This document shows, one piece after another, positions 1 through 64,000 of a stretch of DNA of 64,000 nucleotides. The position numbers were made by a program, and so were the translations under genes. The stretch's first letter is position 1. Each line of letters begins with the position of its first letter. This stretch comes from Acidobacteriota bacterium. GTDB lineage: Bacteria; Acidobacteriota; Holophagae; Acanthopleuribacterales; Acanthopleuribacteraceae. The DNA lies in assembly GCA_030066195.1 (NCBI GenBank), contig JASJCB010000049.1, positions 1 through 64,000 on the forward strand, given 5' to 3'. The notes under the pieces are model-generated. The model was not told where the DNA came from and did no database searches. It saw only the letters and a list, made by a program, of their open reading frames with translations.

Positions 1-3000
1 GTCCTGGGCATCGAAGACGATGTCGAGCTGGGTCAGGCCCGCCTCGATGGGCACGGTATAGCCCTGCTCGCCCGACGCTTCTTCGCTTAAGAGTGTTCCG
101 TTGATCGCAACGGAGCCGGTCACCGGCGTGCTGTCGTCGGTTGCCGACCAGGTGATCGTGATCTCCTGACCCATCGTCACCGGGTCGGGTGTCGCGCTCA
201 GGCTCATGACCGGCGGGGTCGTGTCGCGCATGATCGTGATGCTCGCCTCGCTCGGTTGCGCTCCGGTCAGTGTCGCGGTTGCGGTGATCGGGTTGTCGCC
301 CTCGATGTCGAGCGGCACGGTTGCTTCCCAATCGGTGCCGGTCAGTGTCGCGGGCAAACTGTTGACGGTGACCATCGCTGTCGGTTCTGAGACCGTACCG
401 GTGATGACCGCGCTCAGCTGGTCAGTTCGGGTTCCGTCCGCGGGTGCGGTGATCGCGATTGTCACGATCAACGGCTCGACCGGTACGGTCAGCGTGCGCT
501 GATCCGCGTTGCCCAAGTCGTCCTGGGCATCGAAGACGATGTCGAGCTGGGTCAGGCCCGCCTCGATGGGCACGGTATAGCCCTGCTCGCCCACGGCCTG
601 ATCGCTGAAGGGGATGCCGTTGACCGTCACGGAGCCGGTAACGGGTGTGCTGTCATCTGTTGCCGACCAGGTGATCGTCAGGGTCTCGCCCATGGTCACC
701 GGGCTCGGCAAGGCGTTCAGGCTCATCACCGGCGGTGTCTGGTCGCGGATGACCGTAATCGAATCGCCGGCGGTCGCGGCGGCCAGGTTTGCCTCGGCCG
801 TGATCGGATTGGCACCCTCGAGGGTAAGGGGGACACCAGCGCTCCAGTTGGCGCCGTCGCGGGTCGTGGTCAGACCCGCCACCGTTACCGTTGCAACGGG
901 CGGATCAACCGTTCCGCTCACCGTCACCGTGCCGGCGCTGGTGGTGAAGCCGGCCGTAGGGCTGGTGATCGCGACCACCAGGTTCGGTGGCAGGACCGTG
1001 ACGATTTCCTCTTTACCGGCGTTGTTGCCAAGCGTGTCGGTAGCGGTCAAGGTCAGGGTATAGGCGGTCAGGGCGGCATCATAGGGCACGGTCAGGCTGT
1101 CGCTGCCGGGGGTGGTCTCGGCGATCAGGACGCCGTCGCGGGTCATCGCGACCGAAGCAATCCCCGCATCGTCGACCGCGGCCCAGTCATAGGCCAGGGT
1201 CTCGCCCTGGCGTACGGATTCAGGTGCGTTCAGGGTCAGGGCCGGGCCGGTGATATCGCGAATGATCGTGATCGCCGCGGTGTCGGTCACACCGGCAAGT
1301 GTGGCCGTCGCGGTTATCGGGATCTCTCCATCAACTGTCAACGGCAGATCCACGGTCCAGGTGCTGCCGGTTTTGGCGGCGGGCCCGCCGTTGACCGTGA
1401 CTTCCGCGGCCTCGGGGGTGACCGTACCGCTGACGGTGACCGTGCCCCCGGCAGTGCGCAGCAGGTCCACGGGGCTGGTGATCGCGATCTGGACATCGGG
1501 AGGCAGGACCGACACGGTTTCGGTCCTGGTGTTGCTGTTGCCCAATGTATCGCCGGCGGTCAGCACCAGGCTGACCTCGGTCAGCGCGGCATCGTAGGGG
1601 ACAGTGAAGCTGTCGGAGCCGGGCGCGCCGGCAGCGACCTCGACACCGTTGCGGGTCAATGAGACCGAGGCAATGCCGCTCTCGTCATCAGCGGTCCAGG
1701 CATAATCGAGCACGTTGCCCTGAACCACGCTTGCGGCGACGGTGATCCCCAACACCGGCCCGGTGACATCGCGCACGATGGTCACCGCATCATCGGCTGT
1801 CTGGGCACCGAAGGTTGCCGTGGCAGTCAGCGTGATGGGACCTTCTACGGTCAGCGGAACCGTTGCGGTCCAGTCGGTATCTGTCGCTATCGCTGCCACG
1901 CCGTTGACGGTGACGGCAGCCGCCGGGTTGGTGACGGTACCGGTAACCGTGATCTCGGCTGCAGCGGTGCGGGAGCCCGTTGTCGGGCCGGCGATCGCGA
2001 CGGCAAGCGGAATCGGATCGACGATCACGGTCCGTGAATCGCTGTGCGTGTTGCCGGCGCGATCCTCGCCATAGGCCGCAAGCGCGATCTCGGTAAGACC
2101 GACGACGATTGGCACCGAGTCGTTGCGGGTGCCCGTGGCCTGATCGGAAACCGTCGTGCCGTCCTTGGTCACGTCGACCAGGGCCAGCTCGAGGTTATCG
2201 GTAACGGTCCATGACCAGCTCAGCGTCTGGCCCATGGTTACCCGTTCCGGTGCGGTCACGATCGCGACCGGCGGGGTGACATCGCGACTGATGGTGATCG
2301 CATCGCCGGCGGCATAGAGGCCCAATGAGGCCTCGGCCGTGAGCGCAATCGGGCCCTCGCCGGTCAACGCCAGGTCAACCGTCCAGGCATTGCCTGCCAC
2401 CGTTGCAGCGGAGCCGTTGACCAAAACCGTTGCCTGTGAGTGCGCCACGGTCCCGCTGACGGTGAGATTGTCCGCGGTCGTCCAACTGTCGGCGACGGGG
2501 TCGGTGATGCTGACGGAAAAGGCAATCGGGATGACCGTCACGGTGACATCTGCGCGTTCGGTATTTCCCAGACTGTCGGCGGCTTCGAGGCTGAAGGCAT
2601 AGCCGGCACGCGCCGGGTCGAAGGGGACGTCCAGCGTCTCGTTCCCAGCAGCTTCGCTCGAGACGATCGTGCCGTCCAGGATGAGCGTGGCCGTGACCGG
2701 GCCGTGCGGATCGCTTGCGGACCAGACGTAGCTGAGGATGGTACCCTGGTCGACCGGATTCGGGGTCGCGATCAGGTTCAGGGTCGGTCCGGTGGTGTCG
2801 CGCACAACCGTGGTCTGATCGCTGGCTTCCCTGCCCAGCAGAGTTGCGACCGCTTCGATGAGGTTGTCGCCCTCAGAGCCCAGCGTAACCTCGGCGCTGA
2901 AGCTGTTTCCCACGAGAGGCGTGTTGATGCCGTTGATGGTGAGTGTCGCCAGCGGTGTCGAGACGGACCCGCTCACCGTGACGGTTGTTTGTGCGGTCAG

Positions 3001-3055
3001 CAGACCGTCCACGGGGTCGGTGATCGACACGATCAGCTCGGGCACGGTGACGGTC
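1..3055 (-). repeat. Tandem Ig-like coding repeats, about 173 codons each
   Basis: The coding sequence contains at least six consecutive copies of a two-part Ig-like unit. Each opens with a motif like AITSPVDG, continues with VTVSGTV and a VTVNG hairpin, and ends with IIRDxTxPxL followed by a second domain. The last two copies in the window are closest: bases 1-73 and 520-592 are identical, an offset of 519 bases or exactly 173 codons. This indicates recent in-frame duplication or gene conversion. Units further right have diverged. Confidence 0.8.
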
Positions 3056-6000
3056 AAGGTGTAGACTTGGATCGCCGCGCCGCCGCGACCGTCCACAGCC
3101 AGAATTTCGACCGCGTGATCGCCCTCGTTCAGGCCTGGCGACCAGGAGATAGCACCGGTGGCCGTGTCGACTGTCATGCCGTCGGGCGCCTCGAGCAGAC
3201 TATAGCTGACGGTATCGCCATCGGGGTCGACCGCGTTGGCTGGATAGGCGTATTCGGCGCCGATCTCGACGGAGGTCACCGGCTCGGAGGTGAACACGGG
3301 CGGCAGGTTGGGGCAGAGCGTGACCGGTGGGACCGCGTAATGATCGGCGACCTCGGTTTCGCTGAGTGCGCGGGTGTAGACCGCGACCAGGTAGTAGGTC
3401 CCCAGCCAGGCCCGTTCCATCGGGTTGATTTCGTTGCCCAGTGCGAACAGGAAGCTGTCGTCCCAGTTGCCGGCATCGCCGCTGACGGTCTGTTCGGCGG
3501 CGATGACGTCGTTGACGTAGATCCGCGACAGACCCGAGGGCTCGCGCACGAAGACCACATGGTTGAGCGTCGTGGTCACGGTGTTGCCGGTCGTGGTTGT
3601 CGACGGATTGGCACCGTTGTCGCCCGCATCCGTCGTTCTGAAACGGACATCGTACTCGCCGGCCTTCTGGCCCAGGGTGACGTTGCGCGTGTGGGGCGTG
3701 TCCGAGATCGTGACCATACGGGCCGGGCTGGTCGGGCCCTGGGTCAGGTTGGTGGGCTCGACCCAGGCCTCGATCGTGAGCGCGCCGTCGGTCTTGACGG
3801 CGTTGGTGATGCGACTGGGCGGTGCGGCGGACAGCGCGATCGTATCGTCGTCGAAACGCAGACCACCACAGGCCTGCCAGGTCACCATGTCCACATCGGC
3901 GATCGTCAAGTCCAGGGGATCGGCCAGACCGGCGCGGTCGGGGACGTGATCGCCCGAACCGTCGCGAAAGCTGTAGTAGGCGGCCAGATCCTCGTCGGAC
4001 CGTTGCGGTGTACCGGGTGCGGTGACGTGGATTTCGACCGTGCGTGTATCGGTCAGACCGCCATCGTCGACCACCGTCAGGGTCGCCGTGTAGAGACCGG
4101 GATCGGCGTAGGTGTGCGTGACCCGCAGGCCCTCGCCCGCGCTGCTGTCGCCAAAACTCCAGGAAAAGCGTGCGATCGCGCCATCGGGATCGTAGGAGCC
4201 CAGCCCATCAAAGGTCACCGCCAGAGGGGCTTCACCCGACAGTCTGTCTGCTTGCAGGGAGGCGACCGGTGGCCGGTTACAGGTCGTCGGCTCACCGAGC
4301 GAAAAGTGCGTCGCGATCTGGTCTGGAGTCAGCACCGCGTCGTAGAGGGCGACCTGGTGGAAGGTGCCCAGCCAGGGCCGGTCCGCGGTGGTCTCGTTAC
4401 CCAGCACGAAGCTGAAATCATCGGCCCAGTTACTGAGATCGCCGCCGACGGTCTGGGTGGCGACCTGGGTGCCGTCGACCCAGAGCGCGGCATTACCGGC
4501 CGCATCGCGGGTGAAGAGCACGTGGGTCAACTCGGTGTGGACCGCACCGCCCTGAGTAATCGAGTTCAGCCCGTTGTCGCCGGCCGTGGTCGTGCGCAAC
4601 CGCACGACCCAGGTCGACCCCTCCTGACCCAGGGTCAGGTTGCGCAGATAGGCCCCGTTCGAGATGCTGACCACGCGAGCGGGACCGTTCTGGGTGGTAT
4701 TGGCAGGGGTGAGCCAGGCCTCGAGCGTGAGTGCACCGGAGGTTCGGATCGCGTCGATCAGTTCGGTCGGCAGGTTCTGGGCGGTGATCGCGGTGGGGCT
4801 GTCCAGGCGGAGGCCGCCACAGGCTGCCCAACTGGCCGCGGCCGGGTCGCCGATCTCCAGGTCGAGCGCCGGCAGCACACCCGATACATCGGCGACGAGC
4901 GTCCCCGAGCCCTCATCGAAACGATACTCGGCCAAGAGGTGATCGGTGGCGCGGCTCGGCCGTGGCAAGATGTCGAGCGCCACCGTCGCGGTATCTATTT
5001 TGTCCTGATCGTCGGTGACGGTCAGCGCGATCAGATAGCTGCCCGGTTCGGTATAGGTATGGTTGACTACGGTGCCGGAGGCCGTGTTGCCGTCGCCCAG
5101 ATCCCAGGCATAGGCAATCAGCGTACCGTCGCAATCGCGGGCGCGCGCGGCATCGAGCAGGACGGCAAGCGGTGCCGTATCGCCGTTGGCCAGCAGGTCG
5201 AAGGCAGCGGTCGGCGTCCCCGTGCACGGTGGGTACACGGTCACGGTCTCTGTCTTCGTGCTTTCGTTGCCCAGCGTGTCCTGCGCGGTGACGACGAGCA
5301 CGATCTCGGTGAGGCTCGGATCCTCGGGCACCGCATAGCTGCCGGTCCCGACCAGGCGGTTGTCGACCGGGTTTCCGTTCAGAGTCACCAGCACCGAGGC
5401 GACGCCGTTGGCATCATCGGCTGTCCAGCTGTATTCCAGGTTCTCGAGCTGCGAGATCTCCGCGGGTGCATCGAGCGTAATCGCGGGCCCTTCGGTGTCG
5501 CGCACGATGCTCAGGGATTGCGTCTCGATACGACCGCCCATCTCCGCGCTGACCTCGATTGGGAAGCTGCCATCGGCGACCAGCGGCAGGGTGGCGGACC
5601 AATCCGAGCCGATAGAGTCGGCCGCGACGCCGTTGACGGTCACAACCGCACCGGGGTGGGAAACCGTCCCGGTGACGACGATCTCATCAGCATTGGTCAG
5701 CGACCCGTCGGCGGGTTGGTTGACCGCGAGGGCAAGACACAGCTCGCGCAGACCGACGGCGTAGTGATCGTCGATCTCGGCGGCCGACAGCGCGCGGTCA
5801 TAGAGTGCGACCAGGTGATAGTCGCCCAGCCAGGCGCGATCGCTGCCGTCGGTCTCGTTGCCCAGCGCCAGCACGAAGCTCTCGTCCCAGGTGCTGAAAT
5901 CGCCTGCAATAGTCTCCTGGCCGCGAACGGTATTGTTGACGTATAAGGTTGCAGCGCCAAACGCATCGCGGGTGTAGACCACGTGGAGCAGATCGGTGGT

Positions 6001-8373
6001 CGTCGCCGAGCTGCTGGTGGTCGTCGACGGTTGAGCGCCGTTGTTCGTGTCGGTGCGCAGCCGCACGTCGAGTTCGCCGGCCTTCTGGCCCAGGGCGAAG
6101 TTACGAACCGTGGTCGAGCCCGAGAGTGTGACGATCCGCGCCGGGCTGTCGGGGCCCAGGGTCAGATCGTCGGGCTTGACCCAGGCCTCGATGGTGAGCG
6201 CGTTGCCGGCTTGCAGGCGCGCGATCAGGTCGGTCGGCGGCCCGTTGGAAACGGCGATCGATGCGCTGTCGAGCGAGAGACCCGAGCAGGAGAGCCAACT
6301 GCTCGAGAGCTCATCGGCAAGGGTCAGGTCCAGGGGCTCACCGTTGCCGGCCTGATCGAGGATCCGGTCGCCGCTCCCCTCGTCGAAGCGGTAGAGGGCA
6401 AGCAGCCCGTCGGCTTTACGGTGGGGCGCACCCGGCTCGCTGACCTCTACGGCCAGCGTGCGGGTAGCCGTCTCACCGCCGTCATCGGTCACGGTGAGGG
6501 TGACGCGATGGACACCACCGGTTGTGAAGACGTGTTGCGGTGTCGGGCCGTTGCCGACCTGGCCGTCGCCGAAGTCCCAGCTGTAATCGGCAATCGTGCC
6601 GTCGGGATCGCTTGAGCGCGTGGCATCGAAGCTGACCGCCAGGGGCGCGGAGCCACTGACCACATCGGCCTCGATACGGGCCACGGGCGGCCGGTTACAG
6701 GTAGCGGGCGGGCCGACAGCGCGATGGTGGGCGATCACGGCCGCATCGAGTGCGGTATCGTAGATCGCGACGCGGTGGAAAGTGCCCAGCCAGGGCCGAT
6801 CGCCCGTGAGCTCGTTGGCCAACGCGAAGCTGTAGTCGGTCCAATTGCTCGTATCGCCGGTGACCGTTTGGGTCGCCGCGAGCGTGCCGTCGACGTAGAT
6901 CGCGGCTGCACCCTCGGCATCGCGGGTGTAGACCACATGGGTCAGCAGGCCCGCGGCCGCATCGGTATCGGTCCGGGTGACCGGATTGGTGCCGTTGAGG
7001 CCGGTGTCGGTGGTGCGCAGGCGGACCACCCACTCGTCGCCTTCCTGGCCCAGGGTGAGGTTGCGGTTATTGCCGTCAGCCGACAGCGTCGCGATGCGGG
7101 CTGGCCCGCTCTGGTCGGCCGAGCCGGGCACGAGCCAGGCCTCGATGGTGAGCGCGTTGCCGGCTCGGATCGCATCGTTGATCTTGGTCGCATTGGCAAC
7201 GCTCGTGATCAACGTATCCCCGGCGACCTCCAGGCCGCCGCAGGGGTCCCAGCTGATCGCGTCGGGGTCTTGAATCGTCAGGTCGAGCGCGGGCGCAATG
7301 CCCGAGGTATCGTTCACAACGCTGCCGCCGGCATCGGTGAAGTCCCAGGCAGCCAGCAGGTTCTCGCCGGCTAGCTGGTCTTCGCCCAGAACCAGGACGG
7401 TGCGCGTCGTCGAAGCCGTCTGTCCGTCGTTGTCGGTGACCGTGAGCACGATGTCGTAGCTGCCCGGCGTCGGGTAGACGTGGTTAGCGATGAAGCCGCT
7501 GTTGTTCTGACCGTCGCCGAAGTCCCAAGCGGCGCTCTGGATCGTGCCGTCGCAGTCAGACGAGCCATTGGCATCCAGGTTGACGGTGACGGGTACGGTG
7601 ACGCCGTCGGTTGTCACGTCGAAGGCCGCCAAGGGGAGGCCGTCGCAGGGGTCCATGATCGCGGCCAGGCCGGCCGCGTCGAGAGCGACATCGTAGACCC
7701 TGATATCGTCGATGATGCCGTCAAACGGTTTGTCGCCGGCTCCTGCCGGTTGGTTGCCCACGGACACACCGAGGCCCATACGCTCGTCGATCGTGCCGCT
7801 GAGCGCTGTCGAGCCCACCTCAACGCCGTCCTGGAACAGCTTCAGCAAGGTACCGTCGTAGACCAGAGCCGCGTGGGTCCAGGTCCCGGCCAGGATCTCA
7901 CCGCTCGTGGCGATCAGTGTGGCGGTGGTTCCATTGGTGCGGAAACGGGCGCGCAGTCGCATCACGCCGCCGTCCAGAACGGTGCTCAGCATCCAGTCGT
8001 GATCGGCCGCGTTGGTGCCCGAGGCCCGCGAGATCAGACGCCCGTCGCCAATGTCGAAATCATCGGCCTTCAGCCACAGCGCGATCGTTGCCGCGCTACC
8101 CGACAAGCCGGGCCCGCTGAAGGCGATGCGATCGTCGACGCCGTCAAAATCGAGCGCGCCGTCCAGCTTACCGCCGACCCAGAGAGCGCCGTCCACCTGA
8201 CCGGGCCAGGTCCCGCCGGCATCGCCGGCAACGGTGCCCGCCCCCTCGTCCAACGGCCAGTGCGCGGTGGGGATCTCCTGGCCGAGCAGACCACCGGCAC
8301 ACAGCCACACAAGGCAGGTGACCAGACCTCTCCGAACAGATTGTCGCAATGGGGAATGACGATGCTGACTCAT
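1..8373 (-). CDS. Giant exported LamG/PKD/Ig-repeat protein (C-terminus beyond the left edge)
   Basis: The minus-strand frame stays open from the ATG at 8373 to the window edge, giving at least 2790 residues. The start has GGAG six bases upstream. Residues 1-29 form a signal peptide (basic n-region, then LVTCLVWLCAGGLLG). Modules in order, with approximate residues: LamG/concanavalin-like 30-235; PKD 239-328 (WDFGDG); LamG 331-551; PKD 558-644; LamG 648-878; an Ig-like pair 880-1044; PKD 1048-1138; LamG 1141-1361; PKD 1363-1451; LamG 1456-1684; a cadherin/He_PIG-like domain 1688-1771; then at least six Ig-like units of about 170 residues. No catalytic domain is visible. LamG and PKD modules generally bind glycans or proteins, so an adhesive or matrix role at the cell surface is inferred. 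It starts 49 bases after the preceding giant gene, probably in the same operon. The missing C-terminus might hold an RHS, sorting or toxin domain; this cannot be judged here. Confidence 0.85.
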   Translation of the reverse strand, partial: MSQHRHSPLRQSVRRGLVTCLVWLCAGGLLGQEIPTAHWPLDEGAGTVAGDAGGTWPGQVDGALWVGGKLDGALDFDGVDDRIAFSGPGLSGSAATIALWLKADDFDIGDGRLISRASGTNAADHDWMLSTVLDGGVMRLRARFRTNGTTATLIATSGEILAGTWTHAALVYDGTLLKLFQDGVEVGSTALSGTIDERMGLGVSVGNQPAGAGDKPFDGIIDDIRVYDVALDAAGLAAIMDPCDGLPLAAFDVTTDGVTVPVTVNLDANGSSDCDGTIQSAAWDFGDGQNNSGFIANHVYPTPGSYDIVLTVTDNDGQTASTTRTVLVLGEDQLAGENLLAAWDFTDAGGSVVNDTSGIAPALDLTIQDPDAISWDPCGGLEVAGDTLITSVANATKINDAIRAGNALTIEAWLVPGSADQSGPARIATLSADGNNRNLTLGQEGDEWVVRLRTTDTGLNGTNPVTRTDTDAAAGLLTHVVYTRDAEGAAAIYVDGTLAATQTVTGDTSNWTDYSFALANELTGDRPWLGTFHRVAIYDTALDAAVIAHHRAVGPPATCNRPPVARIEADVVSGSAPLAVSFDATRSSDPDGTIADYSWDFGDGQVGNGPTPQHVFTTGGVHRVTLTVTDDGGETATRTLAVEVSEPGAPHRKADGLLALYRFDEGSGDRILDQAGNGEPLDLTLADELSSSWLSCSGLSLDSASIAVSNGPPTDLIARLQAGNALTIEAWVKPDDLTLGPDSPARIVTLSGSTTVRNFALGQKAGELDVRLRTDTNNGAQPSTTTSSSATTTDLLHVVYTRDAFGAATLYVNNTVRGQETIAGDFSTWDESFVLALGNETDGSDRAWLGDYHLVALYDRALSAAEIDDHYAVGLRELCLALAVNQPADGSLTNADEIVVTGTVSHPGAVVTVNGVAADSIGSDWSATLPLVADGSFPIEVSAEMGGRIETQSLSIVRDTEGPAITLDAPAEISQLENLEYSWTADDANGVASVLVTLNGNPVDNRLVGTGSYAVPEDPSLTEIVLVVTAQDTLGNESTKTETVTVYPPCTGTPTAAFDLLANGDTAPLAVLLDAARARDCDGTLIAYAWDLGDGNTASGTVVNHTYTEPGSYLIALTVTDDQDKIDTATVALDILPRPSRATDHLLAEYRFDEGSGTLVADVSGVLPALDLEIGDPAAASWAACGGLRLDSPTAITAQNLPTELIDAIRTSGALTLEAWLTPANTTQNGPARVVSISNGAYLRNLTLGQEGSTWVVRLRTTTAGDNGLNSITQGGAVHTELTHVLFTRDAAGNAALWVDGTQVATQTVGGDLSNWADDFSFVLGNETTADRPWLGTFHQVALYDAVLTPDQIATHFSLGEPTTCNRPPVASLQADRLSGEAPLAVTFDGLGSYDPDGAIARFSWSFGDSSAGEGLRVTHTYADPGLYTATLTVVDDGGLTDTRTVEIHVTAPGTPQRSDEDLAAYYSFRDGSGDHVPDRAGLADPLDLTIADVDMVTWQACGGLRFDDDTIALSAAPPSRITNAVKTDGALTIEAWVEPTNLTQGPTSPARMVTISDTPHTRNVTLGQKAGEYDVRFRTTDAGDNGANPSTTTTGNTVTTTLNHVVFVREPSGLSRIYVNDVIAAEQTVSGDAGNWDDSFLFALGNEINPMERAWLGTYYLVAVYTRALSETEVADHYAVPPVTLCPNLPPVFTSEPVTSVEIGAEYAYPANAVDPDGDTVSYSLLEAPDGMTVDTATGAISWSPGLNEGDHAVEILAVDGRGGAAIQVYTLTVTVPELIVSITDPVDGLLTAQTTVTVSGSVSTPLATLTINGINTPLVGNSFSAEVTLGSEGDNLIEAVATLLGREASDQTTVVRDTTGPTLNLIATPNPVDQGTILSYVWSASDPHGPVTATLILDGTIVSSEAAGNETLDVPFDPARAGYAFSLEAADSLGNTERADVTVTVIPIAFSVSITDPVADSWTTADNLTVSGTVAHSQATVLVNGSAATVAGNAWTVDLALTGEGPIALTAEASLGLYAAGDAITISRDVTPPVAIVTAPERVTMGQTLSWSWTVTDNLELALVDVTKDGTTVSDQATGTRNDSVPIVVGLTEIALAAYGEDRAGNTHSDSRTVIVDPIPLAVAIAGPTTGSRTAAAEITVTGTVTNPAAAVTVNGVAAIATDTDWTATVPLTVEGPITLTATATFGAQTADDAVTIVRDVTGPVLGITVAASVVQGNVLDYAWTADDESGIASVSLTRNGVEVAAGAPGSDSFTVPYDAALTEVSLVLTAGDTLGNSNTRTETVSVLPPDVQIAITSPVDLLRTAGGTVTVSGTVTPEAAEVTVNGGPAAKTGSTWTVDLPLTVDGEIPITATATLAGVTDTAAITIIRDITGPALTLNAPESVRQGETLAYDWAAVDDAGIASVAMTRDGVLIAETTPGSDSLTVPYDAALTAYTLTLTATDTLGNNAGKEEIVTVLPPNLVVAITSPTAGFTTSAGTVTVSGTVDPPVATVTVAGLTTTRDGANWSAGVPLTLEGANPITAEANLAAATAGDSITVIRDQTPPVMSLNALPSPVTMGETLTITWSATDDSTPVTGSVTVNGIPFSDQAVGEQGYTVPIEAGLTQLDIVFDAQDDLGNADQRTLTVPVEPLIVTIAITAPADGTRTDQLSAVITGTVSEPTAMVTVNSLPATLTGTDWEATVPLDIEGDNPITATATLTGAQPSEASITIMRDTTPPVMSLSATPDPVTMGQEITITWSATDDSTPVTGSVAINGTLLSEEASGEQGYTVPIEAGLTQLDIVFDAQD

Positions 8374-8422
8374 GATGCGCTCCATTCCATGTCGGAAACT
8401 GTCGATGCTCGAGGGCCCGCCT

Positions 8423-11400
8423 TCACGGACGGAAGGTGGGTGACCCGCCGTGGTAGAGGAGGTTGATCTGCCGGGGCGTGAGCACGACATCCCAGATGAC
8501 GTGCTCGTCCAGCCAACCCTGGTAATAGGTTTCGCTGCTGTGGTTGCGACCGTGATAGGCGTCGGCCGTCGTATCGGTGATGAGTGGGAAGGCGGTGATG
8601 CTCCACGACTGGGTGTCGATCAAGACGCCGTCGAGGTAGAGCGAGGCCGTGCCCTCGTCGAAGGTGAGGGCGATGTGATGCCAGGTACCCGGCAACAGCT
8701 CCGGTGTCTTTATCACCGATGGATTCGGAACATTAGCCGCGGGCTCATCCGGCGAGAAGCCCAAGGTGCGATCGGCATGAGTGGTCAGCGCATAGGTCCA
8801 GGAGTTGCTCCGCCCCGTGGCAAACAAGCCGCCGAGTTCGTGAAAGTCCTCGACCCTGGCCCAGATCGAGATACTGGTGGTTCCGGTCGCTTGGCCCTCG
8901 TCGCCGTTCAGATCGTAGAGGTACATGGGCTCGTGCTGGATTCGATTGTTGATACCGTCGAAGTAGTAGGATGTCGCTTCGATCCCGAGTTGCCCGCCCA
9001 GGCCGGACCAGATCCTGCCGTGCGCTTCTCTACCCGCGACGCTGTAGTGATCGACCAACTCGACCCAGCCGGTGCCGTTTTGCGTCGTGTGGAAGTCCCA
9101 ATGGGCGACGGGTTGCGGCAGCGGCAGCCCGACGTCGTCGTTACGCGTGTAGGGTGAAAGGGTAACCCCGTTGCTCTCCCTGGCAATCGCATCGACGGTC
9201 GTCAGGCGCAGGCTGTGAAGCGAGCCCGGGCTCAGGCTGTCGACCTGATAGGCGAGCGTGTCAGATGTGAGCGGGATCGGGTTGGGATCGCCGTCCACGT
9301 AGAGGTTATAGGTGACCGGCGCATCGCCGAACGACACGGGTGGCGCCTGCCAGCTGAGATCGAGGGTGGTGGCGGTCGCGGCCACGGACAGATCGCCGGC
9401 CTCTCGAGGCGGTACCGCGTAGTGGCGTGCCCCGAACGCGCCGCGGTAGTAGAGCGAGCGGATCTGCTGAGCGCTGAGTGCGGTATCCCAGATACCGAGC
9501 TCGTCGACGAAACCGTCATAGGCGGTCTGGCCGCGGACCGGGTTGGTACCGAGGATCAAGGCGCGATCATCGGCAAGGGTAAGGGTCGCCAAACCCCAAT
9601 CGTCGCTGCCCACGAGGAGACCGTTCAGGTAGAGCAAGACCTGGCCGGCCTCGACGGTGGCGGCCAGATGGTACCAGGTACCGGCCGCCAACGGGCCGAC
9701 CCGCAACCCGGCGTCCGGCGTTGCCGGGTAATCGCCCTGCAGGCTCAGCCAGCCGCCGGCGATATCGCTCTGGGTGGTCAACGAGAAGGTCTCGCCGGTG
9801 CCGCCGGCGGAGAGGTAACCGACGATGCCGCCGTCGGCGGTGAAGCTCGACACGTTAACCCAGGTCGCGAGTGTGAAGGATGTCGCGGTTGCATCCAGCT
9901 CTGATGTGGCGGACGCGGTCGCGCTGCCGCTCGCCCGGAACTCGAGGCTGCTGCCGACTATCCCGGCTCGGCCGGCCATCGCGTTCGTTGCGACGGCATG
10001 GTGCTGCCCGGTCGCATCGCCGAGCGTAGTCCCGGTGATCGAGACCGATTCCATGTCGTAGTGCAGGATCGGTTCGGGCACGGCCAGCGCGTTGATGGTT
10101 ACCGATTGCGTCTCGAGGGCCGAGGGCAAACCCAGGAAATCAATGGCAACGACCGCGAAGTGGTAGGTATTGCCGGCAATCAGGTCGCTGAGGGCGACGA
10201 CTTCATTGTCAACCGATTGGGTGGCAACGAGGGTCGCCTGGCTGACATCGGTGAAGGGTGTATCGGACAGGTAGACCCGGTAGCTGTCTACGGGCTTGAC
10301 GGCGCCGGCGCCGTAACCGCTCCAGTCGAGGATCACCGTCGTGCCGTTGTCAGCCGTGGTCGAAAATGATACGGCCGGGTTGTCGGGTACGAAGTCGTAG
10401 AAGCGGACGCCGTCGTCGCCGGCGACCCACAACAGCTCGCGGTTATAGCTGTCGAGCACGGTGTTCCAGATACCGATCTCGTCGATCCGCCCGACAAGGC
10501 CGGTATCGCCCGCGGTGTGACGGTTGCCGAAGCTGAGCGTGCCCTGTGCCGCCAAGGGCAGCGCGGTCACCGACCAGTCGGCCTCGTCGATCAGCACCCC
10601 GTCCTGGTAGAGGCCGGCGTGACCATGGTCGAATTGGGCGACGAGATTGGACCAGCGGCCTCGGGTTCTCGGAGCTTCCAAGAAGTCCGTGCCCGACTGG
10701 AAGCGGTACATGCCGCCCGAGATGTGTATCGAGAAGGTCTCGAGACCCGGCTCGCCGTAGCTGATAATACCGCCGTCGTCGGGCGTGTCGGGTCTGACCC
10801 AGACCGAGACGGTGAGTGTTTCCGGGATATCCAGCGCGGCCGAGTGGGCGAAGCTGACCTTGTCGCTGCCGTCGAAGATCAGGCCGCCCCGGAGAATCGA
10901 TCCGACCGGGGCAGCGCCTTCGAGCAGGCCGTGGTGCCTGCCCAGGAGATCGTAGGCATAGGTCTCGTCGACCGCTTCTGTATCGAGCGTCCAGTAGGAG
11001 ACCGCGTCCGGCATGTACCGCGTCTGCGGTGTGGGGGACTGTGAGCCGATCTGGCCCCGGTTGCCGAAGATGTCGACGGCGACCACGCCGTAGTAGAACG
11101 GCGGCCCGTTCAGGAACCCCACGGTGTCGAAACGGTCGTAGGCCCAGAGCTTGAAGCCTTTCAGTTTGTAGCCGACATTGTAATTGCCGGGAAACGGTTG
11201 ATCGTCGACGTAGACGGAATAGTGGTGGAGCCTGCGTCCCTGCGCCTTTTCGTCGTAGCCGCGCCAGTCGACGACATGGACGGTGCCATTGTCGAGCTCG
11301 GTCACGGTGAAGGGCACCGGGTCGAATTCCACGTAATAGCTGTCGACCATGATGCCGTACTCGCCCTGACCATGGAGAATGTCGACTTCGGTCTGCGTGA

Positions 11401-14400
11401 GCGTGTTGCCGAAGAAGACGAGCTCGTCGAGATGACCGGTGAAGCGTGTGCCTCGATCGGTGACATCGCGGCCGATCGCCAGTGTGGCGCCCGCCTCGAA
11501 CGGCAACGTCACGATCCCCCAGTTGGTGGAATTTGCGAGCACGCCGTCGAGATAGATCGAGGCCGTGCCGTTGTCGAAAACAGCGACCAGGTGGTACCAG
11601 CGATCGGTCTGGATGGGATCGGTGCCGACGGTGAATTCGGCGTCCGGCCAGTTCGCTTTGAAGCGCAGCCCGCCGGAGGCAATGTCGATGGTGAAGGTCT
11701 CGCGGCCCGTGTGGCCGTGGCTGAGGATGGTTGCGCCCTCGGTCAGGGCCTCCGCCGTCACCCACAGCGAGATGCCGGTCATGGACGGCATATGAGGCGG
11801 GATTTCCTCCTCGCCCGGTGGCTCGGCTACCAATGGAATCTCGGTGAAGGGTAGCTCGACGGACGCGCTGCCGTCGAAGCTGAGGCTCTCGCCGGCAACG
11901 GCGACCTGTGACAGCGTCGCTCCCTGGAGATCGCCCGGGTTGGCCTTGAGAATGTCGTAGGTGCGCGTCGACGAGGTGTCCTCATCGTCGAAGGTCAGGT
12001 AGGTGACCGGGTAGGGCAGCGCGACGGTCTGCTCGTCGGCGAAGAAAGAGCCGAAGGTGGAGTGGTTACCGAAGACATCAACAGCGACCACGGCGTAGTA
12101 GTGGTCGTATTCCACATCGAGATCGGAGAACGAAACCAGCTTCACGTCGGGTGAGAGCGCCGAGCTCAAGTTTTCCTCGTCCTCGAATGCCATCGGCTCC
12201 TGGCTCTCGTAGAGGAGATATTCAACGACCGCCTGGTTGGTTGCGTCGTAGTCGCGCCAGTCGATGACGGCGATGTTTTGGTAGTTGGCAGTGAAAACTT
12301 TGGTTGCCACCGCCGGCGGCGGGTTGAAGTAGGTGCCGACCGGTACATCGTTGTTCCCCTGCTCGAAGACCTGGTTGACTTGCCCGTCACTCAGGGCGAC
12401 ATCCCAGAGCGCGACCTCGTCCAAATCGCCGCGGAATTGGGCAATCGCGCCCGGTCCCGAGCCGAAGGAGAGCCGGCTGGGCGCACCGAGCGGGAGCAGG
12501 GTGCCGCCCTCGGTGATCGTCGTGGATGCCGCCGGGCTACCGTCGAGGTAGAGCGTCGCCGTACCCTCGCCGTAGACAGCCGCAACATGAACCCACTGAT
12601 TCAGCGCCGGCGGTTCGGATTCGATCTCGAAGTTATCCGAGCGGAAAACAAAGCCTTCCCCACCCAGCTCGAGGCTGAAAGTGGTCGTCTCCTCGTCGCC
12701 ATAGGTGACCAGAGCGGCGCCGTAGTCCCACTGCGAAACCGAGACCCAGGCAGCAACGGATACGTTTTCTTCGCTGTCCAGATCTTCAGAGGGCTGGAAG
12801 TCGACCGAAGAGGTGCCGTTGAAGCCGAGCGCCTCGCCGATGCGGCCTTCCGTACCGAGCAAGACCGCGGTGTTCTCGCCGTGGTGACGCTTCATGATGT
12901 CGTAGCTGTGTGTCTCGGTGGTGCCGAGGAGATCCAGAGGCCAGTAGGAGAGCGGATCGGGGAAGGCCCCGTTACCACCGCCGCCGGCCGACCAGTTGAG
13001 GGCTTCGTCCCGCCATGACTGCGGCAGGGCGTTGAAGAAGGGATCGAAGGCGGGATCGAAGCCGTTCTTCCAGTCGTCGTAGTCCTGCTGGAAGTACGGG
13101 ATATCGTCGTCGCTGAAGTGAGGTGCCATCATCATCGGGAAGATGAAGGACCAGGTGCCGCTCTCGTTCGCGGGGAGCGTGTAGGTGAAGTCGATTGAGT
13201 AGTAACTGTCCTCGTATTCCTTGAGGTCGGCCGGGTCGAAGGTGATGAAGACGTCGTTGCGCGGCTCGGAGAAGGTCGGCATGACCTCGCTGAGATCGTC
13301 GCCGGCCAGCACCCCGAAGAGGAAGCCGGTGGCGGATTGGACCTCGTTCATGCCGGTGACCAGGCTGGTCTTGCGCCGCTTGCCCTCTTCACCGCCTCCG
13401 CCGCCCGGCTCACTCCAACTGACCTCCAGGGTTCGGTTGGTGAAGCCCGGGTAGCAGCCGATCATCAGGTACCATCTGCCCTCTTCGGTCGCGTAGTAGG
13501 GCACATACAGGACCTGGTCGCCCGGTCCGGAGGGCAGGCTGGCGTATTCCCAGTTGCCGTCGTCGGCCGGGACATCGTAGGTCAGGTAGAACGGCGCGTA
13601 ACCGGAACCGCCGGTGAAGCTGATCGTCAGATCCGAGGCGTCCGCGGGGAGGTTGAAGAAGAAGTGATACTCGCACTCCTCCTCGTCCGTGGTCAGGGTG
13701 ACCGGCTCCTCGTTGAACAGCGGCGCGATGCCGGAGTCATCGGGAGCATTGACGGCGTAGCGCAACGGGACCGAGATCTCGGTGTCGTCGATCAGGCCGG
13801 CGAGATCGATGATCTTGTGCCGCCAGGCGATCTCACCGTCGCTGCCGGTGGCCGTATCCACATGGCCGAACCAGCCGATCGGGCTGTAGAAGAAGTTGCC
13901 CTGCTTCAGCAAAGGCTGGCCGAAGGCCATTACGTTACCGTTGGGCGGCACGGTGCGCGCCACCGGGTCCTGCTTGTGGACACCGCCGCCGCTGCCTTCG
14001 CCGAAGCCCAGCCAGTTGGCGTGGATCAGACCCGGCATGATGCTGAAGTCCTGGACCAGGCCCCAGAACAATTCCTCGACCGCACCGTCCCAGAAGTCCA
14101 GGGTGATGTAGCCGTCGAGCCAGTCGTCCTCGGTGATCTCGCGTTCGATCACCCAGGTGTTGCCGCTGCCGAAGGCCTTTTGCGCCGTCTCGGCGGTCTT
14201 ACCTTCGCCTTCGCCGCCACCGCCGCCGTTGCCCTCGTCGCCCCAACCATAGGTCAGGAAGAACCAGGTCCGGCCCAGCGGCAGCCACATCTCATCGCTA
14301 CGCCATCCGTCCTCCACGCCGGGTGGGTAGTGGATATGGGCATAGTTGGTCTCGTTGATCGCGAAGACGCGATAGGCCTGCCCCAAGTCGTTCCGCGGAC

Positions 14401-17400
14401 CGTAGATTTCCAGGTTGATTTGCCGGGTCTGCACCGGCGCCTCGTCGGGTTCCCAGGAAACCGTGATCTCCTGACCCGTCTCGGTGAAGACGCCCGAGCG
14501 CGCCGCCACCTTGGCGCCGCCTACCGACCAGTAGCCCAGGGGCATGATATAGGTGCGCGGCTCGGCGAAGTCGGTCGGGATGTTCTCGAAAAAGCCGTCC
14601 CAAGGACCCTCGGACCAGATCGGGAAGTCGGCCGGGCTGTAGTGCTCGCCCAACTCGCGTGCGATCCAGATCCAGCCGCCGTTCTGATCCGGCTTGTAGT
14701 AGCTGTCCCCTGGCTCACCGCTGAAATCGATCGCGCCGACGTGGAGGACGCCGAACGATTCGAAGACAAGGTCCTGGTCCGTGACCAGCATTGTGTTGTC
14801 GAAGACACCCTGTAGGAGTCTGACAGTACCTTCCAGGTAGCCGTCGATCTCGAATCTCAGATCGTTGGGGTGGTCTTTGACCATGCGGTAATCGGGCCCG
14901 TCGGGATCCTCTTCCAACTTCGTAAGATCGGCATCGTCGATCAGCAGGGATACCGCGAAGGACAGCGCGTTTGCACCGTTTTCCAGCAGAACTTCGCCCC
15001 TCATGACCGGGTAGGGCAGGTGAATGTCGTACTGGCCCGGGCTCGACAGTTCGTCCTCGAGCATGAGCACCGACGGTTCGGTATAGCTGTTGGAGATGTT
15101 GTCGTAGTAGCGATAACGCAGGGTGACCTCGCCGTTGCCCGGTAGGTAGACCGGACGGAAGAGGAGGCCCTCGTAGGGATCGTAGACATAGGTGGTGGTC
15201 GGCCAGTTCCGCTCGCCGTTGTACTTCTGGGAGTAGCCCGGCAGCACGTTGCCGGTAGCATTCTCGATGTAGGTGAAGCGCAGACCGGTTCGGTGCCCGT
15301 AATTGAGCTCGCCGCCGTCGGCGGCGCCCGCGACCATGACCACGGCTTCCCAACCGGCCGCGTTGTCGTAGTCGTCGACCACGATAATGTCGTTGTCCTC
15401 GGCGTCCTTGCTCACATAGGGTCTGATCGATGCCACCCGGCCCGTCTGCCAACCGTGGAAGAAGACCTCGATGCGGTTGATCTGGGCGCGGCGTACCGGA
15501 ACCGTGAAGTGGTAGCCGTTCGGCTGGACATTCTCCGCGACCAGGAAACCGTTGACATAGAAGTCGAGCGGCCAGTAGTGCAGACCGGTGATCATGCGCA
15601 GGCGCGCCTCGATCGTGTCGCCGGCGCGCAGGACTTCGAAGTTGTTGACGCCGGTCAGCTGCAGGACGACCTGGGGATCCCAGGTGACCGCGTCGTCGGA
15701 GATGTAGCAGGCCCACTCCTCGCCGACCGCGAGGCCGGTGAAGGTGACCAGACCGAAGCCGTCGGTCTGTCCGATCAGCTCGCGGCCGTCCACGTGAAGG
15801 ATGCGGACCCACATGCCGGCCAGAGTGATCTCGTCCTTGTCGATCACGCGCAGGGTCAGCTGCGCATTCTCCACCGGCTGACCGTTGACGTAGACCGTGC
15901 CGGCCTCGGCAGCGCCGCCGAAGCCGTTGTAGGCGTGCACCGACGCCGGCGGGAAGTCAGAGAGACCTGTGTCGTATTCGAGCGCGATACGACCGCCGGC
16001 GCCGCCGCCGTTACCCACATCGAGAGGCGCGGTCAGGCTGCGGTAACCGAGACCGCCGTCGGCACTGATGGTGCCGCTGCCGGTGATCGTTGCCGCGCTG
16101 ATGTGAACGCTGCCGCCGGAGCCGCCGCCGCCCTTCTTCTCGTCGTCAGCCTCGCCCTCGCGACCGTCGGCGCGGATGGCTCCCTCGAGGATCAGGTCGC
16201 CGCCGATATCCAGGCGGATGCGACCGCCCCCGGCGCCACCGTCCAACTGAGAGGTACGACCGCCGCCCGAGCCGAAGGCGACCGGCGTGAGCGCTTCGTC
16301 GGCACCGTAGGCCGGTCCGCCCTCGGTATCGGTGCCGAAGCCGCCGGCACCGCCGTAGCCGCCGCCGGCGCCGCGCCGGTATGCTGTGCCTGCCGGTTCA
16401 CCCGGTCCGTCGGCCGAGCCGTAACCGAGCCCGCCGGCATCGATCGCCGAATCGGGATCGATCGTCACGTCGCCGGTGACCGTGAGCGTCACGCCGGGTG
16501 TTTCGAGCGATCGATGGGTCAGCACCGCGCCGTTAATCAGACGCAGGCTCTTGAAGGTGTGCGGACCCACAACCGTCACGTTCGCACCCGAGATCAGGAT
16601 GTCGCGGTTCTCGAAATTCTGTTCGGTGGTGCCCACCGTCCAGATCGTCTTGGTGTTGTCGATGACCGCCACGCCCTGGGGCACGCCGATCACATAAGTT
16701 GCCGACGTGACCGGACTGGGCCGGAAGCCGTCGCGGAAGACTCGTGCACGCAACGTCGTGTCGGTCGTCAGCGTCAGGCTGTTACCGTCGGCGATGACCG
16801 GATCGCCCATCGTCGGCTCGTCGCCGTCAAGCGTGTAGTGGATCGTCCCACCGGCCACACCGGTCACGGTGACCTGCTGTACATTGGTATAAACGCCCCC
16901 GTCCGGGAAGAACACCGGTTGCGGGGTCTCCATGACCAGGCCGTACTTCTGGGCCATGTAGGCTTCGACCTCGAGGATCTCGCTCTCATCCAGCAGGCGG
17001 TCGTAGACCAGGATCTCGGCGATATCACCGACGAGTTCCTCGGCGGTCGAACGGTCCATATAGTACCGCCGGCCGGGGCCCCAGCGATGACCGACAGCCA
17101 TGCCGAAATGAGAATCGTCTGGCAGATTAACGACCTCGTCGGCGGTCTGGTTGCCCAATACGCGCGCGGTCAGCCGCTTGTTGTTGTCATTGCTGAGCGC
17201 CAGCAATGCCCAACTGTTGCCCACCGCGTAGCTGGAGAGCCGGGTGCTCTTGTCGATGTTGCGGCGGTAATAGCTGGAGTAGTCATGGGTAATGACGGTG
17301 GCCTGTAGCTCAAGGGCTTCGTCCACGCGGTAGGCCAACGGGTTTCTGTAGTCCATGTCATAGACCGAGAGCACGGTCACCGGTGCGTCGGTGGTCTTGA

Positions 17401-20400
17401 CGAGCAGGAAGGTGGTGTTGGTCTCGTTAAACAGCGGGGCCGCCTTGTCGAGCTCCAGGAAGGACAGGTCGCCTTGGTGACCGTCGTAGACGCCGTTGTC
17501 GATGTCCAGGTTGCCGCCGGTGAAGCGAATGACGGGATTACCGCCCAACTCGCCGGTGACGAGCTGTGGCGAGGAGATCGGCTGACCTTCGTGAGTGAAG
17601 ACGGTGGCATCGTTGGTGTTCACCGACTGGTCGCGCCAGGCGATGACGCCGGAGGCGTCGGTTTCGACACCGGCATCCGCCTTCAGCCACAGGCTCATAC
17701 CACGGGTCGGGATCTGGGGATTTGAAGCCAGCAGGGTCACCAGCCGATCGGCCTGGCTCCGGTCGAGCCGGCCTGCATGGATTTCCGGTTGAACGTCGCC
17801 GGCGTAGTCGCCGATCCACCGGGCTTCGGGGTGGTAGAGCCCGTACTTGTCGGCCAGATAGGCGCCGATGGTGGCGAGCTCGTCGGCATTCAAAGCGCGG
17901 TTGAACAGCAGGATCTCGGCGATCTCGCCTTCGAAGCCCTGAGCTTCGCTCCAGTTGCTGCGACCGACATAGTTGCTGGTGCGGATCGCGGTGGTGGGTA
18001 CCGGGTTGCGACCCGAGCCGATTTGCCGGCCGTCGCGGTAGAGCACGGTGCTCTGTCCGGTCTGAACGACTGAGGTCACACCGTATTCATAGAGCCGGTA
18101 GCCGTGGCGTCCCGGCGCGTTCTGGGGTGAGGAGCCGCCCTTGCCGACGCCGTAGATCAGGGTATCGGTCTGATCGCTCTGGCCCAGGTAGATGTTCTCG
18201 CGTTGCCGGCCGTTGCCGAAGTCGAAGAAGCGGGCATCGTTGCGCACTTCCGTAGGCAACGCGACCACAAAGGCGGTGACGCCGAAGGCAAAGTCGCGCA
18301 GGCCCGCTTCCAGGTTGAGCCAATCGGAGCCGTCGAAGCTGAGTGTGTCTCGGCCCGCCGGCGAGGCCGCGGCATGTGCAGGTCGCACCTCGATGGATGT
18401 CTGTCGGCCGTGATGGTCCAGACCGGACAGGTCGACCCAGGCGGCCACCTCGTTGTCCCGGGGTAGGTAGAGCGTCTCGCGCTCGGCGGTCAGCCACAGC
18501 ACGTTGTTGGGTACCGATCTGGGACTGAAATCCTCGGCCACGATGGTCACCGGTAACGAGGCGCCGGCGTTGAGCGCGATCGGCGTACGAGCAGAGCCAT
18601 GGTCGTGGGCTGTCAGCAATCCGTAGCTGCCCGGGTGCAGAACGGCCTGGAGGCGGCCCTCGCCGTCGGAGCGGCCCAGCACCCAACCGTCGGCCGTTAC
18701 CAGGGCGTCGGCCAGCACCAGGCCGCCGGTGTCCTGGATCTGGATTTCCACCAGGGCCACATCGGCCGGTTGCGGACCGACAAGAACAGCGTTGGTAATT
18801 TCATTGCGGTTGACCAACTCCACCTGGTTGAGCCATTGCACACCCAAGCGGCTGGTGACGCGGATGTCATAGAGTCCCTCTTCCAACTGCAGTTCGATGG
18901 GCGCGGTCAACGGGAAAGGGAATTCTCGATCGGCCACGTGGACCAGTCCGGCCAGCCCGTCGAAGGCTTCGTCCATGGTGATGCTGAGCGTGCCCTGGAA
19001 GAATGGAATCAAAGGCATCTCGATCACAAGGCCGCCGTCGACGATCGTGACCGCACGGGTTTCATCGATGCGGCCGTTGTCGGGTGTATAACCCTCGACG
19101 CGAAGCGTGAAATCGAGGCCGGCCTGGAAGCGCTCGCTGAGGTATTCGCCGCCGGCATCGGTCTGCCCGACGAGTTCGTCGTTCAGATAGACGTTCAGAT
19201 TCGCAACCGGAATCCCGTTGTCGATAGTGTTGGTAACGCGGACCAGAATATCGCCGCTGCCGCTGTCGGTAAGTGTCAGCGTGGGTGCATCCGGGTCCGG
19301 CCTGAGGCGCTGACGGAGCTGGTAGATGCCCATGTCCGCGGTGATGTCCAACGTGTAGGTGCTGATGCGATCGACGACCGCTGAGCCCTCACTGTCGGTG
19401 AGGACGGTTGCGCTGGTGCTGTACTGGGCGAACGTGATCGGGATTCCCGCAATTCCCAGACCGGTCTCGTCCTCCAAGGTGACCGTGAACGTCATCGAAT
19501 CGCGCCAGGCGTATTGTGAGGAGAGGTGAATCCGTGCCGCGATCGGGCCGGCAAGGTTCACGGTGCTCTGGGCCTGGCGCCGGGCAACGGGATCCTCGTC
19601 ATAGACGCGGAAATCCCATTCGCCGAAGGAGAGATCCCTGATCACGAATTCCTCACCGGGCGGCGGGAACCAGGTCAGCTCGCCGTCGGGGCCGTAACCG
19701 CGGATCTCGAGGGCATCGGCCACATCGAGACCAGTGAAGATGACTTCGCCGCGCTCGGGAAGCTCGAGGATGACGGTTTCGCGCATGCCGATCTCGACGC
19801 CGTGCACATCGAAGAGCGAGAGGCGGACCTGGTTTTCACCGATGCGCCAGGGGGAGAGCGCAACGGCATAATCGACCCCCACGCCGTTGGTACCGTCGGG
19901 CAGGAGTGTCATATCGACGCGGCGACCGTTGATCTCCAGCCGAGAGGGACGACCCTCGCCCTCGTAGCGGTTGAGCCGATCGACATCGATCTCGAAGCCC
20001 GGGTCTTCGACCACGAAGCGCAGGCTGAAAGGTGTCGCCGTAATCGTCGTCGGACCCTCCAGACCGATCGCGTAGGGAGAATCCCATTGGAAGCTGTAGG
20101 TTTCCACCGCTTCGGCCTTGTGCAGACCGATCACCTCGACGGTGACCTCGTTGAGCCCGAACTCCCACGGAGAATCGAAGACAGGCACCGCGTATTCCCA
20201 ACGATCGTTGGAGGCGTTATAGGTCATCGACAGGTTGCCCAGCAACACCTCGGAGGCTTCGCGGTCCAGCGCCACGCTGATGGTGGGCAGGTTGTCGTTC
20301 CAACTCACCGCGAAGTCGGTGATCGCCGGCGGGGTCTGGATCAGGGTGAAGTCGTCGAATTCCTGGTAGCCCGTGGTCAGGGTGCGCACGTAGGAGGTAT

Positions 20401-23400
20401 GGGGTCTTCTGGGGTAGGTCGGTTTCATGATGCGGAATTCGAGCGGAACGCTCGCGGGCAGATAGCTCCACTGCATGAAGGGGTTGGCATAGCGGCTGCC
20501 CAGGTAGGCCCCGGTCTGGTTGTTGTAGACGTAGATGTGCCTGGTGACAAGGGCGCCGCTGTCGGCATCGGTCAACAGCACCTTGACGGTTCCGGTCGGC
20601 TGGGTGAGCGCGAGATCGAGGGTGATCTGCTGATCGAGGTCGGTGACATTGACGACCTGGCTGACCGAATACGGCGAGCCGTGGGGCTGCAGGCGCAGCT
20701 CCCATTCGCCATAGGGCAGGGAGATCGCGGCGAACCCGTCGGTGAAGTTGCGCGACCAGCTGACTCTGCCGTCGCCGGTGCGAATGCGCCTGAGCGAGAA
20801 GTGAGAGATCGGCAGTTGGTCCGAGTCACGGAAGGTAATGTCGGCGCGAACCCAGAACGGCAGGGTGACGTCGACCTCGTTGAAGACACCGTGCTCGATC
20901 CTGATCCCGGGGTTCCACTGGCTGCGGGGGATGGTCGGTGTCGTCATGCGCCAATCGCCCTGGGGAATCGCGTCCCAGCGGGCCTCGAGCACACCGGCGT
21001 TGTCGATGATCTCGGCGGTAAAGGTCTTGAGCGGGGTTCGGACCTGGAAGACCTGGCCTTCTGAGAGCGGCAGGCCGCCCTCGTACTGACCGGTCAAGAT
21101 CAGCGGGCCGCCCCCCGGGACCTGGATTTCGCGCATGACCGTATCGCCTCCGTAAAGCTGGAACGAGCCGGTCTTGCGCACGCCGCGCGCCGGGTCGAGG
21201 TAGGTGTAGCTGTATTTGCCCTCGACCAGGTAACGGAAATTGACGATGTTGTTGCCGTCGAGCACCTGGGTGAAGGTGGTGCCGTGGCCGTATAGCGAGA
21301 TCAGGCCCTTGCTGTAGGTATCGCCGAGCTGGGTGACCTCGAAGGAGGCGTCGCCGATCCGTTGGTGCATGGCGATGGTGAGGTCGGTGACCAGGCGCTC
21401 GTCGATGATGACCGAGCCCGATCCGTAGTACTGACCGTCATCACTGACGGCAACCAGGTCGAGGAAGGCGCCGATGGGCAGGTTCTTGAAGCGGACCTTG
21501 CCGAAGTTGTCGGTGAAGGCGGCGTTCCAACGGCCGGCACGCACGCGCACGCCGCGGAAAGGCTCGAGCGTGTTCTGGTCGAGCACGGTGACCTCGAGGA
21601 TGCGCGGTTTCTGGACTTCGATCAGCACCTCGTCGGAGTGGTCGATCTTCACCGTTCGCCGGATCGAGAAGCTGTTGTGGTCGAGCGTCCGCTCGAAGCC
21701 GGCGTTCAGGGTGAGCTCACCCTCCATGAAACGATAGGGCAGCGGATCGCCGGCGGGGTAGATCACCCTGCCGGTTCGGACCGCGACACCACCCGGTGCT
21801 TCCCAGCGCCAGGTGACGGTGATGCGCTCGTCGACCGGACCGCCGGTATCGGCCCAGTTGAAGCCGATCGGCGGTGAATAGGGAATCACGGTCAGGTGGC
21901 CGGTTGCCTCGCTGATCTGGTTGTCCAGGATCTCGGTGTTGACCAGGGCCTGCTGGTTGTCGTCCAGCGAGGTAATCAGGAACGTCAGCTGACCCGGCGA
22001 CATCCACGGTGTGGTCCAGGTGCCCTCGTCGGGCGAGCCGATGCCGGCGTCGATCTTGCCGCGTACCACCGGGCACCCGTTGCGGAAGCCGATCACGTGG
22101 GCGCCGCGGGCAAAGCTGCCGTCATCGAGCTTGGCGGTGAGGGTGACCTTGCCGACCGGTTTGAGGAAGATCTCGAGGTCGTTGACCTCGGGCACGCGGA
22201 AACTGACGTTCTTGCGGCGGTTGGTGAAGGGATCGTAGATCATCAAGTTGTAGCTGCCCCGGGTGAGGGTTGGGAAGGAGAAACTGCCGTCTTCTTCGAC
22301 GACGGAGAGCAGCTCCTGGTTGCTGATGCCGCTGATGGAACTGTTGGAGAACCGTAACGTGCTGACCCCGCGTTTGAGGATCAGTTGAGCGCCGGCGACC
22401 GGCGTGTGGTCGGTGTTCAGCACCAGGCCGGTGAAGTCCTCGCCGGGCAGCAGGTTGAGGGTGGCGCGCTCGACATCGTCGACAAGGCTGCCCTTCCAGA
22501 CATCAGAGTAGCCGTTGGTGATCCCGAAGGCGAGCACCGACCAGTCGCCGTGAGGCATCTCGTCGAAGGTCATCACGCCGTCCGGCCCGTCGGGATCGAG
22601 CACGCGCTCGGTCCACAGCGTGGTGCCCTTGAAGATTTGGATCAGGGTCTTGCCGTCGAGCGGCGTGCCGGTCTCGTCGTTGACGACCACCTCGAGCGAG
22701 CCGAGCGGCTTGATGATGATGTCGATCGAAGCACCGACCGTGTGTGGGAAGATCTCGGTGTTCTCGCTGTAGCCTTGGGGAATCTGGGGCCCGTAATAGG
22801 TGACAGACAGCGGCACACCGGTCTGGACCATCAGTGTGGGGGTGAAGTCGTTTTCGGTGAGCGTGATCGAGAGGTTGGTGTTGTCCTCGTCGAACATGTC
22901 GTTGATGATACGGTGTTGGGTCAGCTCGATACTACCGGTCTTCATACGGTTGCCGTAGGTGTCCCAGACCCTGACCCTGGTTTCCGCGGTAGTGGTCAAC
23001 TGTGCGTGCACGAAAGCCTTGGGCGTCTTGCGGTCCCAGTTCACGTAACGGGTGCCGTAATTGCCGGTGACCGGATCATAGGCCTTGATGAAGAAGGTGT
23101 AGCCCTCCTCGATTTCGCCGGGCAGGTTGACCTGGCTCAGCGTGAAGGTCCCGTTCATGGAAGTGGCGTGGGTATCACCGATGGGGATCAGGAAGGGAAT
23201 ATCCGTGCCCGGCGGGACATACCACAGGAACAGCTCGAAGAGCACCGCGTGATCGACCGGGTTCTGGAAGGCGTCGAAGATCACGCCCTCGATCTCGACG
23301 ATGCGGTCGGGGATGGTATTGTCGACGATCGGTTGCAGCAGCAGGTCTTGCTCGAAGACCTCGGTATCGCCCTCGAGCAGGGTGAAGCTGCCGTACGAGG

Positions 23401-26400
23401 TCTTGTATCGGTTGACCATCTCGACCGGCGGCAGCATGGTCACCTTGGTCAGACCGGGACTCAAGTTGGCAAAAACAACCTTGCCGTCGGCATCGGTCGA
23501 GCCGGCGTACTTGATCCCCGAGGCGTCCTCGACCTCGATCCAGACGTCCTCGGTTTTGATCAGGGTGTCCGCGGTGAAAACCGTCAGCAGTGCTTCGCGC
23601 ACGGGTGGGAATGCAACCTCGACGGTCTGCTCGAACTGGCCCACCGAGCGGATGAAGATGTGCTTTTTGACGCGGAAGTCAGTGGGGTGCTGTACCTCGA
23701 TATCGATGCGGCTCTCTTCGGGGGGGACGATGCCGGTCCATTCGAAGCGGGCCTCACCATTGCCGGCGGAGAAGGCCGACTGGGTGAGGTTGGGGGACCC
23801 GTGGGGGGCGGCGCGGACCCAGACATCGGTAATCGGTTGCCCGTCGGTGTCGACGGCGCGCACGGTCAAGCCGAACGGCGGCTCGTAGTTGTCGAAGTGA
23901 ACGGTCGTCGAGAGCTGGACCGGGGCCTCGCTCGAGAGCGTGTAGAATTCCCGGTATTCGCCGCCGCCCGGTCTCGGGACGATGACCTTGCCCCTGCCGA
24001 CAACCACCTCCTTGAACAGCGTGGTTCCATTTTCGTCGGTCTCCTGCCGGGTTGCGGTCAGGCCATCGACCAGGATGACGGGTAGATTGGCCTTGGGCTG
24101 GCCCTGGGTGTCGGTGACCAGGACGGTGACCTCGCCGCGCTCGCGGGGGCGGTAGAGGAAGGTGCCCAGGTCGAACGGTGGGTCGGAGACGCTCTGGCGA
24201 CGCACGACCTCGACCGTTTTCCAGGAGAAGCCGACGCCGAGTGCGCGCGCGTAATCGAAACGTACCGTGCCCTCGGGCAGGTCCATGGTCACGCGCCCGT
24301 CGTCGATCTCGGAGAGATTGGCCGCCGCCAGCAATTTGCCCTGCTGACCGCCGAACTCGGCGCCGTAGTGGTAGGCCAACAGGAAACCCCGCGTGGCCGG
24401 GATCTCGTTGCCGAATTCGTCGAGCTCGAGGATCTGCGCGGTGACCTGACCGGGCAGGGTCGCCGGATCGAGCGTGACGACCGTGCCGTCGGTTTCCGGG
24501 CTGAGCTGGATGCTGCGGGCATCGAAGCCGCCGATCGCCTTGGCCAGGATGCTGACCGGGCCGAGCCTAATCCCCGAGACCGTGATCGTCTCGCCGGGCG
24601 CCGTCACGCGGTCGAAGAAGAATTCGTCCTGGTCGACGATCTGGATCTGGACCACGTCGGTTGGGCCGGGTATAGCGTTGTCGGGCAGGGCCGGAATATG
24701 GACTTTCAACGAACCCTGGGCCGGGAAGATGAAATCGCGCACCACGCGCTGTTTGTCATAGCTGCCGTAGATGCGACGGACGACGCGACGGTCCCCGTGG
24801 GCGACCGTCCATTTCAGGTCGGGCCGCTCGTCGACGCAGTGGGGGCCGCCCTTGGAGTCCTCGGGACAGATCTCGAGGATATTGTGGGAATGGAGCCGGT
24901 ACAGCGACCAGTTCTCCATCAGGTAGCGACCGTCTTCTCCGGTCAGCGTCTGAAACTCGAAGGGGTAGCTGATCACGCCGGGATTGAGCTCTTGTTCCTC
25001 GCGGCCGTACTTTTCGATGATCGCGTTGACCTGGCGGGCAAACTCGCCGAAGCCCAACGCCTCGAGCTGCTCCTTACCCGAGAAGGTGTAGTCTTTCTGG
25101 TAGTTGAAGCGCTTGGTCAGGTACATCAGCCCGATCTCCGCGCCCGCCAACGGCTCGCCGTCTTCGCCGAAGACGCGGCCCTCCACCGTGACCGAGTTCC
25201 AGTAATCCGACATATGGATCACCTGTTCGATCGGCTCCACGGGTCGGCCCGTCTCGGTGATGATGCCCGGTAGCGCGGTCAGGTCGCGGTCCACCAGGCC
25301 CAGCGGGTTTCGGGCCCAGATCTGCACGATCTGGTCGCGGACCTTCTCGGCGCGGGTCACCCAGTTGTTGGGAATGTCCAGGTTGCGCACGAAGTCGTCG
25401 TCGACGACCACCGGCTCGCTGAAATACAACAACAGTTGGCGGCCGAAGCGGTCGATACGCCCGGAGGCCACGGTTTCATAACCCATCTGGCGGACCGCGG
25501 TCAACTGGGGCGTCGTCTCCGGAAAGGGGGTCCAGGTCGGCGTGACGCGCGCGCCCTCGTGCACGAATTCCATCTGGCTGCCGTTCCAGACCAGCAGCAA
25601 CCGGCCCTCCGGCAAACCTGCAAGCGTCCACTGCCGCCAGCGGATGTCGGGATAGAAGAAGCCCTCCACCAAACCCGAGGCCTGGACCGTGAATTCGAGC
25701 GAATCGAAGTCCGTATCAAGCCGGTAACCGGTCCAGAACGCGCCGCTGTCCGGGTCGCCCAGAATCAGCCGTCCACGAGCACCTTCGAGAGTTTGGTTAC
25801 GCACCAGCAGCACACCACGGCCGATGAGCAGGTCATCAGTGGGTATATCTGACAAGTCGCCGGCAAAGGAGGCCCACCAATCGCTCAGCTCGCGGAACTT
25901 GCTGTCCTGATCCAGAAAGGCCAGAAAATCTGGGGACTGGGACAGCGTCGCCAAAAAGAAATCACGGGCCAGCGTACGGGCCTGTTCCTCGATTGTCCCC
26001 ATGCGCGGTTTCAGGACCGCGTAGGTGAGGTCCTGGATCCAGTTCTTGACCTCCTCGTGGGAGACGAAGCCGAGATCACCCTCACGCTCGCCGGGGGGAA
26101 CCTGGGCCAGGCTGATCGCACGACCCGCGACCACCCGGGTCAAGGTGTAGACATCGTTCTGGACATTCGGGTTGTCGGGGAACATGATCTGATTGATGCC
26201 GTCCTGCAAGGCTTTCGGCATCAACAGGCCCATCGTCGAAACCGGCAGGCCGTGCTCGCCTACCGCCACCTTGACGGAATAAGTCAGCGACTCGAAGTCG
26301 CCGTCGCTACGGACATCGTGGACGATCACCCGGCCCGTGGTCATCGCGATCAGGTCCATGCGGAAGATCGCCTGATCACCCTTGTTCTCGAGGTGGACCG

Positions 26401-27736
26401 GCCCGCTGACCGGTACGCCGTTGACCAACGCCGAGGTGCCGTTCAGAACCGCGCCCTGGATCGTGTCCTCGTCAAAGGCAAAGCTCAAATCGTAGACCGG
26501 CACATCCGAGAGGTTGTCGAAGATGGCGTCGATCTGGAAGTTGTCGTCCTGGCGGACCGCCGAAGGGAAGTCCATGTGAAGGCTCATCTTGGGAGGACGC
26601 ACGTAGATGAAGCCGCGCGCCTCGCCGGTGATCGGGTAGCTGTTGCCGTCGTCGGCCTTCAAAATGCCGCGGATATCGAAGCTCAGCGCGTGCTCGCCGG
26701 GTCGCTTGCCTTCCAGGATCCACGAGGTAAAGCCTTTTTCCTGCGGTTCGAGCGCATCTTCGTCATCCGGCGTGCCCTGAATGCCGTCGGGGCCCGGACC
26801 GAACACACGAGTGACTGCTGATTGTGTGCGGTCCTCCAACCGTGCCAACTCCAGCGCGCCGGCCGGGAAGCCGATCGTCGCCCGCAGGTCTTCCACGCGG
26901 TAGGGGGTACCGCCCGGCGCCACGTTCAGAACCGCCAGCGTCGGTTTGAAGAAACTGTTGAGATAGCCCACCTGGGCCGACCAGATCACGACCGCATCGA
27001 TCTGGGGTAGCTTCAACATCGGGCGCGGCACGTTCGGCTTTTCACTGACCGGAGGAATGCCGGTCGTTCCAAAGGTGGGAAAGCGCGCATCGACGCCCTT
27101 GAACGAGAAGCTGACCGGCGAATAGGATAGCTTTTCACCGCCGGTGTGGATCGGCGTGTAGCGGCCGGTGTTCTCGTCCTTGATCAAGACGATGCGGGCG
27201 TCGAGGAACTCATTGGTTTCTTTGATCTCGAGTTCGACCTCGACACTGACGGCCGTGTAATTGTCATCGCCCAACACGATGCCCAGCGCACGCATCTCCT
27301 CATAGCTCAGCCGCTTGATCTCGACCTGGGGCACGATCACATCCTCGATCACGGTGACCGCCACCACCTTGTCGAACAGGCGCATGACCGCACCTTCGCT
27401 ATCGACCAGGCGCCAACCGTTGAGCGAACCGTTGCCGCTCTGATCACCGGGGTTGATGCGTATGGTGCCTTCCCAATCGAGGGAGGCCTGATAGGTGGTC
27501 GCGCCGCCGCCCGGCGCGTTGTACTCCAGCATCAGCTTCCAGCCGGGGGGCAGCTCGGGCCGCTCCTCGTTACCGAAATCACCGCTGAAATCGAAGCCGA
27601 TGGTAAAGGGAACCCCTTTGACCGCAACAGCTTGAGCCGGCGCCACATCGAGTCGTAGGCCCACCAGGCGCCAGTCTTCGCCGGCCTCCAGAGGCCAGGC
27701 TGTAATCATTAGCAAAAGCGCAGTTATCCTGAACAC
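8423..27736 (-). CDS. Giant exported multidomain protein, 6437 residues
   Basis: One uninterrupted reading frame of 19.3 kb. I prefer the GTG at 27736: it follows a GGGGGG tract by eight bases and gives a clean signal peptide (MFRITALLLMITAW, cleavage near PLEAG). An in-frame GTG at 27784 would add 16 residues. Residues 20 to about 840 are unassigned beta-rich sequence. From about 845 to 2900 there are many carboxypeptidase-regulatory/Ig-like modules (e.g. VTVEGRVFGEDGEPLAGA). Two LamG-like domains lie near 3075-3300 and 3342-3602, a chitobiase-type domain (IHYTLDGDEPT) near 3604-3685, and a glycine-rich stretch near 3765-3915. Five more LamG domains with fibronectin-like linkers fill 4920 to the C-terminus (openings such as YWPLD and YWTLD). 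No enzyme motif or anchoring signal is evident. Export by Sec and surface binding are inferred. It is the first gene of the pair with the next giant gene. Confidence 0.88.
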   Translation of the reverse strand: MFRITALLLMITAWPLEAGEDWRLVGLRLDVAPAQAVAVKGVPFTIGFDFSGDFGNEERPELPPGWKLMLEYNAPGGGATTYQASLDWEGTIRINPGDQSGNGSLNGWRLVDSEGAVMRLFDKVVAVTVIEDVIVPQVEIKRLSYEEMRALGIVLGDDNYTAVSVEVELEIKETNEFLDARIVLIKDENTGRYTPIHTGGEKLSYSPVSFSFKGVDARFPTFGTTGIPPVSEKPNVPRPMLKLPQIDAVVIWSAQVGYLNSFFKPTLAVLNVAPGGTPYRVEDLRATIGFPAGALELARLEDRTQSAVTRVFGPGPDGIQGTPDDEDALEPQEKGFTSWILEGKRPGEHALSFDIRGILKADDGNSYPITGEARGFIYVRPPKMSLHMDFPSAVRQDDNFQIDAIFDNLSDVPVYDLSFAFDEDTIQGAVLNGTSALVNGVPVSGPVHLENKGDQAIFRMDLIAMTTGRVIVHDVRSDGDFESLTYSVKVAVGEHGLPVSTMGLLMPKALQDGINQIMFPDNPNVQNDVYTLTRVVAGRAISLAQVPPGEREGDLGFVSHEEVKNWIQDLTYAVLKPRMGTIEEQARTLARDFFLATLSQSPDFLAFLDQDSKFRELSDWWASFAGDLSDIPTDDLLIGRGVLLVRNQTLEGARGRLILGDPDSGAFWTGYRLDTDFDSLEFTVQASGLVEGFFYPDIRWRQWTLAGLPEGRLLLVWNGSQMEFVHEGARVTPTWTPFPETTPQLTAVRQMGYETVASGRIDRFGRQLLLYFSEPVVVDDDFVRNLDIPNNWVTRAEKVRDQIVQIWARNPLGLVDRDLTALPGIITETGRPVEPIEQVIHMSDYWNSVTVEGRVFGEDGEPLAGAEIGLMYLTKRFNYQKDYTFSGKEQLEALGFGEFARQVNAIIEKYGREEQELNPGVISYPFEFQTLTGEDGRYLMENWSLYRLHSHNILEICPEDSKGGPHCVDERPDLKWTVAHGDRRVVRRIYGSYDKQRVVRDFIFPAQGSLKVHIPALPDNAIPGPTDVVQIQIVDQDEFFFDRVTAPGETITVSGIRLGPVSILAKAIGGFDARSIQLSPETDGTVVTLDPATLPGQVTAQILELDEFGNEIPATRGFLLAYHYGAEFGGQQGKLLAAANLSEIDDGRVTMDLPEGTVRFDYARALGVGFSWKTVEVVRRQSVSDPPFDLGTFLYRPRERGEVTVLVTDTQGQPKANLPVILVDGLTATRQETDENGTTLFKEVVVGRGKVIVPRPGGGEYREFYTLSSEAPVQLSTTVHFDNYEPPFGLTVRAVDTDGQPITDVWVRAAPHGSPNLTQSAFSAGNGEARFEWTGIVPPEESRIDIEVQHPTDFRVKKHIFIRSVGQFEQTVEVAFPPVREALLTVFTADTLIKTEDVWIEVEDASGIKYAGSTDADGKVVFANLSPGLTKVTMLPPVEMVNRYKTSYGSFTLLEGDTEVFEQDLLLQPIVDNTIPDRIVEIEGVIFDAFQNPVDHAVLFELFLWYVPPGTDIPFLIPIGDTHATSMNGTFTLSQVNLPGEIEEGYTFFIKAYDPVTGNYGTRYVNWDRKTPKAFVHAQLTTTAETRVRVWDTYGNRMKTGSIELTQHRIINDMFDEDNTNLSITLTENDFTPTLMVQTGVPLSVTYYGPQIPQGYSENTEIFPHTVGASIDIIIKPLGSLEVVVNDETGTPLDGKTLIQIFKGTTLWTERVLDPDGPDGVMTFDEMPHGDWSVLAFGITNGYSDVWKGSLVDDVERATLNLLPGEDFTGLVLNTDHTPVAGAQLILKRGVSTLRFSNSSISGISNQELLSVVEEDGSFSFPTLTRGSYNLMIYDPFTNRRKNVSFRVPEVNDLEIFLKPVGKVTLTAKLDDGSFARGAHVIGFRNGCPVVRGKIDAGIGSPDEGTWTTPWMSPGQLTFLITSLDDNQQALVNTEILDNQISEATGHLTVIPYSPPIGFNWADTGGPVDERITVTWRWEAPGGVAVRTGRVIYPAGDPLPYRFMEGELTLNAGFERTLDHNSFSIRRTVKIDHSDEVLIEVQKPRILEVTVLDQNTLEPFRGVRVRAGRWNAAFTDNFGKVRFKNLPIGAFLDLVAVSDDGQYYGSGSVIIDERLVTDLTIAMHQRIGDASFEVTQLGDTYSKGLISLYGHGTTFTQVLDGNNIVNFRYLVEGKYSYTYLDPARGVRKTGSFQLYGGDTVMREIQVPGGGPLILTGQYEGGLPLSEGQVFQVRTPLKTFTAEIIDNAGVLEARWDAIPQGDWRMTTPTIPRSQWNPGIRIEHGVFNEVDVTLPFWVRADITFRDSDQLPISHFSLRRIRTGDGRVSWSRNFTDGFAAISLPYGEWELRLQPHGSPYSVSQVVNVTDLDQQITLDLALTQPTGTVKVLLTDADSGALVTRHIYVYNNQTGAYLGSRYANPFMQWSYLPASVPLEFRIMKPTYPRRPHTSYVRTLTTGYQEFDDFTLIQTPPAITDFAVSWNDNLPTISVALDREASEVLLGNLSMTYNASNDRWEYAVPVFDSPWEFGLNEVTVEVIGLHKAEAVETYSFQWDSPYAIGLEGPTTITATPFSLRFVVEDPGFEIDVDRLNRYEGEGRPSRLEINGRRVDMTLLPDGTNGVGVDYAVALSPWRIGENQVRLSLFDVHGVEIGMRETVILELPERGEVIFTGLDVADALEIRGYGPDGELTWFPPPGEEFVIRDLSFGEWDFRVYDEDPVARRQAQSTVNLAGPIAARIHLSSQYAWRDSMTFTVTLEDETGLGIAGIPITFAQYSTSATVLTDSEGSAVVDRISTYTLDITADMGIYQLRQRLRPDPDAPTLTLTDSGSGDILVRVTNTIDNGIPVANLNVYLNDELVGQTDAGGEYLSERFQAGLDFTLRVEGYTPDNGRIDETRAVTIVDGGLVIEMPLIPFFQGTLSITMDEAFDGLAGLVHVADREFPFPLTAPIELQLEEGLYDIRVTSRLGVQWLNQVELVNRNEITNAVLVGPQPADVALVEIQIQDTGGLVLADALVTADGWVLGRSDGEGRLQAVLHPGSYGLLTAHDHGSARTPIALNAGASLPVTIVAEDFSPRSVPNNVLWLTAERETLYLPRDNEVAAWVDLSGLDHHGRQTSIEVRPAHAAASPAGRDTLSFDGSDWLNLEAGLRDFAFGVTAFVVALPTEVRNDARFFDFGNGRQRENIYLGQSDQTDTLIYGVGKGGSSPQNAPGRHGYRLYEYGVTSVVQTGQSTVLYRDGRQIGSGRNPVPTTAIRTSNYVGRSNWSEAQGFEGEIAEILLFNRALNADELATIGAYLADKYGLYHPEARWIGDYAGDVQPEIHAGRLDRSQADRLVTLLASNPQIPTRGMSLWLKADAGVETDASGVIAWRDQSVNTNDATVFTHEGQPISSPQLVTGELGGNPVIRFTGGNLDIDNGVYDGHQGDLSFLELDKAAPLFNETNTTFLLVKTTDAPVTVLSVYDMDYRNPLAYRVDEALELQATVITHDYSSYYRRNIDKSTRLSSYAVGNSWALLALSNDNNKRLTARVLGNQTADEVVNLPDDSHFGMAVGHRWGPGRRYYMDRSTAEELVGDIAEILVYDRLLDESEILEVEAYMAQKYGLVMETPQPVFFPDGGVYTNVQQVTVTGVAGGTIHYTLDGDEPTMGDPVIADGNSLTLTTDTTLRARVFRDGFRPSPVTSATYVIGVPQGVAVIDNTKTIWTVGTTEQNFENRDILISGANVTVVGPHTFKSLRLINGAVLTHRSLETPGVTLTVTGDVTIDPDSAIDAGGLGYGSADGPGEPAGTAYRRGAGGGYGGAGGFGTDTEGGPAYGADEALTPVAFGSGGGRTSQLDGGAGGGRIRLDIGGDLILEGAIRADGREGEADDEKKGGGGSGGSVHISAATITGSGTISADGGLGYRSLTAPLDVGNGGGAGGRIALEYDTGLSDFPPASVHAYNGFGGAAEAGTVYVNGQPVENAQLTLRVIDKDEITLAGMWVRILHVDGRELIGQTDGFGLVTFTGLAVGEEWACYISDDAVTWDPQVVLQLTGVNNFEVLRAGDTIEARLRMITGLHYWPLDFYVNGFLVAENVQPNGYHFTVPVRRAQINRIEVFFHGWQTGRVASIRPYVSKDAEDNDIIVVDDYDNAAGWEAVVMVAGAADGGELNYGHRTGLRFTYIENATGNVLPGYSQKYNGERNWPTTTYVYDPYEGLLFRPVYLPGNGEVTLRYRYYDNISNSYTEPSVLMLEDELSSPGQYDIHLPYPVMRGEVLLENGANALSFAVSLLIDDADLTKLEEDPDGPDYRMVKDHPNDLRFEIDGYLEGTVRLLQGVFDNTMLVTDQDLVFESFGVLHVGAIDFSGEPGDSYYKPDQNGGWIWIARELGEHYSPADFPIWSEGPWDGFFENIPTDFAEPRTYIMPLGYWSVGGAKVAARSGVFTETGQEITVSWEPDEAPVQTRQINLEIYGPRNDLGQAYRVFAINETNYAHIHYPPGVEDGWRSDEMWLPLGRTWFFLTYGWGDEGNGGGGGEGEGKTAETAQKAFGSGNTWVIEREITEDDWLDGYITLDFWDGAVEELFWGLVQDFSIMPGLIHANWLGFGEGSGGGVHKQDPVARTVPPNGNVMAFGQPLLKQGNFFYSPIGWFGHVDTATGSDGEIAWRHKIIDLAGLIDDTEISVPLRYAVNAPDDSGIAPLFNEEPVTLTTDEEECEYHFFFNLPADASDLTISFTGGSGYAPFYLTYDVPADDGNWEYASLPSGPGDQVLYVPYYATEEGRWYLMIGCYPGFTNRTLEVSWSEPGGGGGEEGKRRKTSLVTGMNEVQSATGFLFGVLAGDDLSEVMPTFSEPRNDVFITFDPADLKEYEDSYYSIDFTYTLPANESGTWSFIFPMMMAPHFSDDDIPYFQQDYDDWKNGFDPAFDPFFNALPQSWRDEALNWSAGGGGNGAFPDPLSYWPLDLLGTTETHSYDIMKRHHGENTAVLLGTEGRIGEALGFNGTSSVDFQPSEDLDSEENVSVAAWVSVSQWDYGAALVTYGDEETTTFSLELGGEGFVFRSDNFEIESEPPALNQWVHVAAVYGEGTATLYLDGSPAASTTITEGGTLLPLGAPSRLSFGSGPGAIAQFRGDLDEVALWDVALSDGQVNQVFEQGNNDVPVGTYFNPPPAVATKVFTANYQNIAVIDWRDYDATNQAVVEYLLYESQEPMAFEDEENLSSALSPDVKLVSFSDLDVEYDHYYAVVAVDVFGNHSTFGSFFADEQTVALPYPVTYLTFDDEDTSSTRTYDILKANPGDLQGATLSQVAVAGESLSFDGSASVELPFTEIPLVAEPPGEEEIPPHMPSMTGISLWVTAEALTEGATILSHGHTGRETFTIDIASGGLRFKANWPDAEFTVGTDPIQTDRWYHLVAVFDNGTASIYLDGVLANSTNWGIVTLPFEAGATLAIGRDVTDRGTRFTGHLDELVFFGNTLTQTEVDILHGQGEYGIMVDSYYVEFDPVPFTVTELDNGTVHVVDWRGYDEKAQGRRLHHYSVYVDDQPFPGNYNVGYKLKGFKLWAYDRFDTVGFLNGPPFYYGVVAVDIFGNRGQIGSQSPTPQTRYMPDAVSYWTLDTEAVDETYAYDLLGRHHGLLEGAAPVGSILRGGLIFDGSDKVSFAHSAALDIPETLTVSVWVRPDTPDDGGIISYGEPGLETFSIHISGGMYRFQSGTDFLEAPRTRGRWSNLVAQFDHGHAGLYQDGVLIDEADWSVTALPLAAQGTLSFGNRHTAGDTGLVGRIDEIGIWNTVLDSYNRELLWVAGDDGVRFYDFVPDNPAVSFSTTADNGTTVILDWSGYGAGAVKPVDSYRVYLSDTPFTDVSQATLVATQSVDNEVVALSDLIAGNTYHFAVVAIDFLGLPSALETQSVTINALAVPEPILHYDMESVSITGTTLGDATGQHHAVATNAMAGRAGIVGSSLEFRASGSATASATSELDATATSFTLATWVNVSSFTADGGIVGYLSAGGTGETFSLTTQSDIAGGWLSLQGDYPATPDAGLRVGPLAAGTWYHLAATVEAGQVLLYLNGLLVGSDDWGLATLTLADDRALILGTNPVRGQTAYDGFVDELGIWDTALSAQQIRSLYYRGAFGARHYAVPPREAGDLSVAATATTLDLSWQAPPVSFGDAPVTYNLYVDGDPNPIPLTSDTLAYQVDSLSPGSLHSLRLTTVDAIARESNGVTLSPYTRNDDVGLPLPQPVAHWDFHTTQNGTGWVELVDHYSVAGREAHGRIWSGLGGQLGIEATSYYFDGINNRIQHEPMYLYDLNGDEGQATGTTSISIWARVEDFHELGGLFATGRSNSWTYALTTHADRTLGFSPDEPAANVPNPSVIKTPELLPGTWHHIALTFDEGTASLYLDGVLIDTQSWSITAFPLITDTTADAYHGRNHSSETYYQGWLDEHVIWDVVLTPRQINLLYHGGSPTFRP

Positions 27737-27784
27737 GATGACAGCCCCCCGTTTTCGATGCGAAATTGCGTCAACGACGTCCAC

Positions 27785-28629
27785 GGCATGGCACAGCTCC
27801 GCTCAGGTCAGCATTACCTCATGGTAAGCCGAGCGTTGTGGGGATGGTCTTCCGGCCCTGTAGCCAAAAGGCATCCACGGAGCGGCACCGCTGCCCGGAT
27901 ATCCGGTTGCGGTTCATTTTTTCATCCTGTATGAGTGAGGTTTCCGGCTTGATGAACGGCACTTTTTCGGTTACGGGCTCGTTCACAGAGTTTACAATTG
28001 TAAGAAGGGACACCCTCTATTGCAATGTAACGAAATTTTTCGGGTCTGGCCAGGTTTTTTTTCATAAGATTATAAGAAGCTGTGTTCATTCGGCTTGATA
28101 TTTCATCGTGTTCGTACAAATACAGTCTCACTCATCCTGGATAAAAGGTTTGCGGAAAAGGACACGATTAAGTACCGACTTCCACTATGGTCCTGGTTTT
28201 CCGTTTTAAAGGAGGGTGGGGTCCCCTTACCGCATCCTCGGTCTTATTTAAGAACGGTTGTCTTCTCCTTGGAGTAAGCGTGAGCCTTGATCCCGAGCAC
28301 CGGGCCGCAGATTCATAAACCGACCGTTTGCTGGATGCATATACGGAGAATTGTCCAAAGAAAGCTTGATTCAAGCCTGACTCCTAGACTCCTAGAGGCA
28401 ATCAATAGGTTATTCCGAAAGAAAAGGCTTATAATATCAGATTTTGCTTGTTGATGATCAGCTGCTGGAGTAGAGATAACAGCTTATAATCTATTATTGC
28501 ATATATCCCACCTGAATGATATCCTCTTCCTAGCACATGATTTCATTTTTTCTACCGATTTCTTCTCTCTGTTATAGATTGTTGATTTCAGGAAAGAATC
28601 TGTGCAAATTTTCGTTGGAGTAAAAATCT
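27785..28629. other. AT-rich divergent intergenic region
   Basis: Gene-free stretch between the giant-gene operon (leftward) and the first precursor peptide (rightward). It must hold promoters for both. Two TATAAT hexamers are visible (28430-28435 and near 28485), but neither has a good -35 at proper spacing. Short open frames here have no ribosome-binding site or recognisable composition. Confidence 0.5.
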
Positions 28630-28806
28630 ATGAAGCTAAAACTTGAAGAAATAAGTATTAAAAGTTTTATTACTAAAGAGACTGAGTACCTTAAGGGTGG
28701 ATCATTACCGCCTACCGACGACCTTTGGTGTACCCAAGAATTTGGTTGCAAAACAGCCTACGATTCCGATATCGGGCTCTGTGGCCCCACCGACCGCCTT
28801 TGCTAA
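28630..28806 (+). CDS. Lanthipeptide-like precursor peptide A
   Basis: 58-residue peptide with GGAG nine bases before the ATG. Residues 1-24 are a leader of the form KLKLEEISIKSFIT...LKGG. The remaining 34 residues form a core rich in Thr/Ser with four Cys, the last being the final residue. The leader pattern (alternating Leu, then S-F-hydrophobic-T, then Gly-Gly) recurs in three other intact small genes and one broken gene within 7.3 kb. It recalls class I lanthipeptide precursors of the pinensin type, in which a LanB/LanC pair dehydrates Ser/Thr and closes thioether rings. That assignment is from memory of the family, not a search. No modifying enzyme is in the window, so any maturation would have to occur in trans. 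It could instead belong to another RiPP class sharing this leader. Confidence 0.75.
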   Translation: MKLKLEEISIKSFITKETEYLKGGSLPPTDDLWCTQEFGCKTAYDSDIGLCGPTDRLC

Positions 28807-28860
28807 AACTTTCAACAAGAACGGGCGCAGGTTTTTTTAACCATTTTTTAAGAACCTGAT

Positions 28861-28879
28861 GGGTGGCATCGCGCCACCC
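28861..28879 (+). terminator. Hairpin downstream of precursor A
   Basis: Perfect 7-bp inverted repeat GGGTGGC/GCCACCC with a 5-base loop, 54 bases after the precursor A stop. T-runs precede rather than follow it, so it is either a weak terminator or a transcript-stabilising hairpin. Confidence 0.4.
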
Positions 28880-29363
28880 CCGGCCCACAGGATATTGCCA
28901 TGGCGGGCTTTTTTGAATCGGGCAAGGAGATTACAATTACCCGCCTTGGGGAAAATCATCGGCAAAAAATTGTCGATCTTTTATGTATGCCGGGGAATCA
29001 ACCGCGGAGGCCGCAAAGACCACCGAGAGAATCGCGAGAGGCGTTGGTAGGCAAGGGTTTCGTGAAGTGACTACGAGAAAAGGGGCTCCCGTAGTTGTGG
29101 CGTAGCCAACTTCGAAAAAGGACCGTTTGCCTGCCGAATGTATATCGGGCCGGATCGAGCTCAAGATCGGAGACTTTTGGCGGGTGGCTGTCTTTTGAAA
29201 TTCGACCCATATTTGGGAGATCCGCATCACCGATGAACGGGAGTGCCTTGTCTGTATCAACCGCTTGACTTTGGCCATCCGCGAGAAACTTATCACAAGA
29301 GCCCCGAAAGGAGCGGGAATCTACCATCACACTCCTTTCGGGTGATTCGGTCAATGGGGGGCT
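28880..29363. other. Gene-free stretch between two precursor genes
   Basis: Open frames of up to 119 codons exist on the minus strand, but none has a ribosome-binding site, typical composition or recognisable motifs. One copy of a short repeat (AAGGACCGTTTG near 29115) is shared with 30030. I see no other structure. Confidence 0.45.
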
Positions 29364-29528
29364 TTAACAGAACAGAGTTTGGCAGTCCCGGCTCACCGGA
29401 GGTGTGCCGCATTCTTCGTAGCGGCAAGTGAACTGGATGGTAAACCGGCCGCCACGGGTTTCTTCAGCCTGGATTTGGGTTACGAAACTTTTGAGCTTAA
29501 TCTCTTTGAGCTTGGGTTTTTGTGTCAT
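29364..29528 (-). CDS. Lanthipeptide-like precursor peptide B
   Basis: 54-residue peptide. I chose the ATG at 29528 because AAGGAG stands five bases upstream; the frame extends further but without a better site. The leader PKLKEIKLKSFVTQ leads to Gly-Gly at residues 26-27. The 27-residue core has four evenly spread Cys, ends in Cys, and contains four Thr and one Ser available for dehydration. The S-F-V-T motif and Gly-Gly match the other precursors nearby. Orientation is opposite to precursor A, so the two are separate transcription units. Function is inferred from the leader/core layout only. Confidence 0.75.
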   Translation of the reverse strand: MTQKPKLKEIKLKSFVTQIQAEETRGGRFTIQFTCRYEECGTPPVSRDCQTLFC

Positions 29529-30717
29529 GTCTTCTCCTTTTGTGATCAATGTATATGGGCCGGGATTAGGGAGCCGCGGCCGAGGTAACCGGCAGGGCAC
29601 CTCGATCATGGTTTTCTAAACAACAGAAGTATGCATGAAACCGGCAAAAAAGTCAATAACCTGCTACTGCAAATATACGAAAATTATGGAAATCACAAAT
29701 TGTGATTTTTATGGATCTCTATGTAAATTCAATATCAATGCAAGCTCCCGGCCCCCTATTACGGGTAGCCAACCTTTTGAGTCCGACCCAACGGCAGTAC
29801 GACGGATGCCACAAACCGCGATGCCACAAACCGGGGTAGAGGGTGACAGGTACTCGTAACTCGTAAAAGCATTGGGCCAGCTGGGGTTGCGGGGAAATAG
29901 TTTCACGTTTTCGCTTGGTAACCGGGGTCTCATTTAACTAACGGAAGAAAGACGCAGCCGTGGCTGCCGACGCCGGCCACCACGAGGAGACCTCCACCCG
30001 CCCTCCGATCCGGCGACCTCGAGTCTCATTTAAGGACCGTTTGTTGGACGATGGCGCGGAGTTGTGGAACCCCTCGCGGATCATGCTGCTGGAAAAGATC
30101 AGGCTATCCGACGAAAGCAATGACTCGAAGCGCTTCATTCGGGCCAAATTCCCGAACCTTAAGGATGCCATCATAAAAACAATCCCGGACGCCGCAATGC
30201 CGGGTTACATCGACGACCTCACCAGGAGCCGGTTCCGCAAGAATTTCAGCATCATCGCCCGCCCAACTGATTCGATATGGTGACAGGAACACCAGGAGAG
30301 CCGGAGGGTGGAAACCAACCATGCCAACCATTAGCCATTTGTGTCGCAAGCGCATCAAGATCGACCTTTTGTGTACCGCCTCCGCCCCAAAATCGGTTTC
30401 TATCGTCATGGTTTTCAGCTACACACACCAAACGCATGGTCTTCATTCCGGTGCCACTCGGGCCTTTTTAATTGTTGCCGGCAATATTATCTATTGAATT
30501 TATGCCGGCTTTATGATTATCTGGGCCTCTAGTTTTGAATATGTACAAATGAGGCTTAGTCCTCTTTTTGCTTTATCGATCATCATGTTGAAATATAGGC
30601 TGACGCCGACTATGATACGGGGCATTGGACGGCCTTTGATTGAAAAGGATTACCAAAGAGAGAGGCCTATCCCCCGACCTCCTCTTTCCGATATGATCAA
30701 TGTACAGGAATGCTGTC
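29529..30717. other. Long gene-poor stretch upstream of the hybrid regulator
   Basis: Nearly 1.2 kb without a convincing gene. A frame at 29960-30283 (107 codons, GTG start) has no ribosome-binding site and no recognisable motif. A Cys-rich frame at 29635 lacks the precursor leader. Two copies of GTCTCATTTAA occur near 29926 and 30024. The regulator promoter must lie in the AT-rich part after 30480, but no consensus pair stands out. Confidence 0.45.
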
Positions 30718-33700
30718 ATGTTTCGGTCGATTTGGATCTCACTTTTGCTTCTACCGGTCAGTCAACAAGTGGAGGCCCGCGAGCGCCGGCCCACACGGAG
30801 TGTCCGCTTTGAGCAAATCCGTGTGGATCAGCGCATTGCCAACACCAAAATCAACTGCATGCTCCAAGATCACCTGGGATGGATGTGGTTCGGTACCGAT
30901 AACGGCCTGCTGCGTTTCAACGGCTTTGGCTTCAAAACCTGGAAGAATACCGAGGAGAATCCCAATATCCTGACCGAGGACAAGGTTTTGTGTTTGTTCG
31001 AGGATCGTGACGGCTATATTTGGATCGGAACCACCAACGGTTTGAACCGCTATGACCGGCGAACCGACAGCTTTAGCCACTACCGGCCCGAGCCACAAAC
31101 GCCCGGCGGTTTGCCGGCCGCCGAATTGATCGCCGTGTGTGAAGGTGCGGACGGTTCTCTATGGATCGCCACCAGGGGAAAAGGCATCCTGGTCATGACC
31201 GCGGTGCATCGACGTGCCGAACCGCATTCGGCGCGTTTCGAACACCTGACAACCGACAGCGCAGCCTCCAAGCCGGCAAGCAATTGGATTTTCGATCTTT
31301 TTGTGGACAAGGCCGGCGTCTTGTGGGTCGGCACGTTGAAGGGCTTGATGCTGTGGAAGCCTGGCCAGGAACTCGTCCCGGCGGATATTACCGCGGAAGA
31401 GATGGGGGGTAGCAACCAGGTGCTGGCGATTACCCAGGATCGCCAGGGCGCTTTGTGGCTGGGAGTGAAAAACAATATGGTGCGGTTCGAGCCCACGACC
31501 GGCCGGGTGAGGAGTATTTTCGACCGCTTCGATCATCTGAAACTTAGCGGGCCCCTTTATCCTTCCGGCATCGAAGAGGATATGAACGGGAAGCTATGGG
31601 TGGCCACCGTGGGCAACGGACTATTGCTCTATGATCCCAAGGCCGACAGGTTGACGCAATTCTTGCCGGACCCACTGAACCTCAACGGTATCGGTTCCAA
31701 ATGGCTGTGGTCCATGATGGTCGATAGGACGGGCCTTTTATGGATCGGCACCGTTGATAAAGGCATCTACCTGCATAACCCGGAAACCTCGCGCTTCGGC
31801 CATTTCCGTTTGGCCGCGGATCAAAAGGAGCCGGACCCCGGCATCACCGCGGTTCACCAGGATACCGACGGCTCCCTCTGGTTGGGCACCAATCAAGGCG
31901 TGTTCCGCTATCATCGGGACGGCAGCCTTTCGGGGCATTTCGCTCACGATCCGAACGACCCGTCCTCATTGGGCTATGGATTGATTTCGTCCTTTCTGCC
32001 GGACCACCGGGGCCTCATGTGGATAGCGACAAGGGGCGGCGGTTTGACCCTGATTCCGCGCGACGGCTCGGCGCCTGTCCGGCGTTACTTGAACGATCGG
32101 CAAGATCCTTCCAGCCTGGCTCACGATGCCGTCCTCAGCATGTATCAGGATCGTCGGAAACGTATCTGGATCGGCACCGTGGGCGGCGGTCTTGACCTGT
32201 TTGAAGACGGCAGGTTCACCCATTTTCTTGCGGGGACCTCCGAAAACAGCATCAGCGGTGACACCATCTACGCGATTACCGAGGACCGGGACGGAAGGTT
32301 GTGGTTCGGCACCGATGACGGACTGTGCTATCGTCAAAAAGGCGTGTTCCAACAGTTTCGCCATAACCTGGAAGATCCGAAAGCCTTGAACGACCGGCGT
32401 GTTCTCAGTTTGTGTCTTACCCAACGGGGAACCCTATGGGTAGGAACCTATCGGGGCTTGAACCGCCTGGTCGAGGACGGCGACAGGTTTTTCTTCGAAC
32501 GCTTCGGTGAAAAGGAGGGCCTACCTACCGGCATCGAGGCCGTCCTGGAAGACGCCGCCGGACTGTTGTGGATCAGTTCGCCCCACGGTCTGGTGAGATT
32601 CGACCCGGAACGCAAACTCAGCCGGACCTATACCGCCCGCGACGGCATGCAGTCCGACAGTTTCATTGGGAGCGCCGCCTTCAAGAACAGCGCGGGAAAG
32701 TTGTATTTCGGCGGTGAAGGCGGCTTCAATGTGTTCGATCCCCTGACTATTCGGGACAACCCTTTGCCGCCGCGCGTATTCCTGACCAGCCTGTCCATAT
32801 TCAACGAGCCGGTCAGCCACCGTCAGCCGTCTTCACCGCTTCAGGAACCTATCGGCCTGGCTCGGCAAGTTTCGTTGACTCATCGTGAAAACTTTATCTC
32901 CCTGGAATTCGTCGCCCTGGATTACGCCGTTCCCGAACGCAACCGCTATGCCTACAAAATGGAGGGCCTTCACGACGAGTGGCGGTTTACCAGCGGTGTC
33001 AAAAACGATGTAACCTACGCTAACCTTTCACCGGGGAATTATGTCTTCCATGTCAAGGGAAGTAACCGGGACGGCCGCTGGCAGGAAGAGGCGCGGACCT
33101 TGGGCGTGGTGGTCAAGCCGCCGTTCTGGGCTACGCGCCCGGCCTACGCGCTTTACGGTATGGTTTTACTGCTGTCGATCCTTGCCTATTTGCGCGCGGC
33201 AAAAAACAAACTGGACCATGAACGGCAAATCAATGAGCGCTTGGACCGCAAAGTTGCGGAACGTACACGAGACCTGGAAGAGCGCAACGACGAGGTGCTG
33301 CGGCAACAGCGCAAACTCAGGGAAATGGACCAACTGAAGACACGGTTTTTCACCAATCTGTCCCATGAATTCCGAACACCCCTCACCCTTATTCTGGGTC
33401 CGTTGGAAGATCTCCCGGCCCATGCCGATTTACCCTCCCAGGTCGTGAACACTCACCAGGGGATTCGGCGTAATGCCTTGCGCTTGCTACAGATGATCAA
33501 TGAATTGTTGGATGTCTCCAAATTGGAGGCCGGCCGCATGATCCTGCATATCTATGAAATGGACATGGTTGCTTTTATCGATCATTGTCTGGCTCAGTTC
33601 AAACCGCTGGAACAGCAGGGTCCTTCTCTATCGGCACGGTTGCCGGACCATCCCGTCACCGTGTTTTTCGACCCGGATAAGATGGAAAAGGTGGTGTCCA

Positions 33701-34899
33701 ACCTCGTCTTCAACGCATTCAAGCACGTGCCCCCTTCCGGGCGCATTGTGGTCACTCTCAGCGAGGAAGACGAGTTCGTGCAGTTCTCGGTCAAAGACAA
33801 CGGTCCGGGTATCGATGCGAGCCGTTTACCGCATCTTTTCGACCGGTTCTACCAGGCGGGAACCGGGACCGGTAAGTTTCACGGTACAGGCATCGGTCTT
33901 GCCCTCGCCAGGGAATTGGTAGAACTGCACGCGGGACAAATCGGGGTGTCCAGTGAACAGGATTTCGGTAGCGAATTTACGGTCCGGCTACCCAAGGGCT
34001 GCCGGCATTTCAAGCCGGAGCAGTTATCCGCGGATATCCCGGCCGATATGCCCGTTGAACCACCGTCCCGCTTCGATCCGGAAACGCTTCGCATGCAGGA
34101 ACCGGACGGCTCACCGGATGAGACCACTGAAGAAAACCAGGGAAGAACAACCGTCTTGTTGATCGAGGATAATTCGGAGATGCGGGCTTATCTTGCAGCC
34201 ATGCTGCAAACCCACTACCGGATCCTGTCGGCGGAGAGCGGTGAAGACGGCATGGTCCGTGCGTTGGAGGAGATACCCGATTTGATCATCTGCGATGTCA
34301 TGCTGCCGGGGATCAGCGGTTTGGAGGTATGCCGAAAGCTGAAGCAGGACGAGCACACCAGCCATATTCCCGTGATCATCTTGACGGCGCGCGCAGCGGC
34401 GGACCAGACCATCGAAGGATTGGCCCACGATGCGGACGTCTATATCACCAAACCCTTCAACAGCGGAATTCTCCTATCCCAAATCGATAACTTGATCCGT
34501 AACCGCCGTCTGCTGCGAGACCTGTATTCCCAAAAGATCACGGCTGCCGCGGCCGACATCGAGGTGCTCTCCGGTGAAGCGCAATTCCTGAAAAAGGTCG
34601 TGGTCTGTGTGGAAGAAAACCTTTCCGAGCCGGGTTTCGGTGTAAACGAACTGGCGGAGGCATTGGGGTTCAGCCGGCGCCAACTGCTCCGTAAAATCGC
34701 CGCGACCACGGGCAAAACGCCGTCGGAGATCATGCGTGACATTCGTTTGGAGCGAGCCGCTCATTTACTGAGAAACCATACCGATCAGATTACACAAATT
34801 GCCTATACGGTAGGCTTTGCCAAACCCCAATATTTTGCCAAAAAATTCCGCGAGGTTTATGGAAAAACACCATCGGAATACGCTGCCGAGTTCCGGTAA
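30718..34899 (+). CDS. Hybrid two-component sensor kinase/response regulator with AraC output (HTCS type)
   Basis: 1393 residues with all parts of a two-component system in one chain. A signal peptide (MFRSIWISLLLLPVSQQVEA) is followed by a periplasmic double propeller of Reg_prop repeats (recurring W-x-G-T-x-x-G, to about residue 690), then a Y_Y_Y domain (YAYKMEGLHDEWRF). After these come one membrane helix near 810-832, a coiled coil, HisKA with phospho-acceptor His near 883 (NLSHEFRTPLT), HATPase (DNGPGID, GTGIGLAL), a receiver with Asp near 1192 (ICDVMLPG) and a C-terminal AraC HTH (1290-1392). The ATG at 30718 follows AGGA by eight bases; an in-frame ATG at 30700 lacks a site. Family knowledge: such proteins sense extracellular ligands, usually glycans, and activate neighbouring genes. 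Here the neighbours on both sides are precursor peptides rather than a polysaccharide locus, so target and ligand are unknown. Confidence 0.92.
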   Translation: MFRSIWISLLLLPVSQQVEARERRPTRSVRFEQIRVDQRIANTKINCMLQDHLGWMWFGTDNGLLRFNGFGFKTWKNTEENPNILTEDKVLCLFEDRDGYIWIGTTNGLNRYDRRTDSFSHYRPEPQTPGGLPAAELIAVCEGADGSLWIATRGKGILVMTAVHRRAEPHSARFEHLTTDSAASKPASNWIFDLFVDKAGVLWVGTLKGLMLWKPGQELVPADITAEEMGGSNQVLAITQDRQGALWLGVKNNMVRFEPTTGRVRSIFDRFDHLKLSGPLYPSGIEEDMNGKLWVATVGNGLLLYDPKADRLTQFLPDPLNLNGIGSKWLWSMMVDRTGLLWIGTVDKGIYLHNPETSRFGHFRLAADQKEPDPGITAVHQDTDGSLWLGTNQGVFRYHRDGSLSGHFAHDPNDPSSLGYGLISSFLPDHRGLMWIATRGGGLTLIPRDGSAPVRRYLNDRQDPSSLAHDAVLSMYQDRRKRIWIGTVGGGLDLFEDGRFTHFLAGTSENSISGDTIYAITEDRDGRLWFGTDDGLCYRQKGVFQQFRHNLEDPKALNDRRVLSLCLTQRGTLWVGTYRGLNRLVEDGDRFFFERFGEKEGLPTGIEAVLEDAAGLLWISSPHGLVRFDPERKLSRTYTARDGMQSDSFIGSAAFKNSAGKLYFGGEGGFNVFDPLTIRDNPLPPRVFLTSLSIFNEPVSHRQPSSPLQEPIGLARQVSLTHRENFISLEFVALDYAVPERNRYAYKMEGLHDEWRFTSGVKNDVTYANLSPGNYVFHVKGSNRDGRWQEEARTLGVVVKPPFWATRPAYALYGMVLLLSILAYLRAAKNKLDHERQINERLDRKVAERTRDLEERNDEVLRQQRKLREMDQLKTRFFTNLSHEFRTPLTLILGPLEDLPAHADLPSQVVNTHQGIRRNALRLLQMINELLDVSKLEAGRMILHIYEMDMVAFIDHCLAQFKPLEQQGPSLSARLPDHPVTVFFDPDKMEKVVSNLVFNAFKHVPPSGRIVVTLSEEDEFVQFSVKDNGPGIDASRLPHLFDRFYQAGTGTGKFHGTGIGLALARELVELHAGQIGVSSEQDFGSEFTVRLPKGCRHFKPEQLSADIPADMPVEPPSRFDPETLRMQEPDGSPDETTEENQGRTTVLLIEDNSEMRAYLAAMLQTHYRILSAESGEDGMVRALEEIPDLIICDVMLPGISGLEVCRKLKQDEHTSHIPVIILTARAAADQTIEGLAHDADVYITKPFNSGILLSQIDNLIRNRRLLRDLYSQKITAAAADIEVLSGEAQFLKKVVVCVEENLSEPGFGVNELAEALGFSRRQLLRKIAATTGKTPSEIMRDIRLERAAHLLRNHTDQITQIAYTVGFAKPQYFAKKFREVYGKTPSEYAAEFR

Positions 34900-34919
34900 T
34901 CAAAAATGGGAAAAGCAGT

Positions 34920-34945
34920 GTACGGCAATTGGAAAATTACCGTAC
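34920..34945 (+). terminator. Hairpin after the hybrid regulator
   Basis: Inverted repeat GTACGG-C-AATT / AATT-A-CCGTAC around a GGAA loop, one mismatch, 20 bases after the regulator stop. No T-run follows, so intrinsic termination is only possible, not certain. Confidence 0.4.
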
Positions 34946-35012
34946 GCCTTAGGAACAGCCATAGGCTGAAGATGGATGGAAGCTAAGTCTACTCAAAACC
35001 TGAAGATTCTTG

Positions 35013-35159
35013 TTAGCAGGCTGCCGTACAACAAGGCCTAGTTTTCTGTGTAGCAACAGTAAAATCACTCCCTCCTTGTGCATTAAAGTGAGACTTTTTG
35101 TTTTTCTCGAATGTAACAAAGCTCTTAACACTCAATGCGTCTAACGAAAGCTTTTTCAT
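35013..35159 (-). CDS. Lanthipeptide-like precursor peptide C
   Basis: 48-residue peptide, too short for usual ORF cut-offs. GGAGGAG lies just before the ATG at 35159. Leader residues 1-30 read KKLSLDALSVKSFVT and end NAQGG. The 18-residue core is rich in Thr and ends P-C-C-T-A-A-C, with three Cys including the terminal one. The leader matches precursors A, B and D position by position (Leu spacing, S-F-V-T, Gly-Gly). It converges on the hybrid regulator and diverges from precursor D. Assignment as a RiPP precursor is inferred from this pattern and the strong ribosome-binding site. Confidence 0.78.
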   Translation of the reverse strand: MKKLSLDALSVKSFVTFEKNKKSHFNAQGGSDFTVATQKTRPCCTAAC

Positions 35160-35240
35160 CTTCTCCTCCAGAATGCAAACGAAAAACCACGCGTTGTTAT
35201 TAAAGCGGGCTCATTATAGGCCTGAATTAGGAAATCGAGG

Positions 35241-35386
35241 TAGCCTCAGCCGGGACATTTGGAGCTAAATTTGAGACATGCCGACAATGTAAAGCACAAC
35301 TATCCCCAATTGAGGCACTTGGAAGCATGATAGCCCCGATCGGGACATAAACCCGCTAAATTCGGGAAATGTCTCGATTATGGCTA
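35241..35386. repeat. Six copies of an 18-bp motif between divergent precursors
   Basis: Degenerate copies of TAGCCYCRATCGGGACAT occur in both orientations: forward at 35241, 35262, 35331 and about 35353; reverse at 35300-35317 and 35369-35386. The copy at 35331 contains a perfect CCCGATCGGG palindrome. The array fills the 305-bp gap between precursor C (leftward) and precursor D (rightward). It could be a set of operator sites for the two divergent promoters, or a relic of an insertion-sequence end with multiple terminal repeats (IS21-like arrangement). No transposase is present. Confidence 0.6.
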
Positions 35387-35464
35387 CAGTTGGTCTCTCA
35401 TGGGTTTCAGGGTTTTGTTAGCCTGGTTTTGCCTTTAAACTTTCACTCGTTATAGGAGTCCATT

Positions 35465-35608
35465 ATGAAAAAGAAACTAGAACTGAACAAACTGGAAATC
35501 CAGAGCTTTTTGACCGATCCTGAGAAAAAACAAGTCGATGGTGGGAACGACCTGGGATCAGTGTCGCCTCCAATCTGCACTTGCGTGTGCTGCACAAAAA
35601 TTTGCTAG
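35465..35608 (+). CDS. Lanthipeptide-like precursor peptide D
   Basis: 47-residue peptide with GGAG six bases before the ATG. Leader residues 1-27 read KKKLELNKLEIQSFLT and end DGG. The 20-residue core has Ser and Thr followed by a compact Cys cluster (C-T-C-V-C-C-T-K-I-C), five Cys in all with Cys last. The leader is the closest of the set to the broken copy downstream (LNKLEIQSFLT versus LKKLEVRSFLT), suggesting local duplication. No biosynthetic enzyme adjoins it. Confidence 0.8.
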   Translation: MKKKLELNKLEIQSFLTDPEKKQVDGGNDLGSVSPPICTCVCCTKIC

Positions 35609-35737
35609 CGAAACAAATGATTGGGTGCAATGCAACGTGTTGCGATGCACCCAACTTTTCGAACCATAACGCAAGCGAACCGGCCGGTAGTCTTTCGGTT
35701 TATTGATGATTTCCCGGTACAAGAACGGGTGTTCACT

Positions 35738-35866
35738 GTGAAAACGAAGATGAATCTTAAGAAACTGGAAGTTCGGAGTTTTTTGACGCAAAACCATTAT
35801 AAAGTCTAAAAGGAGGTGGAGATCATTAAGGTTGGGCTGGAAACCCTGTGTCCTGTCTGCGATTAA
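35738..35866 (+). pseudogene. Broken precursor peptide E (leader with in-frame stop)
   Basis: From the GTG at 35738 the frame gives KTKMNLKKLEVRSFLTQ, the same leader as precursor D, but ends after 23 codons at a TAA (35807-35809) before any Gly-Gly. Reading on in the same frame gives 18 further codons ending in C-P-V-C-D before a second TAA at 35864-35866, which looks like a residual core. The simplest reading is a duplicated precursor inactivated by a nonsense mutation and loss of the Gly-Gly site. There is no good ribosome-binding site before the GTG or the internal ATG at 35750. Confidence 0.6.
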
Positions 35867-36105
35867 CGCATTCTCAAAGATCAACAGGCCGAACTCTGCA
35901 CGTAGAGGACGGCCCGGGGCTGACCGCCTACCTGGTCTGTCGGAACTGTTGCCGCGAACTGGAGTAACAGGCCGGGATGACCACGAGCACATTGTTCTTG
36001 AGAAATATCGCCTCGCTGGGTTGTATTACCTAGATTTGGACCAAATACCACCACTTTTCGGTCCAAAAAGCCTCTTGGAAAGACGTCAAGGGGTCTTGTG
36101 CCCGA

Positions 36106-36540
36106 GAACGGGACCGGTTGGCACTCGTCGGAGCGGTTCCGTTCCCGGGAACAGGACCGTCTTCGGGGTCGAAGACCGGTTCCGTTCCCGAGATTGGTTA
36201 TACCTGGACAACCCGAAGTCGGTTCCAATCCCGGAAAAGTGCCCAACCAAACCATCAACTCGGGTTGTTTTTCGCGGAAACGCCCTTAAGGCTCTCGGCC
36301 GATGAGGCTCCGAACCGGGCACGAAGTTGTGAAACTGACGGCTCATGGCGCCGATATCGGGGAATGATACTGCTTCGTCAGTTCTCGGCGTCCGTTTCTT
36401 CGGGCTTTAAACTCCCATTTCGTACATGGACAATCCGATTCCCGGCCGTCGCGTTGTGTTTTTCATTTTGACAATACCGCCGCCCGAGAACGGCGCCCCG
36501 TTTCGTCGGCAACCCGGTCCCGTTACCGGGAATGGAACCG
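36106..36540. repeat. Array of CGGTYCCRTTCCCG half-sites with two 26-bp palindromes
   Basis: At least seven copies of the half-site CGGTYCCRTTCCCGRGA, in both orientations, lie in this gene-free stretch. Paired halves form imperfect palindromes of exactly 26 bp at 36134-36159 (centre TTCCCGGGAA) and 36515-36540. Single halves are at about 36101-36118 (reverse), 36177-36194 and 36220-36235. The spanning open frames contain no protein-like sequence. This looks like a REP-type or other palindromic intergenic repeat family. Confidence 0.6.
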
Positions 36541-36558
36541 ACGCAATCACAAATCAGT

Positions 36559-36586
36559 TTGCACAATCGGTGGGGTGTGCTATAAC
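36559..36586 (+). promoter_or_regulatory. Sigma70-like promoter for the S51/esterase operon
   Basis: TTGCAC at 36559-36564 and TATAAC at 36581-36586, separated by 16 bases, with a TGC just before the -10. Predicted start near 36593, about 57 bases before the first gene. Confidence 0.5.
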
Positions 36587-36602
36587 GCTTAGTCTTTCTC
36601 AT

Positions 36603-36624
36603 GCGCCCGGCAAACGCCGGGCGC
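36603..36624 (+). promoter_or_regulatory. Perfect 9-bp hairpin in the 5' leader of the S51-like gene
   Basis: GCGCCCGGC / GCCGGGCGC with an AAAC loop, 25 bases before the start codon and downstream of the predicted promoter. No T-run follows. It may control mRNA stability or ribosome access. Confidence 0.4.
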
Positions 36625-36649
36625 CCGCCATTCTATCGTGGAGCGGTTC

Positions 36650-37579
36650 ATGTCTGACTTGCTGCTATTTGGACCTCAACGATTCCAATCCACCATCGGC
36701 GATGCCTTGAACGCCATGGAAGTCGAGGGCCCTTGCGCCGTGATCACGGCCGGTTGGCAGGAGCGCGAAATGGAAATGGATGAACTTGTGGCCGGCATCG
36801 ACCGCGAGGTCATCAACCTGCGCCTTCATCACCGCGCCGAGGAGTTTTTCGAGGCCGATACCATCTTCCGCGACGCCCATCGCGGACACCAACAGCGCAT
36901 GCGTCAGTTGCAGGAGATCTATCGGATTCGCCTCAGCCATACCCTGGCCTGTGTCCACCAACTCACCGGGAACCTGGACAACTGGCCCGAGGACGTGGTT
37001 CTGGCCGAGATCGAAGACGCCCTGGCCATGGTTCGCGAGTTGGATCGGCATCACCTGGGCCACATGCGCAATTTGCAGGAAGCCTTCCTGGAAGAATGGC
37101 AGCCCTATGCGCGACCCGCCTTGAAGGAACACCACCTGGAATTAACCGATACCCTGTACCGTTGCCCCGCGGTTTTAATCGCCGGCGGTCACGTTGCGGT
37201 TTTGTTGAACCGTTTGCGCCTGCTGGGTTTGGAAGGCCCCATCCGCGAGAAGACCGTGCTGGCCTCGTCCGCCGGCGCCATGGTGCTGGGCGAGCAGGTG
37301 GTTCTTTTCCACGATTCGCCGCCGCAGGGACCGGGTTACGCCGAGGTTTTCGAAGCCGGCCTGGGTCTTTTCGACGATCTGGTCCCGCTGCCTCACGCGC
37401 GCAATCGCCTGCTTTTGGACAACCCCACCCGAGTTTCCATCTTTGCGCGAAGGTTCGAGGCCGCGTCCTGCCTTACGCTTGACGACGGCGCTCGCGTGGA
37501 CCGCGTGGACGGCCGGTGGCATCCCCGACAAAATATCCACCGTCTGAAATCCGATGGTACCGTGGAGGAGTTAGCGTGA
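36650..37579 (+). CDS. Peptidase S51 / class I amidotransferase-like protein
   Basis: 309 residues, cytoplasmic. The ATG at 36650 follows GGAG by six bases; an earlier frame start at 36638 has none. The C-terminal half carries the nucleophile elbow of the S51 (peptidase E/cyanophycinase) fold, ASSAGAMVLGE near residue 205-215, preceded by a strand/turn IAGGHVAVLLNRL. The N-terminal half (FGPQ..., AVITAGWQERE) fits the first strands of the same fold, with an inserted helical region rich in Arg, His and Glu. Family members cleave dipeptides or cyanophycin-type polymers. The substrate here is unknown. The next gene overlaps by four bases (GTGA), so translation is probably coupled. The esterase and ATP-grasp neighbours suggest a peptide- or amide-related pathway. 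Confidence 0.65.
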   Translation: MSDLLLFGPQRFQSTIGDALNAMEVEGPCAVITAGWQEREMEMDELVAGIDREVINLRLHHRAEEFFEADTIFRDAHRGHQQRMRQLQEIYRIRLSHTLACVHQLTGNLDNWPEDVVLAEIEDALAMVRELDRHHLGHMRNLQEAFLEEWQPYARPALKEHHLELTDTLYRCPAVLIAGGHVAVLLNRLRLLGLEGPIREKTVLASSAGAMVLGEQVVLFHDSPPQGPGYAEVFEAGLGLFDDLVPLPHARNRLLLDNPTRVSIFARRFEAASCLTLDDGARVDRVDGRWHPRQNIHRLKSDGTVEELA

Positions 37580-38712
37580 CCCTGGCTATTCGCGCACTTG
37601 AGCAACGCAAGGACCTCAACGAGGCCGTGATCGACGAGTTCATCGAGAATTACGACTTCCCCATCGTGGAAGACAACGCCATCACCTTCGTCTTCCGCGG
37701 CAAGGTGGAAGAGGTACGGCTGCAACACTGGGTTTACGGTCTGGAAAGTGCGCCCGAGTTGACCCGCCTGGGCGAAACCGATCTGTGGTACCTCATCCTG
37801 GACCTGCCTGCCAAATCGCGCATCGAGTATAAATTCGATATCGTTACCAACGGCAAGCACGAGTGGGTGCACGATCCCTTCAACCCCCAGGTCGCACACG
37901 ATCCCTTCGGCTTCAATTCGGTGGTGCACACCCCGGGTTACGTCACCCCGGATTGGACCTTTTTCGAAGCCGAGACCAGGCCCGGCAGCATCGAGGACTA
38001 CCAGATCAGCAGCAAGGTCTTCGGCGGCGAACGTGCGATTTCGGTCTACCTGCCGGCTCGTTTCCGGGCCACGCGCCGTTACCCGCTGCTGATTGTTCAC
38101 GACGGTATGGACTATGTGCGATATGCGGCCTTGCACACGGTTCTGGACAACCTGATCCACCGCCTGGAGTTGTCTCATATGATCGTGGTCTTCACCCAGG
38201 CCGTCGATCGCTTGGAAGAGTACGCCGCTGACGAGCGCCATGCCGAATTCATCGTGGAAGAAGTATTACCCTGGGTTGAAAAACGCTATCCCATCCAGCC
38301 CAACCCCGCCCAGCGCGGCCTGATGGGCGCCAGTTTCGGCGCCGTTGCCTCGCTGGCTGCCGCCTGGCGTTATCCGGGCGTTTTCGGCAGGTTGATGCTG
38401 CAATCGGGATCGTTTGCCTTTACCGACATCGGCGCCAACCCGCGCGGCCCGGCTTTTGAACCCGTGGTTCGTTTCATGAACGCGTTTCGCGACAAACCCG
38501 GGCGGCCGACCAACAAAATCTACATGAGTTGCGGCATCTACGAGTCGCTGATCTACGAGAATCGCTCGCTGCTGCCCATGTTGCAGCAAACGGGCATGCA
38601 GGTGAAGTATGTGGAAGCCCGCGACGGGCACAACTGGGAAAACTGGCGCGACCGGTTGCGTGAGGGCCTGTCGTGGCTGTTTCCCGGACCGTTGTGGATG
38701 GTTTACGAATAA
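37576..38712 (+). CDS. Enterochelin-esterase-like alpha/beta hydrolase
   Basis: 378 residues starting at a GTG that overlaps the upstream stop and follows GGAGGAG. Residues to about 140 resemble the N-terminal beta-sandwich of Fes-type esterases (VTFVFRGKVEEVRL, LPAKSRIEYKFDI). The rest is an esterase D-family alpha/beta hydrolase: VYLPARF, LLIVHDGMDY, the nucleophile motif GASFGA near residue 253, and the C-terminal histidine in ARDGHNWENWRDRL. Characterised relatives hydrolyse ferric enterobactin or other esters. No signal peptide is present, so it acts in the cytoplasm. No siderophore genes are visible. The coupled S51-like gene and the downstream ATP-grasp gene are a better guide to its role. 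Confidence 0.8.
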   Translation: MTLAIRALEQRKDLNEAVIDEFIENYDFPIVEDNAITFVFRGKVEEVRLQHWVYGLESAPELTRLGETDLWYLILDLPAKSRIEYKFDIVTNGKHEWVHDPFNPQVAHDPFGFNSVVHTPGYVTPDWTFFEAETRPGSIEDYQISSKVFGGERAISVYLPARFRATRRYPLLIVHDGMDYVRYAALHTVLDNLIHRLELSHMIVVFTQAVDRLEEYAADERHAEFIVEEVLPWVEKRYPIQPNPAQRGLMGASFGAVASLAAAWRYPGVFGRLMLQSGSFAFTDIGANPRGPAFEPVVRFMNAFRDKPGRPTNKIYMSCGIYESLIYENRSLLPMLQQTGMQVKYVEARDGHNWENWRDRLREGLSWLFPGPLWMVYE

Positions 38713-38795
38713 AAGACCCGTCATGGACGGAATGTCTTCGTGTTAGAATGCCTCATATAACGGGTTTTTCATAAAGAGCTTTAGGGGGATTTGCC

Positions 38796-40046
38796 GTGGC
38801 GAAGGTAACCAAATATATCGGTCTTTCCTTGGGTGCCGACATTTGTTGGCCGTTGTGTTTCGAAGCGATCATGAAACAGTTGGATCTTTCCATCAAGGTC
38901 GGTAAGAATCAGTTCTCTTTTGAAGTGGAGCGCGTGAGCATCGAGCCTTACAATCTGCGCCAGGGGTGTAAGTACAGCGTGGTGTTGGATCGATTGACGC
39001 ATTGGTACCACACCAGCCGCGAATGGATTAAAAAATCTGTCATCATGGACGATCTCTACGTGCTGAACAATCCCTGGGCCGTGCAATCCATGGAAAAGCA
39101 AACCACTTATTGCGCCATGATGCGGTTGGGCCTGCCCATTCCCGACACCTGGATGATTCCTCCCAAGGCCTACGATCGCACGGACGACCTGGAGCCTACT
39201 TTGAAGCGCTACGCCAAACTGTTCGACCTAGGCAGTATCGGTGAGGACCTGGGCTACCCGCACTTCATGAAGCCCTACGACGGCGGCGGCTGGCGCGGGG
39301 TCAGCCGGATCGACAACGAAGAGCAACTGCGTTCTTCCTACGAGGAGTCGGGCAAGTTCATCATGCACGTGCAAAAAGCGGTCAATCCCTTCGAGAGCTT
39401 CGTGCGTTGCATCGGGTTGGGTCCCCAGGTGAAGATGCTGGACTACGATCCCAGCGCCCCCCTGCATGCCCGCTACCAGCCCGGTCCCGCCAATATTACG
39501 GAAGCCGATCGCAAACGCTTACGAGCGATTACGCTGATCATCAATTCCTTCTTTGCCTGGGATTTCAACAGCTGTGAAAGCCTCAGCCAAAACGGCGAAT
39601 GGTACCCCATTGACTTCGCCAACCCCTGTCCCGACTCCCAGGTCACCTCGCTGAACTGGCACTTCCCCTGGATTGTCAAGGCCAACATCCGCTGGGCGGT
39701 ATACGTGGCGGCAACGGGCCGCAAGATCCGCATGAACCAGAACTGGAAACCCTATTTCGACATCGCCGCTCAGGACATGAGTTACGAGGAGAAATTGGAG
39801 GCCTACGAGGCATTGGCTGACAAGCATTTCGAAACCAAAAAGTTCGAGGTGTTTTGCGAGAAGCACCTCAGCGAGTTGGACCAGATTACCTGGGAATTCT
39901 TCGGCACCGATTACGCCCACGATGCGGTGCGTCAAAAGGTAATTGCCCTGTTCCCGGCCCACGAGGTGGAGCAGTTCACCGCCTATTTCTGGAAACGCAT
40001 CCAGGAATGGCGCGCCTGGGACCAGGAGGAACGCGCCAAAAAATAA
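38796..40046 (+). CDS. ATP-grasp family ligase
   Basis: 416 residues from a GTG preceded by AGGGGG. The central and C-terminal parts show the ATP-grasp layout: a lysine-bearing strand with Gly-rich loop (PHFMKPYDGGGWRG), a substrate/adenine region, and the metal-binding strand with acidic residues and Asn (YPIDFANPCPD). The N-terminal domain (YIGLSLGADICWPLCFEAI) is the expected alpha/beta pre-ATP-grasp domain. Such enzymes join a carboxylate to an amine or thiol through an acyl phosphate. The substrate cannot be read from the sequence. It lies 83 bases after the esterase on the same strand, probably in one operon with the S51-like protein; together they could build and trim a peptide-like compound. 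Confidence 0.75.
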   Translation: MAKVTKYIGLSLGADICWPLCFEAIMKQLDLSIKVGKNQFSFEVERVSIEPYNLRQGCKYSVVLDRLTHWYHTSREWIKKSVIMDDLYVLNNPWAVQSMEKQTTYCAMMRLGLPIPDTWMIPPKAYDRTDDLEPTLKRYAKLFDLGSIGEDLGYPHFMKPYDGGGWRGVSRIDNEEQLRSSYEESGKFIMHVQKAVNPFESFVRCIGLGPQVKMLDYDPSAPLHARYQPGPANITEADRKRLRAITLIINSFFAWDFNSCESLSQNGEWYPIDFANPCPDSQVTSLNWHFPWIVKANIRWAVYVAATGRKIRMNQNWKPYFDIAAQDMSYEEKLEAYEALADKHFETKKFEVFCEKHLSELDQITWEFFGTDYAHDAVRQKVIALFPAHEVEQFTAYFWKRIQEWRAWDQEERAKK

Positions 40047-40231
40047 ATAAGGACGTCCACCCGTTCGATCGGAGCCAATCTTATTGCTTCGGCGTATCTT
40101 ACGTATGCCGATTTATGTCGATGCTTTACTTCCTCTGTCTCTTCCACACAGGTTTTCATCAAGAGTCTATCAAGTGTTTTTACGTAGATTCGATAATTTA
40201 GGAACGAGGTGTGATGAGGGCGGAGCTATAA

Positions 40232-40738
40232 ATGCAAGAACTTGAAAAACTGGTTACCGATCTCAATACTCTCCGCAAGTTGGATCGGTCCCGGTTTCAC
40301 GTAACCCGGCGCTGGTCCTTCGGCGATGTCGACAGTAACGGTGTCTACTACATGCCGCGATTACAGCACTACGCGCATCAGGCGTTCGAAGAACTGGTGC
40401 TGGACAAGCTGGGCATGGGTTACCTGGACCTTTCGCGTCAATCCCCGGAAAGCGCGTCCGCACGCGGCGCCCACGACCCGCCTATTCCGCGCATGACCTT
40501 TCCCGTGCGCTGGTGCCACCAGATCAATTACAAGCCCATGTATGCCGGGGAGCTTTTCTGGATCAGTTTCGACGCGGTTCCGGTGGACAAGCGGAAAGTA
40601 GGTGTTCGCGCCTATATTTACGATAAAAACGAAACGCTTGCCGCCGTCGTCATCTGGTTCCGCTGGGCCCAGGAACTGGACACCAAAGTAGGCGTGGCCG
40701 ATATCCCCGCCTGGTTCTTGGAACTGTTCGATCGATAA
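40232..40738 (+). CDS. Acyl-CoA thioesterase, hot-dog fold (4HBT/YbgC type)
   Basis: 168 residues; GGAG six bases before the ATG. The catalytic motif region FGDVDSNGVYYMPRL followed by a long helix (HYAHQAFEELVLDKLG) is that of 4-hydroxybenzoyl-CoA thioesterase/YbgC enzymes, with Asp as the catalytic residue. The later strand YKPMYAGELFWISFDAV and the closing strand VVIWFRWAQEL complete the single hot-dog fold. It hydrolyses an acyl-CoA or acyl-ACP thioester in the cytoplasm; the chain is not predictable. The 185-base gap to the ATP-grasp gene suggests its own promoter. Confidence 0.8.
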   Translation: MQELEKLVTDLNTLRKLDRSRFHVTRRWSFGDVDSNGVYYMPRLQHYAHQAFEELVLDKLGMGYLDLSRQSPESASARGAHDPPIPRMTFPVRWCHQINYKPMYAGELFWISFDAVPVDKRKVGVRAYIYDKNETLAAVVIWFRWAQELDTKVGVADIPAWFLELFDR

Positions 40739-40885
40739 AAACCGGCCTCGACCTGAACAGGCGTTTGTTTGATTAAACCGCCTCATGGTGTGGATGGTCA
40801 CTGCATTCGTGGCGCACAATTTGCTATGATGAGCAGTAGTTGTGTAGGTTTGGTTTATTTTTCTGTGCAAATAGCGAGGAACGAC

Positions 40886-43800
40886 ATGTCGGCACGCTTC
40901 CTTTTCTCCCTTATGGGTCTCCTCATGTTCGGCCCCGGTCATCTCCTGTCCTCTGAAGAGATCACCCTGGCCAAGAACACCCAAATCTTTTTCGACGGCT
41001 TCGAGTCCGGCAATACCCGGTGGACCTCTGTCTCGGGCGATAACGACGGAACCCGGACATCTGACTGGAGCGTTGCCCAAGCGGACGATGCGCGCCACGG
41101 CAGCGGCATTGCACGAGTGAGCAATGTCACAATAGGCGATATCTGCCTGCGCTCGAATAAAATCTTCGCCTCCCCGCTGATTCAGCACGACGGTAGCGCG
41201 CAACTGGCCTTGTCGTTTTGGTACCGCTTGAAAAATGTCGACCCGGAGTCACGTGCCGACTTTTTCAGGGTGGGCATCCTGGACGAAAACAACCAACCCG
41301 TGGACGGCCGAATCAAAGAATACAGTTTTTTGCAGGACTGCGACGGTTGGAGGCAGGTCTTCCTGCACATGGTAGACATGCCCGAAACCCTTCGCATTGC
41401 CCTGGAGTTCAAGGCTCCGGTCACCGTTTGCACCGAACTGCAAATAGATGACGTAAGCCTGGTTGCCATTGGTGACGGTCCGCCGGATACCCAAATCGTT
41501 TCACCGGATCCCGGTCGCCGACGAATTGTCAGGCCCGGCGAATCCGTGGTCCTGGAAGCTACCGCTAATCGCGGCGCCCATACCGAATTTACCTGGTTGA
41601 TTGTCTCGCCCGGCCGGGACCCTCAATGTCTGCAGGGTACCGTGGTCGAGTTCACCCCGCCGACCAAGGGCCCCTATGCGATTGCCTGTTACGCCACGGA
41701 CAGCGACGGGCTCAGCGATCCCACGCCCGAGGGCTTCTTCCTGTCGGTTACCGAGGAACGCGACCTGGACACCGTCATTACCGACCCCATGGAACGGCGC
41801 GTGTTGGTGGCGGCCGGCTCCTCGCGTGAGTTCACCGCATCCAGTCCCAGTGAAACGGACAACCCCGATATCGGCTTCGCCTGGAAAGTGGCGGGCGCTC
41901 ATGCCAATCGCCGCCTGGAGCCCAAGTTCGGACAAACGGTAACTATCGACTTTCCCAAGAAGGGACGTTTCGAAATTCTGTGCTCCGCCACCGACGGCGA
42001 TCCTACCGAACCGGGCATCTTCTTCGACCCCAGCCCGGCCCGCATCGATGTAGAAGTGGTCGATGTGCTTGTCGATGTTATCGACACCGCCGATCCCGAT
42101 GCCCCCGGCCGACTTCCCGTGTTATCTGCCGGCGTCGGCAATACCGTGAACCTTGCCGGGACATTGGTAGATCCCCGTAGTCTGGCGACCCGCAACGTCT
42201 GGCGGGTGTTGGAGAGAGATGAAACCATTTGCGCGGATTCCCTGACCTGCTCCTACACCTTCCCAGAGGCCGGGGTCTACACCCTGGCCCATGTCGTGTT
42301 GAACGCCGATAACGATGTGCTGGGTTTTGACGCCGTCCGTTACCAGGTGGATACCCCCCTGTTCCTGCTGACGCAACCGGATGAACAGTTGGAAGTGGAA
42401 CTGGGCGAAGATTTCAGCCTGGAAGTGATGGTCAAGGGACTACTGGCAGATGACCCCGACACCAGGGTCAACTGGATGTTCAAAGGACAAACCTATGAAG
42501 GTCCGGTCCTGGAATTTGAAAATGCCGCGATTCCCGGCCACCACCAGGCTCGCGTCGTGGTGAAAAACCCGAAGATGGGCGCTCAGGCCGAGAAGCGTAT
42601 CATGGTGATGGTGCACGACCCCGCCCAAAAAGGCCGTCCCCGTATTACCTCGCCTCAATCCGACTGGCGCGTTCCCGTCGGCGGCACTCTCTTCTTCGAC
42701 AGCGCTTTTCCGCAAATGCCCGGCCACAAGAAAAATCCCTACTGGGAAATCGTCAGCCAGGACGGGACCACGACGCTTGTCGAGGGCAATACCACCATGC
42801 TTGGCCGGGTCACTTTCGAAGAGGCAGGCATTTGGTTTGCCCGTCTTTACGTCCTGGACCACACTGAAAAGGAACTGATGGACGAGGTCAAGATCTGGGT
42901 GGAGGAAACCCCCGGTTCAGCGGGTATTGAGGAAAATACCGATATCGACAAGGCCGCCTTTGTAGAGAACGGCACCTACCAGGGCTTTGCGCTGGATCGC
43001 GGCCATTACTATAAGATCGCGGTTGAAGAACACCAAACGCTGCAAGTGTGGATCGACCCCGGTCCCACGGGCGAGGCCAAGGTGGTCTTCGAACCCACGG
43101 AAGGCGAATTGGTCTTCCGCGAGGTCGTCGGCAAGCAGGTACTGCAAATCGCCGGTTTGCCGCCCGGGCAATACCGCTGGGGCGTACTGCCCAAGGAAGA
43201 AGGCAGCAAGGCCAAGACGGGCCTGAACTTCAGCTTCGGCGTGAACGTGTTCAACCCCGCGCTTTACTTCACCGACATCAGCGAAGACGCCGATATGGAC
43301 ACCGAGTTGGGCGTGGTCAACACCACCAACAGCCGGTGCGATGTCCAAATGGTCGCTTACGATGCCGACGGCAATATTTTGGACCAGGTATCGCGCAGCC
43401 TGGAACCCAAGGGCGCCATCCGCGAATCGGTGCGCGATATGTTCCCGGACACCGCCGGCACGGTTTCCTGGGTGCGCGCCGACAGCACCCACTCGGTGGT
43501 GGGTTTCGCACACACCCTGAGCACCGATAAAACCAAGGCCTACGGCGTCAACGCCGCCACTTATCTGCAAGACGAACTGTTCCTGCCGCATATCGCCAGG
43601 GATACTGTTACCTGGTCTACTCGGGCGAATATCATCAACGGCGAAGATGAAACCAGCAGTTCCTTCCTGGTGGCCGGTTCCTTTGAAGAGCTTATCGACA
43701 ACAGCAGCTATGCCAAACGCTCCCTCGACCTGGTTGCCACCCTGGGCGGATCGGTGCCGGAGGACGCCGGCTGGGGTCGTTTTTTCGACGAGTCGGGCAA

Positions 43801-44542
43801 CGCCACCCTGGCCGGGAATGAGATCTTCGGCACCGTGGACGGCACCAACCAGACGGTAGGCTTAGGCCTGTTCGGCGGACCGGCCGACAATCCCAACTTC
43901 TCGGCAACCACCGACACGCTTTACTTCACGCACATCGCTCAGAACAGCGACTTCTGGACCGGCATTGCCCTGGTCAACCTGGCCGACTTCGATCTTGGCG
44001 TGGCCGTCAACGCCTACGGTGTGGGCGGCGTCGCGCTCGAACCGGGCGTCATCGAACTGAAAGCGCGTGAGAAAAAAGTCTGGGTGGCCGACAACTTCTT
44101 TGCCGAGGCGGGCATCGAGGGCGAGGTCCAGTGGATGGAACTGGGCACCGAGGCAAACGTGGCGGGATACGAGTTGTTCGGCACCGCGATCCCGGGACGC
44201 CAGGCGGGTTTGGAAGCTACCTCGGATGCGTCGACCGAAATCTGCATGCCGTTCGTGGATGTGACGGGCGAAATGTGGCACGGTTTGGCCGTGGTCAATG
44301 TCGGCACGGACGCTACCTCGGTTACCTTTACCCTGCGCAACGATGTGGGCGGCGAGGCAACCGCGCCGAAGACCATCCAACTGGCCGCCAAGGAAAAGCA
44401 GGTTTTCACCCTCAGCCAACTGTTCGGGGAAATCCCGTTGACGTCGTCCTGGGTTGAAATCACCTCCGATGAGCCGATCGTCGGTTTCGAACTGTTCGGC
44501 AACGAGGACCAGACGCATATGTCGGGCCTGTTGGCCCAATAA
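40886..44542 (+). CDS. Exported protein with Ig/PKD-like domains and four C-terminal repeats
   Basis: 1218 residues from the ATG at 40886 (GAGGA five bases upstream). A signal peptide (SARFLFSLMGLLMFGPG) is followed by a carbohydrate-binding-like jelly-roll near 30-195 (FFDGFESG...RWTSVSG, QIDDVSLV). Several Ig/PKD-like domains follow to about 790. The last 430 residues hold four copies of a module of roughly 110 residues, opening LYFTDI, LFLPHI, LYFTHI and ICMPFV. Their consensus is G-x-A-(L/V)-V-N near the start, (L)-x-x-x-E-K-x-V in the middle and V-x-(G)-(Y/F)-E-L-F-G at the end. Copy 2 is the most divergent. No enzyme motif or membrane anchor is visible. A surface or secreted binding role is inferred. 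A hairpin directly after the stop suggests it is monocistronic. Confidence 0.8.
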   Translation: MSARFLFSLMGLLMFGPGHLLSSEEITLAKNTQIFFDGFESGNTRWTSVSGDNDGTRTSDWSVAQADDARHGSGIARVSNVTIGDICLRSNKIFASPLIQHDGSAQLALSFWYRLKNVDPESRADFFRVGILDENNQPVDGRIKEYSFLQDCDGWRQVFLHMVDMPETLRIALEFKAPVTVCTELQIDDVSLVAIGDGPPDTQIVSPDPGRRRIVRPGESVVLEATANRGAHTEFTWLIVSPGRDPQCLQGTVVEFTPPTKGPYAIACYATDSDGLSDPTPEGFFLSVTEERDLDTVITDPMERRVLVAAGSSREFTASSPSETDNPDIGFAWKVAGAHANRRLEPKFGQTVTIDFPKKGRFEILCSATDGDPTEPGIFFDPSPARIDVEVVDVLVDVIDTADPDAPGRLPVLSAGVGNTVNLAGTLVDPRSLATRNVWRVLERDETICADSLTCSYTFPEAGVYTLAHVVLNADNDVLGFDAVRYQVDTPLFLLTQPDEQLEVELGEDFSLEVMVKGLLADDPDTRVNWMFKGQTYEGPVLEFENAAIPGHHQARVVVKNPKMGAQAEKRIMVMVHDPAQKGRPRITSPQSDWRVPVGGTLFFDSAFPQMPGHKKNPYWEIVSQDGTTTLVEGNTTMLGRVTFEEAGIWFARLYVLDHTEKELMDEVKIWVEETPGSAGIEENTDIDKAAFVENGTYQGFALDRGHYYKIAVEEHQTLQVWIDPGPTGEAKVVFEPTEGELVFREVVGKQVLQIAGLPPGQYRWGVLPKEEGSKAKTGLNFSFGVNVFNPALYFTDISEDADMDTELGVVNTTNSRCDVQMVAYDADGNILDQVSRSLEPKGAIRESVRDMFPDTAGTVSWVRADSTHSVVGFAHTLSTDKTKAYGVNAATYLQDELFLPHIARDTVTWSTRANIINGEDETSSSFLVAGSFEELIDNSSYAKRSLDLVATLGGSVPEDAGWGRFFDESGNATLAGNEIFGTVDGTNQTVGLGLFGGPADNPNFSATTDTLYFTHIAQNSDFWTGIALVNLADFDLGVAVNAYGVGGVALEPGVIELKAREKKVWVADNFFAEAGIEGEVQWMELGTEANVAGYELFGTAIPGRQAGLEATSDASTEICMPFVDVTGEMWHGLAVVNVGTDATSVTFTLRNDVGGEATAPKTIQLAAKEKQVFTLSQLFGEIPLTSSWVEITSDEPIVGFELFGNEDQTHMSGLLAQ

Positions 44543-44546
44543 AACC

Positions 44547-44565
44547 CGGGGGCTGAACGCCCCCG
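44547..44565 (+). terminator. Rho-independent-like terminator after the exported protein
   Basis: Perfect 7-bp stem CGGGGGC/GCCCCCG with loop TGAAC, four bases after the stop codon, flanked by AAAA on the left and AAAATAATTT on the right. The downstream T-run is short. Confidence 0.6.
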
Positions 44566-44776
44566 AAAATAATTTGAGAAATCTGATCCCTCTTTTGGGC
44601 AGTTTGCGTTTGTATTCCCAACTGCAGCGGTGACAAACCGCGGCCTTCCGGGATGTGCGCTCTCTCCCAACAACTCTTGGCGCTCGCCCCGGAGGGTTGC
44701 GGTTTGTTCCCGCTTCAATCCAAGAAATGTTTCCGGGCCGGGCGGGCTTTAGCCGAATTGTCAGACCCCTGTAACC

Positions 44777-45157
44777 TCAGTCATTGTTGTTGTCTAAATT
44801 CTGCGTACCAGAGGGTGCTTGAGAGCTTCGGGTTCCGAACATGTAGCCTACGACAGCAGATGCAAAGCCCACTACGGGGGCAAGCACAACCTTGGCCCAA
44901 TCCAATATCTCCGTGAGGTTTTTGTCGGACCCCCACGCAGCGAAAAAGAAAGGGATCAGAACAACCGCGGCGGTAAGGAAAAAGATAAATCTCGCAAATG
45001 GAGCCACGTATTTAGCCCATAAGGGAGAGTAAGGTTCTAAATCAAATTTTAAACCCTTGCCTTTGTCAGGATCCTCGGTAAGATTCACCTCTTCCCATAC
45101 TACTTTAGGGTCCTTGGTGATATTCACCTCTTCCATTGCTACTGGGTCTTCTGTCAT
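44777..45157 (-). CDS. Small membrane protein with two predicted helices, unknown function
   Basis: 126 residues; GAGAG stands five bases before the ATG. The N-terminal 50 residues are acidic and contain a duplicated motif EEVNITKDP / EEVNLTEDP. Two hydrophobic helices follow, near 56-74 (FARFIFFLTAAVVLIPFFF) and 88-108 (VVLAPVVGFASAVVGYMF). The tail is polar and ends in several Asn/Asp. I recognise no family. It starts 15 bases after the ribbon-helix-helix gene and is almost certainly cotranscribed with it, so its expression is probably controlled by that regulator. Confidence 0.65.
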   Translation of the reverse strand: MTEDPVAMEEVNITKDPKVVWEEVNLTEDPDKGKGLKFDLEPYSPLWAKYVAPFARFIFFLTAAVVLIPFFFAAWGSDKNLTEILDWAKVVLAPVVGFASAVVGYMFGTRSSQAPSGTQNLDNNND

Positions 45158-45172
45158 ACAATCTCTCAGTTA

Positions 45173-45370
45173 TCACCGAATAATTAGTCTTACCTTTTGG
45201 CCGTCCTTGTTTAAAATTTCAACGGAGTTAGAGTCCGATTCGGTAACGACATGATGGTAGAGTTCAATTGCCCGGCGCATGACCTCGGATTTGGGGATTT
45301 CCAGCTCATCGGATGTATCGGATAGGTTTCGTTCCATTCGCCTGTTCAGAGTAACGTTATATCTGGCCAT
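45173..45370 (-). CDS. Ribbon-helix-helix (CopG/Arc-type) DNA-binding protein
   Basis: 65 residues. The strand YNVTLNRRMERNL, the helix DELEIPKSEVMRRAIELYHHV and a C-terminal strand pair (VEILNKDGQKVRLII) match a small RHH repressor with a beta-hairpin extension. Such proteins dimerise and insert the N-terminal strand into the major groove of short palindromes. A TGTCAA-N5-TTGACA palindrome overlaps its own -35 element at 45445-45461, which points to autoregulation. The downstream gene encodes a small membrane protein. The pair does not resemble a typical toxin-antitoxin module because the partner has no toxin motif. Confidence 0.8.
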   Translation of the reverse strand: MARYNVTLNRRMERNLSDTSDELEIPKSEVMRRAIELYHHVVTESDSNSVEILNKDGQKVRLIIR

Positions 45371-45421
45371 TGTGTACCTCCGATGTTGAAATTGCGGCAG
45401 GCAAGTGCCAAGCCTACATCA

Positions 45422-45461
45422 ATTATGTGCTTTTTTTGCGCACCTGTCAAGTATGTTGACA
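45422..45461 (-). promoter_or_regulatory. Promoter and palindromic operator of the RHH/membrane-protein pair
   Basis: On the minus strand, TTGACA (45450-45445) and CATAAT (45427-45422) are spaced by 17 bases, a near-consensus sigma70 promoter. Its start point lies about 45 bases before the RHH gene. The -35 hexamer is one arm of the palindrome TGTCAA-GTATG-TTGACA (45445-45461), a likely site for the RHH protein. Confidence 0.65.
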
Positions 45462-45481
45462 TAAAAGCAACCAACTTCCGC

Positions 45482-45511
45482 TTGACGCTTCAGCCTCCGC
45501 CAACCCATAAT
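45482..45511 (+). promoter_or_regulatory. Promoter of the formate dehydrogenase operon
   Basis: TTGACG at 45482-45487 and CATAAT at 45506-45511, 18 bases apart. The implied start near 45518 leaves a short leader containing AAAGGA just before the first gene. Confidence 0.55.
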
Positions 45512-45535
45512 AATGTCAACAATATAAAGGAACCG

Positions 45536-47185
<1,650 letters not shown>

Positions 47186-47219
47186 CCGCCCCTCGGCAAT
47201 GACCTTCCAAGGATCGTTC

Positions 47220-49940
47220 ATGACCAAAAACCCCACAGAATTTTCCCTGACCCTGGACGGCAAAACCGTTAACTTTACGCCCGGGGAAACTCTGTACGAG
47301 GTAGCGCAACGGCACCAAAAAGACATTCCGACCCTGTGCTACGATCCACGCCTGGAATCTTTCGGAGGTTGTCGGCTGTGCGTGGTCCGGTTGGAAGGGG
47401 CAAAGAATCCGGTGGCCAGTTGCACTACGCGCGCCGAGGCGGGCATGGTGGTGCATACTTCCACCCCGGACATCGAGACCCATCGCAAGACCTTGCTGGA
47501 AATGGTGCTCAGCGAAAACCGCGAATTGGAAGTCTCGCCCCTGCGCGGTTACGCAAGCCAGGAATTGACCGAACTCAGCGAGCGCTACCAGGCGCGTACG
47601 GGCCGGTTTGAAGGCAAACAGTCGGGTGAAAGCCGCATCGACGACACCAACCCCTTCATCTTGCGCGATTACGATCTCTGCATCTCCTGCTACCGTTGTG
47701 TGCGCGTCTGCGCCGAGGAGGAAGGCGACTACGCTATCAGCGTCATGAATCGCGGTTTCGAGACACAAATTACCACCGAGTTCGGCGGTCTGCTGAAAGA
47801 TTCGGACTGCACTTTTTGCGGTCAATGCGTACAGACCTGCCCGACCGGCGCCCTGGCCGACAAGAAAGCCATGCGCTACAGTGAAACGCCGGGCGAGATT
47901 ATCAAAACGCGGAGCATCTGCACCTATTGCGGCGTGGGTTGCTCCGTGGACATTATGACGAAAGGCGAACAGATCGTCGGTTTACAGCCCGCCATGGACG
48001 GCCCCGCCAACGAGGGCGCCCTGTGCATCAAGGGCCAGTTTGCCTATGACTTCGTGCAGCACGAGGATCGCCTGACCACGCCGCTGGTCAGGGGCGATGA
48101 CGGCGAACTGCACGAGGCGACCTGGGAAGAAGCATTGGACAAAGCCGCTGACGGCTTCAAGCGCGTCATGCGCATCCACGGCAGGCACGCCGTCTACGGG
48201 GTGGCCTCCGGGCGCACGCCCATCGAGGGCGATTACATGATGCAGCGCTTCATCCGGGCGGGCTTCGGCACCAACTACATCGACAACTGTTCGCGTGCCT
48301 GACACGCCCCCACGGTTGCCGGTCTGGCAGCCACCATCGGACGGGGGGCCATGTCCAACCCGCTTAAAGATATGGAAAAGCCGGATGTGATTTTCTGCAT
48401 CGGCACCAATATGACCGAGGCGCATCCCGTCGCGGCTACCCGAATCAAAAAGGCGTTGCGCAACGGCGCGAAATTGATCACGGCCGACCCGCGTCGCATC
48501 CGCCTGGCCAAGATGGCCGACATCTACCTGCCGCTGAGGGTGGGTTCGGATACCGCCCTACTGCTGGGTATGGCCCATGTCATCGCTCGCGAGGGTTTGA
48601 TCGACAAGGCCTTCATGGACGCGCGGACAACCGGCGGTGAAGCTTTCCTGGAGCACGTGAAGCAATTCACTCCGCAATGGGCCGAAAGCATCTGCGGCGT
48701 CCCCGCCGAGAAGATCGAGCAGGCCGCCGTTCTCTACGGCAAGGCCGAGAAAGGCGCGATTTTCTACACGCTGGGCATTACCGAACACATCTGCGGCGTG
48801 GACAACGTGCAGAGCCTGTGCAACCTGGTGCTGATGACCGGCAACGTGGGCCGCGAGGGCACCGGCATCAATCCCATGCGCGGACAGAACAACATCCAAG
48901 GCGCGGGTGATTCCGGGGCCATTCCCAACAACTACGTGGGATTCCAACCGGTAGAGGACCCGGCCAACCAGGCAAAGTTCGCCGAAGCGTACGGTCGCAC
49001 GGTAGACCTGGAACGCGGCATCACCAAGGTCACCGCGCTCGACCTGGCCGGCGACAAAATCCAGGCCATGCTGATCGACGGCGAAAACACCGTGGTCACG
49101 GACCCCGACCGCAAACATTGCGAGAAGGCTCTGCGCGCCTTGGAACACCTGGTGGTCATCGACATCTTCCGTAACGAGACCACCGAGTTCGCCGATGTGG
49201 TGCTGCCGGCTACAAGTTGGGGCGAAACCGAAGGTCACTTCACCAACACCGAACGCCGCATCCAACGCATCCGCGCCGCGGTTCCGCCCGCCGGACAGTC
49301 CAAACCGGACTGGTGGATCATCAACGAGATTGCCCGCCGCATCGGTTTCCAGGGCTTTGATTTTGAATCGGCCAGGGATGTTTTCAACGAGTTGTGCGAG
49401 CTGTCGGCCACCTACAAGGGCATCAACTGGGACATCGCGGAGAAGGGGCAGCACCAATGGCCGATTCCGTATGAGGGTCATCCCGGTACGCCGCGCCTGC
49501 ATGAGGAAGGCTTCAAGAACGGTCGCGGCGTCTTCAAGATCATCAACTACCGCGACCCGGCGGAAGTAGTCAGTGAGGCTTTCCCCATCTGGTTGACCAC
49601 CGGCCGTCGCCTGGAAAGCTATCATTCGCGCACCCAAACCGGCCGGGCGCACGGCATCGACTACCTGCTTCCCGAGGAAGTGCTGGAAGTGCATCCCGAC
49701 GATGTGGCCTCCTGGGGTCTTACCGACGGCGGCACGGCGCGTATGTCCAGCAGTCGCGGGCACGTGGACATCAAGGTCCAGGCCAATCCGCGTTCCCCGC
49801 GCGGCACCGTGTTCGCAAGTTTCTGCTTCAACGATACCCCGGTCAATATTCTCACCGGGGGCGGTTATGATCCCGTCACACATACGGCAGAACTGAAGGT
49901 TTGCCCGGTTGCGGTGACGCCGGTCAGCGGTTCGTCCTAG
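47220..49940 (+). CDS. fdhF: Formate dehydrogenase catalytic subunit, selenoprotein (UGA = Sec361)
   Basis: 906 residues when the in-frame TGA at 48300-48302 is read as selenocysteine. The ATG at 47220 follows AGGA by seven bases. An N-terminal [2Fe-2S] domain (Cys 40, 51, 54, 68) is followed by two ferredoxin-type [4Fe-4S] clusters (CISCYRCVRVC near 155, CTFCGQCVQTC near 200) and the molybdopterin domain with its own [4Fe-4S] site (CTYCGVGC near 235). The context around the stop, NCSRA-UGA-HAPTVAGL, aligns with the Sec140 region of E. coli FdhF. Homology resumes directly after it (GRGAMSNPLKDMEKPDVIF) and continues through the C-terminal molybdopterin-binding barrel. Sec and the next His are the metal ligand and proton carrier. 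The protein reversibly oxidises formate to CO2 in the cytoplasm, with the NuoEF-like partner upstream. sel genes, needed for Sec insertion, lie outside this window. Confidence 0.93.
48300..48349 (+). promoter_or_regulatory. bSECIS element directing UGA to selenocysteine
   Basis: Immediately after the UGA the sequence folds into a hairpin. The apical stem GGTTGCC (48314-48320) pairs with GGCAGCC (48326-48332) around the loop GGTCT (48321-48325). A lower stem GCCCCC (48306-48311) pairs with GGGGGC (48344-48349). The loop begins 18 bases after the UGA, the same loop sequence and spacing I recall for E. coli fdhF, which binds SelB. Confidence 0.88.
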
Positions 49941-50022
49941 GGCCGATTGCGATTTTTTCACCGATAGAATGGAGATCAGCCGACGTGGAGGGTGGTTCTC
50001 CAAAAGTTAAGGAGACACCCCC

Positions 50023-51576
50023 ATGAAGACAGTAGGCAACATCCTCAGATGGCGTCGCGCCATGCACCCCGAGAACCCGGCGGTTTCCGATCGCGGCGTC
50101 AACATCACCTGGGACCAACTGGACAAGACCGCCAACCGTGTGGCCAACGCCTTGATCGACGCGGGCGTGGAGCCCGGCGAGCACGTGTGTGTCCTTGCCA
50201 AGGGCGAGGCGCCCGTGGTTGAGTCCATGTTCGGCATCATCAAGGCCGGCGGTGTATTTACCCCGGTGAACTGGCGCCTGGCCCCGCCGGAAATCGCATT
50301 TGTGGTGAACGACGCCCAGGGCAGCGTCCTGATTGTCGGCGAGGGTTTCAAGGAGGCGGTTTCCTCCATCATCGGCGACCTAGCGAGAGTCAAAACGATC
50401 GTCTACCTGGAGGACGAGGAAAACCTGCCCGAGCCCTGGACTACCTACCGCGCCTTTCAGGAAACTGCCCCCGAAACCGACCCGCGCCGCGATAATGACG
50501 ATACGGCTACGGCCTTCCAGCTCTATACCAGCGGCACCACCGGTCTGCCCAAGGGTGCCGAGTTGACGCATCTCAACCTGGCCGATCTGGGCCCGCTGTG
50601 TAATGCCTCCGGCGTCATCAGCGGCGGCGATTCGGTACTCTGCGCCATTCCCTTCTACCATATCGCGGGCGCGGGTTATTCGCTGGGCATGCTGTTCAAC
50701 GGCTGCCGCCTGGTCATGTTGAGCCAGGCCGATCCGGGCGAGATTTTACGCCTGATCGAAGCAGAATCGATCCAGCACACCTTCATGGTGCCGGCCCTGC
50801 TCAACTTCCTGCTCCAGCATCCCAATTGCGGAAAAACCGATTTCAGTTCGCTGAAGACCATCATGTACGGCGCATCGCCCATCCCGGAAGCCCTGCTGAG
50901 AGCCTCGGTAAAAACCTTCGGCTGCGATTTCATCCAGGCCTACGGCTTGACCGAAACCACGGGCGGGCTGTGCGTGCTTCAAGCCAGGGACCATGATCCG
51001 GCCAGGGGGAAACTTAAAAGCTGCGGCCAACCGGTGTTCGGCGCTGAGGTACGCGTGGTGCGAGGGGACGGCAGCGAGTGCAAACCGGGCGAGGTCGGCG
51101 AGATCATCACTCGCGGTCCCACCGTGATGAAAGGCTATTGGAACCGACCCGAGCAGACCGCGCAGGTGATTCGCGACGGCTGGTTCTACACGGGCGACGC
51201 GGGTTACAGGGATGAAGAGGGTTATTATTACATCCACGACCGCGTGAAAGACATGATCATCTCCGGCGGTGAAAATGTCTACCCGGCCGAGGTGGAAGCC
51301 TGTCTGTATGCCCATGAAGCGGTGGCCGACGTGGCCGTGATCGGCGTGCCGGACGAAAAATGGGGCGAGACGGTGAAGGCGGTGATCGTTCTCAAGCCCG
51401 GCGCGTCCCTGACGGCACAGGAGTTGATCGACTTCAGCCGCGAGCGCATCGCCCACTACAAATGCCCCACCTCGGTAGACTTCACCGATGTCCTACCGCG
51501 CAATCCAACGGGCAAACTCCTGAAACGAGTGCTCCGCGAACCCTACTGGGAAGGACACGAACGCAACGTCATCTAA
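50023..51576 (+). CDS. Class I adenylate-forming acyl-CoA synthetase
   Basis: 517 residues; AAGGAG eight bases before the ATG. All core motifs of the AMP-binding family are present: P-loop YTSGTTGLPKGAEL (168-181), YGLTETTGG near 307, the hinge YTGDAGY...DRVKDMIISGGENVYP near 388-420, and the catalytic C-terminal Lys in NPTGKLLKR near 500. It activates a carboxylic acid as acyl-AMP and transfers it to CoA in the cytoplasm. A medium- or long-chain fatty acid is most likely, but the acid cannot be read from sequence. It follows the formate dehydrogenase gene by 82 bases on the same strand, which may be coincidental. A short GCCC-GTTC-GGGC hairpin lies about 30 bases after the stop. Confidence 0.87.
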   Translation: MKTVGNILRWRRAMHPENPAVSDRGVNITWDQLDKTANRVANALIDAGVEPGEHVCVLAKGEAPVVESMFGIIKAGGVFTPVNWRLAPPEIAFVVNDAQGSVLIVGEGFKEAVSSIIGDLARVKTIVYLEDEENLPEPWTTYRAFQETAPETDPRRDNDDTATAFQLYTSGTTGLPKGAELTHLNLADLGPLCNASGVISGGDSVLCAIPFYHIAGAGYSLGMLFNGCRLVMLSQADPGEILRLIEAESIQHTFMVPALLNFLLQHPNCGKTDFSSLKTIMYGASPIPEALLRASVKTFGCDFIQAYGLTETTGGLCVLQARDHDPARGKLKSCGQPVFGAEVRVVRGDGSECKPGEVGEIITRGPTVMKGYWNRPEQTAQVIRDGWFYTGDAGYRDEEGYYYIHDRVKDMIISGGENVYPAEVEACLYAHEAVADVAVIGVPDEKWGETVKAVIVLKPGASLTAQELIDFSRERIAHYKCPTSVDFTDVLPRNPTGKLLKRVLREPYWEGHERNVI

Positions 51577-52006
51577 ACCTCAAACGAGCGTCGACCGGTT
51601 CTCGCCCGTTCGGGCAAGTGGATCGAATACCGCGCAAAGCTGCCGACCTGCACGGCCTGATCCGCCGAAATGGGCGCATCGTGAGCCCGGCGATGCGCTC
51701 ATCGGCCGTTTTGGATGGGACGGTGCGTCTCGCAATGCGCCCAAACTCGCCGAGCGTCGGCTCAAAATCTCCAACAACGCGCCCAGAACAAAATGGCACA
51801 ACCTTTTGAATATGTTGTTCGGCCTCATTTGCCCGAAAAGGCGTGTTTAGCACACCAATAAGTTGTCTTTTTGAGTAGCGGTTTGTTTTAGGGTGACAAA
51901 CCATTCTTTCGATTCCGAGGCGCTCGGAGGCATCTTCGGTTGAAACCCGGCTTCCCGATGAAGTAAGATGAATTTGCGCATCAATAATCATCGATGGAGC
52001 CGATGT
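51577..52006. other. Gene-free stretch upstream of a decayed methyltransferase
   Basis: No convincing gene. Long open frames exist on both strands (e.g. 51569-51991 minus), but without ribosome-binding sites or coherent domains. The short MIIDAQIHL start recalls amidohydrolases, yet the remainder does not. Confidence 0.4.
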
Positions 52007-52539
52007 ATGAACCCAACGCCTTCTGATCCTGTCGAAGCAGCTCTCGCCAATACGGCACGAAGCTACAATTCAACCGCGCAACAGTACGATGCAGTAACCG
52101 CACCGCTCCACCGCGAATTGGCGTACCCGATGCTCTTGGACCTTCTCGAGAGAGAATTGGGCTCGCTTACCGGCAAGCGGATCCCGAGGTATTCGATCAC
52201 TCGAATTGCAACCGCCGGTTCGCCGCATTCCACGACACGGTTGGTGTTTCAAAGGGGTATGCCACGACTCGGGAAATGCGAAGAATTGCTCGCGACACGA
52301 CACTCATTGTGTACCCGCAGGGCATCGACGAAACAACTGTCGATCATTTCCTTGCGGGCAATGACGTCGCATGCGACGAGATCGAAGGGTACGCCATAGG
52401 CGCCCGCGTGCTGTTTCACCAACAAGCCCGCGCACACGGAGTCGAACTTCTGGCGGGCAACACGGTGGGACACCGGAGGTACCTTGTTCCCGCCGGGGCG
52501 CTAGGATTGAATGCCGCACGAAACTGCCGACCCGCGTAA
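52007..52539 (+). pseudogene. Truncated methyltransferase joined to a second gene fragment
   Basis: The ATG at 52007 (GGAG seven bases upstream) opens a frame typical of class I SAM methyltransferase N-termini: SYNSTAQQYDAVTAPLHREL, then LLERELGSLTGKR. Just where the glycine-rich SAM loop should begin (about 52190) the protein-like character is lost, although the frame runs to 52399. In another frame, from about 52185 to 52539, a second protein-like segment follows (AFHDTVGVSKGYATTREMRR, TLIVYPQGIDETTVDHFLAG), ending NAARNCRPA. The two segments do not look like one family, so this is probably a deletion joining two genes, or one gene with a frameshift and a divergent C-terminus. The second segment is unrecognised. 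Confidence 0.5.
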
Positions 52540-52889
52540 CCGTTGTACGAAACATTCGTGCCATAGGCGTGGCCATGAACGGAAAACAGATGCGTATCGG
52601 TAGTGACCTTTTAGTTGCCTAATCTTTGAACTTATTCGAGAATCAATCAGTTTGGGAAAAATGGTTTTGGTCGTTGATACAACGAAAAGCTCATGTTTCG
52701 ATTAGGATTAGATCTTGGCGTGACTCTGAAAAAAGGGTACCATAAGCTGTCCCTTGCGGGACTGATTCTACGATCGGGATTATTCTTGCGACAGCGCTGA
52801 TTCAAGCTTTCCTAAACGAGACGCTCTCGCCGGTTTCTTTTTCATCCCAAATCTGCGCAATCGCTCAGCCCACATTAGGAGAAGAAAGA
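52540..52889. other. Gene-free stretch upstream of the FOXRED2-like gene
   Basis: AT-richer leader region. I see no gene, repeat or clear promoter pair. AGGAGAAGAAAG just before 52890 is the ribosome-binding site of the next gene. Confidence 0.4.
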
Positions 52890-54479
52890 ATGTCACATCA
52901 CGAGTATATCGTCATCGGTGCGGGACCCGCGGGGCTTCAGCTCGGCTATTTCATGAAAAAGGCCGGGCGGGACCATCTCATTTTGGAAGGTAGTGCAAGT
53001 GTCGGGACGTTCTTTCGCAAATTCCCACGGTCGCGAAGATTGATTTCCCTCAATCGACCGCCTCTGCTCACGGATGATCCCGAGATCATGCATCGCTTCG
53101 ACTGGAACTCGCTCCTGGGCGACGATGACGGCCCCGACTTCCGGGACTTCGATACGGACCTTTGGCCCCACCCGGATAACATGGTGGCTTATCTCGAAGC
53201 TTTTGCCGATCATCACGATCTCGAGGTGCGCTACAACACGAAAGTGGTATCCATCGAAAAGCGAGGGAATATCTTCACGCTGATCGATCAAAGCGGGGAA
53301 ACGTACACAACCCCGTACCTGATCATAGCCTCGGGAACCAAGCCCTATATGCCGCCCATTCCGGGCATCGAGCACGTGACCGAGGGCTATGGTAACGCGC
53401 CCATGGAGCCCGAGAGCTATAAGGGACAACGGGTGCTCATCATCGGGAAGGGGGTTGCTGCCTTCGAGTTCCTGAATGCCGTCCAGGAGACTGCCGCTTT
53501 GGTGGTGGCAGCCAGCCCGGAACCGCTCAAGTTGGCCTGGAATACCAGGCACAGCGGTTACGTGCGCTCAAACCTGGCAAGCCCGCTCGACCTGTATCAG
53601 TTGAAGTTGGTGCAGTCCATACTCTACAACGCTGACGTCGATCAGATCGAGGTTCGGGACGGTGTCTTCGAAGTAACGCTCACGTTTACTCGGGCGGAGG
53701 GGGAGACCGAGGTATTCCTGTTCGATCGGGTCATCAACTGCACGGGTTTCTGCTACGACCACGCTATGTTCGGCGAACACACCCACCCCGACCTCGTCAT
53801 CGACGATCGGCTTCCGGCCATAACCAACACCTGGGAATCGACCAACATCGAGGGTCTCTTCTTCATGGGAACGCTGTCCCAGAGCATCGATTTCCGCAAG
53901 GCAGCGAGCGCGTTTGTCGGGGGTTTCCGCTACAACTCGAGAACCCTCTTTGCCCTGCTCGAGGAACGAAAAGGGATACCGCTCGCCTACGAAACTCTGT
54001 CGCGTTCCCCCGAAGTATTGGCGCGTCACCTCTCGATTCGGCTGACACGCACGGCGGCGCTGTTCCTGCAATTCGGCTTCCTCGCTGACGTGCTCGTTCT
54101 CGAAGGCGAGGAACTGCGTTGTTATCGGGAGCTTCCTATTGCCTACATCCATGAACGATTCGGCCACGCGCCCCTATACATCGTAATGGCCTACGATTGG
54201 GGTTCCTATGAGGGGGACGTGTTTGCGATTTCGAGACGTCCCGAGGCAAAGCACGCCGACGAGAGCGCCTTCATCCATCCCATCTTCCGCGCGTATCGAA
54301 GGGGAGAGCATGCGGGTGAGCTTCATCTGCTTGAAGACCTCTACACGGTCTACTGTTTGGACGGTCACGACGAATCCTATACCAAATCACGCGCGGGCCT
54401 GCCTTTGAGAGAATGGCACAAACGCCATCACATCGATCCGCTCGAAGCGTTTCTCCGCGAGCATCTTCAATCCTCATGA
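52890..54479 (+). CDS. FOXRED2-like FAD/NAD(P)-dependent oxidoreductase
   Basis: 529 residues. The N-terminal Rossmann motif IGAGPAGLQLGYFMKKAGRD (from residue 9) binds FAD. A second dinucleotide site is at LIIGKGVAAFEFLNA (near 185). The stretch after the first site (FFRKFPRSRRLISLNRP, HRFDWNSLL) closely resembles vertebrate FOXRED2 (ARYPRHRKLIS-type, HDWNSLL), and further FOXRED2-like segments follow (GQRVLIIGKG, LDLYQLK). These flavoproteins belong to the flavin-monooxygenase superfamily. Bacterial members are poorly characterised. No signal peptide is present. It stands alone, 350 bases after a decayed methyltransferase, suggesting the remnant of a modification or secondary-metabolite locus. 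Confidence 0.82.
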   Translation: MSHHEYIVIGAGPAGLQLGYFMKKAGRDHLILEGSASVGTFFRKFPRSRRLISLNRPPLLTDDPEIMHRFDWNSLLGDDDGPDFRDFDTDLWPHPDNMVAYLEAFADHHDLEVRYNTKVVSIEKRGNIFTLIDQSGETYTTPYLIIASGTKPYMPPIPGIEHVTEGYGNAPMEPESYKGQRVLIIGKGVAAFEFLNAVQETAALVVAASPEPLKLAWNTRHSGYVRSNLASPLDLYQLKLVQSILYNADVDQIEVRDGVFEVTLTFTRAEGETEVFLFDRVINCTGFCYDHAMFGEHTHPDLVIDDRLPAITNTWESTNIEGLFFMGTLSQSIDFRKAASAFVGGFRYNSRTLFALLEERKGIPLAYETLSRSPEVLARHLSIRLTRTAALFLQFGFLADVLVLEGEELRCYRELPIAYIHERFGHAPLYIVMAYDWGSYEGDVFAISRRPEAKHADESAFIHPIFRAYRRGEHAGELHLLEDLYTVYCLDGHDESYTKSRAGLPLREWHKRHHIDPLEAFLREHLQSS

Positions 54480-54632
54480 CGGATTGAGCAAATCACCCCG
54501 TCGACCGGTTGCCTTGCATGCTCAATAGGGGCCTGCAGGCCGTGGAAGAGCCGGCCGCTAAACTTTTCTCATCTGCCGACGTTGTGGTGTTAGGTGGGAG
54601 CAAGCAACAATCGGCGGTTGAAGGGGGAAGTT

Positions 54633-55538
54633 TTGTCACATGACACGGTGATGCATGCTCGTGGTTTGTGCAAGACCTACGATACGGGTTCCGAATCGGT
54701 TTCGGTGCTCAGCAACCTGAACCTGGAGGTAGCTGCAGGTTCCTTTTCCGTTATCATGGGTAGTTCCGGTTCCGGGAAGTCAACGCTGCTATACCTTCTG
54801 GGCGGTTTGGATCGGCCCGACGAAGGGGAGATTGTGGTGGACAACCTGAGGGTGGATCGGGCATCCGAGAAAGAACTGGCCGGGATGCGCCGCGACTCCG
54901 TGAGTTTTGTGTTCCAGGAGGCCAACCTGGTGCCGAACCTGACCCTGTTGGAAAATGTACAAATTGCAGGGCTCCTGAGTGACCGGCGCGAGGAAGTAAA
55001 CCAAAGAGCACGGGACCTGATGAAGGTAGTGGGCATCGAGGATCTGGCCGACCGGTTGCCCTCACAGGTTTCGGGCGGCGAACAGCAACGTTGTGCGGTG
55101 GCCCGAGCCCTGATCAACGAGCCGGCTCTCATACTGGCCGATGAACCCACGGGTAATCTCAATTCCGCATCCACCCGGGACGTGTTGGATCTGTTTCGGC
55201 AGATTCACGGCCAGGGCCGGACCGTGATTATGGTAACCCATGAACTGAATGCCGCCTGCTGTGGCGACCGGGTCTGTTTCATGCGGGACGGGGCCATTAT
55301 CGGCGAATACAAGTTCTCCGACGACCAGGACCCGGACCGGCGCGAACGACTGCTCTTCGATTGGCTTTCCGAAAGGGGTGGTGATGCATGGCGTTTGGGT
55401 CATAGCCCTGGCCAATCTGAAACGCAAGAAAAGCGATGTGGTGCTAAGCGGTTTGTCCATGCTGGTGGCCACAATCGCTATCACCATTTCTCTGGGGTTG
55501 CTATCTGTTTTGGAAAGCCCCGTCAATATCCTTCTTGA
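54633..55538 (+). CDS. ABC transporter ATP-binding protein (LolD/MacB type)
   Basis: 301 residues from the TTG at 54633, which follows AAGGGGG closely; a GTG at 54594 and ATG at 54651 are alternatives. Walker A GSSGSGKST near 43, Q-loop FVFQEANLVPNLTL, signature VSGGEQQR near 146, Walker B LILADEPTGN and the H-loop VTHE near 202 are intact. Helix features match the MacB/LolD family that pairs with FtsX-type permeases. The normal end of this family falls near FDWLSERGG (about 55385). Here the frame continues to 55538, overlapping the permease by 155 bases, and the last 50 residues look non-homologous. They may be a readthrough tail from a lost stop codon or a sequencing frameshift. Confidence 0.85.
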   Translation: MSHDTVMHARGLCKTYDTGSESVSVLSNLNLEVAAGSFSVIMGSSGSGKSTLLYLLGGLDRPDEGEIVVDNLRVDRASEKELAGMRRDSVSFVFQEANLVPNLTLLENVQIAGLLSDRREEVNQRARDLMKVVGIEDLADRLPSQVSGGEQQRCAVARALINEPALILADEPTGNLNSASTRDVLDLFRQIHGQGRTVIMVTHELNAACCGDRVCFMRDGAIIGEYKFSDDQDPDRRERLLFDWLSERGGDAWRLGHSPGQSETQEKRCGAKRFVHAGGHNRYHHFSGVAICFGKPRQYPS

Positions 55539-57759
55539 CGATCTGCGCGCTTCTCATATTCGGCTTGAGCTCGACACACAGATCCACGACAAAAATGCAG
55601 TTTATGCCTGGTTCCGCGATCGACCCGAGGTGGTTTCGGTTACCGATCCCATGGCCGTCTGGCAATCCGGGAGCGATGTCATACACAACGGCGAATCCAT
55701 CAAAAAATCCCTGCTGCTTATCGAGCGCAGCTTCCTGGATCGGGACCATGACCATGTGCGCATCCTGGACGCCGATCCGGAAGTTCTCAGCGGCGATCGC
55801 CCGGTGCCGCTTCCCGGCGAAATCTGGATCACAAACCAGTTGGCCCTTTCTCGCGAGATAGAGCGAGGCGATACCTTGCAGATTCCCACGTCCGCCGGTA
55901 AACGGGAACTCCAGGTCAGCGGTATTGTGGTGGACCCCTTCAACAACCTGGAAAACGTAACGCCGGCAAGCTGCTGGGTTGCTCCCGGGTTTCTGACGTT
56001 TATGGCGCCCCCGGCAGACCTTACGGAAGTGTATCTGGGTATTCGTGTGGCCGAAGAGCATCAGGCCGAACCACTGGCCGAGGCCTTCAGAACCTGGCTG
56101 GGCAGCGAACTGGCGGGAAGTATGCTCACCGTCAAGATTCTCCGCCTGGCCTACGGCCTGTTTACCCGCATCGTGGCCGTGGCGCTGCTGGTGGTTGCAA
56201 TCCTGGCCCTGATTATCGCCTTTTTCATTATCTCGGCCACGGTTACAAGCGCGGTTTTTTCCGACTACAAGGTGATCGGCATCCTGAAGGCTCAAGGTTT
56301 CACCCCAAGCCAGGTGAACGGCATTTACTTGAGGCAATACCTGTTGACGGCGCTTTTATTCATTCCGCCGGGAATACTTTGCGGTCACCTGATTGCCGGC
56401 GCATTACATCGCGGCGCCATGGAAGAAATCGGCCTCCTGGGAAGTGAGGGTATTAATCCCTGGTTCCTGGTTCTGCCCGCGCTACTGGTAGGCGGCGCCA
56501 TCCTATTGTGCGCCTGGTGGACATGCAGACGCGCGGGTAGGGTCCGGCCCATGGAAGCCATTCGGTTCGGCGCACCTTCTCTTCATGTCAAAGGTATTTT
56601 CAAACCCGGTACCTTACAATGGATGCCGCTTTCCGTGTTTTTGGGCTTTCGCAACATATTACTCAACGTCAAACGTTCCGTATTTGCCATGATCGGCTTT
56701 GGGTTCACGGTATTTGTACTGGTATTTTCGGTCAACATAACCCACAGTTTCTCCAATATTCATCAACACGCCGGTGATTGGGGCATGGTGGCGGCCGATC
56801 TCTCGGTTCGCTTGAGCAGTAAACGGTTCAGGGTGCGACCGGAACAGTTTCAGGAAGCGATGCAGGTAGATCCGGCCGTGTCCAAAACCCTGGCCCATGG
56901 TTCGTTTTCGGCGGTGCTGCCGCCCAAGCGGGGTGAAAGCCCCCAGGAACTCTTCGGCAATGTTTTTGTGGGCGACATGTCTTCCTTCGGCATGACCAAC
57001 CTGGAAGGCAGCCATCCCGTTTCCGGCGACGAAATCGCACTGGCCTTGAACACCGCCCGGGACGGCCCCTATCGACCCGGCGACACCTTCCAATTATACG
57101 CGGAGGGACAATTACTGGAGTTTCGGGTAACCGGAATCTACCAGACCGGCCAAAACTTCGGCCAGGGTTTTCGTTTCGGGGAGGCAGCCGCCAAAAGGTT
57201 CAATCCCAACTGGAAACCCCGTTATTACGGATTGAACCTGAAACCCGGTCTCGATCCCCAGGAAGGAAAGGACCGCCTGCAAAAAATATGGGGAGAGGCT
57301 GTTAGGGTGACCACCAGCCGAGAGGAACTGCGGGAACTGGTGGACATACTTTCCGGTATGAAGTTCGCGCTCAGCATGTTGTGCCTGGTGCTGTTGGCAG
57401 TATCCGGGGTGTCCATCTTCAACGATACCATCCTGAGCATCAAGGAACACCGCAAGGTGTTCGGCATTCTCAAAGCCCTGGGCGCCACATCCGGTATGTT
57501 ACGCATGTCGATTGTCTGGAAAACTCTGAGCACCATACTATTCAGTATGCTGGCGGCCCTTCCGACCTCCTTGTGGCTTATTCCCCTCGGGCTGGGCAAG
57601 CTGGCTGAAGGCATCGGTATGGTTCATTTTCCGTTTTCGATAAACGTTACGGGCACGCTGTTGATTATTCCGGGCCTGCTGCTCTTCGGACTGGCCTGTG
57701 CGTGGCTGCCGGCGGGACGCGCCCTGGCCGTCGATCCCCGCGAACTGATCGTGGAATGA
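55384..57759 (+). CDS. FtsX/MacB-type ABC transporter permease
   Basis: 791 residues from ATG 55384 (AAGGGG five bases upstream; a GTG three bases earlier is possible). The N-terminal helix (VVLSGLSMLVATIAITISLG) is followed by a large periplasmic MacB_PCD-like domain, three helices with the FtsX motif near 250-390 (VFSDYKVIGILKAQGF), and a second such half: a helix near 425-450, another periplasmic domain and three C-terminal helices (ILSIKEHRKVFGILKALGAT). This duplicated 8-10-helix layout is that of lipoprotein- or peptide-handling ABC3 permeases. The preceding gene supplies the ATPase. Substrate unknown; MacB-like export or lipid/lipoprotein handling are both possible. Confidence 0.85.
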   Translation: MHGVWVIALANLKRKKSDVVLSGLSMLVATIAITISLGLLSVLESPVNILLDDLRASHIRLELDTQIHDKNAVYAWFRDRPEVVSVTDPMAVWQSGSDVIHNGESIKKSLLLIERSFLDRDHDHVRILDADPEVLSGDRPVPLPGEIWITNQLALSREIERGDTLQIPTSAGKRELQVSGIVVDPFNNLENVTPASCWVAPGFLTFMAPPADLTEVYLGIRVAEEHQAEPLAEAFRTWLGSELAGSMLTVKILRLAYGLFTRIVAVALLVVAILALIIAFFIISATVTSAVFSDYKVIGILKAQGFTPSQVNGIYLRQYLLTALLFIPPGILCGHLIAGALHRGAMEEIGLLGSEGINPWFLVLPALLVGGAILLCAWWTCRRAGRVRPMEAIRFGAPSLHVKGIFKPGTLQWMPLSVFLGFRNILLNVKRSVFAMIGFGFTVFVLVFSVNITHSFSNIHQHAGDWGMVAADLSVRLSSKRFRVRPEQFQEAMQVDPAVSKTLAHGSFSAVLPPKRGESPQELFGNVFVGDMSSFGMTNLEGSHPVSGDEIALALNTARDGPYRPGDTFQLYAEGQLLEFRVTGIYQTGQNFGQGFRFGEAAAKRFNPNWKPRYYGLNLKPGLDPQEGKDRLQKIWGEAVRVTTSREELRELVDILSGMKFALSMLCLVLLAVSGVSIFNDTILSIKEHRKVFGILKALGATSGMLRMSIVWKTLSTILFSMLAALPTSLWLIPLGLGKLAEGIGMVHFPFSINVTGTLLIIPGLLLFGLACAWLPAGRALAVDPRELIVE

Positions 57760-57770
57760 GGAGGCTGATG

Positions 57771-59642
57771 ATGCGAATGAGTGCCTTGAGCTCGATCTTA
57801 ATATTTGTCGCCTTTTCACCATCCTTCGGCGGAACCGCCGAATTGGAAGCCTGGTTCGAAGAGCAATTCCAGGCCAATGCCATACCGGGTTTGGCCGTAG
57901 TGGTGGTAAAGGATGACCGAGTGGTCTTCCTGAGGGGTTTCGGCAAGGCCCGCGCTTCCGGCAATACCCCGATTACCGCGGATACGGTTATGCCGCTCGG
58001 CTCGATAAGTAAATCTTTTACGGCTCTGGCGCTTTTGAGATTGGCGGAAACCGGGCAACTGGATTTGGACCGGCCGGTTACGGCCTATCTACCCTGGTTT
58101 ACCACGGCGCGCAAGGCCAAAAGCGACCTTATAACAACGCGTCTGTTGCTCAGCAATACATCCGGGCTACCGTCTTTGGATCTTGGTATCCTGGGCATCG
58201 ACTTGGATGACGACGCAGATGAACGCCTTGTGCGCAATCTCAGCGGGTACATGCTGAACCGCGAACCGGGACTGTCCTTCGAGTACTGCAATGAAGGTTT
58301 CACGGTAGCGGGTCTGGTGGGCACGACGCTTTACGGGAAACCCTACGCCGCCTTCATGGAGGAAACGGTCTTCGAACCACTGGGAATGACGCGAACCACG
58401 GCCGATTTCCGTCGCTTCCGGGAACTGGATTCGCCCGATGGTCATTATCCCGGCATCGAAGCGGCCATTCCGGCCGAACATACCCTGCTCACCAATGCCT
58501 ATGCCGCGGCCGGCATGATTCGGGCAGGCGCCCGGGACATGGGCCGTTACATGCGTATGTTACTGGCGGGCGGCGTATTGGACGGCAAGCGCTTTGTCAG
58601 TGAGGAAAGTGTTGGGCAATTGTGGCGCCACCATATCGCCCTGCCCGAGCGCGAACATCAAAAAGACAACGCCTATTGCCTGGGATGGCAAAGCAACCTG
58701 GTGGACCAAAGACGACTGATAACCCATGGCGGTAATACCTCCACCGCATCGGCCTTCCTGGCCATGGAGCCTGATCGCAAGACCGGCGTGGCGCTACTTT
58801 CAGTCATCGACAGCCTGGACCCTCGCCGCTTTGCATCGCTGGAACGGCTGGCCAATAACGCCCTACACATCCTACACGACGAGCCGCTTTCCGATTTCGG
58901 CCTGCCCACACAACCCGATATAACCATCAACGACTATACCTTGCCGAAAGCGGAATTCGCGGCTTATACGGGTAATTATCTTTCAGCCGGTCTCTCCACC
59001 CACATGCTGACCGTCAGTCGAAGCGAAGACGGTGGTCTGGAAGCCAAAGCCGTCCATCGCGGCGCTTTGGAGAGACACGGTCTCCTGGATTTCGCCAACC
59101 CCAGTCGCTCCTGGTTGCGCACCATCGGCCCACCCAGACCCGTCATTTTCAATCGTACCCTTGACGGCCGCGTGTACGCCTTGACCTATCAGGGCGACAC
59201 TCTCTACAAACAGGCGACTGAGACAGCTGACAAAACGCAAACTTCCCCCGACGCTCGCCTACGCCTTCGCTTACCGCCCGGTTGGGAACTCAACTGGACC
59301 GATGGAGGCTTCGACGTAACACATCGAACCCGGAACGACCTGATTCTGAAGGCAAGGTTTTTGTCACTCGGTGAAGACGATACTCTTGAAAAGGCAATCG
59401 AGGTCATGATCCGACAACCCGTTGCATTTCGCGGCGAAGTTCATACCCAGACTATCGACGGCAGGACCTGGAGACAACAAAGCCTGGTTACCGCCGGGAA
59501 TTCGAAACAGGCGGCGCTTTGGGTTACCCGCTGTACAGACGACGATCTGGTGCTGCTGCTGTCGACCACACGACAGGACCTGACCATTCTGCATCAGGAA
59601 ACCCTGTTTCCCATTCTCAAGCAACTGTCCGTGAGTGACTAG
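57771..59642 (+). CDS. Serine hydrolase of the beta-lactamase/esterase family
   Basis: 623 residues. ATG 57771 follows AGGAGG by six bases (the ATG at 57768 is too close) and is 11 bases after the permease stop. A signal peptide (ALSSILIFVAFSPSFGG) predicts a periplasmic protein. The catalytic motifs of the class C beta-lactamase-like family are present: S-I-S-K near 77-80, Y-C-N near 171 and H-G-G near 318. A C-terminal region of about 250 residues (beta-rich, LPKAEFAAYTGNYLSAG) is the accessory domain common in this family. It likely hydrolyses peptides, esters or D-amino-acid bonds rather than antibiotics. Its place in the ABC operon suggests it processes the transported substrate or acts in envelope defence. 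Confidence 0.85.
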   Translation: MRMSALSSILIFVAFSPSFGGTAELEAWFEEQFQANAIPGLAVVVVKDDRVVFLRGFGKARASGNTPITADTVMPLGSISKSFTALALLRLAETGQLDLDRPVTAYLPWFTTARKAKSDLITTRLLLSNTSGLPSLDLGILGIDLDDDADERLVRNLSGYMLNREPGLSFEYCNEGFTVAGLVGTTLYGKPYAAFMEETVFEPLGMTRTTADFRRFRELDSPDGHYPGIEAAIPAEHTLLTNAYAAAGMIRAGARDMGRYMRMLLAGGVLDGKRFVSEESVGQLWRHHIALPEREHQKDNAYCLGWQSNLVDQRRLITHGGNTSTASAFLAMEPDRKTGVALLSVIDSLDPRRFASLERLANNALHILHDEPLSDFGLPTQPDITINDYTLPKAEFAAYTGNYLSAGLSTHMLTVSRSEDGGLEAKAVHRGALERHGLLDFANPSRSWLRTIGPPRPVIFNRTLDGRVYALTYQGDTLYKQATETADKTQTSPDARLRLRLPPGWELNWTDGGFDVTHRTRNDLILKARFLSLGEDDTLEKAIEVMIRQPVAFRGEVHTQTIDGRTWRQQSLVTAGNSKQAALWVTRCTDDDLVLLLSTTRQDLTILHQETLFPILKQLSVSD

Positions 59643-59864
59643 ATCCTCCATTCACGAACTTCTTCGATAGACAGGCTTATTACAGCACGGATATACACGT
59701 CATTATTAACGGCCTACCCATGGATACGCTGATAATTGTAAATCCCGCACATGGGAACCTCTTAAGACGGGACCCGGATCCCGGTTTGGTTTTCTTGCAA
59801 CCGCGCGGTCGGTTGGGCGGGGACCGGCGATCAGGAGGGCCTCGAACGCCTGCTCACCATTCCC

Positions 59865-60269
59865 ATGGAGGGCCTGGCACATTCCGCTCCCAGAACCCCG
59901 GGCGAAAAGTGGCAGCTCTTCGACGTGGAAATGGTTTCCATGTTGGGCGAGGTGCAAAACGACGACGACTTCACGTTGCTGCGCATCGAGGCGGGCAGTG
60001 GACAATCGCTGCCGGCCGCGACCGGACGTACGACACTGACACGAATGCCGAACGGCGATTTCATGGTGGACAGTTTCTTTGACATCACCTACGAAATCAC
60101 TTACCAAGGCGCGCCCGGGGGACCTTTGGAAGGTCTTTCGGGAACCAACACGGGAACCATGCGAATCCAGGTCGGAGACGGAACGCCCTATCGGCAAATC
60201 ACGCCGCTATGGCCCGATGAAATCGACGTTATCGGTCTCATGGACTTCACGCCGCCCGCGGCGCCCTGA
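59865..60269 (+). pseudogene. Fragment of an unidentified protein
   Basis: 134 codons from an ATG without ribosome-binding site. The sequence is coherent and protein-like (MPNGDFMVDSFFDITYEITY, GTNTGTMRIQVGDG). In-frame sequence upstream (GWAGTGDQEGLERLLTIP) continues the protein-like character, while another frame at 59720 gives a plausible start (MDTLIIVNPAHGNLL). The most likely reading is the C-terminal remnant of a larger beta-rich gene broken by a frameshift or deletion between 59720 and 59850. A short intact gene is possible but lacks a good start. Confidence 0.4.
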
Positions 60270-60287
60270 TTCGATAAACCTACCCGG

Positions 60288-60312
60288 GGCGGCGCCGCAC
60301 AACGGCGCCGCC
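60288..60312. terminator. Strong GC hairpin between convergent genes
   Basis: Perfect 10-bp stem GGCGGCGCCG/CGGCGCCGCC with loop CACAA. It sits between the stop at 60269 (plus) and the stop at 60363 (minus), the expected place for a bidirectional terminator. T-runs are weak on both sides. Confidence 0.55.
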
Positions 60313-60362
60313 TCTTCCACCACGAACCCATCATATGGCCGACGCATTCTATAGTAAGACCT

Positions 60363-61940
60363 TTACATGCCCCAGGTTTGCACCGCGACGCCCTTGAAGG
60401 TGGTTTCTGCCTTGAAAATTTTTTCATCCCAGTTACGATCACTTCGGTCGAAGAGAATCAGGTGACCCTCCTCCGTGCCGCAACGGTCCATATAGCCGGT
60501 GATCTGGGGAAGGGACTTCTCGATGGTTGCCTGCCGGTTGCCACGTTGGAGTTTAAGCTCCAGGACGATTTTCTGAGTTCCCTCGGCATGGTTGAAGATT
60601 ACCAATAAGTCGGTGCGACCTCGGCCCAGGCCGTATTCTCTTTCGATACGGCCTCCGCTGTTGACGACGCGCTGCAGGAAGGCTTGCAGCAACAACTGGG
60701 CGCCTGCTTCCTTATATTGAAAGCGTTCGGTCCAGTGTTCGCTGTTTTCCCGAAAGAATTGCTGAAACGCCGTCAGCAACTTCGCCATGTCCAACATGCC
60801 GGTTTCCGCGGAGACATACCATTGCGTTTCTTGGGACAAGGAAACCTGAATGGGCCAGGTCAGCATCCGTGGAATGACTTCCCGGTAGATGGGATTGGCG
60901 ATCGCTATCTGAGGCTTTGCTTCGATGAGGCCCAGGTCGTGGACATAAGCAATATCATCGTCGCGCAGATTCGTGGATTGGGGATCTCCGGCAAGGATGG
61001 GGGCGATCACACGATGGACGCGAGGTTCGCGTAATTTATCGGCCAGTTGGTCCAAATGGGTTTCCCGCCGGTGGATGAGACTTTCCCCCGCCTGAATGAT
61101 CATGTCCGCCGTAATCGTGACAGTACGGTCCCTATTTGCCTTCATTGCGAAGGTGACCTCATGGGCAAGAGCATTGACCAGCCAGGGCTGACCCAATGTG
61201 TTTCCCCATATGGCAGCTTTGGCTTCCGGGCTGAAAACCTGACCCGTTTCATCGGTATGTTGTTGCAAAAGCGCATGCGTTTCCGCCTCATTGAAATTGC
61301 CCAAACGCAAGGATGCCGCTTTGACATTGAAGGCACTGCCGCCGGTCACCGGGTCCTTTTCGGAGGAAGCCTGGATGCGGTAATCACGAACATCGCGCAC
61401 CCCGCAAAGAATGATGCTCTGAGGAAAGCTGTCGGGCCGGACGGCGTAACCGGTTCGCAGTTGGCGTAGTACGGAGATCAGGGTGTCGCCGACAAGGGAA
61501 TCGATTTCATCGATCAGTAGGACAATCGGCTTTGAGCTTTTCTCGGCCCAGGAGGAAAGTGCTGTATACAGAGAACTGCCCGGTCCCTCTGTTTGGTGTA
61601 TTTCAGCGCGATGCTTTTCCGGATAGTCGTCATCGAGAAACATTTTTGCATGCTTGCCTATCATGGACAGAATTGTGCGCATGGCGGAACCCACATTTTC
61701 CCGGTCTGCCTGAGCCGCCTCTACATTGACATACAGGCAACGGTAGTTGCCCTCGTTGTTCAGCTTGCGCATCAAGGCCAGCAGCATGGAGGTTTTACCT
61801 GTCTGACGCGGAGCGTGCAGTACAAAGTACTTCTTTTGTTGAATCAGGAACATCAGCTCATCTAAATCGATGCGGCCCAAAGGGTCCAGGGAATAGTGGT
61901 CCTCGAACATGACCGGGCCGGCTGTGTTGAAGAACTTCAC
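60363..61940 (-). CDS. AAA ATPase with C-terminal PD-(D/E)XK-like domain
   Basis: 525 residues from a GTG preceded by GGAGG seven bases upstream. Walker A APRQTGKTS at 43-51 and Walker B VLLIDEID near 140 define the AAA_14/AAA-ATPase-like family. A helical winged-helix region follows. The C-terminal 110 residues contain a PD-(D/E)XK-type signature: REYGLGRGRTDLLVIF, then KIVLELKLQRG (Asp...Glu-x-Lys). These proteins are usually solitary, often multicopy, and their role is unproven. Defence, mobile-element or DNA-processing functions have been suggested. No partner gene is adjacent; metH is upstream on the same strand. Confidence 0.8.
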   Translation of the reverse strand: MKFFNTAGPVMFEDHYSLDPLGRIDLDELMFLIQQKKYFVLHAPRQTGKTSMLLALMRKLNNEGNYRCLYVNVEAAQADRENVGSAMRTILSMIGKHAKMFLDDDYPEKHRAEIHQTEGPGSSLYTALSSWAEKSSKPIVLLIDEIDSLVGDTLISVLRQLRTGYAVRPDSFPQSIILCGVRDVRDYRIQASSEKDPVTGGSAFNVKAASLRLGNFNEAETHALLQQHTDETGQVFSPEAKAAIWGNTLGQPWLVNALAHEVTFAMKANRDRTVTITADMIIQAGESLIHRRETHLDQLADKLREPRVHRVIAPILAGDPQSTNLRDDDIAYVHDLGLIEAKPQIAIANPIYREVIPRMLTWPIQVSLSQETQWYVSAETGMLDMAKLLTAFQQFFRENSEHWTERFQYKEAGAQLLLQAFLQRVVNSGGRIEREYGLGRGRTDLLVIFNHAEGTQKIVLELKLQRGNRQATIEKSLPQITGYMDRCGTEEGHLILFDRSDRNWDEKIFKAETTFKGVAVQTWGM

Positions 61941-61990
61941 GCATCTTCCTCCTCTGCCATGGTCCTAATCATAACCCGGAGACAGGCTTA

Positions 61991-62018
61991 CAAGCCACAA
62001 GCTTCAAGCTGCAAGCTC
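61991..62018. repeat. Tandem heptamer CAAGCTN
   Basis: Four consecutive 7-bp units (CAAGCCA, CAAGCTT, CAAGCTG, CAAGCTC) and the start of a fifth, between metH and the AAA ATPase gene. Similar heptamer arrays occur between genes in many bacteria. Confidence 0.6.
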
Positions 62019-62027
62019 CAAGGGGAG

Positions 62028-62047
62028 GGAAAGCCTTTCGGCTTTCC
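62028..62047 (-). terminator. Hairpin downstream of metH
   Basis: Perfect 8-bp inverted repeat GGAAAGCC/GGCTTTCC with a 4-base loop, 16 bases after the metH stop. No T-run on the metH strand, so termination efficiency is uncertain. Confidence 0.5.
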
Positions 62048-62063
62048 TTCAAATGCTTTTCGT

Positions 62064-64000
<1,937 letters not shown>

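What the first reader, a model, noticed from the sequence alone, without database searches (positions are those of the whole stretch)
1..27736. Two giant exported proteins in one operon, at least 27.7 kb of coding DNA
Proteins of 6437 and more than 2790 residues, both with signal peptides, are separated by 49 bases. Both combine LamG with Ig/FN3/PKD modules, but the first is dominated by carboxypeptidase-regulatory modules and the second by PKD and Ig. No catalytic domain is visible in the sequenced parts. Together they probably form or decorate a surface structure.
Basis: partly seen in the sequence, partly recalled or inferred. Interest (0 to 1): 0.5.

Follow-up and report, generated by a model that had tools for sequence, protein, structure and literature searches.

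The report
Giant paired proteins, likely toxin-delivery operon
Two enormous bacterial proteins encoded side by side belong to a family found in many Acidobacteriota, in which a giant rod-like protein often sits next to a giant protein that, in its nearest complete relatives, ends in what looks like a toxin against rival cells.

Summary
In detail: P1 (8423-27736, -) has 6437 residues, P2 (1-8373, -) at least 2791, gap 49 nt. Position 1 is the end of contig C375, and no continuation of P2 was found in the assembly.

Relatives supply context. The genome holds a sister operon on contigs C236 and C146, whose ends share 128 identical bases. Its first protein is a paralogue of P1; its second (about 8,600-8,800 residues by summing the parts) carries an Ig array like P2's and ends in RHS repeats, a HINT domain and a ~130-residue tip. 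In OFTM365 the complete homologue (8,300 residues) ends RHS-HINT-AHH-like nuclease and the next gene is Imm11.

P1's N-terminal ~500 residues define a module without database match, found in 45 of 396 Acidobacteriota genomes. Of 40 such loci with readable downstream DNA, 19 carry an RHS giant, 10 an Ig-array giant without RHS seen, 11 neither.

Best reading: a two-giant RHS polymorphic-toxin operon. The toxin end of P2 is inferred; P1's role is unproven.

The parts
8423..27736 (-). P1 (giant1), 6437 residues, GTG start, GGGGGG run upstream of the start
26105..27652 (-). N-terminal 516-residue module shared by 24 aligned homologues; model: three Ig-like beta-sandwich regions plus a helical end. 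The window member has no Pfam (E <= 0.1) or NCBIfam (E <= 0.01) match; the profile has no PDB sequence match; some other members match CARDB or similar Ig-like families weakly
12992..27736 (-). P1 core shared with the orthologues in G003 and G005, which stop here (4,741 and 4,726 residues)
   Evidence: boundary approximate
22172..22432 (-). best CarboxypepD_reg-like module of P1
8480..12769 (-). C-terminal extension of P1 with five LamG domains and fn3-type domains; beyond the end of the G003/G005 orthologues
8374..8422 (-). 49-nt gap between P1 stop and P2 ATG
1..8373 (-). P2 (giant2), at least 2791 residues, cut by the contig end
3364..8097 (-). P2 section with LamG (5), PKD (4) and a few Ig modules; P2 ORF residues 74-920 are 50% identical to residues 936-1789 and 39% to residues 42-841 of the complete giant2 of G005
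1..3027 (-). P2 Glucodextran_B-type Ig array, still running at the contig end; in most RHS giants examined such an array lies before the RHS part

Best explanation
The two genes are one member of a family of two-giant operons of Acidobacteriota. Giant1 (P1) is an exported rod of many beta-sandwich domains (roughly 60, estimated from length) with a conserved N-terminal module. Giant2 (P2) is an exported polymorphic toxin: LamG/PKD and an Ig array form a long stalk, followed, in the nearest relatives, by an RHS cocoon, a HINT self-cleaving domain and a small exchangeable toxin tip, with a candidate immunity gene behind it. Likely working: both are exported; the LamG/PKD/Ig parts hold and extend the toxin at the cell surface, giant1 serving as dedicated scaffold or target-binding fibre; on contact with a neighbour the tip is cut loose and enters it, while siblings are protected by the immunity protein. 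Shown here: the two frames, their homology to more complete operons, the domain order in relatives, different tips on related bodies, Imm11 next to the AHH-like tip. Inferred: that the window's P2 has the same tail, export and surface display, the role of giant1, cleavage and delivery.
For: P1 ORF residues 9-4680 align with the C236 giant1 at 41.5%, and both go on with LamG domains; P1 also aligns with giant1 of G003:C10 and G005:C7 over nearly their whole length. Giant2 of these three operons carries RHS in 3 of 3 (by Pfam; G003:C10 by 71% alignment to G005 and a local profile). C236 and C146 share an exact 128-bp end overlap in frame, and the repeats on both sides are 87% alike against 66-68% for the window's array. 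C146 and G005 bodies align at 37-38% for about 5,100 residues and part in the last 107-130 residues, the pattern of exchangeable tips. Tips recognised in other operons: Tox-REase-7 behind PT-HINT, EndoU and DUF900 hydrolase, AHH-like just below cut-off, WHH/colicin-DNase. An Imm11 gene starts within 4 nt of the G005 giant2 stop; PMC3482391 lists Imm11 with Tox-AHH (passages). A 148-residue ORF starts 8 nt behind the C146 giant2. Linkage: of 40 readable giant1 loci 19 have an RHS giant downstream and 10 an Ig-array giant without RHS seen (5 of these 10 cut by a contig end). The local RHS profile hit 0 of 41 shuffled copies and 0 of 10 giant1 proteins.
Against: No RHS, HINT or toxin lies in the window. 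The giant2 body was found once in the genome, on C146, which belongs to the sister operon, so P2's tail is not in the assembly as far as searched; P2 could end differently or be truncated. Eleven of 40 giant1 loci have no giant2, among them C168 in this genome, and five complete Ig-array giants (G009, G023, G151, G365, G401:C25) show no RHS. Ig hits alone are not specific: the local Ig profile also hits 4 of 10 giant1 proteins once or twice. HINT is seen in only 3 of the 11 complete RHS giant2 proteins scanned (C178, G005:C7, C146, the last below cut-off). Six of these 11 tips show no known toxin: five at E <= 1 apart from hits near E 0.1 (C146, G006:C1, G006:C6, G002 twice) and G416 at E <= 0.01. 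C178 has no gene of 250 or more residues within 1.5 kb behind its giant2, and smaller ones were not looked for. No secretion route across the outer membrane was identified. No background rate for the linkage was computed.
Confidence: 0.68

Rival explanations
1. A pure adhesion/matrix pair: P1 and P2 are giant surface fibres that bind carbohydrate or protein on a host, prey or biofilm, and P2 ends without a toxin.
For: Only LamG, PKD, Ig, fn3 and carboxypeptidase-regulatory modules are visible. Giant1 genes without any giant2 exist (11 of 40), among them tandem giant1 pairs in G004:C15 and G006:C59, and five complete Ig-array giants without RHS exist.
Against: All three nearest operons carry RHS in giant2.
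Confidence: 0.23
2. Giant1 is not a partner of the toxin; the two are only neighbours, giant1 being an unrelated envelope protein whose locus is a favoured place for RHS genes.
For: Giant1 occurs without giant2 in 11 of 40 loci; another gene can sit between them (OmpA in G009; frames of 277-378 residues in G387 and G401; larger frames in G377 and G152).
Against: Adjacency recurs in several families of the phylum (19 of 40 with RHS, 29 of 40 with RHS or Ig-array giant), hard to explain by chance, though no controlled background rate was computed.
Confidence: 0.25
3. Assembly artefact or decayed gene.
For: P2 is cut by a repeat-rich contig end.
Against: Open frames of similar size and order in other genomes; changes between P1 and its paralogue fall on codon position 3 > 1 > 2 (0.524, 0.438, 0.362 over 4509 codons) and neither frame has an internal stop.
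Confidence: 0.03

Closest known systems
RHS polymorphic toxin systems (Zhang et al. 2012, PMC3482391; passages seen)
   Same: Stalk repeats, RHS, HINT, variable C-terminal tip, immunity gene behind; that paper also says LamG domains usually lie at the N-terminus of complete toxins and probably anchor them to the producing cell.
   Different: The complete RHS giant2 proteins read here have about 4,300-8,800 residues and lie next to a second giant protein; no such partner in the passages seen.
Bacterial Teneurin-like proteins, TLPs (PMC13018210; passages seen), including one of Acanthopleuribacter pedis
   Same: YD-shell with toxin tip and immunity gene, Ig-like and TTR domains before the shell; HINT-type tip predicted for A. 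pedis.
   Different: In six genomes searched, frames over the TEN_YD-shell cut-off have 2,172-2,201 residues; the only giant2 row, G005:C7, has 19.8 bits against 50. No giant1 in the passages seen.
TANFOR polymorphic toxins of Bacteroidetes (PMC7073777; passages seen)
   Same: Large exported proteins with a phylum-specific N-terminal domain, often fn3 domains, and exchangeable tips.
   Different: Proposed T9SS substrates; no giant partner gene in the passages seen.
Giant1-5 surface proteins of Apilactobacillus kunkeei (PMC12863079; start of abstract seen in a listing)
   Same: Consecutive genes for extracellular proteins of 3,000-8,000 residues.
   Different: Lactic acid bacterium; no toxin part in what I saw.

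Membership tests
RHS polymorphic toxin system | RHS/YD repeats in the second protein | not testable with these tools
   Window: contig ends inside the Ig array, no RHS hit in P2. Nearest operons: 3 of 3.
RHS polymorphic toxin system | HINT or other pre-toxin domain before the tip | not testable with these tools
   Window: cut. C146 PT-HINT and Hint_2 below cut-off, G005 PT-HINT 28.9 bits (cut-off 27.7), C178 PT-HINT 78.5 bits; not seen in the other 8 complete RHS giant2 proteins scanned.
RHS polymorphic toxin system | variable C-terminal toxin on a conserved body | not testable with these tools
   Window: cut. C146 versus G005: bodies 37-38% identical, last 107-130 residues not aligned; five toxin/hydrolase families among 11 complete tips.
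RHS polymorphic toxin system | immunity gene next to the toxin | not testable with these tools
   Window: cut. G005: Imm11, E 5.7e-9; C146: 148-residue ORF of no known family.
RHS polymorphic toxin system | export signal at the N-terminus | tested here: inconclusive
   Hydrophobic signal-like N-termini by eye; no predictor run.
Bacterial Teneurin-like protein | TEN_YD-shell over the family cut-off in giant2 | tested here: not met
   G005:C7 giant2 19.8 bits against 50; no row for C146 or C178. The window's own tail is missing.
Type VI Rhs effector | N-terminal PAAR domain | tested here: not met
   No PAAR in P2 at E <= 0.05.
Two-partner secretion / CDI | TPS (haemagglutination activity) domain at the N-terminus | tested here: not met
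   None in P1 or P2 at E <= 0.05.
Tc (ABC) toxin complex | SpvB/TcB-type part before the RHS | tested here: inconclusive
   None in the C178 giant2 at E <= 0.01, but the window's tail is not available.

The most novel reading that the evidence does not exclude
A two-component weapon of the Acidobacteriota: a giant beta-rod protein with a new N-terminal module works as obligate scaffold or contact fibre for a giant RHS toxin, the two together exceeding 13,000 residues per operon (4,726 + 8,300 in G005), among the largest polymorphic-toxin systems.
Probability: 0.35. Interest if true: 0.75.

Novelty: new variant of a known kind. Interest (0 to 1): 0.55.

Why it matters
It gives a testable function to giant reading frames that would otherwise be left as 'LamG/Ig domain protein', offers a module (alignment A2) by which they can be found in about one in nine sampled Acidobacteriota genomes, and suggests how such bacteria might hold RHS toxins at their surface. 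If giant1 is a dedicated partner, it would be a new kind of component of polymorphic toxin systems.

Tried and rejected
Search for P2's tail in the genome: 600-bp end query, RHS_repeat and Glucodextran_B profiles, C146 body and G005 tail as queries (the RHS search scored 150 of 313 candidates). Contigs C400, C371, C118, C174, C158, C397, C324, C3, C179, C270 were read in part: the only frame open at its 5' end at a contig end, with RHS, is on C397, and that end shares 27 bases with the end of C158, where another RHS frame runs off, so I do not take it for P2's tail. Idea that C146 is P2's tail: rejected. Idea that giant1 is an enzyme or protease trap: the N-terminal model resembles generic Ig-like sandwiches (transglutaminase C-terminal barrels, VIA Z about 10 at rmsd about 10; alpha-2-macroglobulin, TRAPPII and others by Foldseek at low TM); no function follows. 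The core model has Foldseek matches to alpha-2-macroglobulin-type proteins, pilins and other sandwich rods at low TM. BFVD gave low-TM hits, many to Ig-like or phage proteins. PDB sequence searches: 0 hits for the module profile and the C146 tip. A single-seed RHS profile missed several RHS giants and was replaced by a ten-seed one, whose seeds come from ten of the proteins then counted; the three proteins that rest on it alone were not seeds. Papers: searches listed no description of a giant1/giant2 pair that I noticed in titles and abstract starts; the library lacks most subscription journals and bioRxiv. PMC8841776 (Sulfidibacter) has no word beginning rhs, toxin or giant in its main text.

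Full report
Observation. The two frames are real and as described. P1: GTG 27736 to stop 8423, 6437 residues. P2: ATG 8373, at least 2791 residues. The gap is 49 nt. The window is contig C375:1-64000 of an 11.6-Mb genome in 407 contigs, and C375 is 69,507 bp, so position 1 is a contig end. By Pfam P1 holds CarboxypepD_reg (78.6 bits summed, no single stretch significant), LamG, Big_1, MG4, CHB_HEX_C_1, fn3; P2 holds LamG, PKD, Glucodextran_B-type Ig, He_PIG. Local profiles count LamG 7 and 5, PKD 0 and 4, Ig 0 and 15 in P1 and P2. Residue numbers below count from the first start of each frame (27784 for P1, 8490 for P2).

Organism. Contigs of two relatives have the same lengths as G003:C10 and G005:C7: HKST-UBA04 (Acidobacteria, MAG; 342,951 bp) and OFTM365 (Holophagae, MAG; 152,333 bp). 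G002, a single contig of 11,786,365 bp in the same family, matches in size Sulfidibacter corallicola M133 (11.79 Mb; PMC8841776, passages); this name is an inference. So the window probably comes from an Acanthopleuribacteraceae-like member of the Acidobacteriota.

Sister operon. P1's N-terminal 837 residues find C236 at 52% and, weakly, C168 and C178 in the same genome. The C236 giant1 (frame of 6,849) aligns with P1 residues 9-4680 at 41.5%; both continue with LamG domains. Behind it starts a second giant that runs off C236. The last 128 bases of C236 equal the first 128 of C146, in frame, and the flanking repeats are 87% alike, against 66-68% for the window's array. C146 continues the frame for 6,749 residues: Ig array, CarbopepD_reg_2 and DUF6531 (both below cut-off), RHS, Rhs_assc_core and HINT (just below cut-off), and a tip of about 130 residues without Pfam match. 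The contigs were compared, not joined; the sum of the parts is about 8,600-8,800 residues, depending on the start codon. A 148-residue ORF starts 8 nt behind the stop.

Orthologues. G005:C7 has giant1 4,726 and giant2 8,300 residues, complete; G003:C10 has 4,741 and more than 6,669. P1 aligns with these giant1 proteins over nearly their length at 35-36%; P2 residues 74-920 align with giant2 of G005 residues 936-1789 at 50%; P2's Ig array aligns with C236/C146 at 37-48% over about 800-1,050 columns. The G005 giant2 ends RHS, PT-HINT, AHH-like (E 2.6e-4 for the tip alone, 21.4 bits against a cut-off of 22.3), and the next gene, whose first start lies within the giant2 stop region, is Imm11. PMC3482391 lists Imm11 with Tox-AHH (passage). 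C146 and G005 bodies are 37-38% alike, their tips do not align. The body was found, in 41 genomes searched, at this strength only in C146, G003:C10 and G005:C7.

Wider family. An alignment of 24 N-terminal modules (A2) finds matches in 45 of 396 sampled Acidobacteriota genomes, 44 of the 354 good ones, 38 of 210 genera; apart from three fragments (277, 155 and 100 residues) the frames have 1,396-7,669 residues. I read the DNA behind giant1 at 40 loci: 23 of the 29 rows (four run off their contig inside giant1, two were not fetched) and 17 of the 20 fetched (three end inside giant1). Rows that appear only and were not fetched are not counted. Result (only same-strand frames of at least 180-250 residues, within at most 20 kb, were looked at): 19 of 40 have an RHS giant (12 in the window's family, 7 elsewhere). 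In most it is the next gene; in G401:C45 and G387 one small gene lies between, in G002:151k a 1,899-residue Ig frame, in G377 an 856-residue frame with masked bases, in G152 three frames. Ten of 40 have an Ig-array giant without RHS seen; five of these, the window included, are cut by contig ends, five are complete (G009, G023, G151, G365, G401:C25). Eleven of 40 have neither. RHS was found by Pfam in 16 of the 19; the other three (G003:C10, G005:C22, G002:151k) rest on the local profile, which hit 0 of 41 shuffled copies and 0 of 10 giant1 proteins. No background rate was computed.

Tips. Of 11 complete RHS giant2 proteins scanned, five have a recognisable tip: Tox-REase-7 (C178), EndoU (G002), DUF900 hydrolase (G003:C61; the Tle3 hit is below cut-off), AHH-like (G005, just below cut-off), WHH/colicin-DNase (G377). 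The other six are unknown (C146, G006:C1, G006:C6, two of G002, G416). HINT is seen in 3 of the 11. One Holophagaceae giant2 without RHS (G009) ends in VanY and has an OmpA gene before it.

Structure. The N-terminal module of P1 models as three Ig-like regions (mean pLDDT 77); matches are generic. P1 residues 1250-2050 model as beta strands without helices of 4 or more residues (mean pLDDT 68, pTM 0.34). Together with length this suggests a long rod; it is an inference.

Verdict. The window holds one of two closely related giant operons of this genome. I read it as a two-giant RHS polymorphic-toxin operon whose toxin end is missing from the assembly. The kind is known; the size, the paired giant1 with its module, and its spread through the phylum were not described in anything the named searches showed me.

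Noticed in passing
window:29367-29528 (-): A short peptide of about 53 residues with a charged leader and a Cys-containing end, looks like a RiPP precursor by eye; no Pfam hit at E <= 0.01.
   Followed up: partly
L006:5804-6529 and 6595-9774 (contig C146): Two related short Cys-rich precursor-like ORFs followed by a LanM-type synthetase (DUF4135 + LANC_like), close behind the sister toxin operon.
   Followed up: partly
G004:C15:48625-95288 and G006:C59 around 383201-383904: Tandem giant1 genes (7,680 and 7,662 residues in G004; gap 702 nt in G006) without an RHS giant behind them in the stretch read.
   Followed up: partly
G000:C168:986-5448: Giant1 (7,359 residues) is followed by three smaller secreted-looking proteins, the 744-residue one with FG-GAP repeats.
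   Followed up: no
G000:C158:1 and C397:63881: Two contig ends with RHS frames that share 27 bases, so one RHS gene is probably split between them.
   Followed up: partly
G006:C56:24305-24676: Weak match of the giant2 body inside a frame of 8,757 residues, another giant not examined.
   Followed up: no
G006:C18, G002:C1:10862822-10865356, G004:C69: Frames of 2,172-2,201 residues over the TEN_YD-shell cut-off: probably Teneurin-like proteins as published, separate from the giants.
   Followed up: partly
window:30700-34899 (+): Hybrid two-component regulator (Reg_prop, HisKA, response regulator, AraC-type HTH) divergent from the giant operon across a 3-kb AT-richer gap.
   Followed up: no
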